A DNA stretch of 64,000 bases. Source: Streptomyces sp. 11x1. Lineage in GTDB: Bacteria; Actinomycetota; Actinomycetes; Streptomycetales; Streptomycetaceae. Both the position numbers and the translations under genes were made by a program. A model generated the notes under the pieces. The model was not told the DNA's origin and did no database searches. It was given only the letters and a program-made list of their open reading frames with translations. Location of the stretch: the NCBI RefSeq assembly GCF_032598905.1, contig NZ_CP122459.1, positions 67,522 to 131,521 on the forward strand. The letters are read 5' to 3'. Shown here one piece after another: positions 1 to 64,000 of this stretch. Position 1 is the stretch's first letter, and each line of letters begins with the position of its first letter.

Positions 1-203
1 CCATCGGCCACCAAGACGGAAAGATCCACTTCCGGAACCCCAGCGGCCACACCCCGGAGTCCCTCACCGCGGCGTTGTCGCCGGACCGCTTCGCCGCCTT
101 CTTCGGCGGCAGAGGCATCTCGCTGGACCCACGCCGCTCCGTACGACGCAGGGCTGCCCCGGCCACCGCGGTCCGCCCGGTAGCGTCTCGACCATCCGCC
201 TGA
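1..203 (+). CDS. C-terminal fragment of an unidentified protein
   Basis: The frame is open from the left edge (first full codon at base 3) to TGA at 201-203 and encodes about 66 residues. The visible part reads HQDGKIHFRNPSGHTPESL, then an FFGGRGISL stretch, then a basic Ala/Arg tail. The layout is loosely like the end of a C39/papain-like peptidase domain, but no catalytic residue is in view, so no function is assigned. It ends 15 nt before the murF-type gene and shares its direction, so the two are probably co-transcribed. Its start lies outside the window. Confidence 0.55.
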   Translation, partial: IGHQDGKIHFRNPSGHTPESLTAALSPDRFAAFFGGRGISLDPRRSVRRRAAPATAVRPVASRPSA

Positions 204-218
204 GCAGGGAGAACTACG

Positions 219-1616
219 TTGCATCCGATGTCCTTGACCACCATCGCCGAAGTCGTCGGCGGCCGTCTCGCCGACGTTCTCGACCCTGAAGCGCAGATCA
301 CCCACCCCGCCGTCTTCGACTCCCGCGAAGCCGTCGAAGGGGCGCTGTTCATCGCCCTCCAGGGCCGGAACCTTGACGGACACGCCTACGCCGAGGCAGC
401 CGTCAACAAGGGCGCCACGGCAGCCCTGGTCACCCGGCCCGTCGGCGTTCCCGCGATCGTCGTTGACGACGTACTCGCCGCGTTCGGAATCCTCGGCCGC
501 TACCTCCTCAACGGCGTGCTCGGCCGCGCCCAGGTCGTGGCGATCACCGGCTCGGCCGGCAAGACGAGCACGAAGGACTTCATCGCTCAGGTGCTTCCCG
601 GCAACGTCGTTGCCACGCCCCAGTCCTTCAACAACGAGATCGGCCTCCCGCTGACCATCACCATGGCCGACGAGAGCACCAGCTACCTGGTCCTGGAGAT
701 GGGCGCACGCCACATCGGAGACATCCGCGACCTCACCCTCATCGCACAGCCGGACATCAGCGTCGTCACCAACGTCGGGACCGCGCACGTTGGCGAGTTC
801 GGTGGCCGCGAGAACATCGCCACGGCCAAGGGCGAGATCGTGGAAGCACTCCTCAAGGGAGGGCTGGCCGTCCTCAACGCCGACGACGACTTCGTGCGGG
901 AGATGCAGAACCGCACCAAGGGCCGCGTCGTCACCTACGGTCTCAGTGAGGACGCCGTCGTCCGCGCCGTTGACGTCACGACCGACGAGCAGGGACGCGC
1001 CTCCTACAGCCTCGTTACCCCCGAAGGCTCCGCATCGGTCCAGCTTCAACTCATCGGCGAGGTGCAGGTTCACAACAGCCTCGCGGCGGCCGTAGTCGGC
1101 CGTGAAGCCGGACTCAGTGTCGACGAGATCGCCGCCCGCCTGTCCGGAGCCCAAACCCGCTCCAGGTGGCGGATGGAGAGCCACGTCCGAGCGGACGGCG
1201 TGACGATCGTCAACGACGCCTACAACGCCAACCCCACCTCGATGCGCCACTCCCTGAACGCCCTGGCTGCCATGACCGGGGGCCGCGACCAGCGCTCCGT
1301 GGCCGTTCTCGGCCGTATGAACGAACTCGGCGAGGACACGCGCACCGCGCACGAGGAGATCGGGCAGTACGCCGCCGAACTCGACCTGGACCAGATCATC
1401 CTGGTGGGAGGGGACGAAGCCGGATGGATGCAGGGGGGCGTGAGCAAGGCCGGCGGAAAGGCCGTTCACCTGCCCGACCAGGACACCGCCCTGGACCTGC
1501 TCCACAAGATCCTCCGGCCCGGCGACGTCGTCCTGGTCAAGGCAAGCCGAGGGGTCCAGTTGCAGGAACTCGCCGACCGGCTCCTGCAACTGGACCCCAG
1601 TTCCGCGGAGGCTTAG
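219..1616 (+). CDS. murF: MurF-type ligase (UDP-MurNAc-tripeptide--D-Ala-D-Ala ligase)
   Basis: The family adds D-Ala-D-Ala to UDP-MurNAc-tripeptide in the cytoplasm using ATP. The 465-aa product has the full Mur-ligase layout at normal length: an N-terminal substrate domain, the P-loop GSAGKTST at residues 111-118, then SFNNEIGLP, LEMGARHIGDI, NVGTAHVGEFG, VLNADDD, and the C-terminal NDAYNANPTSM and VAVLGRMNELG motifs. Nothing essential looks lost. The TTG at 219 is preferred because GGGAG lies 7 nt upstream; ATG 228 is the alternative. The gene is not in a division/cell-wall cluster: it converges on a murC-type gene and their stop codons interlock. It is therefore probably a second, accessory copy. 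Confidence 0.85.
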   Translation: MHPMSLTTIAEVVGGRLADVLDPEAQITHPAVFDSREAVEGALFIALQGRNLDGHAYAEAAVNKGATAALVTRPVGVPAIVVDDVLAAFGILGRYLLNGVLGRAQVVAITGSAGKTSTKDFIAQVLPGNVVATPQSFNNEIGLPLTITMADESTSYLVLEMGARHIGDIRDLTLIAQPDISVVTNVGTAHVGEFGGRENIATAKGEIVEALLKGGLAVLNADDDFVREMQNRTKGRVVTYGLSEDAVVRAVDVTTDEQGRASYSLVTPEGSASVQLQLIGEVQVHNSLAAAVVGREAGLSVDEIAARLSGAQTRSRWRMESHVRADGVTIVNDAYNANPTSMRHSLNALAAMTGGRDQRSVAVLGRMNELGEDTRTAHEEIGQYAAELDLDQIILVGGDEAGWMQGGVSKAGGKAVHLPDQDTALDLLHKILRPGDVVLVKASRGVQLQELADRLLQLDPSSAEA

Positions 1617-3070
1617 GCGGCTGCGGGATCCAGCTCGCCGAGCTCGGCCTGCAGAACCTGACCCGACTCCACGATGTCGCCCGGCCCCATCAGCACGACC
1701 ACGTCACCGGGCCGAGCCAGGTGGGCCGCACACGCCGCGGCTTCGGCCCGGTCCAGCACCTGGTGCCGGGCACTGCCGCCCTCCTTGTTGATCCGGGCGG
1801 ACAGGATCCTGAGCGTCGCGGGGTTGACGCCACTGGTGCTGTCCGTCAGGACCACCTCGTCGCATCCGGCCAGCGCCTTCGCGAAGTCGACGTCGAACGC
1901 GTCGAGCCGCGACTGGCCGGACGGCTGGAACACCGTGACCACCCGGCCGCCCGAACCGACAAGGGAGCGCGCGGCCGCGAGGTCCGCGCTCACCTCGTCG
2001 GGGTGGTGGGCGAAGGAGTCGTAGACCCGCACCCCGGCCGACTCTCCGGCCGAGGTCATGCGACGCGCCACCCCGTCGAAGTACAGCAGCTGCTCCACGG
2101 CCTGGTCGCAGTCCTGGCCCAGGGCGTGGAGCGTGGCGAGGGCCGCGGCCGCGTTGAGGAGCTGGTGGGCGCCCGGCACCCGCAGCGCCAGGTCGAAGTC
2201 CCGGCCCCCCGGCCCGCGCAGCACCGCCTTGCTGCGTCCGCCTTCGCTGGACACGTCGACCAGCCGCCAGCCCGCGGCCGACGACATGCCGAAGGTGATC
2301 ACCCGCGGCCCGTCGCCGGCCATCGCCAGCCTGGAAGCCAGTTCGCGGGCGCCGGGCGAGTCGGCGTCCAGCACCAGGGTGCCGTCCTTGTGCAGCCCGC
2401 CCCGGACGCACTTCTCGTAGGCGTCGACGTGGTCGATCGCCTCACCGTAGGTCTCGGGGTGGTCGAACCCGATGTTGGTGATCACCGCCACCCGCATGGC
2501 CATGCCGACGTGCGTGTGGTCCGACTCGTCGACCTCCGCCACGAAGAAGCCGGTCGTCCCGCCGTCGCGTCCACCGCTCCCCGGGGTTTCGAGGTCGGCG
2601 CCGATGACGTACGACGGGTTCTGTTCCATGCGGGCGAGCGTGAACGCCAGCATGCCTGTCGTGCCCGACTTGCCGTGCGTCCCCATCACGGCGATCGGCG
2701 TGCGGTGGGTGGCCATCAGCGAGTTCAGCGCCCTCGACCGGTGCATGACGGGGATGCCGAGGCTCCGTGCTTCGCGGATCTCCGGGTTGTCCTCACCGAC
2801 CGCATGGGTGAACACGACCGCGGTCGCGTCCGCCGGAACGTTCTCGGCGGCGTGGCCGCTGTGCACGGAAGCACCCAGGCGAACCAGTGGCTTCAGCCCT
2901 TCCGAGGTCCGGTTGTCGCTGCCGGACACGGTGAATCCCCGCTCGGCGCACACACGGGCCACCGGCAGCATCCCACTGCCGCCGATGCCGACGAAGTGCA
3001 CGCGGCTCAGGTCGACCGACCCGTCCTCCGGTACGTCCTCAGCGATGCGCGGGACTGCGGTTTCTGCCAT
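1613..3070 (-). CDS. murC: Divergent MurC-type ligase (UDP-MurNAc--L-alanine ligase family)
   Basis: The 485-aa product has a Rossmann-type GIGGSGM near residue 28, the P-loop GTHGKSGTT at 130-138, DESD at 181-184, NIGFDHPETYG, and a C-terminal FAHHPDEV. MurC normally adds L-Ala to UDP-MurNAc. Several signatures deviate from housekeeping MurC: KSGTT replaces KTTTT, NIGFDH replaces the usual NIE-DH form, and VFQPSGQSR replaces VFQPHRYSR. It is thus a paralogue that may use another substrate. Start ATG 3070 has an excellent GGAGGAGG site 7 nt upstream. Its TAA (1613-1615) overlaps the murF TAG (1614-1616) from the other strand. The promoter side faces the XRE regulator across a palindrome. Confidence 0.8.
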   Translation of the reverse strand: MAETAVPRIAEDVPEDGSVDLSRVHFVGIGGSGMLPVARVCAERGFTVSGSDNRTSEGLKPLVRLGASVHSGHAAENVPADATAVVFTHAVGEDNPEIREARSLGIPVMHRSRALNSLMATHRTPIAVMGTHGKSGTTGMLAFTLARMEQNPSYVIGADLETPGSGGRDGGTTGFFVAEVDESDHTHVGMAMRVAVITNIGFDHPETYGEAIDHVDAYEKCVRGGLHKDGTLVLDADSPGARELASRLAMAGDGPRVITFGMSSAAGWRLVDVSSEGGRSKAVLRGPGGRDFDLALRVPGAHQLLNAAAALATLHALGQDCDQAVEQLLYFDGVARRMTSAGESAGVRVYDSFAHHPDEVSADLAAARSLVGSGGRVVTVFQPSGQSRLDAFDVDFAKALAGCDEVVLTDSTSGVNPATLRILSARINKEGGSARHQVLDRAEAAACAAHLARPGDVVVLMGPGDIVESGQVLQAELGELDPAAA

Positions 3071-3182
3071 GAAACTGCCTCCTCCAAGGCGGCCCCAGCC
3101 GCCTCAACTGGCAATGCGCGCCCTCCTGTTGGGCGCACGGCAACCGTCCCGCGTAGCACCTCGCACCGTCTACGACCTGCAG

Positions 3183-3204
3183 TGTTGCGAATGCATTCGC
3201 AACA
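3183..3204. promoter_or_regulatory. 22-bp perfect palindrome, probable operator
   Basis: Two 11-bp arms (TGTTGCGAATG and its exact reverse complement) meet without a spacer. The site lies in the 179-bp divergent interval between the murC-type gene and the XRE-type regulator, 46 bp before the regulator start. Placement and symmetry fit the binding site of a dimeric regulator, most simply autoregulation with control of murC. This is inference from position. Confidence 0.6.
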
Positions 3205-3249
3205 GGTCCACCCAAATCACACGCGTCCCATCACCTTCGGGGACCCCCT

Positions 3250-3669
3250 ATGAGGGGGGCGCCGAACTACCCGCTCGCGCTCGCTCTGGCCGAAGCCGGA
3301 TGGAACAACAGCGAGACGGCACGCCGTATCAACCGCCTGGCTCAGGAACGGGGTGTGTGTGGCGTCGCGGTTGACCGCTCTCGGGTAAGTCGATGGATTC
3401 GCTTCGGGGAGAAGCCCCGTTCCCCCGTCCCTGGGCTCCTCGCCGACCTGCTGACGACGGCGTTGGGCCGCCCGTATACGCCAGCCCTACTCGGAATCGG
3501 CCCCGCGCGGACTGTGCTCGTCTCCTTGGAGCCCCACGAGCATCGTGCTCTGGCTTCGAACGCGGCCGCAGCCAACATGCCAGTCGAGCGCTACGTCCAG
3601 ACGCTCCTTCGCTCCGCGCTTTCCGGGGGCGGCTCCCCCGGGCCTGTTGCGCGTGAGAGGTTGACGTAA
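3250..3669 (+). CDS. XRE-type HTH regulator with a C-terminal ribbon-helix-helix-like segment
   Basis: The 139-aa product begins MRGAPNYPLALALAEAGWN, the hallmark of a large actinomycete regulator family, followed by a helix-turn-helix region (NNSETARRINR to VDRSRVSRWI, about residues 19-55) and a PRSPVPGLLADLL segment. Residues about 90-130 (VLVSLEPHEHRALA to YVQTLLRSAL) resemble an Arc/MetJ-type ribbon-helix-helix dimerisation or DNA-binding unit, so it may be a two-domain regulator. It is divergent from murC with a 22-bp palindrome between them. Whether it serves the Mur genes or phage lysogeny cannot be told from the sequence. Confidence 0.7.
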   Translation: MRGAPNYPLALALAEAGWNNSETARRINRLAQERGVCGVAVDRSRVSRWIRFGEKPRSPVPGLLADLLTTALGRPYTPALLGIGPARTVLVSLEPHEHRALASNAAAANMPVERYVQTLLRSALSGGGSPGPVARERLT

Positions 3670-3749
3670 CGGATCTGATCCCAGGCACGTCTCCAGAAGT
3701 GACCACGGCCTTGGAGCGGGCCCGGATTCCTCATGGGAGAGATCTGCAC

Positions 3750-4130
3750 GTGACCGACGAGTCCTCGTCTCGTTCCGCTACCGCAACCAAGAACCCCCAC
3801 ACCTGGGTCGTCGCCGCCGAAATCGTCGTTGAGGAGGCCGTCGCCCGCGTCGCGGATTTCCGCGGCTCCTTCAAGACGAAGACCGAGCAGCGCGTCGACG
3901 CACTGGACACATACTGCAAGAACTGCCGCCGCCCCTTCGCGGACGTTTCCGGCTACGCCTGCGAAGCTCTCGTCGACAACCGCCACCTGATCGGCGGGGA
4001 CCAGTCGGTGCGAGCGAAGCGCAAGCCGGCACCGACGCCGCCTCCTGGCGCCAAGCTCGTCAAGGGCGGCACCTACAGCCGCTATGGCCTCAAGGCGTAC
4101 GTCGCCGGAGTCTCCCGCCCTCACATGTAG
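3750..4130 (+). CDS. Small Cys-containing hypothetical protein
   Basis: A 126-aa protein of unknown function. GTG 3750 is chosen because GGGAGA lies about 9 nt upstream; an in-frame GTG at 3699 would add 17 residues. The middle part has a CKNC pair followed by a third Cys (DTYCKNCRRPF to GYACEAL) and then DNRHLIGGDQ, which could bind a metal, followed by a Lys/Pro-rich stretch and a Gly/Tyr-rich end. It is the last gene before the first late promoter. Confidence 0.55.
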   Translation: MTDESSSRSATATKNPHTWVVAAEIVVEEAVARVADFRGSFKTKTEQRVDALDTYCKNCRRPFADVSGYACEALVDNRHLIGGDQSVRAKRKPAPTPPPGAKLVKGGTYSRYGLKAYVAGVSRPHM

Positions 4131-4147
4131 GGCGGGCCGCTGACCAC

Positions 4148-4177
4148 GCGACGTTAAGCGGGAGGCGTTCCTAGCTT
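4148..4177 (+). promoter_or_regulatory. Late-promoter-like element 1
   Basis: GCGACG at 4148-4153 (followed by TTAA), 18 nt, then TAGCTT at 4172-4177. GTG 4185 begins 7 nt after the second box with no ribosome-binding site, suggesting a leaderless transcript. It heads the membrane protein/portal unit. Confidence 0.65.
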
Positions 4178-4184
4178 CCGCCGG

Positions 4185-4550
4185 GTGAACACGACACCCA
4201 AGGACATGCCCGGCCGTCACCGCGCCGGGGCGCGGCTCGCCCGCGAACTCGCCGGGCTGCTCCTGGTGGCCGCTGGGACGATCGGCCTCGTCACTGCCGC
4301 GTTCGCCGTCCACCGGCTGGTCGGCGCCGGCCTGGTCGCCGCCGTGCTGCTCGCGTTCGGCTCCTGGACGCTTTACCAGCGGCCCCGGCCCGGACGAGCG
4401 GCGTACAACGTCGGAGCCGTCAGCACCGTGGCGGGCGCAGTGCTCGCCCTGGCACTGATCTGGTCACTCTCCCCCGCCGGCGGCCTTGCCGCTGTGTCCG
4501 CCCTCGGTGTGGGCGCGGGCCTGTGGCTGACCTCGGGTGAGGTGCGCTGA
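4185..4550 (+). CDS. Small multi-pass membrane protein
   Basis: A 121-aa protein with about four hydrophobic segments (LAGLLLVAAGTIGLVTAAF, a VGAGLVAAVLLAF stretch, VAGAVLALALIW, and a Gly/Ala/Leu-rich end), a short basic N terminus and a TLYQRPRPGR loop. Function unknown. The gene has no visible ribosome-binding site and its GTG lies 7 nt after promoter element 1. The TGA overlaps the portal ATG by one base (TGATG), so the genes are translationally coupled. Confidence 0.65.
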   Translation: MNTTPKDMPGRHRAGARLARELAGLLLVAAGTIGLVTAAFAVHRLVGAGLVAAVLLAFGSWTLYQRPRPGRAAYNVGAVSTVAGAVLALALIWSLSPAGGLAAVSALGVGAGLWLTSGEVR

Positions 4551-6988
4551 TGGCCGCCCGTCGATTCCTCCCCGCGCTGCGTTCGCTGCTGTCCAGCGGC
4601 CCCCCTCAACCGTCCGAGACGGAAACCAAAACGATCTCCTGGTCCGGAGGCGCGTACACGTCGACGATGTACGCCGGCACCGGGAACATCTGGGGCACAG
4701 AGGGGCGTGCCGACGGCTGGGACATGGACCGCGTCGTCACCGAGGGGTACGAGCGCGTCGTCTGGGTGTTCAAGGCCATCGACACCATCGGCAAGCACGC
4801 GTCACGCCTGCCCCTCGAACTGGGTCGTGGACTCACCGAGGAGGGCGAGTTCGAGGAGACGTTTCCCGACCACCCACTCCTGCGGCTGCTCAACGGGCAG
4901 GCGAATCCGCTTGAGACGGGACCGATGTTCCGCAAGCGGCTCTCGGCCCAGATCTTGCTCTCCAAGCGCGGAGCCTTCGTCGAGAAGACCCGCAGCCGGG
5001 CAGGCACCCTGACCCGGCTGGACCTGCTCCCCCCGGACCGCGTGCTGCCGATCCCGGACCCCAAGGGCGACTACCTCTCCCACTTCGAGTTCACGACTCG
5101 CGAGGGCGTTATCCGCGAACTGCCGCCCGAGCGGGTGCTGTGGATCCGCGACCCGCACCCCACCGACCCTTTCAGCGGCATCACTCCGCTGGAGGCTGCT
5201 GGCATCAGCGTCGACCTGGACCACCTGTCGCGGCTCTACAACGTGACGTTCATCAAGAACGACGCCCGCCCCGGTGGCGTAATCGCCGTCGACGCCACAT
5301 CCCTCAACCCCCAGGAGATGGACCGGCTCGAGTCCCGGTTCCTGCCCGGATCCGAGTTCGCCGGCCACCTGTCGGTGATCGCTGCAGGGCCCGGCGGCAT
5401 GAACTACGTCGACACCGCGGCGAAGCCGCGCGACATGAACTACGAGCACGCCTCCGCGAACGCGAAGTTGGAGATCCTCGCCGCGTTCGGCGTACCCGAG
5501 TCCGTCACCGGCAACGCGAGCGGCCGCACCTTCGACAACGCCGAGCAGGAAGAGCTCGGCTTCTGGCTGCACACCGAGCTCGGCCACCTGGAGCTCATCG
5601 CCAACGCGTTCGAGAAGGACGCAGGCGAAGAGATGCGGCTCCGCTACGACACGTCGACCGTCGAAGTGCTGGAACTCCCGCGCCGGAAGCGGCGAGCAGA
5701 AGCCCGCGAGGAGTGGAATGCCGGGCTCATCAGCATCGACGAATACCGCAAGCTCGCCGGGTTCTCCCCGTACGCCAACCCGCATACCCGTGCGCTGTGG
5801 ATCTCCCCACAGAAGGCTCCCGTGCCGCTCGTGCCGGGCGACGCCGCTGCGCTGGGTATCTCCGGCGGCCCCGACCAGGGCAGTGGCCCGGGTGCAGGGC
5901 CCGGCCCGAACGCCCCGCAGCAGCCCGGCCAGCCGTCGGCGGAGGGCGCCGCGGCGCAGGCCGTGGCCGAAGCGCGCGGTGAGGCGCCCCAGCACTCCCC
6001 CGATGGAGCGCAGGGCCCGGCAGCCGCAGCCGTCGACGAGGCGCGCTCCACCCTGCCGAGCCCGCAGCCCGGCGCCGCTGCCGCAGCCGTCGACGAGGCG
6101 CGGACAGGCCTGGATGGGATACCCGAGGAAGGCCCCGCCGCGGCCGCCGTCGACGAGGCCCGCCGTATGGAGTCCAAGGCGCTGCCCATGGTCACCGAGT
6201 TCAGCGTGGGGGACGACGACTTCGACCAGGCCCGCAGTGCTGTCGAGGCTGCTCTCACCGCGCTGTTCGCCCGGCAGGAGGGAGTCATCGCCGCGCGGCT
6301 GCGGTCTCCCAAGGCGCGGAAGGGCACTCCCTACTGGCTGGACGACGGGCCGGCCGACACCCGCGGCGGCAGCAACCCCATGGACATGGGCAAGGTCGTG
6401 GGGGCAGAGAAGTGGCAGGACGAGGTCATCGCCACCCTCACGCCCGTCCTGACCCGCCTTGCGAGCGCGAGGGCTGCAGACGCCGCGGACGCGTTCGGGG
6501 GCAGCGTCGGCGGCGGGGCGTCGTCCGGCATCGGCGCTGCGGTGCTCACCGCGGCGACCGTCGCCGCCGACACCATGCTGGCCTTCCACCGGGCGCTGGA
6601 GTTGATACTCGACGAAGCGCAGCGGGCCGACACCCCCCTGGACGCCTTGGTCGGAACTGTCGGCGAGATGCTGCAGGGCGAGGAGTCGACGCACGTCATC
6701 GGCAGCATCGCTGAGTCGGCCGCCACCGCGACGGTGAACGGCGCCGTCGACGCCGTCGCAGCGGCCACGAGCCCCGGCATTCAGCGGACTTGGCAGACAC
6801 GGCGCGATGACCGGGTACGTCCGGCTCACGCCGCTGCAGAGGGCCTGACGCTGCCGGTGAAGCAGCCCTTCGAGATGGAGGGCTGGCCGGTGCGCTTCCC
6901 CGGCGATCCGCTCGCCCCCCGCTCCCTCACCGCCAACTGCCGCTGCCGCCTGCGCTACCGCACCGCACCCGAAGGAGAAGCACCGTGA
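4550..6988 (+). CDS. Portal protein fused to a MuF-type head morphogenesis domain
   Basis: The 812-aa product joins two head proteins. Residues about 30-430 are an HK97-type portal (SAQILLSKRGAFVEK, LDLLPPDRVLPI, ERVLWIRDPHPTDPFSGITP, then LGFWLHTELGHLELIANAFEK). It forms the dodecameric DNA gate at the capsid vertex. A Pro/Gly-rich linker follows with three copies of an AAAVDEAR repeat. The C terminus (about 740-805) has the MuF signature WQTRRDDRVRPAHAAAEG, RFPGDPLAP and NCRCRLRYR. Portal and MuF are usually separate genes. The large terminase that normally precedes a portal is absent. Confidence 0.85.
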   Translation: MAARRFLPALRSLLSSGPPQPSETETKTISWSGGAYTSTMYAGTGNIWGTEGRADGWDMDRVVTEGYERVVWVFKAIDTIGKHASRLPLELGRGLTEEGEFEETFPDHPLLRLLNGQANPLETGPMFRKRLSAQILLSKRGAFVEKTRSRAGTLTRLDLLPPDRVLPIPDPKGDYLSHFEFTTREGVIRELPPERVLWIRDPHPTDPFSGITPLEAAGISVDLDHLSRLYNVTFIKNDARPGGVIAVDATSLNPQEMDRLESRFLPGSEFAGHLSVIAAGPGGMNYVDTAAKPRDMNYEHASANAKLEILAAFGVPESVTGNASGRTFDNAEQEELGFWLHTELGHLELIANAFEKDAGEEMRLRYDTSTVEVLELPRRKRRAEAREEWNAGLISIDEYRKLAGFSPYANPHTRALWISPQKAPVPLVPGDAAALGISGGPDQGSGPGAGPGPNAPQQPGQPSAEGAAAQAVAEARGEAPQHSPDGAQGPAAAAVDEARSTLPSPQPGAAAAAVDEARTGLDGIPEEGPAAAAVDEARRMESKALPMVTEFSVGDDDFDQARSAVEAALTALFARQEGVIAARLRSPKARKGTPYWLDDGPADTRGGSNPMDMGKVVGAEKWQDEVIATLTPVLTRLASARAADAADAFGGSVGGGASSGIGAAVLTAATVAADTMLAFHRALELILDEAQRADTPLDALVGTVGEMLQGEESTHVIGSIAESAATATVNGAVDAVAAATSPGIQRTWQTRRDDRVRPAHAAAEGLTLPVKQPFEMEGWPVRFPGDPLAPRSLTANCRCRLRYRTAPEGEAP

Positions 6989-7197
6989 GCTGGATCGTCT
7001 GGATCCTGTGGACCTGCCTGTTCGCCCTGTTCGAGACCTGGGCACTGATCAACCGGAGAAAGGGCGACACCCTCAGCGAGAACACTCGGAAGCTCTTCCG
7101 CATCCGGACCTCCAAGACAGGTCGTGCGGCCTTCACCGTGGGGTGGCTCGGGTTCTCCGGATGGTTCCTGCTGCACATCCTCACCGAGACGATGTGA
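6985..7197 (+). CDS. Two-TM small membrane protein
   Basis: A 70-aa protein with hydrophobic segments at about residues 3-22 (WIVWILWTCLFALFETWALI) and 48-66 (AAFTVGWLGFSGWFLLHIL), and a basic connecting loop (NRRKGDTL to RIRTSKTGR). Start GTG 6985 overlaps the portal stop (GTGA) and has AAGGAG upstream. Its role is unknown; small membrane proteins near the portal might serve DNA entry or superinfection exclusion, but nothing here decides that. Confidence 0.65.
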   Translation: MSWIVWILWTCLFALFETWALINRRKGDTLSENTRKLFRIRTSKTGRAAFTVGWLGFSGWFLLHILTETM

Positions 7198-7213
7198 CCG
7201 CCCGCGCGAGGAC

Positions 7214-7243
7214 GCGACGCTAAGCATCACCGCTGTGCATGGT
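7214..7243 (+). promoter_or_regulatory. Late-promoter-like element 2
   Basis: GCGACG at 7214-7219 (followed by CTAA), 18 nt, CATGGT at 7238-7243, then exactly 7 nt to ATG 7251. The ATG at 7239 lies inside the second box, so 7251 is the likely true start of the giant gene. Confidence 0.7.
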
Positions 7244-7250
7244 CCGCCGC

Positions 7251-10200
7251 ATGCCGAACCGGATCATCAACGCTCTCGCCTCAGTCTTCGAGACCAAGCG
7301 CGCCCGCCGCCCGTGGCGGGAGGAACTCCACCCTCGCGACTCGAAGGGCCGTTTCGTTGAAACGGGCGGCATCGCTCGCATCTGGGGCGGCGGCTTCGCC
7401 CGCGTCGTGCGCGCCCTGTCGCAGACCAAGGTGCAGGTCTCCGATCTGGACGGCAACAACCAGCGCCCCATCCAGACGTCGCGCCTGACGATGGTGGCCC
7501 GCCCGGACGGCTCCGCACCCACCAAGAGCAAGGACAAGGTCCAAGCGGAGGAGGAGCGTCGCGACGCCGACCCGCGCCGCGGCGACGGCCTCAACGCCGA
7601 CGACAACGGCGACCCGGACTCCTCGGACGCTCCGCACGACACGGACGACGAGGGCGAGCCGATCGGCGAGGACGACGGCGAGGAACCGAAGGACGAGGAC
7701 GAGCCGAAGAAGGCACCCCGGTTCTCCACGGTCGCCGCCGCCCGCAACCACCTGGAGTCGGGCCGCAAAGACGAGCGATGGAAGCGCCCGCCGCGCACCC
7801 ATAACGGCGTCCACCTGCGCGGCGCCTCCAAGCAGGAACGAGCCCAGGTCCGGATCGACACCTACTCGTACTCCTCCGCCCACGGACTCGACTTCGCTCG
7901 CACGTCGCAGCTCTCGTCCAACGGCAACTTCCTGGTCACCCGGCACGGCAAGGGCAAGTGGGACGTCTACCACGTCGCGTCGGGCACGATCATGACGCAC
8001 CAGGCGGGATTCAGTTCCAAGCCGGACGCTCTGCACTTCGCCAACGAGCTGGAGAACGCCCGCGACCGGCGCGGCCGCCCCTTCAACTGGGATGCCCCGC
8101 ACATCGCCGACCGGCTCGACATGGCTGAGGGCCGGGACGGCATTGACGCCGTCATCGCCCGCGGCCGCGAGCACGGCACTGGCCAAGGCGACAACGAGGA
8201 CCAGGGCCAGGCCCAGCCGCGGCCGGAGGCCCAGCAGCCGCAACTCGGCGAGGACGACCGCCAGGAGCAGGGCCAGGACCAGCAGCCGGACGGCAGCGGG
8301 AAACAGCAGGCAGCACACGAGCGGCGGGAGGCCCCCGCCCCGCAGGAGGGCGATGGAGGCCGGCTCACCACGGTTGCTCAGGTCCTCGACCACTGGCGCA
8401 CGAACCCGGACGTGCCGCGCCTCCGCGAGACCCACAACGAGCGAAAGCAGCGCGAGGCGGTCGCCCGCCAGCGAGCCGACCTCGTCACGGACCCGCAGGT
8501 CGTCGATGGCTTCCTCATCGGCCGTATGGACGTGGAGGGCAAGCAGCGCTGGACCGTCTTCCACGCCGGCACCTCGGTACCCATCGCCATCCTGGCCTCC
8601 GACAAGGGCAAGCCGGACGCCATCGCGCGGGCCCACGCCTACCGCGACTACCGCGACGAGCAGGGGCAGCCGTTCGACTGGAGCAGCGACGGCATCGGCG
8701 CACGTCTCGACTCGCCCGCCGGGAAGCGGATGCGGGAAGTCACCTCGGGTCGGACCCGTCACGAGCCGGGCCGTCACGAGAACGACGTCCCCGACGACGC
8801 CACCGAACTCGCCAGCTTCCCCGGCTATCGCATGGCCCGTGGCGAGGACGGCACCAACGTGTACGGCCCGGACGGCAAGCGCATCACCACCGGCCAGTCG
8901 GTGTTCGACCGCAGCACCCGCCGCTCCGCGTACGTCGGCGACGTCGGCAACCGGCACGTCAGCGGCCGCACGGAGACCGATTTCGCGGTCAACGCGGCCC
9001 GGCAGCACACGTTGGCTGGCCAGCCCGACGACCAGAAGGATCCGATGTGGGTCCAGTACTCGCCGAGCCGCGCCGTCGTCCACGGCGCGGACCGGAGCGA
9101 CGCGGACATGCACAAGCGGCTCCGCCGTGCCGGCTTCGTGTGGTCCGACGGCGCCAAGGCGTACGTCACCACCTCCAACACTCGCCCAGTGACCCGGGCC
9201 CTGGCCGTCGACGGCCTGGTGCGTGGGCTCGCCGACGAGGGCCGCCAGATCGAGGTGCGCCGCGACGAAGACCGCCTGCGCACCCCAGCCGCCGCGCCGC
9301 AGGCCCCCGCCGCTCCCGTCGCGCCCGAGGCTCCGGCCGCCGACGCTCCGAGCGTTGACGCGCCGGACTCCGCCCGCGCCCCCGACCTGCAGTCCCTCGA
9401 CGACGCAGAGCTTGAGGACTACTTCATCGCGGCGAACCGGGAGTTTCACGACGCCGACTTCAGCGACCGGGACCGCATGGCCGCGGCGCAGGGCCGGGCA
9501 GAGGACGCGCTGGAGGAGATGCAGCGCCGGGACCGCCTGAAGTACGCCGACGACAACGCCCGCCGTGCCCGCGTCGAGCCGTTCGACGGCAGGCGCTACC
9601 CGGTCACGATCGACGGTGACGACAGCGACGACGCCAGCCTGCAGGGCAGCAACGGCGCCTGGAAGTGGAACCGGCTCGGCAAGGGCAGCCGCTACAGCTC
9701 CGAGAAGCCGTTCCGCACCCGGGAAGCGGCCCTCGCAGACCTCATCGCTGAGCGCGACCGTGACCGCGGGAGGGACGACAAGCCGAACGGACCAGAGGCG
9801 CCGGCCACCGTCGACGAGCAGCGCGACCCCGAGGCCCAGCCGACGCCGCACGCGGACGACAGCAACGACGCTGCGGACGCCCCGTACGGGGATGAGGGCA
9901 AGACGTACGTCCAGGCCAAGAACGAGATCGCCGCCCTTCAGAGCGATTGGAACAGTTCCGACCTGGCCCGCGACCTGAGCAACGGGCAGGACCGGCAGCT
10001 CACAGCCGACCTCAACACCAGCTTCCGCCGCCTCGCGGCCACCACCGGCATACGCCAGCGCATCCAGGCCAGCCGCGAACTGCAGCAGTCCGCCGAAGCC
10101 GTCCTCGCCACGCTCGACGACGAGCCGGGCCGGGACCCGTACGGCAAGGCCCGCCCCGTCCTCGAAGCGATCCGCGACCGCGCCGAGCGGCATGGGCAGC

Positions 10201-13200
10201 GCCTGGACGCCACGCTGAAGGACCGCCGCGACAAGAAGAAGGAGCGCCCGGCGAAGCCCGCCAACGCCCCCTCCACGCCCGGGACGGATAATCAGTCCGC
10301 CCCCGACACCACCACCACGGGAGACGACAACAGTGGCGATGAACAAGCTCGGGCGGATCGCCGAGAAGCACTGGCAGACGTACCGGCCGACGGCGTACGC
10401 GGAGCTGGGGACGGACGCGGAGAGGGAGGAGTTCTTCGCGAGGCTCGGGATGGAGGCGAGCGAGGAGATCAGGACCAGGGCGGAGCAGATCCTGAGCAGG
10501 CAGACCAGCGAGAAGTTCGTGGACCGGGTGGCGGCCAGGGCGCAGGCGATGGCGCAGGCCCGGGAGATCGTGATGACCGAGCAGATCTTCCTGCCGGCCG
10601 AGCCCGGAATGGAGAGCGCCGAGCTTCCGGATCACGGCAGGCTGTAGCCGCTCAGGCCTTCCGCCCGGCGTCCCAGAAGGACTTGGCGCCGTCGGGTGAG
10701 AAGGCCCGAGCCCGCGCGAACGTCGCGGCGGTCCGGACGCTGCGGCAGATCCAGGCCGAGGACCGGCCGGCGACGCCCGCCGAGCAGAAGATCCTCGCCC
10801 GCTGGTCCGGCTGGGGCGCCCTGCCGATCGTCCTCGCGGACAAGCCGGAGCCGACGGACGGCGCCTTCCGGGACGCCGACGGCAACCCCGACCCCGCCAA
10901 GTACGCCCGTGCCCTGAAGAAGTGGGAGTCGTTCGCCGAGGAGCGCACCGCCGTCCGGGAACTCCTCAGCGACGAGGAGTGGGCCGCAGCGAGGGCGAAC
11001 ACCCTCAACGCCCACTACACGGACCACGAACTCGTACGGCCCCTTTGGGGCCTGGTCCGCGAGCTCGGATTCGACGGCGGCAACGTCCTGGAGCCCGGTT
11101 CCGGCAGCGGCAACTTCATCGGTTCCGCGCCCGAGGGCGCGCGCATGACCGGCATCGAGCTGGACCCGACCACCGCGGCGATCTCGCAGCTCCTCTACCC
11201 GGACGCCCGGATTATCAACGACTCGTTCGGCGACGTCCGCATGCCGAACTCGTACTTCGACCTGGCCATCGGCAACGTGCCCTTCGGCCGTTTTCCGATG
11301 TACGACGCCCAGGTCAACCCGGACAACAAGCACTCGATCCACGACACCTTCATCCTCAAGAGCCTGCAGAAGGTCCGGCCCGGCGGCCTGGTCGCCGTCG
11401 TCACCAGCCGCTACACCATGGACGGCGAGGACGACACCGCCCGCCGCCAGATGTCCTACATGGCCGACCTGGTCGGCGCGGTCCGTCTCCCGGCCGGCGC
11501 TCACCAGGACGCCGCCGGCACCGGTGTCGTCACGGACGTGCTGGTCTTCCGCCGCCGCTTCGGCGACGAGAACACCCACGACATCGACATGTCATGGACC
11601 CGGTCGTCGAAGACGACCGTCAACGGCCACGAGATCGCGGTCAACGACTACTTCCAGCAGCACCCCGAGATGATCCTCGGGCAGCTCACCACCGGCCGAG
11701 GTCAGTTCTCCGACCACGACCTGACCGTCGTCGGCGACAAGAACGCCGGCCCCGCGCTGAAGGCGGGCCTGGAACGCATCCTCCGGAATTCGTTCCACTC
11801 CCAGCGCAACGGCCGAATGCGGTACGTGCCGGAGATCGACGCCGTCGACCGGCACCTAGAGCTCGCCGGGGAGAAGCACGAAGGCGCCGTACACATCCTC
11901 AACGACGGCAAGTTCACGCAGGTCGAGGACGGCGCGGTCGTCCCTCTCGACGTGCATCCCACCCAGCAGGAGCAGCTCCGCAAGCTGATCAGCCTGCGGG
12001 AGACCGCCAACCGCCTCCTCCGAGTCGAGGGCTCCACCCGCGAGACGGGCGAGACCGACCAGATGCGGGCCCTGCGCCAGGAGCTGAACGAGGCGTACGA
12101 CGCCTACGTCAAGCAGCACGGCCCGATCGACAAGCCGGGCCAGACCCGGTTCTTCAGCCCTCAGGAGGCGAAGGACCGAGCGAAGGCCGAGGGCCTGAAG
12201 GACGTCCCGGACGCGTGGAAGCAGCCGTCCGCGCTGCAGCTCTTCGAGGACGACCCGGCCTCCGCCGTGGTGTTCGGCCTGGACAAGTGGGACGACTCCG
12301 CGAAGTCGGCGAAGAAGGCCGACATCTTCCAGCAGCGGGTACTGGCGCCCCGCGAGATCTCCGACCGCGCCGACAGCCCCGAGCAGGCCATCGCCCTGGC
12401 GCAGGAGCTCGACGGCGGCGAACTGCACCTGCCGACGATCGCCCGTCTCCTGGGACGCACCGACCTGCAGGCTCTGCGCGAGGAGATCGGCCCGCTCGCA
12501 TTCGACGAACCGGGCACCAACAGGCTCGTCTCCCGCGGCGAGTACCTGTCCGGCAACGTCCGCGAGAAGTTGGCGCTCGCCGAGAAGGCCGCGGCCGCCG
12601 ACCCGCGGTTCGCGGCGAACGTCGCCGCCCTGAAGAACGTCATCCCGCGCGATCTCGACCCGTCCGAGATCAAGGTCAAGATGGGCGCCCCGTGGATCCC
12701 GGAGACGGACGTCACGGCGTTCCTGCAGCACATCCTCGGCACCAAGGCTGTCCGCGCCGAGCGCGGAGGCGCCTCCATGTGGGAGGTGCAGGGCCCCACC
12801 ACCGGCATCGCCGCCCGCTCCGACTGGGGCACCAAGTCCAAGCCGGCGCCGGAGATCGCCAAGGCGCTGCTGGAGCAGCGCACCATCGTCGTCACCCGCA
12901 CGGTCGAGGTTGGCGGCAAGAAGGTCACCGTCACCGATGACGAGGCCACCAGCGAGGCGCAGGCCAAGGCCAAGGAGATGGCCGAGCGGTTCTCCGAGTG
13001 GGTGTGGGAGGACCCCGAGCGCACCAAGCGCCTGGCCCGGGTCTACAACGACACCTTCAACAACCTGGTGATGCGGGAGTTCGACGACTCTCCGCTGGCC
13101 CTGCCCGGCGCGAACGCCGAGTGGGAGATGCGCCCGCACCAGAACGCGGCGATCCGCCGAATCGTGAGCGAAAAGTCGGTGCTGCTGGCCCACGTGGTCG

Positions 13201-16200
13201 GCGCCGGCAAGACCGCCACGATGGTCGCCGGTACGCAGGAACTGCGCCGCACCGGCATGGCCCGCAAGCCTGCCATCGTCGTCCCCAACCACATGCTCGG
13301 CCAGTTCCGGCGCGAGTACCTGGAGCTGTACCCGGACGCCAAGCTGCTCACGGCGTCCTCTGCGGACCTCACCGGCAAGAAGCGCCGCCGCTTCATCGCC
13401 AAGGCAGCGACCGGCGACTGGGACGCCGTCATCCTCACGCAGGGCGCCTTCGAGCGGATCCCCATGCGCGCGGAGGCCCAAGAGAAGTACATGCGCCGGG
13501 AGCTCGACAAGCTCAAGGACGAGATCAAGCGTGCCAAGCAGCGTGAGGGCAAGTCGCTGACCCTCAAGCGCCTGGAGGAGACGCTCAAGCAGAAGGAAGC
13601 CAAGCTCAAGCAGAAGCTGGCCGCGAAGAAGGACGCCGGGACCGTCCACTTCGAGGACACCGGCATCGACTACCTGATGGTCGACGAGGCGCACGGCTAC
13701 AAGAACCTGGCCACCGCCTCGCACATCGAGGGCGCCGCCATCTCCGGGTCCGCGCGGGCCTCCGACCTTCACATGAAGATCGAGTACCTGCGGGAGCGGA
13801 ACGAGTCCGGTCGCGTCGTCACCCTCGCCACCGGTACGCCGATCGCCAACTCGGTGACCGAGGCGTACGTGATGCAGCGGTTCCTGCGCCCCGACGTCCT
13901 GGAAGACGCCGGCGTCGACGACTTCGACTCCTGGGCCGCCACGTTCGGCGAGATCGTGCAGAACCTGGAGCTGGCCCCCGACGGGTCCGGCTTCCGGATG
14001 AAGGCCCGGTTCTCGCGCTTCCACAACGCCGCCGAACTGCTGCGCATGTACCGGCTCGCCGTCGACGTGCAGACCGCCGCCGACCTCAACCTGCCCACCC
14101 CCAAGGTGCGCACTGGTGCGGACGGCAAGCGCGGCGAGATCGTCACCGTGCCGATCTCCGCCGAGCAGAAGGCGTTCGTCACCGCGCTGCCCAGCCAGCC
14201 GTGGATCCACAAGCAGGGCGGCGTTCTCAAGGCCATCGGCCTGGCCTCCCGCGCGGCGATCGACATGCGGCTCGTCGGCGGTCACGGCGAAGAGGGCGGC
14301 AAGATCGACGCCGCCGTCCACAAGATCGCCGAGATCTACGAGGAGAACAAGGACCGGATCTACCCGGTCTCCGACAAGGACCACACCCCGCAGAAGCTGC
14401 CTGGCTCCCTGCAGATCGTCTTCATGGACGCGGGCACGCCCGGGTCGACCGCGAAGAACGCGTGGGACGGCTACGCGTACATGAAGGAACAGCTCGTCGA
14501 GGCGGGCGTTCCGGCCAACAAGGTCCGCTTCATCCACGAGGCGAAGACCGACAAGGCCAAGGCCAAGCTGTTCGAGGACGCCCGCAACGGCAAGATCGCG
14601 GTGCTCATCGGCTCCACCGAGAAGATGGGCACCGGCACCAACATCCAGACGCGTGCCGTCGCCCTGCACCACATGGACTTCCCGTGGCGGCCGGCGGACA
14701 TGGCGCAGCGCGAGGGCCGCATCGAGCGCCAGGGCAACCTGAACATGCCGGAGATCCCCGGCACCGCGGACGACGTGCGCATCCTCTCGTACGTCACCGA
14801 GGAGACGTTCGACGCCTTCAAGTTGGGCACGCTGGAGCGCAAGGCCGGGTTCATCGCGCAGATGGACCGCAAGGACTTCGACGCCCGCGAGATGGAGGAC
14901 ATCGGCGACATCGCCGTGTCGTTCGGTCAGATGAAGGCCATCGCGACCGGCGACATGACGGTCATGGACTATGCCCAGGCGGGCGCCGATGTCGTCGAAC
15001 TGCAGCGCGCGGACCGCCGTTGGCACCGCGACCAGGACACTCGCCGCCGCACGGTCGCGGCAGCCGACGGCATCATCAGCGACCTCGCCGAAGTGCTGCC
15101 GGCGTGGCGGGACGCCCTGGCCCGCCGCGAAGACGTCTCCGGTGACAACTTCCGCATCCGCATCGGAGACGAGGAGTACGACCAGCGCGCTGACGCCTAC
15201 GACGACCTCGCCCAGCGTGTCCGCGCCGCCGCCCGCAACATACATCTGCAGGACGGTGTCCGGGTGCCCGTCGGCCACCTCGGCGGTCACGACTTCCACG
15301 TCGAAATCGGTCACGACCAGTTCGGCAACCGCGTTGCCAAGGTCCGCTTCGACTGGCCGAGCTGGGAGCACCCCGCCGAGCCGGACACCCGTGGCGTCTA
15401 CATGCCCAGCCAGCTCGACGAAGCCTCCGGCCGGGGCATCCTCGCCTCCCTGGAACGCCGCCTGAGCAACCTCGACGAGGCCATCGCCGACGCCGAGCAC
15501 ACCCTGGAAGTCGCCCAGGACGAACGGGTGCGCGCGCAGCGCGGCATCGGCGGCACCTCACCGTACGGAGAGCGCCTTCGGTCCAAGGAGCGCCGCGTCG
15601 CGCTGCTGTCGGACCTGATCACCGCGAACGAGAAGATGAAGGGGTACAAGGGCCGCGAGGTCGACCCGAACGACAAGGGCTATCTGAAGGCGCGGCGCCG
15701 TGTCGCCGAGCTGAAGGAAGAGCTCGGCATCGAGGACCAGCGCGAGCAGGAGATCGACGAAGCGGCCGCGGCCGCCGCCCTCAACGCGGTCGCCGACGAC
15801 TCCGTCACCCTGAACCCTGACGACGTCGACCGGGAACTCGCCGCGATCCGGCCCGCGGGCGCCGAACGTGCTCCCCGCAAGCGCTCCGGCGCGACCACGG
15901 TCAACGAGCGCAGCGAGTCCTCAAGCGCCGGCGGAGCCGGAACGGTGACTCTCGACCGTGACCAGGTCGACGAGGACCTGGAGTCGATCCGCCAGGCCGG
16001 CGGTGGTGCGGGATCGGGCGGGTCTTCGGAGCCGCCGAACAGGCCGGACCTTCCGCAGCCGGACGACAGCGGAGACGACACCCCGGAGCCTCCGGTCGGC
16101 ACGGCCAGCCCGCGCACCATGGACCCGGCAGACCTGCAGGCCGAAATCGTCGCGCTCATCGAGCACGAGATGGCGTACGGCCCGCTCGAAGGCGCCGCCA

Positions 16201-19200
16201 AGACCCGCTTGACGTCGCTGGAGGCGGAGAAGGACCGAAAGGCCGGGAAGCGTCCCCAGCGCGAGCCTGCGCCCAAGCCGACGCCGCAGCGCAGCGGCCC
16301 CGGCGGGAACTGGGCTGACCTGAACCGCAACCAGGTGGAGGGCGACGGCGGCGAAGACGACGGCCTGTTCTCCGCGCCGGCCGCGCCGACTGGCCCGAAC
16401 CGGGCAGCCGACCCGAACAACCCGCTGGACCGGCCCGACGATGCGTTCGGCACCATGGACATGTTCGCTGACGCGGAAGGCCGCGACACCGAGGATCTCC
16501 GCGAGGCCGAGATCCGGCGCGCGGACCAGTTGAAGCAGAACGACCGGTTCACCGACGCCGACGGCCGCGCCCACACTGTTGCCGAGCCGCCGAACAGGAC
16601 CGGCCGTGGCCGCATCCGCATTGTCACGGAGGAAGGCCGAGAACTCTTCTACCGTCCGGCCGACGAACTGCGGCTGGGAGACGCCGGCACTGCGAACCGC
16701 TCTGATACTCCGCAGTCGACGCCTCAGCCCCAGGACGTGCCGTCCAGCCCCGAGCTTTCCTCGGCTCAGCCGTTCGCCAGCAACAAGGAGTGGCGCGACG
16801 GTCTGGCGCCGGTGGACGCCGCTGAGACCCGCCTGGGCGCTGCGGCGTCGCAGACTTGGGGGTCGCGGGAGATGCCCGACTCCGTAGGCCGTATCCGCCG
16901 CGGCGTCATAAACGCCGTCGCCGCCCTGGACCCGGAAGAGAACGACTTCGACGGGGCCGAGCGCGAACTTACGGACGCCCGTGAGCAGGCGATCGACCTG
17001 CAGGGGTCGCTGCTGCGCTCTGAGCGCGAAGCGATGGACGCGCCGCTGCGCGACCTGGTCGGGGCACTCGACACCTTCCTGGCCCGGCACCGAGCCACCC
17101 GCGACCAGCGGCAGGGCGAGGACGACGCTGCCCGACGTCTCGACGAGCAGGCGCGTACCGGCTTCGAGGACCAGCAGGCCCCGGCCGCGCCGGACGAAAC
17201 CACCAACGCGTCGCAGGGCGACGCCTCCGGCGAGAAGCCGGTCCCGAAGTACGCCTCGCAGGACGAGGTCGTCACGCCCAAGGGGACCGGGTACGTCGTT
17301 GCTTACGGCCCGGACGGCGTTCTGGTCAACGAGGACGGCACCTACCAGCTCTACCCCGAGGACCAGCTTTCCCGGCCGGGCGAAGAGCGTGTCCCGGAGC
17401 CGGAGGACACGAGCGCGGACGCCAAGCAGCAGCAGAAGCTGGCCGCGGCGCAGTCACCGGAGGGCCTGGAGCTGCGATCCGACAACGCCCGTCTCGCCAA
17501 CCTGAACCTGGACGAGGGCCACGGCGAGGTCCTGGACGAAGACGGCGACGTCCTCGGCTGGATCCGTCGCCGCGGCACCACCTGGTACGGGCAGGACGCC
17601 CGCGGCGGCATCAAGAGCAGCACGAGCTGGAAGGAGGACAAGAAGGGCGGACCGATCCGCGCCGCCGAGCTCATGGCTGGCATGGTCGCCATGAACGCCC
17701 GCAGCGACCGCACCATGCTCGGTGGGGAGCCGTTCCGGCACATCGCGCCCGAAGACGTCGTCGCCGCGATCAGGTACTCGGCGCTGCCCGACGCGCAGGT
17801 CCGTGAGCTCCGCGCGCTCGTCGCCGACTGGAAGAAGTCCGACGACGCCGAGCTGCGCACCGCGGCGGACAAGTGGTCCATAGGGATCACCATGGCGCAG
17901 ATGCGCCGGCTCGCCACGGCGGTCGATGCCGCCGCGGACGCGGAGGACACGAAGACGAAGGAGGGACGCAATCGGCAGCGCGTGCTGCGCCGTCTCGCCG
18001 AGAACGTTCGGCACCAGGCGCACATCGCTGAAGGCTCGCTGTCGACGCTGCCGCGTCCGGGCGAGCCGGATCCGTGGGCGAAGCCGTACCGGTCGCAGGA
18101 AGCAACACAGACTGGTGCCCCCTCGGCTGACGAACCTGAGCAGCCGAGCCCGGATGTGCCCGCTGGCGATGCCGAAGGGGGGTCCCGGGAGCATGTCGGC
18201 GAGCACAACGGCAAGCCGGTGGAACTTGGCGAAGAACACGTCATCCCCGCCAAGTTCCACTTCCACAGGGACGAGGTTCGGCGGGACGTCTTCCTCGACG
18301 GGGAGCGCATCGGCTCTGTCCTGCGCAACGACTCGGGAGACGAGGCGTGGCGAGCGGACCATGCTGCACACGGCTCCGTCGGTGACCCGTGGTCGCGCAA
18401 GGCGGACTTTGAGAACCCGGCGCACGCCGCTGCTCTCGTCGTCGCGGACTCGCACGACAAGCCGTTGCTGAGCTTCCCCGGTGACCGTAGTGGTCGTGCC
18501 ACACCGATCCGGGATTGGGCCGGTGTGTGGGCGGAACCGCAGCCGGACGACGTGCGCAACGTCTATCTCGACCGGGCCGTGGCCGAGAACGGTGACGGTT
18601 GGACGGCCTCCGCCGATCCGTGGGACGTCAGGTTCTGGATCTCCACCATGGCCAACGTCGAGCCCTTGGCCCAGTACGACGAGAACACCCGTCGCAGCCT
18701 GCAAGCGGTGCCGCTGGAGGGACGCCAGTTCCTTGCCGACCTGGCAGACGATCTGCGTTCTTCAGTCCGGGAGATGGGTGAAGAGCTGCGTGCGGACCTC
18801 CGCCCCATCCTGGTGGCCCACATCGCCACCCGGGACGGTCGGAAGAAGGCCCGCGAGCTGCACAGCCAGTTGACCGAGGAGCGGGTGCAGAAGGTTCGGG
18901 AGGCAGTACGCGAGCAGATCGCGCGTGCCCGCTCCGGAGCCGCAGAGCACGGTCTGTCTGACCAGCAGGCGGAAGACTTCCTCGTCAACGTGGTCGGAGG
19001 CGACAACCCCGACCAGACTGCCTACGGGGTCCGCGGTGAGTTCCCCGAGGCCATTCGTCCTCTCAAGGCTGCTGTCGCGGACGGATCCGCCTACTGGTCC
19101 GCCTTCGCCGGGTGGGCGACGCAGGAGGACAGCTCGAACTGGGCTGGCATGCACTGGGAGAACGGGCGGCGGGAGGCAATCGGCGCTCCGATGGTTCCTG

Positions 19201-22200
19201 TCGCTGATGCCGGAACCGGCACCGGCGAACTGAAGATCGGCGAAGCAGAGCTGCCCAAGGGCATGCGGTGGGCCCGGGGCTCGGAACTCCGCAAGGGCAA
19301 CATCTTCCACACGGTGAAGCAGCCGCGGCAAGGCACGACCGACGGCTTCGACGGGATGGACACGCCGCAGTACGTCATCAACCTTCACCGCGATGGCCAA
19401 GAGGGCGCCATCCGCTCCGTAAACCTGGACGCCGACTACGGCCGCGACACCGTGGGGCCCGATGAGTGGGTCGTGCTCGTGGAGAAGCCTGAGAAGGACG
19501 TTGTCAGCAAGGCGCGAGTGCGGGTGCGCACGGACACCTTCATCAACTGGGAGTTGCCGAAGGACGACGAGACGTACGAGCTCGGTGGCCCCGAACGTGT
19601 GAAGGCGCTGGTGGCCCGAGCTGAAGTCACCGCTGACGACGAGGACAAGCCCGGCCTGAACAGGGAGTGGACCGTCAGGGTCGACGGGGTAGTGGTCGGC
19701 CGGATCGACAACACCAACAGGGACAAGGTGCTGGAGTACGTCAGCGTGACCCCTGACGGGGAGCGCCGCGTATGGCACGGCCAGGATCTTGCCACGGCTG
19801 GGCTCGTGGTCGCCCACGACGAGCGCCAGGCTCGGCAGAACGGCGAACCCGAAGAGAACACGAGCGACACCAACGCGCCGGACGCCCAAGACGCCAGCGA
19901 CCGCTACTACTCCGACCTGCCCGACTGGGCTGACGACCTCGGTGACGACGTCTGGCTGGACAAGCCGAAGAAGGGAAGCGGGCCGCGCAACATCTACGTC
20001 GGCGGCAACATCGAGGGGCTTCTCGGCCGGGAACGGGGCAAGAGCCGTCGCTACTACTGGTGGCGGCCGGGCGGTCAGAGCGGAGAAGGCCGGTACGACA
20101 CTGCTGAGGAGGCCGCTCGCGCCTTCGCCCGCGACATGCGGGAGCAGGACCTGCCGCGCCTGCGCGACATCGAGACAGCCGCCGGTCAGCAGGACGACAA
20201 CGACCGTAATGTCGTCGACGGCCAGGAGGAGGAGTCGAACGACGAGCGAGACCGGGACGATGAAAGGGACTCGGAGCGAGAAGACGAGGACGACCAGGAG
20301 CGCGATGATCGCCGTGACCGTGGTCGTCGGGATCTTGATGGAGCCGGACCCGACGAGACGAGCGGTAACACCGGCACTGGAGACGGCGGAGCGGCCGATT
20401 CGGACGCCGACCGCGACGAAGACGAAGACGAAAGTGCCTCGGACGAGGACGGCGGAGCGGAGGCGGACGAGCGCGGTCGCGGCCGCGACCGTCGCCGACG
20501 TCGTCGGGACCGACGCGACCGCGAACGGAACCGGCCGCACGCCAACGACCTTGGCCGCCCGCGCATCCCGCACATCCCGGAGCGCGACAACCGCGACGGC
20601 GGGAACGGTGACGACTCCAGCGATCTCGACGGGCTGAGGGACGACTACCGCTCCGGTCGCCACCTCCCCTCTGGGATGAACACCCCGGAGCACAGGGACT
20701 TCCTGGGCCGCCTCGCGGACAACCCGACGCTGACCCGGTCCTCGGGCGGCGGCCTGGTGATGTGGACCGACGATCACGAGGCCCTGGCCGACGGTCAGCC
20801 GGCCCTGTGGCACTTCGCGCACGCCCGCACCGGCGCCGGATTCGGCGGGGCCGGCAACTCCTCGGTGAGCGCGTACAGCGGGGCGCAGGCCCGCGAACTC
20901 GCCGACCGATACGAGCGGCTGACCGCCGCGGACGGCAGGTCGTTCGACTGGTCCGGCGACCTGGACCCGGCAGCCGTACGTGCCTGGCGCGATGGGCAGG
21001 ACCGCAACCTGATGCAGGCCATGCGCGCCGAACGAGACGCGTACGAGGCCGACCAGGACCGGGAAGAGCCCTCCGCGCTGCCAGCAGACCTGTCGGTCCT
21101 GACCGACAGCGAACTGGAGTCGCTCCCGCACCAGGACTTCAACGCGGAGGACTGGGAGCGCTACGCCGCCGAGATGGACCGCCGGTTCCCGCCGGCCGAT
21201 CAGCTTCGCGACCTGCCCCAGGAGCCTCCGGCGACCCCGGCGGAGCGCGAGGCCGAGAACAAGGCCATGGACGAGGCCCTGGGCTTCGGGCAGACGGACG
21301 TCGCACCGGAGATCGTCCGGCCGAAGGCTCCGTCGAAGGACCAGCAGATGCGTGACGCGTACCAGCTGTGGCACGAGGAGCGCCGGAACCGGGCCGACAA
21401 CGCGATGCGCGGCGGCTCGATGCTGAACAAGGAGGGCAAGCGCAAGGGCTACAGCGAGGACGATGTCTTCAACGGCGGCTTCCTCTCGGCCAACGACGCC
21501 TGGCGCAAGTACGCGTCCGACGAACTGATCGAGTGGTTCGACCAGAACGGCGGCCGCGTCACCTACAACCAGTGGCGCGAGCAGGCCCGACTACAGGAAC
21601 GCCTCGAACGGTGGGAGTGGGAGGAGGAGCAGCGCGCCGCCCGCGGCGAGACCGACACCGAAGGCGCCGACACCACTGCCGCGCCGGAGGTGGACGCCGA
21701 CGAGCCGGACACGGACGTCGACGAGGAGACGTTCGACGCGTCCAAGCCTCGCTTCACCGACGTTGCCGCCCTCCGGGAACACCTGCGCACGGGTGAACTC
21801 GACAAGCCCGGCCCGCGCGGCAACTGGGACATGCGTCAGCGCCTGGACGAGGTCGCCAAGAGCAAGAAGCTGGAACTGAGCCCCGGCGGCCGCCTGGCGA
21901 TCGGCCCGTTCAAGCACAACAACCGGCGCGGTCTGCAGTGGCGCATCCTGGCACCCGGGTCAATGGAGACCCTGTTCGATCCGTACAACATCACTCGCAA
22001 GCAGGCCATCGCCTACACCGATGCCTTGGAGGGCATCCGAGACAGGGACGGCAACCCGTTCCCGTGGGACGCCCCGGACGCGCCGCAGAGGGCCCGTGCT
22101 TTCCGTGGCCCTGACGGCGAGAACCTGGCCGTGGCTGTGGCCAAGGCGTTGATGGGGAAGTTCGACGAGGAGGACCGTCTCTACGACCGTACGCAGGCGC

Positions 22201-25200
22201 GACTGCTGCTCATGGATGAGGAGCGTCTTGACGAGCACTACGCGACGTGGCGCCGCCAGCAGGAGCAGGACAGGTACACGATCCCGGTCTACAGCCCGCA
22301 CGACGTGCAGGTGGGCGATGAGGTTGCCACCGTCGAAGGTGAGGCGTACGGCGATGTCCGGATCAAGCGCGGCGTCATCGCCGACGATCGCCCGGCCTTC
22401 CTCACCCGGACCTCGGTGGGCCAGGGCCTCGACTTCCCGCTGGGCGTCCTGGGCGACTACTCCGCTGAGACTGCGCGTGACGGCGAAGGCGGCGTGTACG
22501 ACCTGAACGGCAACAAGGTGGGGAGGCTCGTGGGCTACGGGCAGCCCCTCACCCTGGTCGACGACCCGGTGCGTGCCCGCGCGATGCGTCGACCTCGCCC
22601 CGGTGAGGTTGTGCCGGAGCCGGCCGTCGGAAGGGATGCTGGTGCTGCGGCGCCCGAGGCGCCGAAGCCGCCGGAGGACGTGCCGACGCCGGACGCCGAC
22701 GTGCCCGACGAGCGGCCTGCGCCGGAGCCGATCGGCGGCCGGACCGCGGAGTGGGTGAGCGTCAGCGACCTGGGACTCGGTGACGTCGTCCGCATCGAGG
22801 GCACCACCCGAGCCGGGAAGCCGCGCACCCTGTCCGGGTACGTCATTCAGGCGCCGCAGCGCCGGGCGGTCTCGCGCAAGGGCCGCAGCACCGACATGTT
22901 CATGACGCTGGTCTCGGAGACCCGGGACGGCAGCAGCGGGGACCGTTCCCCGGTGTGGACGCCGCTCGACGCGTCGGCCGCCCGCGCTACGGGCGAGCCG
23001 GACAACGAGCGGGAGCGGGCCGACAGCTCCCTCATCACGGGCGCGGAGGGCGACGTCCTCACAGGGAACATCGCCGACCGCATCGCCACCGACAGCTCCG
23101 GCCGCGGCTTGTTCCCGGGCAGCCTCGTGCAGGACGACGATGGTCGGGACGGTGTGGTCACCGGCGCCAACTCGTCCACCGTGTCCGTCCGCTTCGGCGA
23201 CGACGAGCAGGAGACCGGCCTCGCCCCGACGTCGGTCACCGTCACCGACGGAGGCGCCGCCCGGCCCACCGGCTGGACGTCGGAGGGCCAGCGGGTCCGC
23301 GACGGCCACGTGGTCAGCGACCGAGACGGCAACATGCTCGGCACTGTCGAAGGAGTCGATGGGGACACTGCCCAGGTCGCCACCCGGGAGGGCATCAAGC
23401 CCATGCCGGTCACCGACCTGCGCACCGTCGGCGAAGTCCGCGACGGCGGGACCGACGGCAGCCCGAACACTGCGGACGTCGTACCGACCACGGCCGGCGC
23501 CCTCAACGAGGGTGACGTCATCGTCGACAACGGCGAGGACGGCCCCCGCACCGTGACGGTCGTCGGCCGCGACACCGACGGCGACCGGGTTCAGCTCGAT
23601 GTCGCCGACACCCGCACCGGGGAGGCCTCGCAGATCGACGCCACGGCGGACGCTCCGGTGACCCGCCTGGTGGGCGAGGACGGCCAGGCCCCGGCCACTG
23701 ACGGCGAGGGCGAGGACATTGACCTGAGCGTCCTGGAAGAGCCGCAGGCGGTCGACCCGGTCATCGGCGACACCGTGGACCCGCAGCTCTCCCCGGAGGA
23801 GCGGGACGCCATCGCCGACCACGGCACGGCGCCTACGGACGACCCGGACGTGCAGCAGGCCGTGACCCGAATTGGAGAGGACCTGCCCGTCACCCCGGGC
23901 CAGGCGGCTGCCCTCGCCGATGCACTGCGCGCCACGTCCACACCGGACACCGCGGAGGGTCGGGCGGCCCGCCGCGCCGCCGGTCACCTGGACGAGGCGG
24001 CCGGCCGCACCACGGCGGACGACGGCGCCCAGCCCACGCCCGGCACCGTCAACGATCTCGGTGTCGGTGACACGGTGGCCCTGCCCGACGAGGACGACGA
24101 GAACAACGTCTCCCCGTACACGGTCGTCCGCATCGACGACCTCCTCGGCGGGGCCCGCCAGGTGACCGTGCAGGATGCCAACGGGGCGCAGCACTCGCGC
24201 ACCCTGTCCGGGGATCAGCCGCTGTGGCAGCTTCCCGAACTGCCCGCTGCCGACGGAGCGGACACGCCCCGCGACCCGAACCCGGCGCCGTCCGCCGATG
24301 CCGTCGTCGCCGGGCACCCCAACCGGGTGGCGCGTGCGGTCGTCGACTCGGCCATAGCCGGGACGGAGCCCGCAGGCAGCATCCACCAGTTGAGGCAGCA
24401 GGTCGCCGAACGGGTCACCTCCGAAGCCCTGCTGGTGCCCATGCAGCAGGCCCGTCAGGACGCCGTCGACGCCCTGGACACGGCCGGCATCACCGGACCC
24501 GAGCGGACGGAGGCATTCAAGCGGCTCAAGGCCGAGCGACTTCGCGCCCGCGCGGCCGCGGTCAAGGCGGTGCTGCGCACCATCAACGACCTGGAGCCGC
24601 TCGATGGGGAGAGCGAGCAGGACACGGCGAACAGGGCGGCGGACCTGCTGCGGATGATCCCCGACCAGATTGGTGCGCCGGCCGCACGGCAGGGTGGTAC
24701 CGGTGAGACCGGCGAGACGATCGGCCGACACGTCGACGACGCGCTGATGGCTCTCGCGCGGCAGGCCTTCGGCGACGGCCTGAGCGATGAGGATGCGCTG
24801 CGCTTGGGCCGGGTGCTCGCCGGTCGCATGGACGCGACCCGGCAGGCGACTGCCCGCCGCATCCTGCGTCACCTGCCGCCCGCCCAGCAGCGCGCCCTCC
24901 TGCCGCAAGTGCTCGCCCTGCTCATGCGGATCGCACGCCGCATCGTCGCCATGGTGAAGGCCCTGCTGAAGGCCGCTGGACGGGTGTGGAACTCGGAGGC
25001 CTTCCGCCGGTTCCGCGAACGCCTGGTGGCGCGTGTGAAGGCGTGGCCGGAGTCTCGGCGCCTGCACCGCATCGCGCAGAGCGCCGACCTCCCGAACCCG
25101 GGTGACGGTGACAGCCTCGCCGACCGAATCGCGCACTGGACGCGGTTGCTGCCAGCCCCGGGCCGCTTCGGACAGGCGTCGCGGCGCGCACGCTGGTACC

Positions 25201-26120
25201 AGCGCACCACCCGCCGCGCCCTGGCCGCCGGGGAACTCCCGGCCGTGCAGGACGGCATGCGCTGGGCGCCGGACCGGGCTGCCGACCGTGGCCCGGGTGC
25301 CACCGCGATGCGGCACCTGGCCGCGCTGCGAGCTGCTGGCGTCGACATGGACCGGGACATCAACGCCCGGCTCGCGACCGCCCGGCCGGAGCTCGGTGAC
25401 GACCCGCACACCAGCCTGCGCCTGGCCTCCGCGTACGCGGACACCACCAAGCGTCGGGCCCGGGATCTCGCTGCCCGCCCCGTCGGGCACAGCGTGAACC
25501 CGGAGTACGCACTGGAGTTGGCAGCCGCCCGCGCTGAGGCCGCCGATGCCCGCACGGAAGCGGACCGGCTCCGCGCCGCGTACTTGGCTGCGATGCCCGA
25601 CGTCGTCGCCGAAGCCCTGGCCTCGGTGCGCGAGATGGGCCCGGGAGGCGCCTCGGCGCTGATCGTGTCCCCGGACAGCGACAGCGACGCAGCCCGCGCG
25701 CTGACCGACGTGCAGCGGTTCGTCCCCAGGGACTGGCTCGACCCGACCGAACGGCGCCTCGTGACCGCGCGAAGCGCTGAGGTCGGCGGGTACGACCCGG
25801 CCAGCCGGACGGTCTCTGTCGCCGATCTCGGCGACGAAGGCCTCGGGACAGCCGCGTACGCGCTCCTGGCCCACCTGCAGCAGGTACAGCCGGACCTTCT
25901 GGCCGCGCAGCAGGTATACCGATACGCCCGCACCCACACGGGCCGTGTCGGGGCTCGCCGATCCAGCGTCGACGAGCTGTTCGCGCGGCTGTTCAGCAGC
26001 GCGGAATCGGGCCGGGCGGACGTGATCCTGCCGCGGGCCCTGCAGTCCCTGTTCAACGGCGACTGGTACGAGGACGACGACCTCCGGGCGTTCCTCCTCG
26101 GCCTGCTCGCCACTCGGTAG
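7251..26120 (+). CDS. Giant polyvalent protein with N6-adenine methylase and SNF2 helicase core
   Basis: One open frame of about 6,289 codons. It opens with a phage-type HPRDSKGRFVETGG motif and acidic linkers. A module of about 100 aa ending in RPFNWDAP or a close variant recurs near 7,720-8,130, 8,360-8,720, 20,680-21,000 and 21,750-22,090. The core has methylase motif I LEPGSGSGNF (11088), an atypical motif IV NVPFG (11274), Walker A HVVGAGKT (13191), VDEAH (13680), and helicase motifs to GRIERQG (about 14720). From about 16.5 to 24.2 kb there are roughly eight SH3/KOW-like beta segments and an Asp/Glu/Arg-rich tract. The end resembles a phage zincin domain whose HExxH is lost (ALLAHLQQ). 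This fits the DarB-like, DNA-co-injected polyvalent proteins, probably anti-restriction. The frame loses coding character at 10333-10647. Confidence 0.8.
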   Translation: MPNRIINALASVFETKRARRPWREELHPRDSKGRFVETGGIARIWGGGFARVVRALSQTKVQVSDLDGNNQRPIQTSRLTMVARPDGSAPTKSKDKVQAEEERRDADPRRGDGLNADDNGDPDSSDAPHDTDDEGEPIGEDDGEEPKDEDEPKKAPRFSTVAAARNHLESGRKDERWKRPPRTHNGVHLRGASKQERAQVRIDTYSYSSAHGLDFARTSQLSSNGNFLVTRHGKGKWDVYHVASGTIMTHQAGFSSKPDALHFANELENARDRRGRPFNWDAPHIADRLDMAEGRDGIDAVIARGREHGTGQGDNEDQGQAQPRPEAQQPQLGEDDRQEQGQDQQPDGSGKQQAAHERREAPAPQEGDGGRLTTVAQVLDHWRTNPDVPRLRETHNERKQREAVARQRADLVTDPQVVDGFLIGRMDVEGKQRWTVFHAGTSVPIAILASDKGKPDAIARAHAYRDYRDEQGQPFDWSSDGIGARLDSPAGKRMREVTSGRTRHEPGRHENDVPDDATELASFPGYRMARGEDGTNVYGPDGKRITTGQSVFDRSTRRSAYVGDVGNRHVSGRTETDFAVNAARQHTLAGQPDDQKDPMWVQYSPSRAVVHGADRSDADMHKRLRRAGFVWSDGAKAYVTTSNTRPVTRALAVDGLVRGLADEGRQIEVRRDEDRLRTPAAAPQAPAAPVAPEAPAADAPSVDAPDSARAPDLQSLDDAELEDYFIAANREFHDADFSDRDRMAAAQGRAEDALEEMQRRDRLKYADDNARRARVEPFDGRRYPVTIDGDDSDDASLQGSNGAWKWNRLGKGSRYSSEKPFRTREAALADLIAERDRDRGRDDKPNGPEAPATVDEQRDPEAQPTPHADDSNDAADAPYGDEGKTYVQAKNEIAALQSDWNSSDLARDLSNGQDRQLTADLNTSFRRLAATTGIRQRIQASRELQQSAEAVLATLDDEPGRDPYGKARPVLEAIRDRAERHGQRLDATLKDRRDKKKERPAKPANAPSTPGTDNQSAPDTTTTGDDNSGDEQARADRREALADVPADGVRGAGDGRGEGGVLREARDGGERGDQDQGGADPEQADQREVRGPGGGQGAGDGAGPGDRDDRADLPAGRARNGERRASGSRQAVAAQAFRPASQKDLAPSGEKARARANVAAVRTLRQIQAEDRPATPAEQKILARWSGWGALPIVLADKPEPTDGAFRDADGNPDPAKYARALKKWESFAEERTAVRELLSDEEWAAARANTLNAHYTDHELVRPLWGLVRELGFDGGNVLEPGSGSGNFIGSAPEGARMTGIELDPTTAAISQLLYPDARIINDSFGDVRMPNSYFDLAIGNVPFGRFPMYDAQVNPDNKHSIHDTFILKSLQKVRPGGLVAVVTSRYTMDGEDDTARRQMSYMADLVGAVRLPAGAHQDAAGTGVVTDVLVFRRRFGDENTHDIDMSWTRSSKTTVNGHEIAVNDYFQQHPEMILGQLTTGRGQFSDHDLTVVGDKNAGPALKAGLERILRNSFHSQRNGRMRYVPEIDAVDRHLELAGEKHEGAVHILNDGKFTQVEDGAVVPLDVHPTQQEQLRKLISLRETANRLLRVEGSTRETGETDQMRALRQELNEAYDAYVKQHGPIDKPGQTRFFSPQEAKDRAKAEGLKDVPDAWKQPSALQLFEDDPASAVVFGLDKWDDSAKSAKKADIFQQRVLAPREISDRADSPEQAIALAQELDGGELHLPTIARLLGRTDLQALREEIGPLAFDEPGTNRLVSRGEYLSGNVREKLALAEKAAAADPRFAANVAALKNVIPRDLDPSEIKVKMGAPWIPETDVTAFLQHILGTKAVRAERGGASMWEVQGPTTGIAARSDWGTKSKPAPEIAKALLEQRTIVVTRTVEVGGKKVTVTDDEATSEAQAKAKEMAERFSEWVWEDPERTKRLARVYNDTFNNLVMREFDDSPLALPGANAEWEMRPHQNAAIRRIVSEKSVLLAHVVGAGKTATMVAGTQELRRTGMARKPAIVVPNHMLGQFRREYLELYPDAKLLTASSADLTGKKRRRFIAKAATGDWDAVILTQGAFERIPMRAEAQEKYMRRELDKLKDEIKRAKQREGKSLTLKRLEETLKQKEAKLKQKLAAKKDAGTVHFEDTGIDYLMVDEAHGYKNLATASHIEGAAISGSARASDLHMKIEYLRERNESGRVVTLATGTPIANSVTEAYVMQRFLRPDVLEDAGVDDFDSWAATFGEIVQNLELAPDGSGFRMKARFSRFHNAAELLRMYRLAVDVQTAADLNLPTPKVRTGADGKRGEIVTVPISAEQKAFVTALPSQPWIHKQGGVLKAIGLASRAAIDMRLVGGHGEEGGKIDAAVHKIAEIYEENKDRIYPVSDKDHTPQKLPGSLQIVFMDAGTPGSTAKNAWDGYAYMKEQLVEAGVPANKVRFIHEAKTDKAKAKLFEDARNGKIAVLIGSTEKMGTGTNIQTRAVALHHMDFPWRPADMAQREGRIERQGNLNMPEIPGTADDVRILSYVTEETFDAFKLGTLERKAGFIAQMDRKDFDAREMEDIGDIAVSFGQMKAIATGDMTVMDYAQAGADVVELQRADRRWHRDQDTRRRTVAAADGIISDLAEVLPAWRDALARREDVSGDNFRIRIGDEEYDQRADAYDDLAQRVRAAARNIHLQDGVRVPVGHLGGHDFHVEIGHDQFGNRVAKVRFDWPSWEHPAEPDTRGVYMPSQLDEASGRGILASLERRLSNLDEAIADAEHTLEVAQDERVRAQRGIGGTSPYGERLRSKERRVALLSDLITANEKMKGYKGREVDPNDKGYLKARRRVAELKEELGIEDQREQEIDEAAAAAALNAVADDSVTLNPDDVDRELAAIRPAGAERAPRKRSGATTVNERSESSSAGGAGTVTLDRDQVDEDLESIRQAGGGAGSGGSSEPPNRPDLPQPDDSGDDTPEPPVGTASPRTMDPADLQAEIVALIEHEMAYGPLEGAAKTRLTSLEAEKDRKAGKRPQREPAPKPTPQRSGPGGNWADLNRNQVEGDGGEDDGLFSAPAAPTGPNRAADPNNPLDRPDDAFGTMDMFADAEGRDTEDLREAEIRRADQLKQNDRFTDADGRAHTVAEPPNRTGRGRIRIVTEEGRELFYRPADELRLGDAGTANRSDTPQSTPQPQDVPSSPELSSAQPFASNKEWRDGLAPVDAAETRLGAAASQTWGSREMPDSVGRIRRGVINAVAALDPEENDFDGAERELTDAREQAIDLQGSLLRSEREAMDAPLRDLVGALDTFLARHRATRDQRQGEDDAARRLDEQARTGFEDQQAPAAPDETTNASQGDASGEKPVPKYASQDEVVTPKGTGYVVAYGPDGVLVNEDGTYQLYPEDQLSRPGEERVPEPEDTSADAKQQQKLAAAQSPEGLELRSDNARLANLNLDEGHGEVLDEDGDVLGWIRRRGTTWYGQDARGGIKSSTSWKEDKKGGPIRAAELMAGMVAMNARSDRTMLGGEPFRHIAPEDVVAAIRYSALPDAQVRELRALVADWKKSDDAELRTAADKWSIGITMAQMRRLATAVDAAADAEDTKTKEGRNRQRVLRRLAENVRHQAHIAEGSLSTLPRPGEPDPWAKPYRSQEATQTGAPSADEPEQPSPDVPAGDAEGGSREHVGEHNGKPVELGEEHVIPAKFHFHRDEVRRDVFLDGERIGSVLRNDSGDEAWRADHAAHGSVGDPWSRKADFENPAHAAALVVADSHDKPLLSFPGDRSGRATPIRDWAGVWAEPQPDDVRNVYLDRAVAENGDGWTASADPWDVRFWISTMANVEPLAQYDENTRRSLQAVPLEGRQFLADLADDLRSSVREMGEELRADLRPILVAHIATRDGRKKARELHSQLTEERVQKVREAVREQIARARSGAAEHGLSDQQAEDFLVNVVGGDNPDQTAYGVRGEFPEAIRPLKAAVADGSAYWSAFAGWATQEDSSNWAGMHWENGRREAIGAPMVPVADAGTGTGELKIGEAELPKGMRWARGSELRKGNIFHTVKQPRQGTTDGFDGMDTPQYVINLHRDGQEGAIRSVNLDADYGRDTVGPDEWVVLVEKPEKDVVSKARVRVRTDTFINWELPKDDETYELGGPERVKALVARAEVTADDEDKPGLNREWTVRVDGVVVGRIDNTNRDKVLEYVSVTPDGERRVWHGQDLATAGLVVAHDERQARQNGEPEENTSDTNAPDAQDASDRYYSDLPDWADDLGDDVWLDKPKKGSGPRNIYVGGNIEGLLGRERGKSRRYYWWRPGGQSGEGRYDTAEEAARAFARDMREQDLPRLRDIETAAGQQDDNDRNVVDGQEEESNDERDRDDERDSEREDEDDQERDDRRDRGRRDLDGAGPDETSGNTGTGDGGAADSDADRDEDEDESASDEDGGAEADERGRGRDRRRRRRDRRDRERNRPHANDLGRPRIPHIPERDNRDGGNGDDSSDLDGLRDDYRSGRHLPSGMNTPEHRDFLGRLADNPTLTRSSGGGLVMWTDDHEALADGQPALWHFAHARTGAGFGGAGNSSVSAYSGAQARELADRYERLTAADGRSFDWSGDLDPAAVRAWRDGQDRNLMQAMRAERDAYEADQDREEPSALPADLSVLTDSELESLPHQDFNAEDWERYAAEMDRRFPPADQLRDLPQEPPATPAEREAENKAMDEALGFGQTDVAPEIVRPKAPSKDQQMRDAYQLWHEERRNRADNAMRGGSMLNKEGKRKGYSEDDVFNGGFLSANDAWRKYASDELIEWFDQNGGRVTYNQWREQARLQERLERWEWEEEQRAARGETDTEGADTTAAPEVDADEPDTDVDEETFDASKPRFTDVAALREHLRTGELDKPGPRGNWDMRQRLDEVAKSKKLELSPGGRLAIGPFKHNNRRGLQWRILAPGSMETLFDPYNITRKQAIAYTDALEGIRDRDGNPFPWDAPDAPQRARAFRGPDGENLAVAVAKALMGKFDEEDRLYDRTQARLLLMDEERLDEHYATWRRQQEQDRYTIPVYSPHDVQVGDEVATVEGEAYGDVRIKRGVIADDRPAFLTRTSVGQGLDFPLGVLGDYSAETARDGEGGVYDLNGNKVGRLVGYGQPLTLVDDPVRARAMRRPRPGEVVPEPAVGRDAGAAAPEAPKPPEDVPTPDADVPDERPAPEPIGGRTAEWVSVSDLGLGDVVRIEGTTRAGKPRTLSGYVIQAPQRRAVSRKGRSTDMFMTLVSETRDGSSGDRSPVWTPLDASAARATGEPDNERERADSSLITGAEGDVLTGNIADRIATDSSGRGLFPGSLVQDDDGRDGVVTGANSSTVSVRFGDDEQETGLAPTSVTVTDGGAARPTGWTSEGQRVRDGHVVSDRDGNMLGTVEGVDGDTAQVATREGIKPMPVTDLRTVGEVRDGGTDGSPNTADVVPTTAGALNEGDVIVDNGEDGPRTVTVVGRDTDGDRVQLDVADTRTGEASQIDATADAPVTRLVGEDGQAPATDGEGEDIDLSVLEEPQAVDPVIGDTVDPQLSPEERDAIADHGTAPTDDPDVQQAVTRIGEDLPVTPGQAAALADALRATSTPDTAEGRAARRAAGHLDEAAGRTTADDGAQPTPGTVNDLGVGDTVALPDEDDENNVSPYTVVRIDDLLGGARQVTVQDANGAQHSRTLSGDQPLWQLPELPAADGADTPRDPNPAPSADAVVAGHPNRVARAVVDSAIAGTEPAGSIHQLRQQVAERVTSEALLVPMQQARQDAVDALDTAGITGPERTEAFKRLKAERLRARAAAVKAVLRTINDLEPLDGESEQDTANRAADLLRMIPDQIGAPAARQGGTGETGETIGRHVDDALMALARQAFGDGLSDEDALRLGRVLAGRMDATRQATARRILRHLPPAQQRALLPQVLALLMRIARRIVAMVKALLKAAGRVWNSEAFRRFRERLVARVKAWPESRRLHRIAQSADLPNPGDGDSLADRIAHWTRLLPAPGRFGQASRRARWYQRTTRRALAAGELPAVQDGMRWAPDRAADRGPGATAMRHLAALRAAGVDMDRDINARLATARPELGDDPHTSLRLASAYADTTKRRARDLAARPVGHSVNPEYALELAAARAEAADARTEADRLRAAYLAAMPDVVAEALASVREMGPGGASALIVSPDSDSDAARALTDVQRFVPRDWLDPTERRLVTARSAEVGGYDPASRTVSVADLGDEGLGTAAYALLAHLQQVQPDLLAAQQVYRYARTHTGRVGARRSSVDELFARLFSSAESGRADVILPRALQSLFNGDWYEDDDLRAFLLGLLATR
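10333..10647 (+). CDS. 104-aa helical protein nested inside the giant frame
   Basis: Begins GTG 10333 (ATG 10339 alternative) with GGGAGA 8 nt upstream and ends TAG 10645-10647. The product (MNKLGRIAEKHWQTYRPTAY, RTRAEQILSRQ, IVMTEQIFLP) is a plausible helical globular protein, and nearly every codon ends in G or C. The giant frame over the same bases is Arg/Gly/Asp/Ala low complexity with poor GC3. In this stretch the small frame is therefore the real coding frame. I recall similar small genes before methylase/helicase genes on actinobacterial elements, which would make it a formerly separate gene now overlapped. Function unknown. Confidence 0.75.
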   Translation: MAMNKLGRIAEKHWQTYRPTAYAELGTDAEREEFFARLGMEASEEIRTRAEQILSRQTSEKFVDRVAARAQAMAQAREIVMTEQIFLPAEPGMESAELPDHGRL

Positions 26121-26132
26121 AAGGAGGCCCGC

Positions 26133-26366
26133 ATGTTGGCGACCGGAGTCCTCGAGGACGGTTGCCCGTACGACGTCGAGATCACCGGCCGAGCGGACCG
26201 GCCGGTGATCGGCTCGGCGCGGATCCGGGCGCTGGTCGAGCAGCACACAGGGAAGCCGGTGCTGCTCGGCCCGCTCGGGCCCCGCCGCGACGTGGACCCC
26301 GGCGATCCGCAGACGGTTCTTGCGCTGCTCCGGCAGCGCACCCGTCTGATCGACCAGCGGCCGTGA
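26133..26366 (+). CDS. Small hypothetical protein
   Basis: A 77-aa protein starting at ATG 26133 after an excellent GAAGGAGG site and 12 nt after the giant gene's stop, so it shares that transcript. It shows CPYDVEITGRADRPVIGSARI followed by VEQHTGKPVLLGPLGPRR and a basic end. No family recognised. Confidence 0.6.
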   Translation: MLATGVLEDGCPYDVEITGRADRPVIGSARIRALVEQHTGKPVLLGPLGPRRDVDPGDPQTVLALLRQRTRLIDQRP

Positions 26367-26382
26367 AGTGGAGGCCGTGGCC

Positions 26383-26412
26383 GGGACACAAGCCAGCCAC
26401 GGCCCTCACCCT
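26383..26412 (+). promoter_or_regulatory. Late-promoter-like element 3
   Basis: GGGACA at 26383-26388 (followed by CAAG), 18 nt, CACCCT at 26407-26412, then 6 nt to GTG 26419. It lies between the arms of a 9-bp inverted repeat (26373-26381 and 26396-26404) that may end the previous transcript. It is a weaker match but correctly placed. Confidence 0.45.
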
Positions 26413-26418
26413 CCGCGC

Positions 26419-26994
26419 GTGACCACTACTCGCTTCGCTTACGCCATCAAGGCCCTGCCCGACACCCAGCCGGCCCCCGGGGGGCCACCGGGCCCGCCCG
26501 ACCCCGCCGCGGGCGAGATACAGCCGCCCGCACACGACGACTCCCGCCCGTGGGCGGGCGACGCCTACGACGAGGGGGACGAGACGGATCCGGCGAACGC
26601 CTATGCCGCGTTCACCGGACAGGACGGTGAGGAGGCCTGGTTGGACCGGGCCCCCGACGGCACCCTCACCGGCTGGGTCCGCGACGCCACGGGGCAGGTG
26701 TGGCGGTACAGCGACGACAGCGCTTGGGTGCTGGACGTCGACGGCGCGCAGATGCAGCGCGTCAGCACCACCCCCGGCCAGAACCCCACAGGCGACGCCC
26801 CGACGGATGGGCAGGAGGCGCCCGCAGAAGAGGAGACCCCCGACCCGTACGCCGCAGAAACCGACGATCCGGAGGCCGACCCGCTCGCCGACGCCGACGA
26901 GGAAGACCCGGATATGGAAGAGTCCCCAGACGAGGACGAGGACGACGCGCCCTTCCCCGGGGCGAAGAAGCCGAAGCAGAAGGGAGGCAAGTAG
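26419..26994 (+). CDS. Acidic hypothetical protein, possibly a scaffold or head accessory
   Basis: A 191-aa protein starting at GTG 26419 (VTTTRFAYAIKALPD). The GTG at 26368 is less likely because the extended frame would cover an inverted repeat and the promoter-like element. A central folded part (EAWLDRAPDGTLTGWVRD, GQVWRYSDDSAWVLDVDG) lies between Pro/Gly-rich and Asp/Glu-rich stretches, with a Lys-rich end (KKPKQKGGK). It sits upstream of the prohead protease and capsid, so a head-assembly role is possible. No family recognised. Confidence 0.55.
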   Translation: MTTTRFAYAIKALPDTQPAPGGPPGPPDPAAGEIQPPAHDDSRPWAGDAYDEGDETDPANAYAAFTGQDGEEAWLDRAPDGTLTGWVRDATGQVWRYSDDSAWVLDVDGAQMQRVSTTPGQNPTGDAPTDGQEAPAEEETPDPYAAETDDPEADPLADADEEDPDMEESPDEDEDDAPFPGAKKPKQKGGK

Positions 26995-27177
26995 ATGGCC
27001 ATGGACCGCAGCACAGCGCTCGCAGTCGCCCAGGAAGCGCACAAGGCAGCCGCCGCCGGCAAGACCGTTAAGGACTGCCCCTACGACGCCGACGCCGACA
27101 GCCCCGAGCAGCGCTTCAAGGCCCGCTACTGGACCCTCGGCTTCGAGCAGGCCCAGGAGGACAGCGCGGGACGGTAA
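26995..27177 (+). CDS. Rmf/CrpP-like small protein
   Basis: A 60-aa protein with the pattern AVAQEAHKAAAAGKTV, then a CPYDADADSPEQRF stretch, then ARYWTLGFEQA. This resembles the ribosome modulation factor/CrpP-type family (Gly-rich helix, CPY, W-x-x-G-F). Rmf inactivates ribosomes by dimerisation, so a phage copy could act on translation or simply bind RNA; the family match is by eye. The start ATG 26995 follows AGGGAGG and the preceding stop directly. Its stop TAA lies in the next promoter-like element. Confidence 0.5.
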   Translation: MAMDRSTALAVAQEAHKAAAAGKTVKDCPYDADADSPEQRFKARYWTLGFEQAQEDSAGR

Positions 27178-27197
27178 GGCGCTGGCGGGGGCACGGT
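27168..27197 (+). promoter_or_regulatory. Late-promoter-like element 4
   Basis: GGGACG at 27168-27173 (followed by GTAA, which includes the previous stop codon), 18 nt, CACGGT at 27192-27197. The expected start of RNA is near 27205, leaving a leader of about 31 nt to GTG 27236 with CTGGAGG as ribosome-binding site. Confidence 0.6.
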
Positions 27198-27235
27198 GCG
27201 CGGGTTGATCACCCCGCGCCCTGGAGGTCCCCGCC

Positions 27236-29401
27236 GTGCCGAGCCCCCCACCCCGTAAGCCGTCGATCCGCCACGGCACCGTACGGGCCATCTTCGCCGT
27301 CACCGGCGTCGTCGATGAGGTCAGCGACCTCATCCTGCCCGGAGCCTTCGCCAGGACCCTGGCCACCCGCCGTGTGAAGTCCGTGTTCCACCACGAGTGG
27401 AAGGACCCCATCGGCGTCGTGCTGGAAGTCGAGGAGTGGAAGCCCGGCGACCCGCGGTTCGCGTCCATCCCGGGCGGAGCCGTATGGCCGAAGGAGGCCG
27501 GCGCGCTCGTCGCGACCGTCCAATTCAACCTGCGCACCCAGCGCGGCCGCGACGTGTACGAGCAGGTCAAGCAGTGGCACGAGCACGGCGAGGCCCAGTT
27601 CTCCATCGGCTACAAGGTGCCGCCCGGCGGCGCCAGCAAGCGGCACGACGGGGTGCGGATCATCCACTCCCTGGACCTGTACGAGGTCAGTCCCGTCCTC
27701 CACGGCGCGCACCCCATGACCCGGAGTCTGGAAGTGAAGTCGGCAGCCCTGACCGGGGAGGGAGTCGAGCACAAGGCGACCTGGTCAGGGATCGAGCTGG
27801 ACTACAAGGACGCGGAACAGCAGGTCGACCGCGGCGCCATGATCGCCCTGTACCTGCCGCGCGACGCCGCGGAGAGGATCGCCCAGCCGGAAGGCACGGC
27901 ACCTCGCGACCTGCACGTCACCCTCGCGTACCTGGGGGACGCCGCCGCACTCGGCGGGCACCCGGAAGACCTGGCCGACCTGGTACGCAGCGCCCTCACG
28001 GACGCGAACCCTCTGGAAGGCAACATCGGCGGCATCGGCCGCTTCCCGGACACCGGGGACGGCGAAGTCACGTGGGTGCCCGTCGACGTGGCTGGCCTGA
28101 CCGAACTACGCACACGGATCGCCGAAGCTCTGCGTCTGTCGGTGTTCTCCGACAAGTTCCGCGAGGACCACGGCTTCACCCCACACGTGACCCTCGGATA
28201 TCGGCTGCCCGGCGTCGCGCCGTTCCCGCAGATACCCGTCCGCTTCGACGACGTAGTGGTCGTGCAGGGGACCAAGCGGACCCCGATCCCGCTGTCCGGG
28301 CCGCCGGTCGATGCGGACACGATGCAGGCCAGCATGGAGGCCAAGACCGCGGCCGCCGTGCGGCTGGAGGCCAAGGCCGCCAGCGGACTGGACCGGAACC
28401 GCGGCAACGCGGAGCACCTGCGCGACTGGTACGCACACGGCGAAGGCGCCGCCCGCATCGGCTGGGGCCGCCGCGGCGACTTCGACCGCTGTGTTGCCCT
28501 CGCCGGAAAGCACATGTCCCCCGAGGACGCCCGCGGCTACTGCAACCTGCGCCATCACGACGCCCTCGGCATCTACCCCGCCACTCACGCCGCGGAGAGC
28601 AAGAGCGCCCGCGCGGCCGTCCTCGAAGCGAAGAACCTCCCCTTGGAGACTCCCATGCCTGCATCGACCCCTTACTCGTACGAGCAGCTCCGCAACCGCA
28701 TCGCAGAGGCCGCGCGGCCCCTATTCGACTGCGGGGAAGACGGGTTCACCAGTGTGGAGGCGACCTACCCGGACCGGGCGATCGTCGTCGTCTGCAAGCA
28801 GGGCGAGAACAGCACGTACGCCGTCCCGTACACCGTCGACGGTTTCGACGTGGATCTCGGCACCCCTCAGCCTGTGGAGCTTGCCACGGTCGCGGTTCCC
28901 GTCGACGGCCGGGAGCGGGCCGCCAGCGTCGACGAGGAGATCGAGGCACGGTTCATGAAGCCGTCCGCACAGGCTCTCGACGACGCGACAGCCCTGATCA
29001 CCGTCTCCGACGCCACCCCCGACGAGGTCGTGACGCTCCAGCCGAGCGTGGAACGACTGCTCGCCGCCCTCGCGAAGAAGGGCGCCCCCATGCCCGCGCA
29101 GCAGCCGCCGGCCCCGGGCGAAGACGAGGGCCTGGACGACGACTTCCTTCCCGACGAGGAAGCGCCGGCCAATGCCGACGAGGAGCTGGAGGACGATAGC
29201 GACGAGGACCTGGAGGACGACGCCGACGGCGGCGAGGAGACGTCGACACCGCCGATCGACCTCTGGGACGACGACGGGGACTCCGAGCAGTGGGGCACCG
29301 ACGAGGGTGACGACGAGCCCTACACGCCCCTCAAGGAGACTGACCGGGCCGTCCTGGACCCCGATGAGGTCAAGGCCCAACTCGCCGCCCTGCGCGCCTG
29401 A
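27236..29401 (+). CDS. Prohead protease fused to a 2H phosphoesterase and an acidic tail
   Basis: The 721-aa product begins with an HK97-type prohead protease (residues about 10-165): the catalytic His lies in VFHHEWKDPIG, the Ser in AQFSIGYKV, and LYEVSPVLHGAHP follows. This enzyme trims the capsid scaffold. Residues about 195-345 hold a 2H phosphoesterase/LigT-type fold with two His-x-Thr motifs (DLHVTLAYLG and HVTLGY). Next is a phage-type segment NAEHLRDWYAHGEGAARIGW to RGYCNLRHHDALGIYP. The C terminus is strongly acidic and could be the internal scaffold. GTG 27236 follows CTGGAGG. Capsid gene lies just downstream. Confidence 0.8.
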   Translation: MPSPPPRKPSIRHGTVRAIFAVTGVVDEVSDLILPGAFARTLATRRVKSVFHHEWKDPIGVVLEVEEWKPGDPRFASIPGGAVWPKEAGALVATVQFNLRTQRGRDVYEQVKQWHEHGEAQFSIGYKVPPGGASKRHDGVRIIHSLDLYEVSPVLHGAHPMTRSLEVKSAALTGEGVEHKATWSGIELDYKDAEQQVDRGAMIALYLPRDAAERIAQPEGTAPRDLHVTLAYLGDAAALGGHPEDLADLVRSALTDANPLEGNIGGIGRFPDTGDGEVTWVPVDVAGLTELRTRIAEALRLSVFSDKFREDHGFTPHVTLGYRLPGVAPFPQIPVRFDDVVVVQGTKRTPIPLSGPPVDADTMQASMEAKTAAAVRLEAKAASGLDRNRGNAEHLRDWYAHGEGAARIGWGRRGDFDRCVALAGKHMSPEDARGYCNLRHHDALGIYPATHAAESKSARAAVLEAKNLPLETPMPASTPYSYEQLRNRIAEAARPLFDCGEDGFTSVEATYPDRAIVVVCKQGENSTYAVPYTVDGFDVDLGTPQPVELATVAVPVDGRERAASVDEEIEARFMKPSAQALDDATALITVSDATPDEVVTLQPSVERLLAALAKKGAPMPAQQPPAPGEDEGLDDDFLPDEEAPANADEELEDDSDEDLEDDADGGEETSTPPIDLWDDDGDSEQWGTDEGDDEPYTPLKETDRAVLDPDEVKAQLAALRA

Positions 29402-29446
29402 TAGACGTGCTGTCGACGTCGCGCGCACAGCCCGCGAGTTGAGCGC

Positions 29447-29476
29447 GCGACGTTAACCCCTCCCGTGTTCTCCAAT
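29447..29476 (+). promoter_or_regulatory. Late-promoter-like element 5 (capsid)
   Basis: GCGACG at 29447-29452 (followed by TTAA), 18 nt, TCCAAT at 29471-29476. The first box is perfect and the second weak. Expected RNA start is near 29484. The leader holds an 11-bp perfect stem (29497-29507 with 29539-29549) just before the capsid start, which could stabilise the mRNA. Confidence 0.6.
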
Positions 29477-29562
29477 GCCCGCGCGTTTCGGGTCGTCCCG
29501 GTGCTGGCCGGGCGAGCGACGCATGTCCATCGCCACGCCCAGCACCGGGAGAGCACACCACC

Positions 29563-30858
29563 ATGGCTACCGATAAGAGCCTGCTCAGCAGCCTGCAGAC
29601 GCAGCTGCAGGAGAAGAGCGCGGAGGCCGACCGCATCGCGTCGACCTTCAAGGAAGAGGGCGGCAAGTTCGTCGTCAGCACCGAGCAGAGGAACGCGTAC
29701 GTCAAGGTCGTCCGCGACGCCCAGGAGATCAAGGGGCTGATCGACGCCGCACAGGGCGCCGACAACCTCAACGAGTACATCAACGCCCCCGAGGGCACCC
29801 CCGCGGCTGGCCAGTTCTACGGCAGCGCCCCGCGCGGCACGGAGGCCAAGAGCCTCGGTGAGCTGTTCACCGAGTCCGAGGCCTACAAGCGGGCGGCGGC
29901 CAGCGAGTTCAAGGAGCGGCCCTACATCCGCGCCGAGATCGAGGGGAAGTCGATCTTCTCCCTCTCCGCGGGAACCCACACCCACCAGGCCCTCGGCTCC
30001 GTGCAGGACCTCGGTATCACCGAGTCGCAGCGCCGTAAGTGGCATATCCGTGACCTTTTCCCCTCCGCGAAGACCAAGTCCGCGGTCCTCCTCGGCATCC
30101 GCGAGACCGGCTGGGTCAACAACGCGGCCCAGGTGCCGGAGCGCAGGGCGGCCGACGGTGTCTCCGCGCCGACAGGCCTGGACACCGACGTCTTCGGCAA
30201 GGCCCCGCGGTCGAAGCTGAAGCTGGAGCCGGTGGCCTTCCCGATCGCCGAGATCGCCCACCTGCTCGATGGGCATAAGAACATCCTCAGCGACGAGCCG
30301 CGCCTGCGGACCTTCATCAACTCGCGCCTCGTGGAGGGCGTGAAATTCGCGGAGGACTACGACCTGCTCCACAGCCAGGGCGGTGACGGCACCTCCATCG
30401 TCGGCCTGTTCAACACGCCCGGTGTCCAGCAGTACACGGGCAAGAACACCGACAAGTTCTCCATCCAGATGCGCCGCGCGATGACGCGGTCGCTGCTCGC
30501 CGAGTACGAGCCGACCGGTGTCGTCCTCTCGCCGAGCATGTGGGAGGAGGTCGAGGTCGAGACCGACGACAACGGTGCCTTCCGCGTCGCCCTGCAGGTC
30601 GCCGTGGGCGCGCAGAAGAAGGTCTGGAGGATCAACGTCGTCGAGACGACGGCGATGCCGGACGAGAAGTACCTGCTCGGCAGCTTCGGCATGGGTGCCC
30701 AGCTCTACGACCGCGAGAACGTCTCCGTGACCGTGAGCAGCGAGAACGCCGACAACTTCGAGCGTGGCGTGCTGACCTTCCGGGCCGACGAGCGGGTCGC
30801 ACTGGAGGTCTCCCGGCCCGAGTCCTTCGTCATCGGCACCTGGACCACGCCGGCGTAA
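29563..30858 (+). CDS. HK97-fold major capsid protein
   Basis: The 431-aa product has an N-terminal helical, scaffold-like delta domain (about 1-75), then a typical HK97-type shell: GTHTHQALGSVQDLGI, LGIRETGWVNNAAQVPE, ARSKLKLEPV-like strand KLKLEPVAFPIAEIAHLL, the long helix around NSRLVEGVKFAEDYDLL followed by GLFNTPGVQQ, and a C-terminal NADNFERGVLTFRADERVAL. It builds the icosahedral shell, probably after cleavage by the protease encoded just upstream. ATG 29563 follows GGGAGAG. A strong terminator lies 40 nt downstream, which suits a highly expressed monocistronic unit. Confidence 0.88.
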   Translation: MATDKSLLSSLQTQLQEKSAEADRIASTFKEEGGKFVVSTEQRNAYVKVVRDAQEIKGLIDAAQGADNLNEYINAPEGTPAAGQFYGSAPRGTEAKSLGELFTESEAYKRAAASEFKERPYIRAEIEGKSIFSLSAGTHTHQALGSVQDLGITESQRRKWHIRDLFPSAKTKSAVLLGIRETGWVNNAAQVPERRAADGVSAPTGLDTDVFGKAPRSKLKLEPVAFPIAEIAHLLDGHKNILSDEPRLRTFINSRLVEGVKFAEDYDLLHSQGGDGTSIVGLFNTPGVQQYTGKNTDKFSIQMRRAMTRSLLAEYEPTGVVLSPSMWEEVEVETDDNGAFRVALQVAVGAQKKVWRINVVETTAMPDEKYLLGSFGMGAQLYDRENVSVTVSSENADNFERGVLTFRADERVALEVSRPESFVIGTWTTPA

Positions 30859-30888
30859 CCGACCGGGCCCCACCCGGGCCCGTATTCG

Positions 30889-30919
30889 GAGACGCATTGC
30901 GGGGCCGGACCCACACGGT
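30889..30919 (+). promoter_or_regulatory. Weak late-promoter-like element 6
   Basis: GAGACG at 30889-30894, 19 nt, CACGGT at 30914-30919, overlapping the capsid terminator. The expected RNA start near 30927 would give a 35-nt leader to GTG 30962. One mismatch and a 19-nt spacer make it doubtful. Confidence 0.3.
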
Positions 30920-30930
30920 CCGGCCCCGCA
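30898..30930 (+). terminator. Strong hairpin terminator after the capsid gene
   Basis: A 14-bp perfect stem (30898-30911 pairing with 30917-30930) closes a 5-nt CACAC loop, followed by a short pyrimidine run (CTCCTTTCCC). It lies 40 nt after the capsid stop. Confidence 0.75.
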
Positions 30931-30961
30931 CTCCTTTCCCAGCACGAGAGCGAGGACTGCC

Positions 30962-31231
30962 GTGGCAGACACGAACGGGCTGATGGCGGCCCTCACCCAG
31001 CTCACCGACCAGCCATCCGCGCAACGCGGACCGCGCTGCAGCGTCGGCGCGATTTTCGACACGCTCGACGAGAGCACCGCCCAGAAGCTCCGCGACCTGC
31101 TCGACACCCGCACGGTCTCCGCCACGCAGATCGCGGATGCCCTGACCGGCAACGGGCACCGCGTGCAGGCGCCGGCCGTCGCGCGGCATCGACGACGAGG
31201 CGCCTCCAACGGATGCAGGTGCACCACATGA
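30962..31231 (+). CDS. Small basic HTH-like protein
   Basis: An 89-aa protein starting at GTG 30962 after GAGGAC. It has a GPRCSVGAIFDTLDESTAQKL stretch split as CSVGAIFDTLD and AQKLRDLLDTRTVSATQIADAL, followed by a basic Cys-containing end (ARHRRRGASNGCRC). The second part looks like a helix-turn-helix (TVSATQIADAL, then VQAPAVARHRR). Similar short proteins occur in actinophages without known function. Its TGA overlaps the next gene's ATG (ATGA), so the two are translationally coupled. Confidence 0.6.
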   Translation: MADTNGLMAALTQLTDQPSAQRGPRCSVGAIFDTLDESTAQKLRDLLDTRTVSATQIADALTGNGHRVQAPAVARHRRRGASNGCRCTT

Positions 31232-32475
31232 GCCTTGAGGACCACCTGGACGCGTTGCTCGCGCCCGCCAGCCCCGCCCAGGCCACCCCGCCCGAGATCA
31301 CCCGCCCTGCGGCCGCCGCGCCGAAGGGATGGGAGCCGGGCGTGCGCTGGGAACCGGACGGCGCCATGCTCGTCACCGCGCCAGCCGCCGAGCCGCCGCC
31401 CCAGGACGAGGCTGGATGGCGTGCCCGCGTGGAGGAACTCGGCCTGGCCGTGCCTGACGGCTACCGCGTCCGTCTCGTTGAGGCCCGTCACGACCCGGCC
31501 GCCTGGCACCGCGACGCCCAGGGCGAGGACGCTGTCACCCGCCCCGTGTGGCGTTGCCGCTACCTCGTCGAGCCGACCGTCCCCGGCTGGTCCTCTGCAG
31601 AAGACCTGAGCGCCTTGGTCCGCGACGTGATGCGGCGCCGCCGCAAGCCGCGCACGCCAGGCGCCGAGAGCGGCCGCGCGCTCGCCGTGGTGTACGCCGA
31701 CCCGCAGGTCGGCAAGGTGGGCCGGGACGGGGGAACGAAGGAACTCGTCGGCCGGGTCGCCGAGCGGTTCGACCGGCTGCAGGACCACCTTCGAGACCTG
31801 GCGCAGATCGGGCGGGCGCCGGACACGGCGTACTGGCTCGATGCCGGCGACTGCATCGAGGGCTTCGAAAACGTTGCCTCGCAAGCCTTCACCAACGACC
31901 TGACGCTTACCCAGATGGTCCGGCTGCACCGGCGGTTGACGTTCGAGGGACTGGACCGGCTAGCCAGCACCTTCCCCCGTGTTGTGGCCGCCACCTGCGG
32001 GTCGAACCACGCGAGGGTCAGGCGCGGCAAGGACGCCGTGGGCCCACCCCAGGACGACTGGGGCATCGAGGTCATGAGCCAGATCGCCGACGCGTACGCC
32101 AAGAACACCGACGCCTACGGGCACGTCTCCTTTGTGATGCCGGAGCCGTGGCGCGACACCGTGTCCCTGGACATGGCCGGGACGATCGTCGGCCTGGCGC
32201 ATGGCCACCAGTACTCCCGCCCGGACAAGGCTGGGGACTGGTGGAGGGCCCAGACCTTCGGCCGTCAGCCGATCGCAGACGCCCGCATCCTCGTCTCCGG
32301 GCACTACCACCATTTCCGCACGCAGCAGCTCGGCGCGGGCCGCCTGTGGGTGCAGGCACCCACGCTCGACAACGGCTCCGACTGGTGGGCGATGCGGTCC
32401 GGCGAAGTCTCCCAGCCCGGCCTGCTGGTCTTCTCCGTCACATCCCAGGGCTGGGACGACCTCCGCATCCTCTGA
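31228..32475 (+). CDS. Calcineurin-like metallophosphoesterase
   Basis: A 415-aa protein with the dinuclear-metal phosphoesterase motifs in order: YADPQVGK (Asp), DAGDCIEGF (GD), CGSNHARVR (NH), GLAHGHQ and SGHYHHF (GHxH). These place the catalytic domain at about residues 150-410 after a Pro-rich N-terminal part with an EAGWRARVEELG-type segment. Family members cleave phosphodiester or phosphomonoester bonds; phage versions are usually nucleases or DNA-repair exonucleases, and the exact substrate is unknown. ATG 31228 is chosen because it overlaps the previous stop; ATG 31213 is an in-frame alternative. Confidence 0.75.
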   Translation: MSLEDHLDALLAPASPAQATPPEITRPAAAAPKGWEPGVRWEPDGAMLVTAPAAEPPPQDEAGWRARVEELGLAVPDGYRVRLVEARHDPAAWHRDAQGEDAVTRPVWRCRYLVEPTVPGWSSAEDLSALVRDVMRRRRKPRTPGAESGRALAVVYADPQVGKVGRDGGTKELVGRVAERFDRLQDHLRDLAQIGRAPDTAYWLDAGDCIEGFENVASQAFTNDLTLTQMVRLHRRLTFEGLDRLASTFPRVVAATCGSNHARVRRGKDAVGPPQDDWGIEVMSQIADAYAKNTDAYGHVSFVMPEPWRDTVSLDMAGTIVGLAHGHQYSRPDKAGDWWRAQTFGRQPIADARILVSGHYHHFRTQQLGAGRLWVQAPTLDNGSDWWAMRSGEVSQPGLLVFSVTSQGWDDLRIL

Positions 32476-32478
32476 TCG

Positions 32479-33132
32479 TCAGTAGGGGGCGCCTTGGTGG
32501 ATCTCGTCCGCCAAGGCGTCCAAGCGGTCGAGGATGTACCCAAAGCGTCCCTGGGCCTTTAGCCATGCACCTGCCGCCGTGGGCGCATTCGTGCCATCGA
32601 GCTGCTTCTTGTCCGGGGTAGAAGTGATCCCCAGCCGGTAGGCGACGATCGCCTTGCGCATGGTCTGCTTGCTCTGCGGACTCTCGTGCGCGGCGTAGTT
32701 CCGCAGGGCGATCAACAACTCAAGGGCGTGGTGGTACTTGGGGTTCTGCACGGCCACGTACAGGTAGTGCTTGGCGGCCTTGCCACCGGTGAACTTCCCG
32801 ATGTCGCCCAGCAGTCCACCGCGGCCGCTGTAGTCGAAGAACTTGCCGCCTGTGACCAGGTACTGGCAAACCTTCTCCGTCATGTGCTTCGGGAACGTGA
32901 TGCTGGTGGCGTCACTGAACGGCTTGGAGTCGTTGTTCAGGGCCACTATCAGGCACTCTTCCATCAGGTGCTCGAAGGCCACGTTGGTCTTCATCAGCGC
33001 TGCCTCGTAGGCCCAGGTGATGGCCTGATCGCTCAACCCGGCTTGATCCACTTCGGCGAGGTAGTCGCGGATGCGCTGCGTGGTCTCTTTGAACTTGGTT
33101 GCGGCGTACTTGCCGCTCTTCTTCCGCCCCAT
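32479..33132 (-). CDS. HEPN-type protein, reverse-oriented moron
   Basis: The 217-aa product is alpha-helical (YAATKFKETTQRIRDYLAEV, AFEHLMEECLIVALNN) and carries LIALRNYAAHESPQ. RNYAAH matches the R-x4-H signature of HEPN ribonucleases, which cut RNA and serve toxin-antitoxin and abortive-infection systems. The domain and motif order resemble the RiboL-PSP-HEPN group. It is the only minus-strand gene among the structural genes; its stop lies 3 nt from the metallophosphoesterase stop. It also has more AT-rich third positions than its neighbours. This suggests a recently acquired gene expressed in the lysogen. No antitoxin partner is visible. Confidence 0.6.
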   Translation of the reverse strand: MGRKKSGKYAATKFKETTQRIRDYLAEVDQAGLSDQAITWAYEAALMKTNVAFEHLMEECLIVALNNDSKPFSDATSITFPKHMTEKVCQYLVTGGKFFDYSGRGGLLGDIGKFTGGKAAKHYLYVAVQNPKYHHALELLIALRNYAAHESPQSKQTMRKAIVAYRLGITSTPDKKQLDGTNAPTAAGAWLKAQGRFGYILDRLDALADEIHQGAPY

Positions 33133-33148
33133 GGTGATCAGAGTAAGG

Positions 33149-33178
33149 GCGACTCAAGCCCCATCTGTCGCGTAACTC
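33149..33178 (+). promoter_or_regulatory. Late-promoter-like element 7
   Basis: GCGACT at 33149-33154 (followed by CAAG), 18 nt, TAACTC at 33173-33178. Each box has a mismatch, but it is the right distance before the next gene (expected RNA start near 33186, leader 33 nt, AAGGGAC site). Confidence 0.4.
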
Positions 33179-33218
33179 TGCTCGTCGCACTGCACTTTTC
33201 GACGAAGGGACACCCACC

Positions 33219-33701
33219 ATGGGCATCTACAACGCGGCTGGCACCCGCATCGCCAAGTCGGCCTTCCCCGCCACGGCTGCCAACGACCCCCTGATGAAGG
33301 TTACCGCCGACGTCTACGAGACGCGGCCGCACGACCAGGGCACCCGCCCCAACGACAGCCGGGATGGCGTCCCGGAGGGCTCGATCAAGGTTCTGCGCTA
33401 CAAGGCGGGCGCGATCCTGCGGCAGTCGCAGATCGACGCCCTGTATCCGGCAGCCGCCATCGCCACCATCAGCCCGGCCACCGGCCCGGCCGCCGGCGGC
33501 ACCGTCGTCACGATCACCGGCACCAACCTGGACGGAGTCGCCGACGTCAAGTTCGGCGCCACCGCGGGCGCGAACCTCAAGATCCTCTCGTCGGGCAAGC
33601 TGCAGGTCACCACCCCCGCCGGTTCAGCCGGAGCCGTCAACGTCGTCGTTGGTGACGACGCTGGCGCTGTCACCAAGAACGGCGGCTACACGTACGCCTG
33701 A
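33219..33701 (+). CDS. Head decoration-like protein with an IPT/TIG Ig-like domain
   Basis: The 160-aa product has an N-terminal about 75-residue part (FPATAANDPLMKVTADVYE, KVLRYKAGAILRQSQID) typical of small head or tail accessory proteins. Residues about 80-160 form an IPT/TIG Ig-like domain: TISPATGPAAGGTVVTITGT, VKFGATAG, LQVTTPAGSAGAVNVVV. Such domains are common on surface-exposed phage capsid and tail proteins and may bind cell-surface sugars weakly. It lies between the capsid/phosphoesterase unit and the connector genes, so capsid decoration is the best guess. ATG 33219 follows AAGGGAC. Confidence 0.65.
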   Translation: MGIYNAAGTRIAKSAFPATAANDPLMKVTADVYETRPHDQGTRPNDSRDGVPEGSIKVLRYKAGAILRQSQIDALYPAAAIATISPATGPAAGGTVVTITGTNLDGVADVKFGATAGANLKILSSGKLQVTTPAGSAGAVNVVVGDDAGAVTKNGGYTYA

Positions 33702-33713
33702 TCTACCCGCAGC

Positions 33714-33743
33714 GCGACGTTAGAGCGCGGGGCGGTCCAAGGT
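33714..33743 (+). promoter_or_regulatory. Late-promoter-like element 8
   Basis: GCGACG at 33714-33719 (followed by TTAG), 18 nt, CAAGGT at 33738-33743. Expected RNA start is near 33751, leaving about 27 nt to GTG 33778 with a GGAGGAC site. It heads the connector gene run. Confidence 0.65.
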
Positions 33744-33777
33744 TCCTCCGCCAACGCCTGACCCACTGGAGGACCCT

Positions 33778-34290
33778 GTGCCGCCCCGCAACCGCAAGAC
33801 CACGCCCGCCGAGCAGAGCGACAGCACGGCCGCGGAAGCCACCGCCGAGACCGTGCAGGAGACGGGCGCCGCCGACACCGCGGCGCCCCCCGCGCCGGAG
33901 AACAAGGCCGCCCCCGTAGCCGATGTCGAGACGAAGGTCCCGGACGTCGCACCGCTCGAACCGCCGGCCGCACCGCTCGAACCGGCCCCAGACCTGGACA
34001 CGCTCAGCACCGCCCAGCAACTGCTCCCCGCCAAGCTCGACGGCCGCATCGTCGACGACGCCACGGGCGAGATCCCCACCGACCCGGACGGGGTGTTCCT
34101 GACCGTCGGCACGTACGGGGAGCGCGCCCAGTGCACCGTCCGCCTGGTCGAGCACACCGGCATCGGCACCTACAACACCCCCATCACGCGCCTCCTGGTC
34201 GCGGCAGGCGTGGAGCTCAAGCGATCCCAGGCCGATCGGATCGTGGCCCGCCTGCGCGAACAGCTCGACCCGGCCGCGGCCGCCGAGTAG
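33778..34290 (+). CDS. Hypothetical protein upstream of the head-tail connectors
   Basis: A 170-aa protein from GTG 33778 (CTGGAGGACC upstream). The first 75 residues are a Pro/Ala/Glu-rich disordered segment with a repeated LEPPAAPLEPA motif. The folded C-terminal half reads LDGRIVDDATGEIPTDPDG, TVRLVEHTGIGTYNTPITRL, and AGVELKRSQADRIVARLREQ. No family recognised. It heads an operon of connector proteins, so a structural or assembly role is likely. The next gene starts 10 nt after its stop. Confidence 0.55.
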   Translation: MPPRNRKTTPAEQSDSTAAEATAETVQETGAADTAAPPAPENKAAPVADVETKVPDVAPLEPPAAPLEPAPDLDTLSTAQQLLPAKLDGRIVDDATGEIPTDPDGVFLTVGTYGERAQCTVRLVEHTGIGTYNTPITRLLVAAGVELKRSQADRIVARLREQLDPAAAAE

Positions 34291-34299
34291 GAGGCCCTA

Positions 34300-35166
34300 G
34301 TGACGGCGTACGACTACCGGCCCGTGTGGGCCGGAGCGATCTGCGACCCGGCGACAACCGGCGGCAGCGTCGACCGCATCGACCTGTACGACAGCCCCGA
34401 GCGCACCGGGTCCCCAGTAGCGACAGCCGGCCCGGCTGCCCGTCTCCGTGAGGCGGTGTACCGCTTCACGCTCCCGGACTCGCTGGCCAATGGCCGGTAC
34501 TGGTGCGCCGTCACCTTCACACCGTCCGCAGGCGTCACGGCCACCGACCGCATGGTCAAGGTCGACTTGCCGCGCGGCACGGGCCTCATCGCCTCCGCGG
34601 AGGAGATGGCCGACGAACTTGGTGTCACCCTGCCGCTGACCGCTGCGCTGCGTGAGCGGTACTGGACGAAAATCAGGGCCGCGCAGGCAGACGTGTCCAG
34701 CTACCTCGGGCGGCCGCTGGTCCCCACGCCCCGCCGCCTGCTCGATGTCACACCGCTGTGGGGGTACGCCCTCAACGACCCGCAGGCCTGGCCGATCCAG
34801 CAGTTCGACGACGTCGTGACCGTGATAGGGCATGTCGACAACCTGGACGGGACGTTCACGGTGGATCTCCTCGTCGGCTTGGACGCGGCGACGGAGGAGC
34901 CCATCGTGCGGTACGTGGTCGCGCACGCAGCCGAAGCCATCCGCAACGACCCCACCGCACCGGAGTCCGGCACTCGCCGGGTGACGTCGGTGTCCGCCGA
35001 GGGACAGTCGATCTCGTACGACTCGGCTCCATTGGCGGGGCAGGTGGGAGCGCCGCCCTTGCTGGACTCGCTCAGCGGCTACCGGCCACGCCTGTATCGG
35101 ACGATCGCCACGGCGTCCGCGAACCCGTGGCCGTACGGCAGTCGGCGCTACCGGCGCCGCTGGTAG
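34300..35166 (+). CDS. Head-tail connector (adaptor)
   Basis: A 288-aa protein from GTG 34300 with TAGGAGG upstream. An N-terminal beta-rich part (YRPVWAGAICDPATTGG to NGRYWCAVTFTPSAGV) precedes a helical adaptor-like part: ASAEEMADELGVTLPLTAAL, KIRAAQADVSSYLGRPLVP, and RYVVAHAAEAIRNDP. The latter pattern is typical of gp6-type adaptors that bind the portal. The C-terminal LSGYRPRLYRTI with a basic tail also suits connector proteins. Gene order after the capsid supports this. The extra N-terminal domain is unusual. Confidence 0.6.
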   Translation: MTAYDYRPVWAGAICDPATTGGSVDRIDLYDSPERTGSPVATAGPAARLREAVYRFTLPDSLANGRYWCAVTFTPSAGVTATDRMVKVDLPRGTGLIASAEEMADELGVTLPLTAALRERYWTKIRAAQADVSSYLGRPLVPTPRRLLDVTPLWGYALNDPQAWPIQQFDDVVTVIGHVDNLDGTFTVDLLVGLDAATEEPIVRYVVAHAAEAIRNDPTAPESGTRRVTSVSAEGQSISYDSAPLAGQVGAPPLLDSLSGYRPRLYRTIATASANPWPYGSRRYRRRW

Positions 35167-35185
35167 CCGGGAGAGGAGGACAGCT

Positions 35186-35515
35186 ATGGCCGTGGTCCTG
35201 GCAGACCGGGAGCTGACCGCGTACGTCCAGGCGCATCCCTGGGCTCGAGATGCGCTCGGCACCCCGGTTCCGCCTCCGCCGGACGCCCGGCCGGTCCCAC
35301 GCGGCACGTGGCCGGGCGCGGCCGCGAAGCAGATCGACGGCTCGTGGACGCTCCGCGTCGACCCTGCGGCGTGGCCGCTGAAGCCTGGCGACGTGCTCAG
35401 CGACGGCACCCTGACGTGGACCGTGGTGACCGCGCTCCTGAAGAGCGTTCCGGGGTACGGCGCGGCGGATTACATCGCCGTCGTCGCCTCGGAGAACCCC
35501 CCGGAGGTTCCCTGA
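35186..35515 (+). CDS. Head closure/stopper-like connector
   Basis: A 109-aa protein starting at ATG 35186 after GAGAGGAGG. The sequence is compact and beta-rich (SWTLRVDPAAWPLKPGDVL, GTLTWTVVTALLKSV) with an N-terminal REL TAYVQAHPWAR-type helix. Size and place between the adaptor and the next head protein fit a head-closure protein that seals the portal, but no family signature proves it. Its TGA overlaps the next ATG by one base. Confidence 0.5.
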   Translation: MAVVLADRELTAYVQAHPWARDALGTPVPPPPDARPVPRGTWPGAAAKQIDGSWTLRVDPAAWPLKPGDVLSDGTLTWTVVTALLKSVPGYGAADYIAVVASENPPEVP

Positions 35516-36045
35516 TGGCGAAGTTCCATCCGACACCCGGACTGGACCGCATGGTCGCGATGATGGTCGCGCCACACGTCCACGAAGTCGCGCGAGAGGT
35601 AGAGCGGGCCGCCAAGCGGTTCGCCCCGCCCACGAAGAAGTGGATCACCGTTGCGGATGATCGCGTCCGCCCCACGCACGCGGCCGCGCACGGCCAGGAA
35701 CGGCCCGACAACCTGCGCTTCGAGATCAACAGCATGGACTGGGACCGCAAGCACCGCGGCGTCGGCCCCCTCACGTACATGAAGCAACCGCGGGACGAGA
35801 GCAGCCGAGCCGTCGCGAACATCAAGAACTGTCGGTGCAGCGTGCACACCATCCCGGACGGCATCTCGCGCAACATCCGCACCCTGCCCCCGGTCATCAC
35901 CGGCAGCACCGTCACTGCGAAGGTCGTCGCCTCCGGAAAGTTCGTCGTCGAGGCGGAAGTTGGAACCGTCTACCCGGGCAACCTGGAAGCCGTCGGCGCC
36001 TTCTACATGGCGCGGGCCGCCGCCGCGGTCGCCGCACGGAGGTGA
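35515..36045 (+). CDS. Second MuF-like minor head/connector protein
   Basis: A 176-aa protein from ATG 35515 (TGATG overlap with the previous gene). It has a helical N terminus (FHPTPGLDRMVAMMVAPHVH) then KKWITVADDRVRPTHAAAHG and SRAVANIKNCRCSVHTIPDG, the same W-x-T, DDRVRP-H and NCRC landmarks seen at the end of the portal-MuF fusion. In the middle the usual hydrophobic insert is changed. The C-terminal part (ASGKFVVEAEVGTVYPGNLE, FYMARAAAAVAARR) resembles a tail-completion HK97 gp10-type end. It may be a minor capsid or neck protein. Confidence 0.6.
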   Translation: MAKFHPTPGLDRMVAMMVAPHVHEVAREVERAAKRFAPPTKKWITVADDRVRPTHAAAHGQERPDNLRFEINSMDWDRKHRGVGPLTYMKQPRDESSRAVANIKNCRCSVHTIPDGISRNIRTLPPVITGSTVTAKVVASGKFVVEAEVGTVYPGNLEAVGAFYMARAAAAVAARR

Positions 36046-36049
36046 GGAC

Positions 36050-36079
36050 GCGACACTACCGGGCACCGCTCTGCACCCT
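36050..36079 (+). promoter_or_regulatory. Late-promoter-like element 9
   Basis: GCGACA at 36050-36055 (followed by CTAC), 18 nt, CACCCT at 36074-36079, then exactly 7 nt to ATG 36087, which has no ribosome-binding site. A leaderless start is likely. Confidence 0.6.
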
Positions 36080-36086
36080 GCACGCC

Positions 36087-36335
36087 ATGACCACGAACAC
36101 CAAGAAGACCACCACCACCGCGGCCGCCACGGAACCGGCCGCCACCGAGGACCAGGATGTCACCGTCATCGGCCCGCCCCTGCGCGTCGGCCAGGCCCCG
36201 GAGAAGGTCCGCTTCGCTCATCACCTGCGGGTAGGCGGCAAGGAGGTCAAGCCCGGCGACGAGGCCCACGTCTCCCCGGACTACGCCCGGCAGCTCCGCG
36301 GCAGCGGCTACATCGCGCGCACCCGTAGCCAGTGA
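36087..36335 (+). CDS. Small hypothetical neck/tail-region protein
   Basis: An 82-aa protein from ATG 36087, placed by its 7-nt distance to promoter element 9. The first 25 residues are Thr/Lys/Ala-rich and probably disordered. The rest is a short beta-rich fold (VTVIGPPLRVGQAPEKVRFA, LRVGGKEVKPGDEAHVSPDY) ending YIARTRSQ. Function unknown. Its TGA overlaps the next GTG. Confidence 0.55.
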   Translation: MTTNTKKTTTTAAATEPAATEDQDVTVIGPPLRVGQAPEKVRFAHHLRVGGKEVKPGDEAHVSPDYARQLRGSGYIARTRSQ

Positions 36336-36772
36336 CCAGCACCGACATCGCAGACGTCGACCCGGTCGCGGTCGTCCTGGCCTGGCTCTCCGAGCACCCG
36401 GGGGTGACGGCCGCGCTCGGTGGGCCCGGCCGGGTGTCCGGTGTACGCGAAGCGCCCTGGCCGCACCTGCGCGTTGCCCCAGGCGCCGGTGGCGACCTGC
36501 GCACTCTGGAGTGGGCCACCGAGCCGGAGGTGACCCTGGAGGTGTACGGCGATCCGTCCGGCTGGCCCGGCCCACACGCCCTACGTCGCATCGCCCTCGT
36601 GTGCGCTCTGGCGGCGAAAGAGCTCGTCGACCAGCCGGCCGTGCCTGGTCAGCCTGTCGTCAGCGCCATCCGCCCGTCCGGCGTCTTGATCGACTCGCCT
36701 CTTGTCGACGGACAGCCGCGGCATATCTTCGGTCTCCTCACCACGATCCACCCGCCACAGGAGTTGCAGTGA
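36332..36772 (+). CDS. Tail terminator-like protein
   Basis: A 146-aa protein starting at GTG 36332 (GTGA overlap). DPVAVVLAWLSEHPGVTAAL at the N terminus, PHLRVAPGAGGDLRTLEW, EPEVTLEVYGDPSGWPGPH and GLLTTIHPPQ follow the pattern of actinophage tail terminators (DUF3168-like), which cap the tail tube and join it to the neck. Its position just before the tail tube gene is the usual one. The match is by pattern only. Confidence 0.6.
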   Translation: MTSTDIADVDPVAVVLAWLSEHPGVTAALGGPGRVSGVREAPWPHLRVAPGAGGDLRTLEWATEPEVTLEVYGDPSGWPGPHALRRIALVCALAAKELVDQPAVPGQPVVSAIRPSGVLIDSPLVDGQPRHIFGLLTTIHPPQELQ

Positions 36773-37161
36773 CGCTGTCGCAGCCCGGCCCCGCCCTCGT
36801 CCAGATCGCTCCCGCCTACACGCCGCCGGACGCCGACCCGGACGCGTGGGTGGCTCTCGGCACGGTCGACGACTTGCAGATCGCGCTCGTCGTCGACGAG
36901 CCGGACTTCGAGCTGCCCACACTGCCGATGTCGAAGACTGTGAACATCGACCTGAGCCCTCACTGGGACGACGTGGTGGCGCAGCTTCGCGTACTCCGCT
37001 TCCCGCCGCACCCCGCGTGCGGCAGTGCCCGGAAGCGGATCGAGGAACGTCTCCGCCGACGCCGGATCACGATCATGCTGCAGGCCGCGCTGCACAGCTA
37101 CCGCTTCCCCGTTCCGCCGGTGTCGGGCCTATCCCTGGCGTCGTTGGCGAATCCAGCGTGA
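36769..37161 (+). CDS. Hypothetical tail-region protein
   Basis: A 130-aa protein from GTG 36769 (GTGA overlap with the previous gene). It shows AYTPPDADPDAWVALGTVDD, a VDEPDFELPTLPMSKTVNIDL segment in two parts, and a basic C-terminal half (RKRIEERLRRRRITIMLQAA). No family recognised. It shares the transcript of the tail terminator and lies directly before the tail tube promoter. Confidence 0.5.
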   Translation: MTLSQPGPALVQIAPAYTPPDADPDAWVALGTVDDLQIALVVDEPDFELPTLPMSKTVNIDLSPHWDDVVAQLRVLRFPPHPACGSARKRIEERLRRRRITIMLQAALHSYRFPVPPVSGLSLASLANPA

Positions 37162-37171
37162 GGCTCAGCGC

Positions 37172-37201
37172 GCGACGTTAACTGCCCGCTGTCTCCATCG
37201 T
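37172..37201 (+). promoter_or_regulatory. Late-promoter-like element 10 (tail tube)
   Basis: GCGACG at 37172-37177 (followed by TTAA), 18 nt, CATCGT at 37196-37201. Expected RNA start near 37209, leader about 33 nt with GAGGAGAG before ATG 37242. Confidence 0.65.
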
Positions 37202-37241
37202 GGCCCGGCCCCAATCCCCTGGCCACGAGGAGAGCACCACC

Positions 37242-37838
37242 ATGGCGGCCGAGATCACCAACGCCACACAGATCGTCGTTCCCGCGCGAACCCGGGTATG
37301 GCTCGCACCGGTCGGCACCGTCGCGCCGGCCGACGCCACCGTCGAGATGCCGACGGGCTGGTACAGCGTCGGTCTGACCACCGAGGATTCCCTGAAGTTC
37401 AACGAAGAGCCCAGCTTCGAGCAGGTCAAGTCCGCGCAAACGGACTTCCCTTCTCGGACCTTCCAGACGTCCGACTCTGCAACCGTGGAGGTCGACCTGC
37501 AGCAGTGGTCCGGCCGCAACTTCCAGGCCGTGTATGGCGGTGGCTCCATCACCCCCATCACGCCGTCGGGCGGCACTGAGGCGAGCCCGAAGCACTACCG
37601 GTTCGCGCCGCCCAGGATCGGCGGCCGTACGGAGGTCGCCGCGTGCGTCGAGGTCATCGACGGCGGCAAGTCCTACCGGTACGTCATGCCGCGCACCATG
37701 CAGATGGAGGGCGTCAGCAAGGACCTGCAGAAGGCGAAGGAGTCGGTGCTCCCGCTGCGCCTCGCGGTGCAGGGGGGCGACGACTCGGACGCCTGGTACC
37801 TGCTCACCAACGACCCCGCGTTCGCGTCGGCCGCGTAG
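37242..37838 (+). CDS. Major tail tube protein
   Basis: A 198-aa beta-rich protein. ATG 37242 is used because GAGGAGAG is just upstream and the promoter element ends at 37201. It reads PARTRVWLAPVGTVAPADAT, GWYSVGLTTEDSLKFNEEP, TDFPSRTFQTSDSATVEVDL, KSYRYVMPRTMQMEG and ends with a LRLAVQGGDDSDAWYLLTND-type strand pair. This is the pattern of the siphovirus tail tube fold. It has its own promoter and is separated from the other tail genes by the partition cassette. Confidence 0.75.
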   Translation: MAAEITNATQIVVPARTRVWLAPVGTVAPADATVEMPTGWYSVGLTTEDSLKFNEEPSFEQVKSAQTDFPSRTFQTSDSATVEVDLQQWSGRNFQAVYGGGSITPITPSGGTEASPKHYRFAPPRIGGRTEVAACVEVIDGGKSYRYVMPRTMQMEGVSKDLQKAKESVLPLRLAVQGGDDSDAWYLLTNDPAFASAA

Positions 37839-37846
37839 CCGGGTCG

Positions 37847-37867
37847 CGTGTCTCACAGTGAGACACG
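37847..37867. repeat. parS-like palindrome 1
   Basis: Ten-base arms (CGTGTCTCAC and its reverse complement) around a central A. It is the first of three copies of the same core that bracket parA-parB. Confidence 0.65.
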
Positions 37868-37888
37868 GCCCCGATCGCGCTCCCAGAA

Positions 37889-37916
37889 GCCCGTGTCTCA
37901 CATGTGAGACACGGGC
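37889..37916. repeat. parS-like palindrome 2
   Basis: A 28-bp perfect palindrome with 14-base arms (core GTGTCTCACA plus reverse complement). As RNA it would also form a strong hairpin ending the tail tube transcript. It lies 143 bp before the parA start. Confidence 0.7.
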
Positions 37917-38059
37917 CTTCGTCGTCACTCGACCGTGTGGCGCTCCCCGCGGGCAACGCGCAGCCGGGCATCCAGTCCCTTGGGTCTGCGCATCCTGGCG
38001 ACCATCCGCCTGGCAGAATGCGAGCGACTTATCCGCCGTGCCTTGAAGGGGCAGCCGTC

Positions 38060-38959
38060 GTGTCAATCATGCCCATGTCGGCCGAGGCTCTCGGCATCGA
38101 CTACACACTCTTCAGCCATGTGACGTCCTTCGCGAGCGGCAAGGGCGGCGTCGGCAAGACCACCCTCACCGGCAACAACGCGACCAAGACCGCTGCCAAG
38201 GGAATTCCGACCCTGGCCATCGACGCCAACGGGCAGGGCAACCTGCGGCGAGAGTTCGGGATGGACGAGGGCGACAAGGGCACGGCGTTCTACGAGGCGC
38301 TGAGGAACGGCACCCCCCTGCAGCCCATCAAGGGTGTGCGCCCCAACCTGGACGTTGTCCTGGGCGGCAAGGAACTCCGCCAGATCAACACGTTGTTCCT
38401 GGAAATCGCCCAGAGCGAGGGCCCCTACGCGGCGTTCTGCCGCCTCGCCCAGTGCCTCCAGCCGCTGCTCTCCCAGTACGGCGTCGTCTGGATCGACGCT
38501 CCGCCGGAGAATCCGAACGTCCTCATGCTGTGCCTGTGCGCCTCCCGCTGGCTCGTGGCACCGGTGAAGATGGACGTCTGCAGCCTCGAAGACGCCCTGA
38601 ACGACATCTCCGACGCCTTCAAGGCCGCCAAGCAGGTCAACCAGATGCTTGAGCTGCTCGGCGTCGTCCACTTCGGATCCCCCAACAAGTCCTCCGGCAT
38701 CCACAAGGAAGTCGTCGACGAGGCCCGCCGCCTCCTGGGCAAGAGCACGCACGTCTTCAACGAGACGATTCACGCGTCCTCCAGGACAGCGAAAATCGCC
38801 CGCCAACTGGGCCTGTCCGTGTGGGAGCTGGATGCCCTCAAGCGCGCAGAGGACAAGAAGATCGAGGGCACCATCAGCAACCTCGCCGAGGCCCACGACA
38901 AGCTGACGACCGCGCTCCTGCTGCGTATGCGGAGCCGATTGGAGATGATCGCCGCATGA
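38060..38959 (+). CDS. parA: ParA-type partition ATPase
   Basis: A 299-aa P-loop ATPase. The deviant Walker A SGKGGVGKTT lies at about residues 26-35, with LAIDANGQGNLRREFG (A-prime region) and VVWIDAPPENPNV (Walker B), a classical ParA/MinD layout. ParA moves ParB-DNA complexes apart so that low-copy replicons are inherited. GTG 38060 is chosen because GAAGGGG lies 8 nt upstream; upstream in-frame starts would overlap parS-like palindrome 2. Unusually, the gene sits between the tail tube and tail chaperone genes. The stop overlaps parB (ATGA). Confidence 0.85.
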   Translation: MSIMPMSAEALGIDYTLFSHVTSFASGKGGVGKTTLTGNNATKTAAKGIPTLAIDANGQGNLRREFGMDEGDKGTAFYEALRNGTPLQPIKGVRPNLDVVLGGKELRQINTLFLEIAQSEGPYAAFCRLAQCLQPLLSQYGVVWIDAPPENPNVLMLCLCASRWLVAPVKMDVCSLEDALNDISDAFKAAKQVNQMLELLGVVHFGSPNKSSGIHKEVVDEARRLLGKSTHVFNETIHASSRTAKIARQLGLSVWELDALKRAEDKKIEGTISNLAEAHDKLTTALLLRMRSRLEMIAA

Positions 38960-39903
38960 CCACCGCGAACACCGACAGCGCCGAGACGGACGCCGGCGAG
39001 AAGGGCTCCCTGGAGGACGCGTTCTTGGGAACCGCGGCTGGCAGCGAAGACGACGTTTTCGGCTTTCTCAAGCTCAAGCCGGCGGCCCCGCCCGCCGCGG
39101 AAGTGGTGCCCGCAGCGAGGGAGCCGGAGAGGGAAGTCGCTGTCCCCGCCGCTGCAGCCGTGGCCGACGCTGAGGAGCCCGCGGAGGAGGACGAGCCCGC
39201 ATCCGACGCGCCCAAGGCCGAGCGGCTGGCGTACTTCGAGCGGATCGTCCACCGCGAGAAGGAGCTCTACAAGGACACGGTCGTCGCCGCCGACAACCGG
39301 TTCGTGGAGAAGGCAAGCCCCGCGCTGTACGCCATCAGCCGCGAGAAGCTGTACCTGGAGATGGTGTCGGAAACCACCGGCAAGCCCTTCACCAAGTTCA
39401 AGGACTACCTCGCGGAGCGCTGGGGCATCTCGCGGGCGCACGGGTACCGCATCGTCAACGAGCACCCGGTCATGAAGGCGCTCGAACCCCTCGGCGCGGA
39501 GGCCCCGGACAAGCTGAGCGCCCGGCAGGTGCCCAAGCTGCTTGCCGTGCTGCGCTCCCAAGGCAAGGACGACGAGGCGGCAGGACAGGAAGCTGTCCGA
39601 ACCGTCTGGACGAACTCCGAGATCAAGACGCCCGCCGGCCTGCAGGAGACGATCGACAAGCTCGGCTGGAACGACGCGGAGGCCCTGGCGCTCGACGACC
39701 TGAGCGAGTCGGAGCGCGAGCGGAAGACGCTGGTCGAGAAGTGGGACCTGGTGACAAGCTCGCTCGACCCGGCCAAGGCCCGCGAACTCCTGCAGCGCGA
39801 CCCCGCTGAGGCCAAGCGTCTCCTGGCGAAGTTCAAGCCGTTCGTCGACGTCCTGGAAGAGGTCAGCCAACTGCCCGCGGGCAAGGGCAAGAAGCGGAGC
39901 TGA
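38956..39903 (+). CDS. parB: ParB-like centromere-binding protein
   Basis: A 315-aa protein whose ATG overlaps the parA stop. A variable acidic/Ala/Pro N terminus (about 1-80) is followed by a helical region (RLAYFERIVHREKELYKDTV) and a helix-turn-helix (KDYLAERWGISRAHGYRIVN, about 145-170), then LSARQVPKLLAVLRSQGKD. The order HTH plus downstream helices resembles KorB/ParB DNA-binding parts, but the N-terminal ParB CTPase motifs (GERR) are not evident, so it is a non-canonical ParB. Operon with parA and three flanking palindromes support a partition role. Confidence 0.7.
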   Translation: MTTANTDSAETDAGEKGSLEDAFLGTAAGSEDDVFGFLKLKPAAPPAAEVVPAAREPEREVAVPAAAAVADAEEPAEEDEPASDAPKAERLAYFERIVHREKELYKDTVVAADNRFVEKASPALYAISREKLYLEMVSETTGKPFTKFKDYLAERWGISRAHGYRIVNEHPVMKALEPLGAEAPDKLSARQVPKLLAVLRSQGKDDEAAGQEAVRTVWTNSEIKTPAGLQETIDKLGWNDAEALALDDLSESERERKTLVEKWDLVTSSLDPAKARELLQRDPAEAKRLLAKFKPFVDVLEEVSQLPAGKGKKRS

Positions 39904-39924
39904 CCCGCACCCCCTGCACACGCT

Positions 39925-39961
39925 GGGCCCCGTGCCTCTCGCCGAGAGAGACACGGGGCCC
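39925..39961 (+). terminator. Hairpin terminator after parB
   Basis: A 10-bp stem (39925-39934 with 39952-39961) extended after one mismatch by a 5-bp inner stem (39936-39940 with 39946-39950), followed by TTCC. It lies 21 nt after the parB stop. Confidence 0.7.
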
Positions 39962-39976
39962 TTCCGTCTCCCCGCG

Positions 39977-40000
39977 TCGTGTCTCACGTGTGAGACACGA
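39977..40000. repeat. parS-like palindrome 3
   Basis: Eleven-base arms (TCGTGTCTCAC and its reverse complement) around a central GT. It shares the core of the two sites before parA and lies 26 bp before promoter element 11, so ParB binding might also affect late tail transcription. Confidence 0.65.
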
Positions 40001-40025
40001 GCCCGCACCGCCATTCCGCGAGCGC

Positions 40026-40055
40026 GCGACGTAAGGCGATCAGGGTTTCTACCTT
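40026..40055 (+). promoter_or_regulatory. Late-promoter-like element 11
   Basis: GCGACG at 40026-40031 (followed by TAAG), 18 nt, TACCTT at 40050-40055. Expected RNA start near 40063, leader about 31 nt with GGGAGGAC before ATG 40094. It heads the tail chaperone, tape measure and distal tail genes. Confidence 0.6.
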
Positions 40056-40093
40056 CCCGGTGCTTTGACCCCCACCGGGAGGACCGGACACCC

Positions 40094-40633
40094 ATGAGCA
40101 CCGCCGACCAGTACGTCATCGACCTCGCCGCGCCGCGCCGTGAGGCGCAGTTCCCGCACGGCATCCTCGTGAAGTTCTCCGAGGACGCCGAGTTCCTGTT
40201 CCCGGCCGAGCTGCCCGCCGACGCACTGGATCCCATCCTCAGCGAGGACCTGGACCTGGTCGGCCTGCTCGGCGACCTCGTACAGGCGCAAGGCCGGTCC
40301 GCGGTCGACGAGATCATCGAGCTCCTGTTCCGGCGCCCGCGCCTGCCGAAGCTGTTCCTCAACGTCGTCAAGGAGACCTACAAGGTGCTCCTCGGCGAGC
40401 AGCAGTTCGCCGACTTCATCGCGGTCCGCCCCTCGGTCCCCGACTACGTCCGACTCACGATCGGTCTCGTCCGCGTCTACGGGGTGGACCTGGGAAAGCT
40501 CTTCGGGTCGGCCGACTCCTCCGAGACCGATGGGGAGACGTCGAAGCCGACCTCAGCCGATACCACCAGCTCGACGCCCGAGGAGTCTGGCTCCGCCCCG
40601 GAGACCGCGGCTTCCTCGGAGTCCGCCGACTGA
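40094..40633 (+). CDS. Tail assembly chaperone, short form (gpG-like)
   Basis: The 179-aa product begins MSTADQYVIDLAAPRREAQ and has the all-helical chaperone pattern AVDEIIELLFRRPRLPKLFL, YKVLLGEQQFADFIAVRPSV, YVRLTIGLVRVYGVDLGKL. The last 45 residues are a Ser/Thr/Glu-rich tail. Chaperones of this type coat the tape measure protein during tail assembly. The promoter, size and place directly before the tape measure gene fit. A slippery heptamer at 40492-40498 allows a fraction of ribosomes to shift into the next frame and make the long form. Confidence 0.75.
   Translation: MSTADQYVIDLAAPRREAQFPHGILVKFSEDAEFLFPAELPADALDPILSEDLDLVGLLGDLVQAQGRSAVDEIIELLFRRPRLPKLFLNVVKETYKVLLGEQQFADFIAVRPSVPDYVRLTIGLVRVYGVDLGKLFGSADSSETDGETSKPTSADTTSSTPEESGSAPETAASSESAD
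40492..40498 (+). other. Programmed -1 frameshift site GGGAAAG
   Basis: In the short-form frame the bases read G-GGA-AAG, the canonical X-XXY-YYZ heptamer and the same sequence used by lambda G/GT. The -1 frame is then open from here to 40917 with a typical GT-like continuation. Confidence 0.75.
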
Positions 40634-40917
40634 TCGTGCTCCTCGACGGCCTGCCCGAGGAGTCACGCACTAAGTCGTCCCCGATCGACGGCTGGACCGT
40701 GCACACCGAGCTCCTGGCGCAGCTCGTGGAGGAGATCTCCCTGCTCGCCTCCGATCACCGCCGCGAAGAGCCGCGGACGATCACCCGCCCCTACAACCGC
40801 AGCGAAGTCGCGGCAGAGAGCGGGCCCCAGGAGGCGCAGCAGCCCACGAAGCCGATGAGCGGCCACCAGAGGATGCTGGCGGCCGCGGCCAGACGAGGAA
40901 TGGTGCGCAGTGGCTGA
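40498..40917 (+). CDS. Frameshift extension of the tail assembly chaperone (GT-like)
   Basis: Read in the -1 frame after GGGAAAG, this segment adds 139 residues to the first 135 of the short form: SRYHQLDARGVWLRPGDRGF, LGVRRLIVLLDGLPEES, DGWTVHTELLAQLVEEISLL, then a polar tail. Actinophage GT proteins show the same order (a Y/H-x-LD segment, an R-R-L-x-V-L-x-x-GLP segment, then an x-LLA-x-LV-E helix). The in-frame GTG at 40636 has no ribosome-binding site and would cut the domain, so frameshift synthesis is preferred. The last 8 nt overlap the tape measure gene. Confidence 0.7.
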   Translation, partial: ALRVGRLLRDRWGDVEADLSRYHQLDARGVWLRPGDRGFLGVRRLIVLLDGLPEESRTKSSPIDGWTVHTELLAQLVEEISLLASDHRREEPRTITRPYNRSEVAAESGPQEAQQPTKPMSGHQRMLAAAARRGMVRSG

Positions 40918-43900
40918 GGGCATGCAGGCCGGCCGCCTTGAAGTGCCCGTCGTCGCCTCCCTCGAAGGGTTCGCCGAGAAGCTGCGGACCAAGGTCGAAG
41001 AGGCCGCGGAGGGCCTGGCCGTCAAGGTCAAGGTCAAGGTCGACGACAAGGGCCTGCGGAAGAAGCTCAAGAAGGCCGTCGACGAGGCGGCTGCCGGCGT
41101 CAAGGCGACCATCGGCGTCCGCGTCGACCGGGACCGGCTCCGCGAGGAGTTGGAGGCCGTGGCCCGCCTCGCCTCACGCAGCGATGTCCGTGTGCCGCTG
41201 CGCACCGACAGCGATGACGGCGGAGGCGCCAACGGTGGCGGCTTCCTCGGTCGTGTCCGGTCGTGGCTCACCCGGGCCCAGGGCGAGGCGGACGCCAACC
41301 CCGTCCAGGTCCCCCTGTCGATCCGCATGCTTGGGCGCGGCCGCGGCCGCCGCATCATGCGCATGGCGCTCATCGGCAGCCTGGTCTCGCTCGTCCAGCC
41401 AGCCGTCGCCGCGCTCGGCCAGTACGCGGGCGGGCTGACCGCTCTCGTCTCCGCGGCCGCGCCCGCTGTCGGTGTCCTCGGCGCCATCCCGGGACTGATC
41501 GCCGCGGCGGGCAGCGCCGCCATCGGAGCCAAGATCGCTTTCAGCGGCTTCGGCAGCGCCCTCAAGGAGTCACTCAAGGCCCAGCAGCAACTCGCCTCCG
41601 ACGGCAAGGTCACCGAGGAGCAGCAGAAGAAGCTGGACCAGGCGCTCGACAGGCTCTCGAAGTCAGCGCGTAAGACCGTCTCGGCCGTCTCGTCCCTATC
41701 CCCGGCCTGGGACAAGGTCAAGATGTCCGTCAGCGAACGCTTCTTCTCGAAGATCGCCGACGACATTGAGCCACTGGCGAAGTCCGTCTTCCCGCTACTG
41801 GAAGACGCCCTCGGTGACTCTGCTTCCCAGATGGGTTCCCTCGCCGAGCGAGGCGCCCAGTTCATGAAGTCCAGCGTCTTCCGCTCCGACTTCAAGCAGA
41901 TCGCCGCGACGAACTCGCACGTCGTCGGCAACATGACCAACGGCCTGGCCAACCTCGGTCACGCCACCACCGACTTCTTGGTGGCGTCCGGCCCTTTCGT
42001 CCAGCGAGTCGGTGACGCAGTTGAGAGGGGCACTCAGTGGGCTCGTGCTTCGGTCGCCGCTGGCCGTGAAACGGGCAGCCTGGCCAAGTTCTTGGACCAC
42101 GCCGGGGACAAGGCCGCCCAACTCGGCCGGTCCACGGGCAGCCTGATCAAGGGGCTCGGCGGAGTCGGCCGGGCCGCGATGGATTCCGGCAACGCCCTGC
42201 TCGACGGGTTCGAAGGCGCGATGAAGCGCTTCGACCGGTGGGCGAACTCCAAGCCGGGCCAGAAGGTGATGCAGCAGTTCTTTTCCGACGCTGCTCCCGC
42301 CTTCCACGAACTCAACGCGCTCGTCGGGGACTTCGTTCGCGGACTCGGCCGTGCGGCCAAAGACGGCGGCGTCACTGACCTGATCCGCCAAATCCGCACT
42401 GAGCTGATGCCTGCCCTCGGGACCTTCTTCCACGCACTCGGCGACACCGTCGGTCCCGCGATCGTCGCCGTCGTCTCGAACCTCGCGACCGCCATCGGCA
42501 ACCTGTCCGGGGCCGCGAGCGGGCTCGGCCTGCTGCTCGTGGTCTTCAACGGCCTGCTGGTCATCTTCAACGGCCTGATGAGCGTCGTCCCTGGCGCGAA
42601 CACCGCCCTGGCGTACTTCCTGGCCACCATGCTGGCGCTGAAGGTGATCAGCGGCGTATCGAACATGCTGCGCGGCTTGGGGACCTCAGTCGTCGCCACC
42701 GCGACCTCCGTGCGCGGCCTGGGGACCAGCCTGCAGGGGACGGCCACGGCCGCCGGTGGGCATCTCAGCCTGTGGGGCCGGATGTCCGGCGTCTACCAGC
42801 GGGTCTCGTCACAAGGCAGCGGCCTGATGGGCACCCTCCGCGGGATCGGCGCCGCCAACACCGTCGCCATGCGTGGCCTCAGCGGCATGACCGCCGCGCT
42901 CGGCGGCCCCCTCGGTATCGCCATCACCGGAGTCACCATCGGCCTCGGCCTGCTCGCCTCGAAGCAGGAGCAGAACGCGCGGGCCGCCGAAGCCCACCGG
43001 GAGCGGATCCAGTCTCTCGCTCAGGCCCTGTCGGACTCCAACGGCGTGATCGACGCGAACGTCCGCGCGCACACGGTGCAGCTCCTGCAGGACACCAAGC
43101 TCGCCGACGGCAAGGGGAAGCTGGTCGACGTCATGCGGGAGGCAGACGTCAGCCTCAAGACGCTCACCGACGCCTACCTGGAACAGGGCGGCTCCGTCGA
43201 CGGGCTGCAGAAGAAGCTCCTGGCCCTCGCGGAGGCGAACAAGGAGTACGTCGAGCACGGCCGGGACACCTACGTCCTGGACTACAGCGAGCAGGGCCAG
43301 AAGTACAAGGACGCCGCGGACGCACTCGGTTCCGTCAACGGCGAACTGAAGAAGAGCCAGCGCGACACCAAGGAAGCCGCCGCCGCAATGGACTCGGCCG
43401 GCTCCACAGGCACCAGCGCGTACAGCCGCCTGTCGGCGGCCGTACAGGGATTCGGCGACAAGACGCAGTCGGCGGACAGCCGGGTCGACGCGCTGAAGCG
43501 GGCTCTGGACGCCCTGAACGGCAACAGCACGTCGTTCCACGACGCCACGGCCCAGCTCAACTCGGTGATGCTGCAGATCGACCAGACGATGCAGGGCACC
43601 ATCGAGCGGTCCGAGGGCTGGGGCAAGTCCCTCATCGACAACGACGGCCTCGTCAATACGGCGACCCGTAACGGCCAGACCCTAAACAGTCAGCTCAGCG
43701 AACTCCGCGACTCGATGCTCAGCATGGCCACCAAGGCGAAGGAATCGGCCGAGCAGGGTGTGATGCCCCTGTCAGAGGCGATGGACAAGAGCCAGTCGGC
43801 GATGGAGCGGGCCCGCGCCAAGGCCATCCAGCTCGCCACAGACATGGGCATCCCGAAGGACCAGGCGAAGGCACTCGCCGATCAGATGGGCCTGGTGCCG

Positions 43901-44971
43901 GACACGGTCACCACGCTGATGACGACGACAGGTGTCCCGCAGGCCACAGCCGAGATCCTGGCACTGCGGGGGCAGTTGGAGAGCATCAAGCCGGGCAAGT
44001 CCATCCAGATCGACGCACCGACGCTTGAGGCCCGCACTCAGCTCGAAGCGCTGGGCTTCACCTTCCAGCGCATCCCCGGCAGCAAGAAGGTCTCCGTCAC
44101 CGCGCCGACCGGCGGCGCCCGGGTCAACATCGCCGCCCTGGCGGCCGACATCGCTGCAGCGCCGGACAGGAAGAAGGTGACCGTCCAGGCCATCATCCAG
44201 AAGGCCGTCGGTGACCTGAAGGGCGTGCAGGACAAGGTCGCAGGGCTGAAGGACAAGAAGTCGATCACGGTCAACGCGCCCACGGCAACCGCCCAGAAAG
44301 CCCTGAAGGACCTCGGGTTCAAGATCGAGAACGTCGACAAGGGCGGCAAGAAGGTCAGCATCACCGCGCCGACCGGCACCCCGCTGTCGCAGGTTCAGCG
44401 CATTCAGGGTGCGATCAACGGCATGACCGGCAAGACCATCCACGTCACCGTGCAGTACAGCGAGTCCGGGAAGCCGGCGGTCGTCCGCACGCACGCGGAC
44501 GGCGCCATCGTCCAGTACGCCAACGGCGGCATCCGTGCCGCGGCCCGCAGGATCCGCGCCTTCGCGGCCGGAGCCGAGCGGCACATTGCCCAGATCGGAA
44601 GACCGGGCGAAATACGCGTATGGAATGAACCGGAGACTCAGGGCGAGGCCTACATCCCCCTAGCCCCCGGGAAGCGCAAGCGCTCCGAGGCCATCCTGCA
44701 GCGCGTCGCGGAGATGTTCGGCGGCCAAGTCGTCTACTTCGCCCAAGGCGCCCTGCGCCAGTACTCATCCGGTGGGATGCGCGTGCACGCCACGACCCCG
44801 TCCGCCGGCCGGCCCCGGACCGCCACCGCGCCGGCCACCTCGGCGTCGCTCGTCGGTGGCGACCTGAACTTGACCATGACCAGCGCACCGATGAGTCCGA
44901 GCGCAGCTCTGGGCGACGCCATGTTCGAGCTGCGCCGGATACGACTGGGAGGTGCGTATGCCTCTGGCTGA
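40910..44971 (+). CDS. Tape measure protein
   Basis: The 1,353-aa product is the longest tail protein and sets tail length. The N-terminal 100 residues are Lys/Val-rich helices (VKVKVKVDDKGLRKKLKKAV). Hydrophobic segments lie at about 150-230 (MALIGSLVSLVQPAVAALGQ, GVLGAIPGLIAAAGSAAIG) and about 540-600 (GLGLLLVVFNGLLVIFNGLM, LAYFLATMLALKVI). Long helical parts follow. Near 1,020-1,180 are three repeats of a KKVSVTAPTG or KSITVNAPTA type beta unit. GTG 40910 overlaps the chaperone frame, as is usual. Confidence 0.85.
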   Translation: MAEGMQAGRLEVPVVASLEGFAEKLRTKVEEAAEGLAVKVKVKVDDKGLRKKLKKAVDEAAAGVKATIGVRVDRDRLREELEAVARLASRSDVRVPLRTDSDDGGGANGGGFLGRVRSWLTRAQGEADANPVQVPLSIRMLGRGRGRRIMRMALIGSLVSLVQPAVAALGQYAGGLTALVSAAAPAVGVLGAIPGLIAAAGSAAIGAKIAFSGFGSALKESLKAQQQLASDGKVTEEQQKKLDQALDRLSKSARKTVSAVSSLSPAWDKVKMSVSERFFSKIADDIEPLAKSVFPLLEDALGDSASQMGSLAERGAQFMKSSVFRSDFKQIAATNSHVVGNMTNGLANLGHATTDFLVASGPFVQRVGDAVERGTQWARASVAAGRETGSLAKFLDHAGDKAAQLGRSTGSLIKGLGGVGRAAMDSGNALLDGFEGAMKRFDRWANSKPGQKVMQQFFSDAAPAFHELNALVGDFVRGLGRAAKDGGVTDLIRQIRTELMPALGTFFHALGDTVGPAIVAVVSNLATAIGNLSGAASGLGLLLVVFNGLLVIFNGLMSVVPGANTALAYFLATMLALKVISGVSNMLRGLGTSVVATATSVRGLGTSLQGTATAAGGHLSLWGRMSGVYQRVSSQGSGLMGTLRGIGAANTVAMRGLSGMTAALGGPLGIAITGVTIGLGLLASKQEQNARAAEAHRERIQSLAQALSDSNGVIDANVRAHTVQLLQDTKLADGKGKLVDVMREADVSLKTLTDAYLEQGGSVDGLQKKLLALAEANKEYVEHGRDTYVLDYSEQGQKYKDAADALGSVNGELKKSQRDTKEAAAAMDSAGSTGTSAYSRLSAAVQGFGDKTQSADSRVDALKRALDALNGNSTSFHDATAQLNSVMLQIDQTMQGTIERSEGWGKSLIDNDGLVNTATRNGQTLNSQLSELRDSMLSMATKAKESAEQGVMPLSEAMDKSQSAMERARAKAIQLATDMGIPKDQAKALADQMGLVPDTVTTLMTTTGVPQATAEILALRGQLESIKPGKSIQIDAPTLEARTQLEALGFTFQRIPGSKKVSVTAPTGGARVNIAALAADIAAAPDRKKVTVQAIIQKAVGDLKGVQDKVAGLKDKKSITVNAPTATAQKALKDLGFKIENVDKGGKKVSITAPTGTPLSQVQRIQGAINGMTGKTIHVTVQYSESGKPAVVRTHADGAIVQYANGGIRAAARRIRAFAAGAERHIAQIGRPGEIRVWNEPETQGEAYIPLAPGKRKRSEAILQRVAEMFGGQVVYFAQGALRQYSSGGMRVHATTPSAGRPRTATAPATSASLVGGDLNLTMTSAPMSPSAALGDAMFELRRIRLGGAYASG

Positions 44972-45896
44972 GGGCGAGTGGAAGCTGTCGTACAGCGCGA
45001 ACGGGGTCTACCCCGGCGCCAACTTCACCTTCGGGACCTGGCGCACGGGCTACTACCTGCTCGAACCGTTCGAGATCAAGAACGCCGACGTGACGAACAG
45101 CGATAGCGCGCTTCCCCGGGAAGACGGAGTCCGCTTCGGTCAGGACTTCACCAGCGGCGCCACCATCACGTTCGAGGTCGGTGTCGACACCGTCGACGAC
45201 GGCACCACCGCGATGGCCCGGCACGGGGCCAACCTCGGCGCCGTGTCGGTCATGCAGCAGGCATGGGACGGCCGGGCAATCCGCGGGCACATGGCCACCC
45301 CCGCCGTGCTGTCGACGACGCAGGGAGGCCGGGCGAGGCGCTGGTTCGGGCGGCCCCGCCAGTGCGCGCCGGCCGCCTCCAAGCTGACCAGACAGGGATA
45401 CACCCCCGTCGTCGCGAACTTCGCCACGTTGCACACCGGCAGCTTCGACGACGTCGAGCAGAGTGTGCGCGTGGACATGGCTCCACCGCCCCACCGCGGC
45501 ATCAAGGGCCCGCTCAAGGCGCCACTGGCCATGGTCGGCGAGGGGGCGGTACGAACGCCCGGCGAGATCGTGGTGGGCGGCAACCGCCCTACGTGGCCGG
45601 TCATCAGCATCACGGGCCCCATCTCACAGCCGGTGTGCGAACTGGTGGGCCGCTGGAAGTTGCAGCTGGACCTCACTCTCAAGGTCGGGGAGAAGGTCGT
45701 CATCGACCCCCGGCCGTGGGTTCGTACAGTCCTCCGGGGCAGCGCGAGCGTGGCAGGGCAGATCACTCGGTCCTCGCCCCTGCTTGAGAACCTGCTCATC
45801 CCACCTGGCCGGCGGGACTTCGTACTGCGCGGCACCGACGCGACCGCCACGGCGTCCATGACCGTGGCGTGGCGCGACGCCTACGCCTACCTGTAG
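44958..45896 (+). CDS. Distal tail (Dit-like) minor tail protein
   Basis: A 312-aa protein from ATG 44958, chosen because GGGAGGT lies 4 nt upstream and the start is inside the tape measure end. It opens LAEGEWKLSYSANGVYPGAN, YYLLEPFEIKNADVTNSDS, then a FTSGATITFEVGVDTVDD strand and a long beta-rich C terminus (PVISITGPISQPVCELVGRW, WKLQLDLTLKVGEKVVIDPR). The order after the tape measure and the two-domain beta layout fit distal tail proteins that join tube and baseplate. No receptor-binding module is evident. Confidence 0.65.
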   Translation: MPLAEGEWKLSYSANGVYPGANFTFGTWRTGYYLLEPFEIKNADVTNSDSALPREDGVRFGQDFTSGATITFEVGVDTVDDGTTAMARHGANLGAVSVMQQAWDGRAIRGHMATPAVLSTTQGGRARRWFGRPRQCAPAASKLTRQGYTPVVANFATLHTGSFDDVEQSVRVDMAPPPHRGIKGPLKAPLAMVGEGAVRTPGEIVVGGNRPTWPVISITGPISQPVCELVGRWKLQLDLTLKVGEKVVIDPRPWVRTVLRGSASVAGQITRSSPLLENLLIPPGRRDFVLRGTDATATASMTVAWRDAYAYL

Positions 45897-45899
45897 GGC

Positions 45900-45929
45900 G
45901 CGACGTAAGCACGCCGCGCCCGTGATCCT
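45900..45929 (+). promoter_or_regulatory. Late-promoter-like element 12
   Basis: GCGACG at 45900-45905 (followed by TAAG), 18 nt, GATCCT at 45924-45929. Expected RNA start near 45937, leader about 29 nt with AGGAGGAAC before ATG 45966. Confidence 0.55.
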
Positions 45930-45965
45930 CCGCTGCCGCCAGGAGATCAACAGCAGGAGGAACAG

Positions 45966-46943
45966 ATGGCATCGTGGGACAGCGTGCCGTGGTTTACCGA
46001 GGGGCAGGCGGAACACTCCACGGAGGTGGCGCGGCTGCTGGCCTATGCCGCTTTCGGCGGGGCGCAGGGCATCGTCGGCTCCGGGGACCTGGCCGTCAAG
46101 GCGCTGTCGTCGCCAGCGGCCCAGGTGCAGGTCCGCTCCGGGGCGTGCGCGATCCTCAACAGGGCCGCCGGGGCGACCTATCAGGCTTATGCGGGGCGCC
46201 TCCCGACGTCGGAGACGGTGAACGTCGCAGCCACCGGCGCTTCGGCTCGTTCGGATCTGGTCATCGCCCGGGTGGAGAATCCCTACTCGTATGGGGAGAC
46301 CTGGCCCCTCCCGTCGGATCCCACGGTCGGCCCGTACATCTTCACGCGGGTCATCTCCAACGTGCCGAAGACGACGACGAGCGTTCGGCAGGTCCGCCCT
46401 ACCGACTCGGCTATCACCCTGGCCCGCATCGACATCCCCGCGAACACGTCCGCGATCACGCAGGCGATGATCAAGGACTTGCGGACCATGGTCGGTCCCC
46501 GTCGGGAACGCGTGCTCTACACGGCGTTCCCCGGCTCTCTGTCGACGCTGGCCTACTCCGACAACAAGTGGCACAACTGGCCCGGTGCCGCCTCGTGGGA
46601 CATCGACGTCCCGACCTGGGCGACCCGCGCCAAGCTGGTCATGACCTTCGCCGGCTTCCGCATGACGAAGAGCGACGTCTTCGCGCGGATGCAGACCAAG
46701 TTCGGCTCCCTGCTCGGCCAGGACACCTACATCGACGACGACTCCGGCAACAACACGCGCCGCTCCACCATCGTCCTCGCCGACAACTTCGCCGTCCCGA
46801 GCTCGATGCGCGGCACCACACGGACGCTGACTGTGCAGACGTACATGTACAAGAGCGAGACCGGCGACGTGTCGGTCGACGCCGGCACGTCGATCATCGC
46901 TGACGTGGAGTTCGTCGAGAGCCCGGACGAAGAGGAGGTGTGA
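45966..46943 (+). CDS. Baseplate/minor tail protein
   Basis: A 325-aa protein (MASWDSVPWFTEGQAEHSTE). The N-terminal half has a compact beta pattern seen in actinophage minor tail proteins: AQVQVRSGACAILNRAAGAT, ARSDLVIARVENPYSYGE, ITLARIDIPANTSAITQAMI, DLRTMVGPRRERVL. The C-terminal half (WDIDVPTWATRAKLVMTFAG, TLTVQTYMYKSETGDVSVDA) looks like a jelly-roll domain that may contact the host surface. It starts after a perfect AGGAGG site and shares a transcript with the next baseplate gene. Confidence 0.6.
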   Translation: MASWDSVPWFTEGQAEHSTEVARLLAYAAFGGAQGIVGSGDLAVKALSSPAAQVQVRSGACAILNRAAGATYQAYAGRLPTSETVNVAATGASARSDLVIARVENPYSYGETWPLPSDPTVGPYIFTRVISNVPKTTTSVRQVRPTDSAITLARIDIPANTSAITQAMIKDLRTMVGPRRERVLYTAFPGSLSTLAYSDNKWHNWPGAASWDIDVPTWATRAKLVMTFAGFRMTKSDVFARMQTKFGSLLGQDTYIDDDSGNNTRRSTIVLADNFAVPSSMRGTTRTLTVQTYMYKSETGDVSVDAGTSIIADVEFVESPDEEEV

Positions 46944-46946
46944 CCG

Positions 46947-48158
46947 GTGCCGGCCGGGTGGCGCTTCATCGCTCAGGATGCTCTCACCGAGGACGTGCTC
47001 GACTGGCAGGTGCCGTTCGCCCTGACGTCGAACCCCAAGCGCGACCTGTCCGGTCCTGGGGCGATGGCGGGGAAGATCGAACCGGAGTACGCCCGAATGA
47101 TCGCCGCGGACGGGGAACCCATCCTGCGGGAGTGGGGCACCAAGCTCTATCTGGAGGTTGACGGCGCGATCCGGTGGGGTGGTCTGGTCACCAAGACCTC
47201 GTTCGACGGGGAGCAGGCCACGATCAACTGCGAGGGGTTCAGCAGCTACCCGCACGGCATCCCGTTCGAGTCCTACATCATCTCGGGCAAGAAGATCACT
47301 CCCAAAGACCCGTACGCGGGCAAGGACAAGAACCACGACGGCTACATCGACGGCTCCAACCCGAAGAAGAAGGTGCCTGCGGCACCCAAGCCCTACGGCG
47401 GGCCCCGGATCGACGTGTTCGACGCCTTCCGCACGATCTGGTCCCACGTCCAGACACGGCCGTACGGGAACGTCGGCCTGGTGCTGGACACGCACGACAA
47501 GGGGGAGCTGCTGGGCGCCAAGGACGGCAGCGACCCCTGGGAACTGGCCTGGTGGGACAACCCCGACTGTGGGCAGACCCTGGACAGCCTCGTCAACCAG
47601 TTCCAGTTCGACTGGATGGAGACGCACGCCTGGAAGGACTCGACGAGCAACACCATCACCCACCGGCTGAGGCTCGGCACTCCCCGACTCGGTCGCAAGC
47701 GGCCCGATCTCCGCTTCGCGCAGGGCGAGAACATCGTGGCCATAGCCAAGCCCGAGGGTATGGGCGACGACTACGCCAACGAGGTCGTCGTCCTGGGCAA
47801 GGGCGAGGGCCAGAAGATGAAGCGCGCCCAGGTCCACAACTACTCTCGGGCGGCCGGCCGACTGCGCCGGGTGGCCACCGTCACGGACAAGACGCTCTCC
47901 TCGGCTGACGCTCTCCGAAAGCGCGGGCAGGCGGAGCTCAACGGCCGCACAGCCGCCCTGCAGATCCCCGCCATCCAGATCATCGACCACCCCAACGCGA
48001 AGTTCGGCTCCTGGTCCCTCGGCGACGACATTCGAGTGCAGGTGCACGTACCGTGGGTCGGCGACATCGACGTGTGGCACCGCATCATCTCCGACGAGAT
48101 CAGCGCGGACGGCTTCATCACCCTCACGCTGAAGCGCTCCGACAGCTTCCACTACTGA
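46947..48158 (+). CDS. Baseplate (Tal/gp27-like) protein with a Ca-loop-like insert
   Basis: A 403-aa protein from GTG 46947 with AGGAGGTG upstream. The fold pattern is that of siphovirus baseplate hub proteins: VLDWQVPFALTSNPKRDLSG, YLEVDGAIRWGGLVTKTSFD, ATINCEGFSSYPHGIPFES, later PDLRFAQGENIVAIAKPEG and WHRIISDEISADGFITLTL. Between them is a KDKNHDGYIDGSN loop that matches EF-hand/dockerin spacing (DxNxDGxID), suggesting calcium binding. The fibre gene follows 45 nt downstream. Confidence 0.65.
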   Translation: MPAGWRFIAQDALTEDVLDWQVPFALTSNPKRDLSGPGAMAGKIEPEYARMIAADGEPILREWGTKLYLEVDGAIRWGGLVTKTSFDGEQATINCEGFSSYPHGIPFESYIISGKKITPKDPYAGKDKNHDGYIDGSNPKKKVPAAPKPYGGPRIDVFDAFRTIWSHVQTRPYGNVGLVLDTHDKGELLGAKDGSDPWELAWWDNPDCGQTLDSLVNQFQFDWMETHAWKDSTSNTITHRLRLGTPRLGRKRPDLRFAQGENIVAIAKPEGMGDDYANEVVVLGKGEGQKMKRAQVHNYSRAAGRLRRVATVTDKTLSSADALRKRGQAELNGRTAALQIPAIQIIDHPNAKFGSWSLGDDIRVQVHVPWVGDIDVWHRIISDEISADGFITLTLKRSDSFHY

Positions 48159-48165
48159 TCAGGGC

Positions 48166-48195
48166 GCGACACTAACCACCCGGACGTCGACCATC
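48166..48195 (+). promoter_or_regulatory. Late-promoter-like element 13 (fibre)
   Basis: GCGACA at 48166-48171 (followed by CTAA), 18 nt, ACCATC at 48190-48195, then exactly 7 nt to ATG 48203, which has no ribosome-binding site. The second box is weak; the spacing is perfect. Confidence 0.55.
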
Positions 48196-48202
48196 CCGCG
48201 GC

Positions 48203-51200
48203 ATGGTCAACTTCCTGGACACCGAGTCGGACGCCAAGCGCTTCGCTGCGCTGCTGGCCGACTACGACCGGCGGCTCCAGGCCCTTGAGCGCACCTCCAA
48301 GGCCGCGTACACCTCCATCGAGGGCGGGACCCTCGACATCTACACGGATGACGGGCAACTCGCCGGGTCGGTCGGCGTGCAGCCTGACGGCGGGATCGCC
48401 CTCGTCCCCGAGCCCGCGGCCGCCGCCCCACCGCCGACGCCCGGCGCCCCGACCGTGGCGTCGGCCCTGTCCGGCCTGACCGTCACCTGGGATGGCTGGT
48501 GGGACGACTCCAACGCTCCCCCGACGGACTTCGCGGCCATGCAGGTGCATGTCGGCGCGGCCTCCGACTTCACCCCCGACGTCACTACGCTCGCCGCGGC
48601 GATCATCGACGTCACCGGCGGCAGCGTCTCCCTTGCGCTGGAGGGATACGAAGAACGCTGGATACGCCTCGTCGCCCTGACCACCGCGGGCCTTGTCAGC
48701 GCCCCGTCGGCAGCCGTAGCGGGCAAGGCGCGGCAAGCCGTCGAGCAGGACCTGGTCGACGGGGTGGTCACCGAGGTCAAGCTCGCCGAGAACGCCGTCA
48801 CCGAGGCGAAGATCGCGCTGGGCTCGGTCGGCACCGCAGCGCTCGCCGACGGCGCGGTCCTCGAGGAGAAGCTCGCCAAAGCCGCGGTCACCCTTGGAAA
48901 GATCGCCGACGGCGCTGTCACGATCAACGCCCTTGGCGGCGCGCTCTCCGACTCGGCAGCACAGCGCTACGTCGACACGATGAACGACCCGTCCGCCTGG
49001 ACCGTGACGGAGAAGGGCACCAGCGCCACCTGGGAATTCCTCACCGGCGTCACGGACGCCCCGACCAGCCAGCGAGTAGGCCAGGCCACGGGCTACAACC
49101 GGCTGCAGGGCGCCACGGTCATCCCGTACGAACCGGGGGTGCTGTACCGGGTGAGCGCCCGGGTGCGCCTCAAGGCCGGGACCAGCGAGACGTTCTTTGT
49201 CGGCGTCGCCGGTATCGGCTCGGACGGCACGACGCTGATCAACCGCAACGGCATCGCAGGAAGCGGGAATTCCCACTACTACGTGGCCGCGTCAGGCAGA
49301 GCCATCACCCAGGCCGATGGCTGGGTACAGGTCGTCGGCTTCATCATGGGCCGGGCTGCGGCCGGCGCCAACGGCTCCGCAGGCCCGAACAACGACCCGC
49401 GCACGCCCGGTCTCGCCCACGCCGACGTCCGGTACATCTCGCCGTACGTCTGGCTCAACTACACCGGCATCGGCACGGCGTCGACCAACATCATGCAAGT
49501 CGACTCCGTGACGCTGGAGGCCCTGAAAACCGGCGTCGTCGACTCCATCAACATCGTCGCCGGAGCAGTCACTGCGGCCGCCATCGCGACCGACGCCGTC
49601 ACCGCCGGGAAGGTCGCCGCCGACGCCATCTCCGCGCGGGAACTCAAGGCCGGGTCTGTTACCGCCTCCGAACTGGCGGCCGGGTCCGTCACCGCGCAGG
49701 CCGTCGCCGCAGGCTCCATCACCGCGGACAAGCTAACGATCGTCGGCAGCCCCAACGTGCTCGCCGACCCCTCGTTCGAGGGAGCCGGCGGCGCGGCCAT
49801 CGCCGCGAAGCAGACGTTCCTCTCCCAGGACCTGACGTTCGGCAACGGGTCCCCGGCCTCCTTGAAGATCGAGGCCGTCTCCGCGACCGCCGCGTACCGA
49901 TCGGCCGAACTGACCCTCCTTCCGGTCACGCCCGGGGACCAGCTCTACATCGCCACCGACTACTACCCGTCTTCGGACTGGGCCGGCGCCGAGATCAACA
50001 TGCAAGTTCGCTGGGAGAAGGCGGACGGCACGATCCTCAGCTACGGCAAGCTGAGCACCACTGCCCCCGCCAAGGACGCTTGGGCCCGGTTCGCCGGCAC
50101 CCTCACGGCTCCTGCCGACTCCGTACAGGGCCGCGTGCGGGTCGAGTCCAGCGCCGCCACGGCAGGTTCCGTGTGGTTCGACAACGCCGCCGTGCGCCCT
50201 GTTGTCCCCGGCGTGCAGATCGCGGACGGCGCGATCACCGCGCCGAAGATCCTCGCCGGGGCTATCACGACGGCGAAGCTCGACGCCCTGGCCGTGACTG
50301 CGGAGAAAATCGCCGCACTCGCAATCACGACGGACAAGCTCGCGGCCTTGGCGGTGACCGCGGACAAGCTCGCCGCGAACTCCGTGACGGCGACGAAGAT
50401 CCTGGCCGGGTCCATCGACGCCACCCACGTCAAGGCGGGCTCGATCAGCGCGGACCGTCTGTCGCTGGGCACGGACGGAAACGTCATCGCCGACCCCAGC
50501 TTCGAGGGCGCCGTAACCGAGCAGCGGGTCGCCTCGAATCAGTGGTGGTCGATCGTCACCCCAGGAAACGGCACACCCCGGGCCCTGCAGGTGAATGCGT
50601 CCAACGCCGCGGTCGTCACCCGCTCCATGACCCTGGCCACGCTTCCCGCCGTCCCCGGTCAGAAGCTGTGGCTGAGCATCGACTACAACGCCTCCACCGA
50701 CTGGAACGGCGTCCGCATCAGCGTCTTCGGGCAGTGGCTCGATGCGGCCGGGAACTCCCTCGGCTACAGCACGATGTCCACTGGCGACGGCCTCGCGGTC
50801 AAGGGCGCATGGACGTCCCTGAACGGGGTGCCGGAAACGGCCGCGCCCACCGGGGCCGTACAACTGCGGGTCGGCTGCTCCACCGTCGACTCCAGCGCGG
50901 GCACCCTCCAGTTCGACAACGCCTCATGCCGGATCGTCATGGCCTCCGGCGTCGCGGGCGCCCGCGCGGAGATCAGCCCTCGCGGTCTGCAGTTGTTCGA
51001 CGACGCGGGCGACGAAGCCGTCTCCCTGGTCACCGGCCGCCCCAACTACCTGACCCTGGCCACCGGCGGCGTACCGGTCGCCACGATCGACCAGGACGGC
51101 GCGGCAGGCTTCCAGCGCATGGCCGTCGCCGAGAGCCTGTCCATCGGCGGATCCGACTTCCTGGACTACCTGGCGACCCTGCCGCGCGGCATCCAGGCGA

Positions 51201-52141
51201 TCGACTACCAGGTCAGCAGCCGCTCCGCATCGGGCACTGAGATGGGGTTCGTGGAGCTCGCCGCGACGATCGACCCCACCCGCATGTACCGGTTCGTCTT
51301 CTGCGCCCGCGCGAACCCGTCCGCGGCCGGCGGTGAGCTGCAGATCCGGCTCCGTGACGGCGGCACCAGCGGGGCCGCGCCCACCATCACGTCCCCACAG
51401 AAGTACGTGTCGGTCACCCACATGCCGCTGGGCAACAGCTTCACCGCGCGCCTGGAGCACACCTGTGCAGGCTCCTCCCTGGGGGCCGGAACCCACCGCT
51501 TCCTGATCACGTTCACCAACGCCCTGGGCCCGTCCGGGCAGACGTGCACGATGTCCGGCGGCAGCAACAATCCGGGCTACTTCTACGTCGAGGACGCCGG
51601 GCCCGCCGTACCGGAGACCGGCGGCTACAACGACGGCGGCGGCACGACAGCCCCGCCGGTGCAGCAGTACACCAAGACGTACACGGCGGCCTGGTCCGGT
51701 TCCTACGCCAACCGCGGCTCCTACAACTCCTACTTCGGCAGCTCCTGCTACCAGGGCTACTACTCGTCGACCAACGGCACCCAGGCCGCCCTCATCGGTT
51801 TCCCGTCGGCGCTCGCCACTGACCTGTCCGGGGCGACGATCCAGAAGGCCGAGGTGTACCTGTACTTCGATCACTGGTACAGCAACGCCGGCGGCAAGGC
51901 GGTCATCAAGGCCCACAAGCACGCCTCCCGCCCATCGACCTTCTCGTGCGACGCCGAGTCCAAGACCATCTCGTGGGCCCGCAACGAGGGCAAATGGGTC
52001 GACATCACCAACGTTTTCGACTCGACGTCCTGGCGCGGCATCGCCTTGGACCCGAACTCGACGTCGTCGACGTACTACGGCCGGGCCCGAGGCTCGGGCC
52101 AGACCAACCCCCCGAAGCTCAAAATCACCTACACCAAGTGA
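48203..52141 (+). CDS. Tail fibre / receptor-binding protein
   Basis: The 1,312-aa product starts with a short coiled-coil attachment part (TESDAKRFAALLADYDRRLQ). A fibronectin-like segment follows (TVASALSGLTVTWDGWW). Repeats of about 10 residues of the type AVTAEKIAALAITTDKLA occur at about 190-235, 450-510 and 670-745, typical of trimeric fibre shafts. Two similar jelly-roll, carbohydrate-binding-like domains begin near 515 (NVLADPSFEG) and near 760 (NVIADPSFEGAV). The C-terminal 170 residues (YTAAWSGSYANRGSYNSYFG) form a further beta domain rich in Tyr/Ser/Gly, likely the receptor tip. Start ATG 48203 is apparently leaderless. Confidence 0.75.
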   Translation: MVNFLDTESDAKRFAALLADYDRRLQALERTSKAAYTSIEGGTLDIYTDDGQLAGSVGVQPDGGIALVPEPAAAAPPPTPGAPTVASALSGLTVTWDGWWDDSNAPPTDFAAMQVHVGAASDFTPDVTTLAAAIIDVTGGSVSLALEGYEERWIRLVALTTAGLVSAPSAAVAGKARQAVEQDLVDGVVTEVKLAENAVTEAKIALGSVGTAALADGAVLEEKLAKAAVTLGKIADGAVTINALGGALSDSAAQRYVDTMNDPSAWTVTEKGTSATWEFLTGVTDAPTSQRVGQATGYNRLQGATVIPYEPGVLYRVSARVRLKAGTSETFFVGVAGIGSDGTTLINRNGIAGSGNSHYYVAASGRAITQADGWVQVVGFIMGRAAAGANGSAGPNNDPRTPGLAHADVRYISPYVWLNYTGIGTASTNIMQVDSVTLEALKTGVVDSINIVAGAVTAAAIATDAVTAGKVAADAISARELKAGSVTASELAAGSVTAQAVAAGSITADKLTIVGSPNVLADPSFEGAGGAAIAAKQTFLSQDLTFGNGSPASLKIEAVSATAAYRSAELTLLPVTPGDQLYIATDYYPSSDWAGAEINMQVRWEKADGTILSYGKLSTTAPAKDAWARFAGTLTAPADSVQGRVRVESSAATAGSVWFDNAAVRPVVPGVQIADGAITAPKILAGAITTAKLDALAVTAEKIAALAITTDKLAALAVTADKLAANSVTATKILAGSIDATHVKAGSISADRLSLGTDGNVIADPSFEGAVTEQRVASNQWWSIVTPGNGTPRALQVNASNAAVVTRSMTLATLPAVPGQKLWLSIDYNASTDWNGVRISVFGQWLDAAGNSLGYSTMSTGDGLAVKGAWTSLNGVPETAAPTGAVQLRVGCSTVDSSAGTLQFDNASCRIVMASGVAGARAEISPRGLQLFDDAGDEAVSLVTGRPNYLTLATGGVPVATIDQDGAAGFQRMAVAESLSIGGSDFLDYLATLPRGIQAIDYQVSSRSASGTEMGFVELAATIDPTRMYRFVFCARANPSAAGGELQIRLRDGGTSGAAPTITSPQKYVSVTHMPLGNSFTARLEHTCAGSSLGAGTHRFLITFTNALGPSGQTCTMSGGSNNPGYFYVEDAGPAVPETGGYNDGGGTTAPPVQQYTKTYTAAWSGSYANRGSYNSYFGSSCYQGYYSSTNGTQAALIGFPSALATDLSGATIQKAEVYLYFDHWYSNAGGKAVIKAHKHASRPSTFSCDAESKTISWARNEGKWVDITNVFDSTSWRGIALDPNSTSSTYYGRARGSGQTNPPKLKITYTK

Positions 52142-52151
52142 GGACCGACCG

Positions 52152-52535
52152 ATGCCCGCCCTCCCGCTGCCGCTGACCACTCTGTGCGCCCTGGCCTGCG
52201 AGCCCTCGTTACTGCCACGGGTCCGGATGGCCATCGCGGTCGTCGCCCAGGAGGTTTTTGCCGAGCCGCCGGCCACGCCTGGCTACCCGCTGAGGTGGAA
52301 CCTCGCCAAGACGGTGCTTAGCCCCACCGAGGCGCAGGCCGCGGCCATGACGGTGGGCCTGGTGGTCTCGCCCAGCCTGCTCGCCGCCGCGGCGGCTGCG
52401 GGGACCACCGACCCGGCCGCCATGGCAGCAGCGATCACAGACGAGCAGCTCCTCGCCGCGGTCCGCCAGGGCTGGAACCCGGTCGCCGGCGTCAGCTTGG
52501 CCGACACCGCAGAGATGATGCAAGCGACGACGTAA
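52152..52535 (+). CDS. Small hypothetical protein after the fibre
   Basis: A 127-aa Ala/Pro-rich helical protein from ATG 52152 (GAGGA upstream, 10 nt after the fibre stop). It reads CALACEPSLLPRVRMAIAVV, AEPPATPGYPLRWNLAKTVL, LSPTEAQAAAMTVGLVVSP, and WNPVAGVSLADTAEMMQATT. Phages often encode a fibre-assembly protein here, but no such family is recognised. Its stop TAA lies in promoter element 14. Confidence 0.55.
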   Translation: MPALPLPLTTLCALACEPSLLPRVRMAIAVVAQEVFAEPPATPGYPLRWNLAKTVLSPTEAQAAAMTVGLVVSPSLLAAAAAAGTTDPAAMAAAITDEQLLAAVRQGWNPVAGVSLADTAEMMQATT

Positions 52536-52556
52536 GCCCTCTCGGTGGTGCAGCTT
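52527..52556 (+). promoter_or_regulatory. Late-promoter-like element 14
   Basis: ACGACG at 52527-52532 (followed by TAAG), 18 nt, CAGCTT at 52551-52556. The expected RNA start is near 52564, inside the hairpin at 52563-52598. Confidence 0.45.
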
Positions 52557-52562
52557 TCTGAC

Positions 52563-52598
52563 GCGGGGAGCCGCGGGCCTACGGGCCCCGGCTCCCGC
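52563..52598 (+). terminator. Hairpin between the fibre unit and the next gene
   Basis: Outer arms GCGGGGAGCCG (52563-52573) and CGGCTCCCGC (52589-52598) pair with one bulged G, and an inner GGGCC/GGCCC stem closes on TAC. A short AATTTCC follows. It is either a terminator for the fibre transcript or a leader hairpin of the next one. Confidence 0.5.
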
Positions 52599-52628
52599 GC
52601 ACCAATTTCCGTGTTCGAGGAGGGCGCC

Positions 52629-53129
52629 ATGGACTGGCTTTCTTCCCTGGCGCCGGTCCTTGCCCCCATCTGCGCCATGGGTGGCGTCGTTACCGGAGCC
52701 TGGTTCAGCTACCGGCAGGTGAAGCGGCGCGGTGACGCCGACGAGCGGGTGGCCACCCTGCAGACGACGTCATCAGCGCAGGCCGCTGAGGGGCAGACGT
52801 ACGTGGAGGCGATGAAGACGGTAACGGCCGGCTTCTCCTCCCTGCTCGACCAGCAGCGCGGGATGCTCGACCAGCAGAAGGTGCTCCTGGACCAGGAGCG
52901 CGCGATGCACGCCCAGACCGTCGAGCGCGTCGGCCTCCTAGAGGCCGGGCAGCTCGAACTGCAGCGGGAAGTGCGGCTCATGCAGGAGGAGCAGCGCCGG
53001 GATCGCCGCTGGAAGGCGGCCGCGCTCGAGTACATCCATTCCCTGTTGGACACGCTCCGCTCGCTGGGCCGTCCCGCTCCCGAGGCGCCGCCCGAGATCG
53101 CCGACGACATCACTCTTCCCCGCCAGTGA
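52629..53129 (+). CDS. Membrane-anchored coiled-coil protein
   Basis: A 166-aa protein from ATG 52629 with GAGGAGGG upstream. An N-terminal hydrophobic segment (about 5-25, LAPVLAPICAMGGVVTGAWF) is followed by a positively charged YRQVKRRGDADE stretch and a long coiled coil rich in Gln/Glu (QQRGMLDQQKVLLDQERAMH, EAGQLELQREVRLMQEEQRR). Placement directly before the holin suggests a lysis or spanin-like function, but this is inference; an internal tail/membrane role is possible. Confidence 0.6.
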   Translation: MDWLSSLAPVLAPICAMGGVVTGAWFSYRQVKRRGDADERVATLQTTSSAQAAEGQTYVEAMKTVTAGFSSLLDQQRGMLDQQKVLLDQERAMHAQTVERVGLLEAGQLELQREVRLMQEEQRRDRRWKAAALEYIHSLLDTLRSLGRPAPEAPPEIADDITLPRQ

Positions 53130-53133
53130 GCGC

Positions 53134-53163
53134 GCGACGGTAGGGCGCACGGCCCGGCAAGGT
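53134..53163 (+). promoter_or_regulatory. Late-promoter-like element 15 (holin)
   Basis: GCGACG at 53134-53139 (followed by GTAG), 18 nt, CAAGGT at 53158-53163. Expected RNA start is near 53171, leader about 29 nt to ATG 53200. Confidence 0.65.
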
Positions 53164-53199
53164 CCGTGCGTCCCACTCCCCGCACGCAAGGACTTGCCC

Positions 53200-53520
53200 A
53201 TGAGCACCCTGCAGACCATCGCCACCGGATCCGGCGTCGGCGCCGTCCTCCCCTTGCTGACCGCAGTCGTCCAGCAGCCGTTCTGGAGCGCCCGGGTCAA
53301 GCGTATCGTCGCTGTCGTCGTCGCCGGGATCGCCGGCGTCGTGACCGTCGCGTCCACCGGCGGCCTCGACCAGTTCACCCACGGCGTCCCAACCCTCGCC
53401 ACCATCGGCGCCGTCCTGGCCGCCTCTCAGGCCGCGCACGACCTGGTGTGGAAGCCCAGCGCGGTGACCGATGCGATCGAGTCGAAGACCGCCGTTTCAC
53501 GGGCGGAAAACAGCTCGTGA
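53200..53520 (+). CDS. Holin-like membrane protein
   Basis: A 106-aa protein with hydrophobic segments at about 9-25 (TGSGVGAVLPLLTAVV), 33-54 (VKRIVAVVVAGIAGVVTVA) and 65-83 (GVPTLATIGAVLAASQAA), and a short charged tail. This is the common shape of actinophage holins that let the endolysin reach the wall. ATG 53200 follows CAAGGAC; TTG 53194 is an alternative. Unusually, the endolysin lies 9 kb away at 62668, beyond the inverted replication block. Confidence 0.65.
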   Translation: MSTLQTIATGSGVGAVLPLLTAVVQQPFWSARVKRIVAVVVAGIAGVVTVASTGGLDQFTHGVPTLATIGAVLAASQAAHDLVWKPSAVTDAIESKTAVSRAENSS

Positions 53521-53792
53521 GCGGGGAGAGCCGGCCGCGGCCGGTATGATCCGCGCAAGGTGGCCGTCTGGCCGCCGGACTCACCGTAGACGGGCAGCAG
53601 CCACGAGGGTTGATTGGCTCCTTGTCAGTGTGGCTCGATGACTGGCTACTGGCTGCGCGAACCGCGCGCACAGCGCTCGGGGCCGGGGAGGGCCCGCAGG
53701 CCCGATGATCCAGGCACGTGGTGGGTTCGGTCGCCAGGCGGCCACCTCTGCGCCCCTGGGGGCCACAGCCGCACGTTACGGAGGACGCATAC
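53521..53792. other. Non-coding interval with candidate promoter
   Basis: There is no gene-like frame. A 14-bp palindrome (CCGGCCGCGGCCGG, 53531-53544) abuts TATGAT (53545-53550), a good -10 hexamer, but no convincing -35 box lies 16-18 nt upstream. No late-promoter element and no tRNA-like fold was found. Confidence 0.35.
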
Positions 53793-54314
53793 ATGCCGGC
53801 ATCGGATCACGGGCCGAGCCGCGACGAGGTCGACGACGAGATCGAGTTCCTGACGCAGCTCAGCGACGAGGAGTTCGCGGCCGAGTTCGCCGCGCTCGTC
53901 CAGGAGGTGCCCGCCGATGAGCGCCAGGTGCCCCGGACAGTGACCGGTCTCGCGTTCCGCTCCGACGAGCTGTCCCGGCGCACGATGAAGGCGGCGAAGT
54001 CGCTGCACCGGGCGGCCGAGCAGTACCTGGTGCCCGTGGAGGGCGAGTCGCGGCGGGCCCACGAGAAGAGGCTCACGGACTTCCGTGCGGCCATGGAGCG
54101 TGAGCAGGCGCTGTTGCAGTTCGTGATGGACGCCTACCCCGCACGGCGGGGCCGCTTCCCCACCCGCCGGAACCCGCGTCGCCGTGCGGCCGAAGAGCTC
54201 GCGCGCCGACACCCGGAGGAGTTCCTGAAGCTGCTCCGCACGGAGGAAGAGCAGGACCGAGCTGCGCGGAAGAAGCCACGCGCGAAGGACGGTTCACCGC
54301 CCGGCGGGCAGTAA
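53793..54314 (+). CDS. Charged helical hypothetical protein
   Basis: A 173-aa protein from ATG 53793 after CGGAGGAC. The first 50 residues are acidic (SRDEVDDEIEFLTQLSDEEF) and the last 60 basic (RFPTRRNPRRRAAEELARRH, QDRAARKKPRAKDGS); the middle is helical (SRRTMKAAKSLHRAAEQYLV). This split charge would suit a nucleic-acid-binding or adaptor role, but no family is recognised. It is the last plus-strand gene before the long repeat-rich gap, and it does not have the late-promoter element. Confidence 0.6.
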   Translation: MPASDHGPSRDEVDDEIEFLTQLSDEEFAAEFAALVQEVPADERQVPRTVTGLAFRSDELSRRTMKAAKSLHRAAEQYLVPVEGESRRAHEKRLTDFRAAMEREQALLQFVMDAYPARRGRFPTRRNPRRRAAEELARRHPEEFLKLLRTEEEQDRAARKKPRAKDGSPPGGQ

Positions 54315-54404
54315 CCGGCTGTAGCCGCACGCACGGCTTGTCGATCAAGGGCGCGTCCGCCGGGGCGTGCCCTTTGTGCTGTGCGCACGCGTGTCCGCGC
54401 TGCC

Positions 54405-54527
54405 GGGCGTGCGAGCGGGGCTGGCTCGCACGGTGGTGAGCGTGCGTCGGACCCGGCAGGGCGTGCGAGCGGGGCTGGCTCGCACGGTGGTGAGCGTGCG
54501 TCGGACCCGGCGGGGCGTGCGAGCGGG
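54405..54527 (+). repeat. 54-bp tandem repeat, two full copies plus 15 bp
   Basis: Copies at 54405-54458 and 54459-54512 differ by one base (A or G at the end); a third begins at 54513 and stops matching after 15 bp. Each copy holds an inverted GTGCGAGC/GCTCGCAC pair and a GGACCCGG. Confidence 0.85.
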
Positions 54528-54980
54528 AATGGCGGAGGCGCCGTCGCGGGTGTGCACAGGTCGGCTGTCGCACGGCGCAACCGGTCGACTCAGCTCTTCG
54601 TGGCTCCACCGCCGTGCACGCCTGGATCCCCGTGCACGGCATCTTCGCGCAGTTCAAAGCAGTGCACGGGTGTGTGTGCACGCTCACGCTCGCGGGGTGC
54701 CGGGGGTGTGCGTGCGGGCGGCGGGGCGTGCGTGCGCCGTGGCGTGCACGTGTGCACGGGGTCCACCGCGTGCGTGCGCGAAGGGTCGTGCCGGGGTGTG
54801 CGGAGTGACGTGCGCGTGCGGCTCTGCCCTCGCCGGGCGTGCAGGTGTGCATGCGTCACGGCGTGCGGGAAGCGTGCGTGGGACCGAGTCGTGCACGCTC
54901 GGGGGTTGCAGTGTGTAAGCACAGCCAAGGCCTCGCGCACGGTTCTGCCGGGCGTGCGGCTTCCGGTCCGGCGTGCGAAT

Positions 54981-55068
54981 GGCGTGACGTGACGTGACGC
55001 TCGCGGCGTGCGTGCGTGCGCGCGGCCGTGGGCCGGTGGGGCGTGCGGGCCGCGCGTCACGTCACGCC
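54981..55068. repeat. Inverted repeat built from GTGAC steps
   Basis: GGCGTGACGTGACG at the left (54981-54994) is matched by its reverse complement at the right (55055-55068). Between them is a GCGTGCGTGCG run. It ends 3 bp before the stop of the minus-strand ATPase gene, so it could act in termination or protein binding. Confidence 0.6.
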
Positions 55069-55071
55069 ACG

Positions 55072-56754
55072 TCAGGAGGGAGCTTTGAGGATCTGGCAGT
55101 TGGCGAAGACGTCGTCGATGGTCATGCACGGTCCGTCGGGCGCCATCGCGTACGCGCTGATCGTAGCGGCTTCGCCGGCGGCGACGAGGGCTTCCTTCAC
55201 GGCGGGGCGGGCGCCCTTCACGAACTCGGTGAGGTCGTACGTGGTGATGTCCTCGGTGCGTCCGCTCGCGGGCATGATGTCGGCCAGGTGCTCGTGCTTG
55301 CCGATGACCAGCACGCGGGCCTGGTACTCGGCTTCCTTTTCGACGGCTTCCCGGACGCGCTCGGCTTGCTGCTGCTGCCGGGTCTTCTGTCGGGGCGCTG
55401 CCTTCGTGGTGGCTGGCTTCGCCGACCTGGGCTCGTCCCCCGGGGCTGCCCTCTCCGGCGCAGGGGCGGATCGGGACGCGGGCGGAGTGCTCGTCGGCGG
55501 CTCGGTCGGTTTCTGCCTCTCGTCGCTCGCCTGGTGGGTCGTACCGGCGCTGCTGTCGTTCTGTGGCGGGGTGCCTCCGGTGTCGCTGCGCTCGGGCTGG
55601 GGCGGCCTGCCTGGGGTGCCAGTCCCGCTGGTGGACGCGGTCCGGTTCAGGTCGGCGAGCAGGTTGGTGATCGCCGTGTTGGCGTCGACGTGGCCCCACA
55701 GCTTCGTGGGGATCGTGACGCGCTGCAGGATCGTCGCAGTGTAGGCCGTGCGCACCATCAGCAGAGCCCGGCGGGGGTCGCTGCCGTCGCGGAGAGCCTG
55801 GGCGATGTGCTGGCCGACGTCCTGGGGGGTGGGCACGGTGCCCTCGGTGGCGTGCCGCCGCATCTCGGCAGCAGCCGCGTTGGCTGCGACGCGCTGCTCG
55901 GCTTCACGCTCGAACTCGTGAAGGCCCGCTTCCGGCTGCGGCTCGACGAACGGGGCGGGCGGCACGCTGATGTTCCGCTCCATCCCGAGGTCGCGCATCA
56001 GGGCATCGAGCGTCAGCCCCGGCCGGGTGCGTTCCTCGTCGGGAGCGAGTTGCATGACAAGGGAGCGCACCGCGGTGAGTGTGGGACGCCGGTAGGAGCG
56101 GAGTTGCAGGACCACGGTGGCGTCGTAGGGGAGGCTGCGTTCGGACTTGACCTTCCACGTCCGGTTGCGGGTGGGGTTGCCCTGGGCGTCGAACTCCGTG
56201 ACCTCGTCGAGTCGGCAGCAGACGATGACCGGGCCGTCGTGCCGTCGCAGGGTGTTGATGACGAGGCGCCACCGGTCCTTGGCCCGGTTCCAGAGGCTGT
56301 GTCCGATGACGACGTCGTCGTCCGCGCTCGGCCCCTGCCGGTTGTACTTGGCCGCCTTCTCTGCGGCGCGGCTGCGGGCGATGATGTCGGCTTCGTCCTG
56401 CAGGAGCTCCCACAGGATGGTGCCGGAGTCCAGGACGATCGCGTTCGGCTTGTTCGGGTCGGCCCGGGGTTCGGCGACGGCCTTGCGGACGGTGTTGAGG
56501 AGACCTCGGTACGTGCCGTCCTGCTCGTCCTCGATGTCGAAGTCGGCGATCTGGCCGAAGCTGTCGACGTCGCTCTCGCCAATGGGGATCCAGATGAGCC
56601 GGCCGATCAGGTCCGAGTTGGCGAACTCGGCGCACATGTGGGACTTGCCGGTCTTCTCGGCCCCGGCGACCACGACCAGGGGCCAGCCGATCCGGCCGTT
56701 GGGTTTTCTGGTCTGCAGGCGTGTCGGAGGTGCGGGTGCGGTGGTTGGAGCCAT
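55072..56754 (-). CDS. RecA-like P-loop ATPase (Sak4-type recombinase candidate)
   Basis: A 560-aa protein; ATG 56754 follows GGGAAGG. Walker A GAEKTGKS is at residues 31-38, with WIPIGESDVDSFGQI, then Walker B NAIVLDSGTILWELL at about 105-120 and HDGPVIVCCRLDEVTEFDAQ. This is the compact RecA fold of phage single-strand annealing ATPases such as Sak4, which pair with an SSB; an ssb-like gene begins at 63778. The C-terminal half has a Pro/Ser/Thr-rich linker and an EAEYQARVLVIGKHEHLADI region ending in a small helical domain of unknown role. Confidence 0.65.
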   Translation of the reverse strand: MAPTTAPAPPTRLQTRKPNGRIGWPLVVVAGAEKTGKSHMCAEFANSDLIGRLIWIPIGESDVDSFGQIADFDIEDEQDGTYRGLLNTVRKAVAEPRADPNKPNAIVLDSGTILWELLQDEADIIARSRAAEKAAKYNRQGPSADDDVVIGHSLWNRAKDRWRLVINTLRRHDGPVIVCCRLDEVTEFDAQGNPTRNRTWKVKSERSLPYDATVVLQLRSYRRPTLTAVRSLVMQLAPDEERTRPGLTLDALMRDLGMERNISVPPAPFVEPQPEAGLHEFEREAEQRVAANAAAAEMRRHATEGTVPTPQDVGQHIAQALRDGSDPRRALLMVRTAYTATILQRVTIPTKLWGHVDANTAITNLLADLNRTASTSGTGTPGRPPQPERSDTGGTPPQNDSSAGTTHQASDERQKPTEPPTSTPPASRSAPAPERAAPGDEPRSAKPATTKAAPRQKTRQQQQAERVREAVEKEAEYQARVLVIGKHEHLADIMPASGRTEDITTYDLTEFVKGARPAVKEALVAAGEAATISAYAMAPDGPCMTIDDVFANCQILKAPS

Positions 56755-56839
56755 TGCGCCTTCCCTGATCTTGGCGTGTGTGCATCGCCTGGCTTCGCTG
56801 TGACCGGGCGATGGTGCGGGGCGCAGGGGGTTAACCTCT

Positions 56840-56885
56840 CCCCCAGCATCCGAGCTGTACGTTTTTCTAGTATAGCTGAACTGGG
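56840..56885 (-). promoter_or_regulatory. AT-rich candidate promoter for the ATPase gene
   Basis: The only AT-rich patch of the block contains, on the minus strand, TATACT (about 56868-56873), close to the -10 consensus, about 115 nt before ATG 56754. No clear -35 box is seen. The boundaries are approximate. Confidence 0.35.
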
Positions 56886-56917
56886 CGAGACGGGAGGGCT
56901 GGGGGAGCGCAAAAACG

Positions 56918-56957
56918 CCGGTGGCCCGCCTCCTGACTGCAGGAGACGGGCCACCGG
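56918..56957 (-). terminator. Intrinsic terminator on the minus strand
   Basis: An 11-bp outer stem (56918-56928 with 56947-56957) and a 6-bp inner stem (56930-56935 with 56940-56945). On the minus strand the hairpin is followed by CGTTTTT. It ends the DUF2637 gene transcript 13 nt after the stop. Confidence 0.8.
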
Positions 56958-56969
56958 GAAGCGGAGTAC

Positions 56970-57926
56970 TCAGGCCCCTTGGGTGAGCTGCACCAGCCAC
57001 TCAGGGACGTTGTGGTTGTCGGTCTCAGCCAGGTAGCGGCTGATGAGTCGCACGCGCATCCGCGACCCCTGGCTCCGGTCCCGCCCGATCATCTGCCCGA
57101 TGCTCGTGCCGCTCAGGTCGCCCCTCGGCTTCAGGCGGTCATCATCGCCAGCGTCGAGCGCCTGCTTGATCTTCTCGTAGACCTGGTCCTCGCTGAGAAC
57201 GCCGGTCGTGGCGGCCTCGCCGGGGGACGGGGCCGGCTTCTTGGCCTCATCGACAGGAGGGACAGGCGACTTGGGCGCCGGGTCCGGCACGGTCGCGCGG
57301 ACGGTGGGGCGCGGCGTCTGCGCTGCGGCCGGGGCGGGGACGGCAGCCTTACGCCGGCGGCCGCGCGGCTCGTCCTGGACGGCGGTGGTCTGCTTGGTGC
57401 CGTCCTCGTCAACCCAGTCGGCTCCCGCGCCGTACTTGCGGAGGAAGCCGCTCACGTGGAAGCCGAAGGTGCCGCCGAGCGGGACCGCGGCCGCGAACGC
57501 CGCGCCAAGGCCCATGACCTCGCCCTGGTAGTCCGTGAGGAACTCGGGCATGCCGCCGTCGGTGAAGGCCTCACCCATGGTGAAGACGGCGTGCCCCACG
57601 TTCGCGGTCATCGCCAGCATGAGCATGAAGGTGAAGATGGCCCACAGGCTCCCGTAGTAGCCGCCCTTGGAACCGTCGTCGTTCGTGCGCCGGGTCGACG
57701 ATGCGGCGTCGCCGATGATGGCGACCAGCAACTCGAAGGAGACCGCGACGAGCCAGGCGGCTGCGGTGGGGAAGCCGATGATGGTGCAGGCCCACCGAAT
57801 TGAGGTGATGGAGGCCAGCATGAGGCCGAGCGACGCGTAGAAGACGGCCCGCTGCTGGTTGTCGTTCCACTTCTTGGCCCTGCGCTCGCCGATGGTCACG
57901 ATGGGACTGGCCTGTGCGGACGCCAC
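56970..57926 (-). CDS. DUF2637-type membrane protein with C-terminal HTH-like part
   Basis: A 318-aa protein from GTG 57926 with AAGGAGTG upstream. Four hydrophobic segments occupy about 28-145 (VFYASLGLMLASITSI, TAAAWLVAVSFELLVAIIG, SLWAIFTFMLMLAMTANVG, VMGLGAAFAAAVPLGGTFG). After a Pro/Ala-rich linker, the end reads LSGTSIGQMIGRDRSQGSRM, a helix-turn-helix-like unit. Proteins of this plan (DUF2637, Spd-related) are common on Streptomyces plasmids and integrative elements, where they are linked to spread or replication control. It supports a plasmid lifestyle. Confidence 0.7.
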   Translation of the reverse strand: MASAQASPIVTIGERRAKKWNDNQQRAVFYASLGLMLASITSIRWACTIIGFPTAAAWLVAVSFELLVAIIGDAASSTRRTNDDGSKGGYYGSLWAIFTFMLMLAMTANVGHAVFTMGEAFTDGGMPEFLTDYQGEVMGLGAAFAAAVPLGGTFGFHVSGFLRKYGAGADWVDEDGTKQTTAVQDEPRGRRRKAAVPAPAAAQTPRPTVRATVPDPAPKSPVPPVDEAKKPAPSPGEAATTGVLSEDQVYEKIKQALDAGDDDRLKPRGDLSGTSIGQMIGRDRSQGSRMRVRLISRYLAETDNHNVPEWLVQLTQGA

Positions 57927-58037
57927 TGATCACTCCTTCTGCGGTGTTGCTCCGGAGGCTCGCTGTGACTCCCGGAGTCGTTGGACACCATAGAACAGAA
58001 TGACCTTGGTCCGCCCGGGTCGTGCGCTGACGGCCGC

Positions 58038-58883
58038 TCAGCCCCAGGTGACGGCAGGCTCGTCATCCTCAGCCTCTCCCCAGTTCACCGGGCAACGCCG
58101 GTCGTCGCCGAGCATCTCGAACAGGCCAGCGCCTCCAGCCAGGCGGGAGAAGAACCGCGACCCGACGGTAGCGATGATGCGTTCGCTCGTGAGGTTCGTG
58201 GCGGCCAGGGTGGGCAGGCCAGCCGCTCGGCGGGCGTCAACGAGATGTTCCGACTGCGTACGCGCCCAGTCGCTCGGGTTGTCCATGCCGCTGCACACCT
58301 CGTCCAGGATCAGGAGCTGCGTCTTGTCCGTGGTGTACAGCTCGACGACTTCCTGCTCCGTGTAACCGGCCGGGGCCCGGTTGGGGCGCAGCCACTCCAG
58401 GTATTGCGTGTGCTTGAGGTAGCGCGTCCGCAGGCCGCTCTGCACGGCGTAGTTGCCGGCCGCGATGATGGCGGTGGTCTTGCCGGAGCCCGTGTTGCCG
58501 TAGGCGATGGCGTTCAGTTTCGGTGGGGCGACGCTCTTCTTTATCGCCCAGGACAGTGCGGTGACGTAGTCACGCAACCGGTCGCGGTGCTGTTCCGCCG
58601 CGTCGAGCCGGTTCAGCGTCCAGTGGGCGTAACTGTCGTGGCTGGCGAGCCGCAGGGACGTGTTCCAGGCCTTCTGTCGTACGGCCGCGTATCCGTCGTC
58701 CAGCGCCTCATCGGCGAGTTCGTCCGGGAGGGGCTTGAAGCCGGTGGTGTCGAGCGTCCCCGACCTAAGGTCACGGAGGGCCTGGCGCATCGCCGCGACC
58801 GCGGGAACCATGCCTCGCGCCGGGTACTGGGTGTCGGTGGGGGGCACGTCGCTGCTCCTTGGGGACGAGTGGTCGGCGGTCAT
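58038..58883 (-). CDS. DnaC-like AAA+ helicase loader
   Basis: A 281-aa ATPase. Walker A GNTGSGKT (about residue 130) is preceded by KLNAIAY; Walker B LLILDEVCSGM (about 190) and LPTLAATNLTSERIIATVGS (sensor region) follow, ending in SRFFSRLAGGAGLFEMLGDD with the arginine finger typical of DnaC/IstB ATPases. It would load the host DnaB helicase onto the origin opened by the initiator encoded just upstream. ATG 58883 overlaps the initiator's stop (ATGA), so both are translationally coupled. Confidence 0.75.
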   Translation of the reverse strand: MTADHSSPRSSDVPPTDTQYPARGMVPAVAAMRQALRDLRSGTLDTTGFKPLPDELADEALDDGYAAVRQKAWNTSLRLASHDSYAHWTLNRLDAAEQHRDRLRDYVTALSWAIKKSVAPPKLNAIAYGNTGSGKTTAIIAAGNYAVQSGLRTRYLKHTQYLEWLRPNRAPAGYTEQEVVELYTTDKTQLLILDEVCSGMDNPSDWARTQSEHLVDARRAAGLPTLAATNLTSERIIATVGSRFFSRLAGGAGLFEMLGDDRRCPVNWGEAEDDEPAVTWG

Positions 58884-59932
58884 GCTGAGTCGGCGAGTCC
58901 GCGCAGCCCGAACTCGTCCTCTTCAGCGGGCTTCGCAGGCCGAGGCTGACCGGTCTTCTGCTGTTTCCGGGCGCCCCAGGTCGCATCGTCGTTGTAGGCG
59001 GGGGCGCGGCCCGTTCCGCCAGCGCGCGGGCGGTTGACGCTCACGCCGGCCGCAGCGGCGCACGCGTCCTCGAACTGCTGCCGCGAGGGGAAGGCTCGAC
59101 CGCCGTCTTCCAGTGCCTTGGCGATGGTTCCGGGGGCGTAGTTGGCCTTGAGGGCGTTGAGGATCAGCGTCCGGGTGGCGTGATACGCGCTGGACTTATT
59201 GCCGACGTAAGGGGCCATCTTCTTGAGGGTGACGAGTTCAGCGAGACGGCCTGGCTTCGGGTTCGGGTTCTCCTTGGTCTTCCGCTGGCCCCACCACCAT
59301 TCCGCGCCCGCGGTGGCCTTGTCCTCCAGGGCCTGCTCCTCGGGCGACTTCTCGGCCTTCTTCCGCGTCTTGCGGGTCTTCGGCTCGGGGGGTGCCGCCG
59401 GAGTGCTCGCGGCGTCGTCGGTCTCGGGGGCCGTTGTCGGCTCGACGGCAGGCTTGGGGGCCGGGCTGGGCGCCTCTGCCTGCGCGGTGGGCTTCTTCCC
59501 CCGGAGGAGGTCCTCGTGGGCAGCGGACCACTGGTCCAGGTCCATGGGGCCGGTATAACCGTCCGGCGGGACCATGTGGATGGTGTAGACGCACCGCTGC
59601 CGCATCTTGCCCTGGTAGCGCTGCTTCTCGACGTCGATCGCGCCGAGCGCTTCAAGCTGCTCAACGTACTGGGTGAGCGACTGCACTCGGCTCAGCCCAA
59701 GGCGTGCAGCGAGAGACTTCTGCGAGGGCCAGACCAAGCTGTCGCCACGGGACCTGTTCAGGTGCATCACGAGCTGCACGTACAGGGCCTGCGCCTGGGG
59801 CTTGATGCCGTCAGCGAGAAACACCCAGTTGGGCACCTGCGTGAACTGCACGTCGGGCATGCGTCCCGCTCGGAATTCCAGCTCTGGGGCGAGGTCGTCG
59901 AGCTCCTGGAGCGAGCCGGTAGCGGCGGTCAT
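58880..59932 (-). CDS. Replication initiator-like winged-helix protein
   Basis: A 350-aa protein. ATG 59932 is chosen because it overlaps the upstream stop; a longer in-frame extension has no coding character. Residues about 30-120 form a winged helix: VPNWVFLADGIKPQAQALYV, WPSQKSLAARLGLSRVQSLT, YVEQLEALGAIDVEKQRYQ. This is the DnaD/O-protein type of initiator DNA-binding domain. A Pro/Lys-rich linker leads to a helical C-terminal domain (RLAELVTLKKMAPYVGNKSS, NALKANYAPGTIAKALEDGG) that might contact the loader. The initiator-loader pair is typical of phage replication modules. Confidence 0.65.
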   Translation of the reverse strand: MTAATGSLQELDDLAPELEFRAGRMPDVQFTQVPNWVFLADGIKPQAQALYVQLVMHLNRSRGDSLVWPSQKSLAARLGLSRVQSLTQYVEQLEALGAIDVEKQRYQGKMRQRCVYTIHMVPPDGYTGPMDLDQWSAAHEDLLRGKKPTAQAEAPSPAPKPAVEPTTAPETDDAASTPAAPPEPKTRKTRKKAEKSPEEQALEDKATAGAEWWWGQRKTKENPNPKPGRLAELVTLKKMAPYVGNKSSAYHATRTLILNALKANYAPGTIAKALEDGGRAFPSRQQFEDACAAAAGVSVNRPRAGGTGRAPAYNDDATWGARKQQKTGQPRPAKPAEEDEFGLRGLADSA

Positions 59933-60216
59933 CGGGTGCCGTCCTTGAGCCGGTACGACGTCGTGGTCGTCTTCCGACCGTCGATGTTGGCGTAGCGGCG
60001 GTCGCGTTCGATGAGGCCTGCCCTGTCCAGGGCGCGCGCGGACTGCCGGATCTGGTGGGTGGTCATCAGGGTGGCGTCGGCGAGGGCGTGGCAAGTGCGC
60101 CATCCGGCCTCGTCGGTATCGACGAGGAGGTGGATGGCGACGACCCAGGCGTGGGCCGGGACGCCGGCGCTGCGCAGACGGGTGTGGACTGCGGACGGGA
60201 TGGTGATGGCGTTCAT
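59929..60216 (-). CDS. Small winged-helix protein
   Basis: A 95-aa protein from ATG 60216 with CGAGGAAC upstream. PAHAWVVAIHLLVDTDEAGW, CHALADATLMTTHQIRQSAR and ALDRAGLIERDRRYANIDGR form a MarR-like winged helix with a wing ending in TTTTSYRLKDG. It probably binds DNA as an accessory to replication or as a regulator of this block. It is coupled to the initiator by ATGA overlap. Confidence 0.6.
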   Translation of the reverse strand: MNAITIPSAVHTRLRSAGVPAHAWVVAIHLLVDTDEAGWRTCHALADATLMTTHQIRQSARALDRAGLIERDRRYANIDGRKTTTTSYRLKDGTR

Positions 60217-60242
60217 GGGTTCCTCGGGAGGGGCGGCCCGGC

Positions 60243-60265
60243 CGGGGGGGGTGGCGGGCCCCCCG
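60243..60265 (-). terminator. Weak GC hairpin between two minus-strand genes
   Basis: A 7-bp stem of a C/G run (60243-60249 with 60259-60265) lies just after the 60283 gene's stop on the minus strand. There is no T-run after it, so it may only attenuate transcription. Confidence 0.3.
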
Positions 60266-60282
60266 AAGCGTGGGGAGGGCGG

Positions 60283-60843
60283 CTACTGCGCGGCTTCGAC
60301 CGCGTCCTCGGGCGCGGGAAGCAGGGCGCGCAGGTCGACCGCGAACTGGCCGCTCCGCAGCATCTCGCCGAGCTTGGCGAACGCGTCGGGGCTGGGCTTC
60401 TGCGTGACGCTGGACGGCGGCGGCGCCTTCTGTAGCTTCACTCCCGGGATGACTTCACCGGTCTTGGTGACGGCGACCTGGTTCGCCTCGTCCCATGTGG
60501 CGTACCTGAGCGTCGCGTTCTTCCACGTGGGGTCGACGATGAACTTCCACGTGCCGTGGTTGTCGCGCTCGGCCCACGAGGTGAACGCCTGCTCGTCGTC
60601 GATGATCAGCTTGTCCTTCGGCTCGGCGACGGTACGCGAGCCGAGCACCAGGTCACCGAACTTCGGCTTGACCGTGGTGGTGTCCTTCTCGGCGTACTCG
60701 GCGAGGCGCGCGGCGTCGGCGGCCGAAAGGAGGTCCTCGTAGCGCTCGTCGACGACGCTCTTGATGAAGCGCATCAGCAGGGCGTCGCGGTCGAGGTTGC
60801 CCGTCTCGACGACGTCCGCGACGGTCGCGCTGTCCTGGCTCAT
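60283..60843 (-). CDS. Hypothetical protein heading the replication block
   Basis: A 186-aa protein from ATG 60843 with GGGAAGGAC upstream. It has an N-terminal helix pair (DRDALLMRFIKSVVDERYED, LLSAADAARLAEYAEKDTT), a central beta-rich part (KPKFGDLVLGSRTVAEPKDK, TWKFIVDPTWKNATLRYATW), and a C-terminal helix (DAFAKLGEMLRSGQFAVDLR). No family recognised. As first gene of the leftward block it should be expressed early. Confidence 0.6.
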   Translation of the reverse strand: MSQDSATVADVVETGNLDRDALLMRFIKSVVDERYEDLLSAADAARLAEYAEKDTTTVKPKFGDLVLGSRTVAEPKDKLIIDDEQAFTSWAERDNHGTWKFIVDPTWKNATLRYATWDEANQVAVTKTGEVIPGVKLQKAPPPSSVTQKPSPDAFAKLGEMLRSGQFAVDLRALLPAPEDAVEAAQ

Positions 60844-61297
60844 GTGTGTCCTTCCCCCCAGGTTCGCTGTGTCCCGGGGTGTAAGGGTGAGGTGGTGCCC
60901 ATGGCCCGGTGCTGCGATGACAGCCCTTCAGACGCGGCAGGCATGCCATTCGTTACACCAGTCCCCGGCGACTGAATCGCCGTTGGCTTGAGTACGTGAA
61001 CCATACAGTACGGATGTGCCGGACGTCGATCACCCGGCAGCACGCGACGCAAGCCGATCTGCCTCCCTACGGTCTGCGGCGGTCACCACGACTGTGCGCC
61101 GTGCACACGCGCAGCACCGGGTGACCCCGGTTCGGCCTTTCCGGAACAGGACGGCCCGGCCCGGCGGCACGACACGGTCCGGCCATGACGGCATGCCCCG
61201 TCCAGCGAGACACCGGGGCGCCGCGGTAGAAGTCCGCGGGCTCGCTGACCGTGCCACTGCCGCCGGGGAAACCTCCACCGCGTCACCGAGGGGTCCC
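60844..61297. promoter_or_regulatory. 454-bp divergent control region
   Basis: It lies between the leftward replication genes and the rightward ParB-domain gene. On the minus strand TATGGT (about 60995-61000) with TCGACG 18 nt upstream is a plausible host-type promoter for the replication block. On the plus strand promoter element 16 lies at 61044-61073. The rest (61090-61290) is GC-rich with frames of no coding character; I see no gene in it. Confidence 0.45.
61044..61073 (+). promoter_or_regulatory. Late-promoter-like element 16
   Basis: GCGACG at 61044-61049 (followed by CAAG), 18 nt, TACGGT at 61068-61073. Both boxes are strong. The leader to ATG 61298 would be about 217 nt, longer than at any other site. 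Confidence 0.5.
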
Positions 61298-61921
61298 ATG
61301 AGCACGATCGCCGCGCCGCGCTACACGTCGTACGTCCCGCTCACCGACCTCACGCCCAGCCCCGGCAACCCCAAGCGGCACGAGATCGAGCGGATCATCG
61401 AGTCGATCGAGACGCACGGCTTCCTCGACCAGGGCATCGTCGACGAGCGCACCGGGCTGATCATCGGCGGTCACGGTCGGCGCGAGGCCCTGATAGAGAT
61501 GCAGGCCCGCCGCGGCGCGCGCCTGCCCGACGGCCTGCTCATCGACGACGACGGCGGTTGGCTCGTCCCTGTCCAGCGCGGATGGTCCTCGCGCAACGAC
61601 CTCGAAGCCAAAGCGGTGATCATCAAGCTCAACCGGCTCACCGAGGCGGCCGGCTGGGACTCCCGCTCGCTCGCGGAGTACCTCGAAGAGCTCGCCACCG
61701 GCGACGCGGCCCTGTTCGACTCGCTGAACTACAGCGACGACGAGATGGAACAACTCCTGCGCCAAGTCGACCCCGAGTCGCTGCCCGGCGGTTCGCCGGA
61801 CGCCGACGAACTCCAGGACCTCGGCGGGACGGGCGGAGACTTCGCCGACAGCGGCGACAACGACCGGGCCCGAACCGTGTGCTGCCCCGCCTGCGGAGAG
61901 CCGTTCACGCCCGGACAGTAG
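61298..61921 (+). CDS. ParB/Srx-domain protein near the terminase
   Basis: A 207-aa protein from ATG 61298 with GAGGGG 5 nt upstream. The N-terminal 130 residues are a ParB-type nuclease/CTPase fold: VPLTDLTPSPGNPKRHEIER, IIESIETHGFLDQGIVDERT, GLIIGGHGRREALIEMQARR, AKAVIIKLNRLTEAAGWDS. The C terminus ends CCPACGEPFTPG, a likely half zinc knuckle. Such proteins commonly precede small terminase genes in actinophages and are thought to act in DNA modification or packaging, not in partition; the true partition pair is at 38-40 kb. Confidence 0.7.
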   Translation: MSTIAAPRYTSYVPLTDLTPSPGNPKRHEIERIIESIETHGFLDQGIVDERTGLIIGGHGRREALIEMQARRGARLPDGLLIDDDGGWLVPVQRGWSSRNDLEAKAVIIKLNRLTEAAGWDSRSLAEYLEELATGDAALFDSLNYSDDEMEQLLRQVDPESLPGGSPDADELQDLGGTGGDFADSGDNDRARTVCCPACGEPFTPGQ

Positions 61922-61941
61922 ACCCGCCCGATTCGTACGTT
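61912..61941 (+). promoter_or_regulatory. Late-promoter-like element 17
   Basis: CGGACA at 61912-61917 (followed by GTAG, which holds the previous stop), 18 nt, TACGTT at 61936-61941, then 6 nt to ATG 61948, which has no ribosome-binding site. A weaker match but placed for a leaderless start. Confidence 0.45.
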
Positions 61942-61947
61942 CTCGCC

Positions 61948-62592
61948 ATGCCCCGTCGAAAGCCGCGCCGGCCGCCCCGCATCCCGGCCGTCATGCTGCG
62001 CCCACGCCTGATGACCGACCAGGTCATCGAACGGCTCGTGGAAGGCAGCCGCATGGGCCTGTCCCTCGGCAACGCGGCCGAATTCGCCGGGATCTCCCGC
62101 CGCACCCTCACCTACTGGCTCACCCGCGGCCGCGACCAGGCCCTCGCCATCAGTGCAGGCCAGACTCCCGAAGCGGCGGAAGTCCCGTACGTCGACCTGT
62201 TCGACAAGGTCACCAGTGCCCGCGCACAGGCAGCGGCCCGCGCCATGGCGCAGATCCAGCGCGCTGGGGCCGGCGGCGCCGTTCTGGAAGAGGTCACCCG
62301 GAAGTTCCGCGACTCGGTCACGGGCCAGATCGTCGAAGAGACCACCGTCAAGCGGCAGGTGCCCGACTGGAAGGCCTCCGCCTGGTACCTCACCCACCAG
62401 CACGGATCTGACTACGTCGAGGGCTACGGCCTGGACGCGGAACTCGCCCCTGAAGACGACGGCGAGGAGCAGGTGGAGGCGGACCTCGAAGGCCTCGCGC
62501 AGCGCCTGGCCGTCACTCTGCACGCGGTCGAGTACCCGCCCGAGATCGAGCAGCTGGACGACGACGTCGTGGACGCCGACATCGTCGAATGA
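61948..62592 (+). CDS. Small terminase subunit-like protein
   Basis: A 214-aa protein from ATG 61948. A basic start (MPRRKPRRPPRIPAVMLRPR) leads into a helix-turn-helix typical of small terminases: GLSLGNAAEFAGISRRTLTY, WLTRGRDQALAIS. It is followed by PYVDLFDKVTSARAQAAARA and PDWKASAWYLTHQHGSDYVE, the usual C-terminal pattern of actinophage small terminases, which select the pac or cos site and hand DNA to the large subunit. An acidic tail ends it. The large subunit is not next to it; the endolysin follows instead. Confidence 0.65.
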   Translation: MPRRKPRRPPRIPAVMLRPRLMTDQVIERLVEGSRMGLSLGNAAEFAGISRRTLTYWLTRGRDQALAISAGQTPEAAEVPYVDLFDKVTSARAQAAARAMAQIQRAGAGGAVLEEVTRKFRDSVTGQIVEETTVKRQVPDWKASAWYLTHQHGSDYVEGYGLDAELAPEDDGEEQVEADLEGLAQRLAVTLHAVEYPPEIEQLDDDVVDADIVE

Positions 62593-62596
62593 GCAC

Positions 62597-62626
62597 GCGA
62601 CGCTAACCGGTCGCGCCCGGCACGGT
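62597..62626 (+). promoter_or_regulatory. Late-promoter-like element 18 (endolysin)
   Basis: GCGACG at 62597-62602 (followed by CTAA), 18 nt, CACGGT at 62621-62626. Expected RNA start near 62634, leader about 34 nt with CGGAGG before ATG 62668. Confidence 0.65.
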
Positions 62627-62667
62627 GCTGCCTTCCCGATCACCCGTCACCGGAGGCACAGCACCCC

Positions 62668-63717
62668 ATGAAGATCATCTCTCGCGCCGCCTGGGGCGCG
62701 AAGGCCTGGAACGGCACCCCGGCGTCCGTTCCGCTGTCGGCGCGCACCGAGTTCTTCGTCCACTATGACGGCGGCGCGCACATCACCCGCACCGGCTACG
62801 CGATCATGCGGGCCATCGAGGCGGAGCACCTGGGTAACGGCTGGTCCGGCGTCGGTTACAACTTCGTCGTCGACCAGGCCGGCAACGTCTACGAGGGCCG
62901 CGGCTGGGGCCTGCAGGGCGCCCACTGCCCCAACCACAACATCAGCGGCATCGGCGTCCAGATCGCCATTGGCGGCGACCAGGAGCCCAGCGCCAAGGCC
63001 CTCGCCGCGTGCCGCGCCCTGCACGAGGAGGCGTGCCGGAAGATGGGCCGCACCCTCGCCAAGCGCGGGCACCGGGACGGGATCGCCACCTCCTGCCCCG
63101 GCACCAAGCTCTACGCGTGGGTCAAGGCGGGCATGCCCGCCGGTGACTACCAGCCGGCCCCGGACCCGGGCGGCTCCCTCCCGAACGGCGGGTCCTCCAG
63201 CGCCCCTCGCTACCAGGTCACCATCAACGGGCTGACGTACGGCTACGGCGCCAAGGGCGACCACGTCACCCAGGTCGGCAAGGCCCTGGTCAAGGCCGGG
63301 TTCGGCAAGCACTACACGAGCGGTCCGGGCCCGACCTGGACGGACGCCGACACCGAGAACTACCGCGACTACCAGAAGTCCCTCGGTCTCAGCGGCGACG
63401 ACGCGGACGGCGTGCCCGGCGAGGCGTCGCTGAAGAAGCTGCTCGGCACCCTCCCGGGGAATGCCGCCCCGAAGCCGACGCCCCCCTTCCCGGGCAGCGA
63501 CGCATTCGGCCCCGGCAAGAGCAACGCGCACATCACCGCCCTCGGCAAGCAGCTGGTGAAGAAGGGCTTCGGCAAGCACTACACCTCACGGCCCGGTCCG
63601 AGGTGGTCGGATGCCGACCGCAAGAACGTCCGCGACTTCCAGCTCTCGCGCAAGGAGCTGGCCGGTGACGCGGACGGCCTGCCCGGCCCGCTCACCTGGA
63701 AGCTGCTCTTCTCCTAG
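62668..63717 (+). CDS. Endolysin: N-acetylmuramoyl-L-alanine amidase with two wall-binding repeats
   Basis: The 349-aa product has an N-terminal PGRP/amidase-2 domain (about 1-150): ISRAAWGAKAW, EFFVHYDGGAHITRTG (zinc His), GVGYNFVVDQAGNVYEGRGW, and GHRDGIATSCPGTKLYAWV (zinc His and Cys). It cuts the bond between MurNAc and L-Ala to lyse the host. A Pro/Gly/Ser linker separates two wall-binding repeats of about 75 aa (YGYGAKGDHVTQVGKALVKA and FGPGKSNAHITALGKQLVKK, each with GFGKHYTS). ATG 62668 follows CGGAGG. There is no signal peptide, so it needs the holin encoded 9 kb upstream. Confidence 0.85.
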   Translation: MKIISRAAWGAKAWNGTPASVPLSARTEFFVHYDGGAHITRTGYAIMRAIEAEHLGNGWSGVGYNFVVDQAGNVYEGRGWGLQGAHCPNHNISGIGVQIAIGGDQEPSAKALAACRALHEEACRKMGRTLAKRGHRDGIATSCPGTKLYAWVKAGMPAGDYQPAPDPGGSLPNGGSSSAPRYQVTINGLTYGYGAKGDHVTQVGKALVKAGFGKHYTSGPGPTWTDADTENYRDYQKSLGLSGDDADGVPGEASLKKLLGTLPGNAAPKPTPPFPGSDAFGPGKSNAHITALGKQLVKKGFGKHYTSRPGPRWSDADRKNVRDFQLSRKELAGDADGLPGPLTWKLLFS

Positions 63718-63777
63718 CCCCGGGCCCACCGGCCGGCCCGGCAGGTCCGGGCCGGCCCCTGCAGGAAGGATCCCGCC

Positions 63778-64000
63778 GTGGCAGGCGAGACCGTAATCAC
63801 CGTCGTCGGCAACCTCGTCGACGACCCAGAACTCCGCTTCACTCCCGCCGGGGCGCCGGTGGCGAAGTTCCGCGTCGCCTCCACCCCGCGAGTGTTCGAC
63901 CGTCAGACCAACGAGTGGAAGGACGGCGAGAGCCTGTTCCTGACCTGCTCGGTCTGGCGTCAGGCGGCGGAGAACGTCGCCGAGTCGCTCCAGCGAGGCA
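63778..64000 (+). CDS. ssb: Single-stranded DNA-binding protein, 5' part
   Basis: The gene is cut by the right edge after 74 codons. GTG 63778 follows AGGAAGGA. The visible OB-fold start is typical of [63 protein letters not shown]. It protects single strands in replication and would be the natural partner of the Sak4-like ATPase encoded on the other strand at 55-57 kb. Housekeeping Streptomyces SSBs begin similarly, so only context marks it as a phage gene. Confidence 0.8.

Follow-up and report, generated by a model that had tools for sequence, protein, structure and literature searches.

Late genes and other rightward transcription units of a large Streptomyces phage-plasmid are preceded by a long two-part motif that recurs throughout a family of related elements. 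The strandedness and placement of the motif sites, their nearly constant spacer and their distances to start codons argue strongly that they are promoters, and a BldN-related ECF sigma factor encoded by the phage itself probably drives the late genes through them. The window analysed here, 64,000 nt in length, makes up the end of a circular phage-plasmid of 131,521 bp, which forms the second contig (C2) of a Streptomyces genome. This element is an extrachromosomal replicon with virion and partition-type genes; it carries a ParB-like gene, its contig ends are spanned by a single-strand binding protein gene, and six of its relatives are filed as circular plasmids.

Our full comparison covered 14 records, namely the element and 13 Streptomyces relatives, and four distant relatives (a Thermobispora plasmid, Gordonia phage Gray and two distant contigs) were tested in addition. 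Among the 13 is the sister of the element, Streptomyces phage Gilgamesh (MN234216), with 23 plus-strand sites and one minus-strand site and with a sigma factor annotated as gp92. Unlike the element, Gilgamesh was isolated as a virus; the record tables examined give coding genes only and no promoters.

Sequence and distribution of the motif

The first-pass annotation had described a recurring GCGACG, 18 nt and then CANGGT or TANCTT, and all nine coordinates that it named do carry the two-part form. The letters are more variable than was claimed: the first box reads GGGACG at 27168 and GCGACA at 36050, and the second box deviates at 36050 (CACCCT), 37172 (CATCGT) and 61044 (TACGGT). Box 2 is better summarised as YANNNT, most often CANNGT, and the motif as a whole is longer than first described, with approximately 16 bp around GCGACR followed by YANNNT 18 (sometimes 17) nt on. 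The spacer had been put at 18 nt for all but one weak site; family-wide, this length is found for 220 of the 262 strong first halves having a second half, but 41 have 17 nt and one has another spacing.

Sites were scored with a weight matrix trained on the other records only (110 sites), with a cut-off of at least 12 bits and a weak class of 9-12 bits. The test is out of sample by record, but the training set does include the relatives' orthologous sites. At or above the cut-off the window holds 14 plus-strand and no minus-strand sites, and the weak class adds two plus-strand sites (48166 and 61912) and one minus-strand site (56840). The predicted promoter sites, in window coordinates, are as follows.

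4148..4177 (+): GCGACG-N18-TAGCTT, 27.2 bits; the GTG (4185) of a 121-aa gene lies 7 nt after box 2, leaderless
7214..7243 (+): GCGACG-N18-CATGGT, 41.4 bits, the strongest site; ATG 7251, 7 nt after box 2 and in frame with a 6293-aa gene, leaderless; site before the orthologous gene in 14/14 records
26383..26412 (+): GGGACA-N18-CACCCT, 23.2 bits; GTG 26419, leaderless; absent from the earlier list of strongest sites
27168..27197 (+): GGGACG-N18-CACGGT, 16.7 bits; before a 721-aa gene; ortholog site in 12/14 records
29447..29476 (+): GCGACG-N18-TCCAAT, 24.0 bits; before the major capsid gene; ortholog site in 9/14 records
33714..33743 (+): GCGACG-N18-CAAGGT, 22.7 bits; ortholog site in 14/14 records
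36050..36079 (+): GCGACA-N18-CACCCT, 28.4 bits; ATG 36087, leaderless
37172..37201 (+): GCGACG-N18-CATCGT, 33.1 bits; ortholog site in 14/14 records
40026..40055 (+): GCGACG-N18-TACCTT, 27.7 bits; ortholog site in 14/14 records
45900..45929 (+): GCGACG-N18-GATCCT, 25.8 bits; ortholog site in 10/14 records
48166..48194 (+): weak site GCGACA, 9.9 bits in the 18-nt register; probably best read with a 17-nt spacer, given the family's 17-nt class
52527..52556 (+): weaker site ACGACG-N18-CAGCTT, 14.0 bits
53134..53163 (+): GCGACG-N18-CAAGGT, 28.3 bits; ortholog site in 13/14 records
56811..56840 (-): weak variant site GAGAGG-N18-CACCAT, 10.6 bits; before a leftward AAA gene
61044..61073 (+): GCGACG-N18-TACGGT, 30.7 bits; next called gene (ParB-like) 224 nt after box 2
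61912..61941 (+): weak site CGGACA-N18-TACGTT, 10.6 bits; before the small terminase gene, ATG 6 nt after box 2
62597..62626 (+): GCGACG-N18-CACGGT, 34.8 bits; before a 349-aa gene (lysin in Gilgamesh); ortholog site in 14/14 records

The GCGACG hexamer alone is common on both strands of the window (89 plus and 85 minus copies), and testing was therefore limited to the two-part form. The element's plus strand pairs GCGACG with a box-2-like word nine times at 18 nt and no more than three times at each other spacing in the range 5 to 34; its minus strand has no such pair at 18 nt. The corresponding pairs in Gilgamesh number seven at 18 nt and four at 17 nt on the plus strand, and one at 18 nt on the minus strand. 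With the matrix, 19 plus-strand and three minus-strand sites of at least 12 bits were found on the element, while 10 second-order Markov simulations averaged 0.0 per strand. All five matches of a strict pattern in the genome (10.67 Mb) fell on the element's plus strand. A loose pattern matched the 0.13-Mb element 14 times, 12 of them on the plus and two on the minus strand, and the chromosome of approximately 10.5 Mb 16 times, while its reversed control matched 19 times across the whole genome.

Placement of sites relative to genes and start codons

Genes, the window's minus strand and simulated sequence yield few matches or none, so these outcomes, named beforehand as refuting a promoter, did not arise. 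Across the 14 records, 246 of 248 plus-strand sites are not wholly within a called gene, and 247 of these 248, together with 21 of 22 minus-strand sites, point toward the next called gene (gene starts being those of a simple purpose-made caller, not of a curated annotation). Minus-strand sites do occur ahead of leftward genes on the element outside the window. The first-pass annotation saw no site before the leftward replication genes, but the weak variant site at 56811..56840 stands ahead of the AAA gene of the leftward block, and in three relatives the same gene has stronger sites ahead of it (16.2-18.4 bits).

Start codons fall at characteristic distances from the motif. An ATG or GTG follows box 2 after 6 nt at 15 sites, after 7 nt at 58 and after 8 nt at four, with three or fewer at every other offset from 0 to 15. 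When 247 plus-strand sites were classed by start codon, 68 were leaderless (6-8 nt after box 2), none of them with a Shine-Dalgarno word, and 112 had the start codon 23-60 nt after box 2, 106 of these with a Shine-Dalgarno word. Only four sites had a start codon at 9-22 nt, the non-leaderless sites lying mostly at 23 nt or more. These two ranges of distance place the likely transcription start approximately 7 nt after box 2. A point against the proposed reading is that leadered sites have no purine preference 6-8 nt after box 2 (60, 38 and 41 of 160).

Conservation and co-occurrence with an ECF sigma factor

Motif sites are present in all 14 records. A scan of 62 capsid loci, some of them training records or near-duplicates, gave 413 plus-strand matches, no minus-strand match and two matches to the reversed control. 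In five relatives the strict pattern found only 1-4 matches, and the matrix showed a variant first box there.

An ECF sigma gene lies at one locus in the element and in 13 of 13 relatives. In the element it occupies C2:2402-3136 on the minus strand, outside the window; the element being circular, this is approximately 2.4 kb beyond the window's right end. The protein, given as 260 aa, contains hardly more than the sigma70 domains for regions 2 and 4, with Pfam scores of 37.7 (PF04542), 45.5 (PF08281) and 44.6 bits (PF04545), all above the curated cut-off. A predicted promoter class before virion and lysis genes and a sigma gene on the same element are shared across the family, in support of the earlier proposal that a phage sigma or activator reads a promoter specific to the phage. 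Among whole genomes with a capsid locus, 10 of 10 have a sigma match of 180-327 bits, counted anywhere in the genome and on any contig. Neither the sigma domain nor the motif was found in the Thermobispora plasmid, Gordonia phage Gray or the two distant contigs.

We propose, on sequence evidence, that the element's sigma is the most likely reader of the motif. Host core RNA polymerase carrying this sigma would bind the sites, with box 1 and its flanks (approximately -42 to -27) as the region 4 contact and box 2 as the -10, transcription would begin about 7 nt later, and a share of the transcripts would be leaderless. Without the sigma the sites would be expected to stay silent.

Variation among the sigmas is consistent with this assignment in part. 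In all seven sigmas with C as the second base of their sites in at most half of cases, a [KR]P[VA]G sequence precedes the recognition helix, which holds for none of the 31 remaining sigmas; for 24 of these 38, the sites considered are just the 5-9 close to the capsid gene. This co-variation is confined to one clade and counts as one event. Identity between sigma subgroups is only approximately 25-40%, yet the motif is nearly identical. A distance correlation did not single out the sigma, which ranked fifth of 33 shared proteins (r 0.42, top 0.50), and other conserved proteins, including a replication-initiator-like helix-turn-helix protein and the ParB-like protein, have the same distribution.

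After the sigma gene comes a small gene that overlaps it, and next a gene whose long protein product has a borderline hydrophobic segment. As ECF operons would suggest by analogy, one of the two products probably restrains the sigma, and the genes neighbouring the sigma gene would then regulate it. A resemblance of the small protein to RsbN, suggested by eye, was unsupported by hhalign, Foldseek and VIA-align: hhalign gave a probability of 0.04 percent against an RsbN alignment of three rows only, and the model of the small protein (pLDDT 77, pTM 0.32) had no Foldseek match at E≤0.001, with RsbN not among the matches listed. A simple consensus scan of 601 bases ahead of the sigma gene found no host sigma70-type promoter, and the matrix list has no motif site of at least 9 bits just upstream of it.

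Relationship to sigma-BldN

Several comparisons relate the phage sigma to sigma-BldN, an ECF sigma factor of Streptomyces. The best NCBIfam model is the BldN family TIGR02952 (83.1 bits, far below its cut-off of 206.45), the best PDB match of the sigma family profile is 6dxo (sigma-BldN with RsbN, chain D of which matches the host's RsbN), the recognition helices are alike, and a sigma tree places both in the same ECF clade (SH-aLRT 92). The apparent kinship is weak, since the ShbA model follows closely at 78.8 bits and the element's sigma, as a single query, matches PDB 9isn ahead of 6dxo. The two also differ in setting, the phage sigma being carried by phage-plasmids.

The motifs overlap in part. 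The BldN motif is published as CGTAAC-N16-CGTTGA or CGTAA-N18,19-GTT (PMC2375139), and CGTAAC-N17-CGTT is present in two bldN-rsbN gaps. A CRYWA-N19-GT reading of the phage motif fits these promoters, CGTAA and the spacing being common to both. The phage motif has an extra GCGA upstream, which is lacking in the two gaps examined, and its -10 is altered relative to CGTAAC-N16-CGTTGA. The first-pass annotation could name no described promoter with this consensus, but the motif does not stand so alone, as part of it matches sigma-BldN promoters; titles and abstract openings in the open-licence literature searched yielded no description of the phage promoter itself.

Alternative readings of the sites

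A phage activator might instead bind the long first element (approximately -42 to -27) and recruit the host HrdB holoenzyme, which would use box 2 as a degenerate -10. The conserved first element, at approximately 16 bp, is long for a -35 alone, and box 2 retains the A of position 2 and the T of position 6 seen in TANNNT, a sigma70-like rule that would fit HrdB with an activator too. T4 middle promoters, where MotA acts with a box near -30, likewise combine a -10-like box with a long element upstream of it, the distance between them being almost constant. The records do share DNA-binding proteins besides the sigma, and the distance test favours no single protein. Here, however, a sigma is present, and among the shared proteins it alone is of a type known to recognise promoters; when selected shared proteins were scanned with Pfam and PHROGs, no activator family came up, though several had no match at all and might include an activator of unfamiliar type; and the promoter geometry is common with BldN promoters. 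We regard an activator as unlikely.

That same geometry, with the shared CGTAA, could suggest that a host ECF sigma such as sigma-BldN reads the sites and that the phage sigma has another role. We consider this very improbable, given the missing GCGA part in the two bldN-rsbN gaps, a loose motif no commoner on the chromosome than its reversed control genome-wide, and motif variants that track phage sigma subtypes. A role as operator, as partition or packaging site or as an RNA element of leaders would also fit sites that are repeated, conserved and mostly intergenic, but the single orientation toward the next gene and the start codons at 6-8 nt or well beyond misfit a symmetric protein site or leader RNA element, leaving this reading scarcely credible.

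Implications for the phage-plasmid family

Phage sigma factors for late genes are familiar from T4 (gp55) and SPO1 (gp28 and gp33/34). In those systems, as proposed for the element's sigma, a phage product redirects host polymerase to phage-specific promoters before virion genes; the present case differs in having an ECF-type sigma, in a phage-plasmid and in an operon with the small protein and the long protein. A shared promoter before late genes together with an own sigma suggests that the late programme is likely under a switch private to the virus. More speculatively, a captured BldN-type ECF sigma with its own membrane-linked restraint might gate this programme across the family, such that lytic growth would answer to a signal from the mycelium, of envelope or developmental origin, either in place of DNA damage or in addition to it. 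The sigma could then also touch the host sporulation regulon.

The result is a testable pair of promoter and sigma for a widespread group of large Streptomyces phage-plasmids. The motif predicts where late transcripts start and which of them are leaderless, and a motif scan alone would suffice to mark out the transcription units of any relative. A further use is to ask which signal unlocks the late genes as the mycelial host develops.

The element and its relatives

The window (C2:67522–131521) is the final 64 kb of C2, the second contig, 131,521 bp long, of a genome totalling 10.67 Mb. C2 is circular, since a single-strand binding protein gene spans its ends. Its kin include the 129-kb Streptomyces phage Gilgamesh and six circular Streptomyces plasmids of 125–133 kb; the element is a phage-plasmid. 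Judging from this kin and from a bldN–rsbN locus in the genome, the host is probably a Streptomyces. Two large genes at window 228–3070, without a match in 13 other Streptomyces records or a Thermobispora plasmid, are likely cargo.

A predicted two-part promoter throughout the family

The first-pass annotation had listed nine strong copies of a motif made of GCGACG, 18 nt and a second box, and all nine were found in the window. Because the GCGACG hexamer is common on both strands, a test needs both boxes. Plus-strand pairs of GCGACG with a box-2-like word reached their maximum at 18 nt (9 pairs, versus at most 3 at other spacings from 5 to 34 nt), while the minus strand of the element had none at 18 nt. 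A matrix built from relatives only, at a threshold of 12 bits or more, gave 19 plus-strand and 3 minus-strand sites on the element. Ten second-order Markov simulations gave a mean of 0.0 sites per strand. Fourteen of the 19 plus sites and none of the minus sites fall in the window; the latter lie 32–55 nt upstream of leftward genes elsewhere on the element, and therefore appear real. On the host chromosome, a loose pattern was not commoner than its reversed control.

Our comparison covered 14 records (this element, Gilgamesh, the six plasmids and six IMG/VR contigs of 121–137 kb), each scored by a matrix trained on the others. Against genes called by a simple script, the 248 plus sites lay wholly within a gene in 2 cases and overlapped none in 187; the next gene was on the same strand in 247, and started within 150 nt in 238. 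The corresponding counts for the 22 minus sites were 2, 20, 21 and 20. Around the capsid gene, 58 of 62 loci carried 4–9 plus sites apiece, with total matches of 413 plus, 0 minus and 2 for the reversed control (some loci overlap training records or are near-duplicates). The four loci lacking any site are exactly the four at capsid identity of 49% or less. Neither matrix nor pattern found a site in the Thermobispora plasmid (capsid 48–49%), nor did a pattern scan in Gordonia phage Gray. Judged from sequence, the candidate promoter is family-wide and real. The Thermobispora plasmid (NZ_CP039125; 145 kb) encodes homologs of the terminase, portal and capsid proteins, but neither a sigma domain nor the motif was found in this relative, which presumably achieves late control by another means.

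Conservation extends beyond the boxes first described: position –5 is conserved as A and position –1 as C, GCGAC is followed by R-Y-W-A-R-C, and the letters 3′ of box 2 are rich in C. Box 2 itself is YANNNT with A and T near invariant; part of the letter counts come from a pattern in which GCGAC, A, A and T are fixed in advance. The 18-nt spacing, first described for all but one weak site, holds for 220 of 318 strong first halves; 41 have their second half at 17 nt, 1 has it elsewhere and 56 lack it. In one subgroup of relatives (W03 and G002–G005), the first box is often G[GA]GACG, with a C two bases upstream.

Downstream genes and predicted transcription start

Window 7239–26120, plus strand: 6293-aa open frame, downstream of the strongest promoter
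Window 56840, minus strand: weak GAGAGG-type variant site, upstream of the leftward AAA gene

All 14 records have a site before the 6293-aa gene, before a 349-aa gene whose Gilgamesh counterpart is the lysin, and before three genes of the structural region; 13 have one before the large terminase and 9 before the major capsid gene. The 6293-aa frame is in parts related to Gilgamesh gp48 (4624 aa). The leftward replication genes had been described as free of sites, which stands for the window at 12 bits or more but must be qualified by the weak variant before the AAA gene; this site is stronger (16.2–18.4 bits) in Gilgamesh and the relatives W04 and W06.

ATG or GTG follows box 2 at 6, 7 and 8 nt in 15, 58 and 4 plus sites, with at most 3 at each other offset from 0 to 15. 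We classed 247 plus sites by their next gene, permitting an in-frame start at 6–8 nt.

Distance from box 2 to the gene start at 247 plus sites, with Shine-Dalgarno-like words (plus-strand genes overall: 776 of 1234)
Leaderless: 68 sites, 0 with the word (the site itself occupies that place)
9–22 nt: 4 sites only
23–60 nt: 112 sites, 106 with the word
61–150 nt: 48 sites, 31 with the word
Beyond 150 nt: 9 sites
Within the site or less than 6 nt after it: 6 sites

The gap at 9–22 nt is expected if RNA begins about 7 nt after box 2, as a transcript would then either be leaderless or carry a leader with room for a ribosome site. Leadered sites showed no purine preference at offsets 6–8 (60, 38 and 41 of 160), which counts against precision of the start.

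The sigma locus

An ECF-type sigma is encoded in all 14 records at one locus, adjoining the genes for lysin and single-strand binding protein (names follow Gilgamesh). On this element the locus and its neighbours listed here fall outside the window.

C2:2402–3136, minus strand: sigma gene, followed by overlapping 127-aa and 606-aa genes
C2:2035–2418, minus strand: 127-aa protein
C2:4087–5112, plus strand: LuxR-type helix-turn-helix protein near the locus, for which W02 and W04 alone of the compared records have a match

Gene calling recovered the small gene beside sigma in 13 of 14 records. The region-4 domain was present in 15 of 18 records searched. It was missing from a 58.7-kb fragment, which does have sites, as well as from the Thermobispora plasmid and Gordonia phage Gray; region 2 was not found in the latter two or in two distant contigs. 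Of 35 further records, 24 matched the sigma profile at E ≤ 1e-18, among them all 10 whole genomes (anywhere in the genome); the other 11 comprise 9 contigs of 51–95 kb with sites and 2 distant relatives without. Among the candidates scored, 111 are relatives of the 127-aa protein. Contigs above 100 kb carry 63 of these, and for 58 of the 63 the contig measures 112–138 kb, making the protein a possible marker of the phage-plasmid family. Nine of 14 members of the 606-aa family have one stretch above a simple hydrophobicity threshold, near residues 106–135; the protein of this element has none.

Kinship to BldN

After the element's own protein, the best host match to the phage sigma profile is sigma-BldN (147 bits; next 101), so identified because its neighbour RsbN matches chain D of PDB 6dxo, the BldN–RsbN complex. 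Searching PDB, the profile returned 6dxo first, and the single sequence 9isn first and 6dxo second. The best NCBIfam model was the BldN family, far under its cut-off and slightly above ShbA. In a quick tree with BldN and 28 other host sigmas (best matches, not all), 38 phage sigmas group with 7 BldN and 3 of the 28 (SH-aLRT 92); a single clade of phage sigmas was unsupported. Mean identity of the phage-sigma recognition stretch is 0.49–0.56 to BldN and these three, versus 0.24–0.48 to the other 25.

In PMC2375139 the BldN motif is CGTAAC-N16-CGTTGA, with CGTAA-N18,19-GTT as the motif for searching. Of 6 loci scanned by script, the bldN–rsbN gap was located in 2, each of which contains CGTAAC-N17-CGTT. 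The phage consensus CRYWA-N19-GT is compatible (G at 62%), but has an additional upstream GCGA.

Which protein reads the promoter

Either a phage-specific sigma or an activator had been proposed. Family scans of selected shared proteins revealed no activator family, several proteins being without any match. When motif distance is correlated with protein distance, sigma ranks 5th of 33 shared proteins, so the correlation does not decide the reader. Among 38 phage sigmas, [KR]P[VA]G precedes the recognition helix in 7 of 7 for which at most half of the sites show C at the second base and in 0 of 31 others; the seven form one clade, so this co-variation counts as one event. Other phages are known to pair a sigma of their own with a dedicated promoter class; we found no ECF or BldN-related version of such a system in phage-plasmids in the literature searched. 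The sigma is the most probable reader of the promoter.
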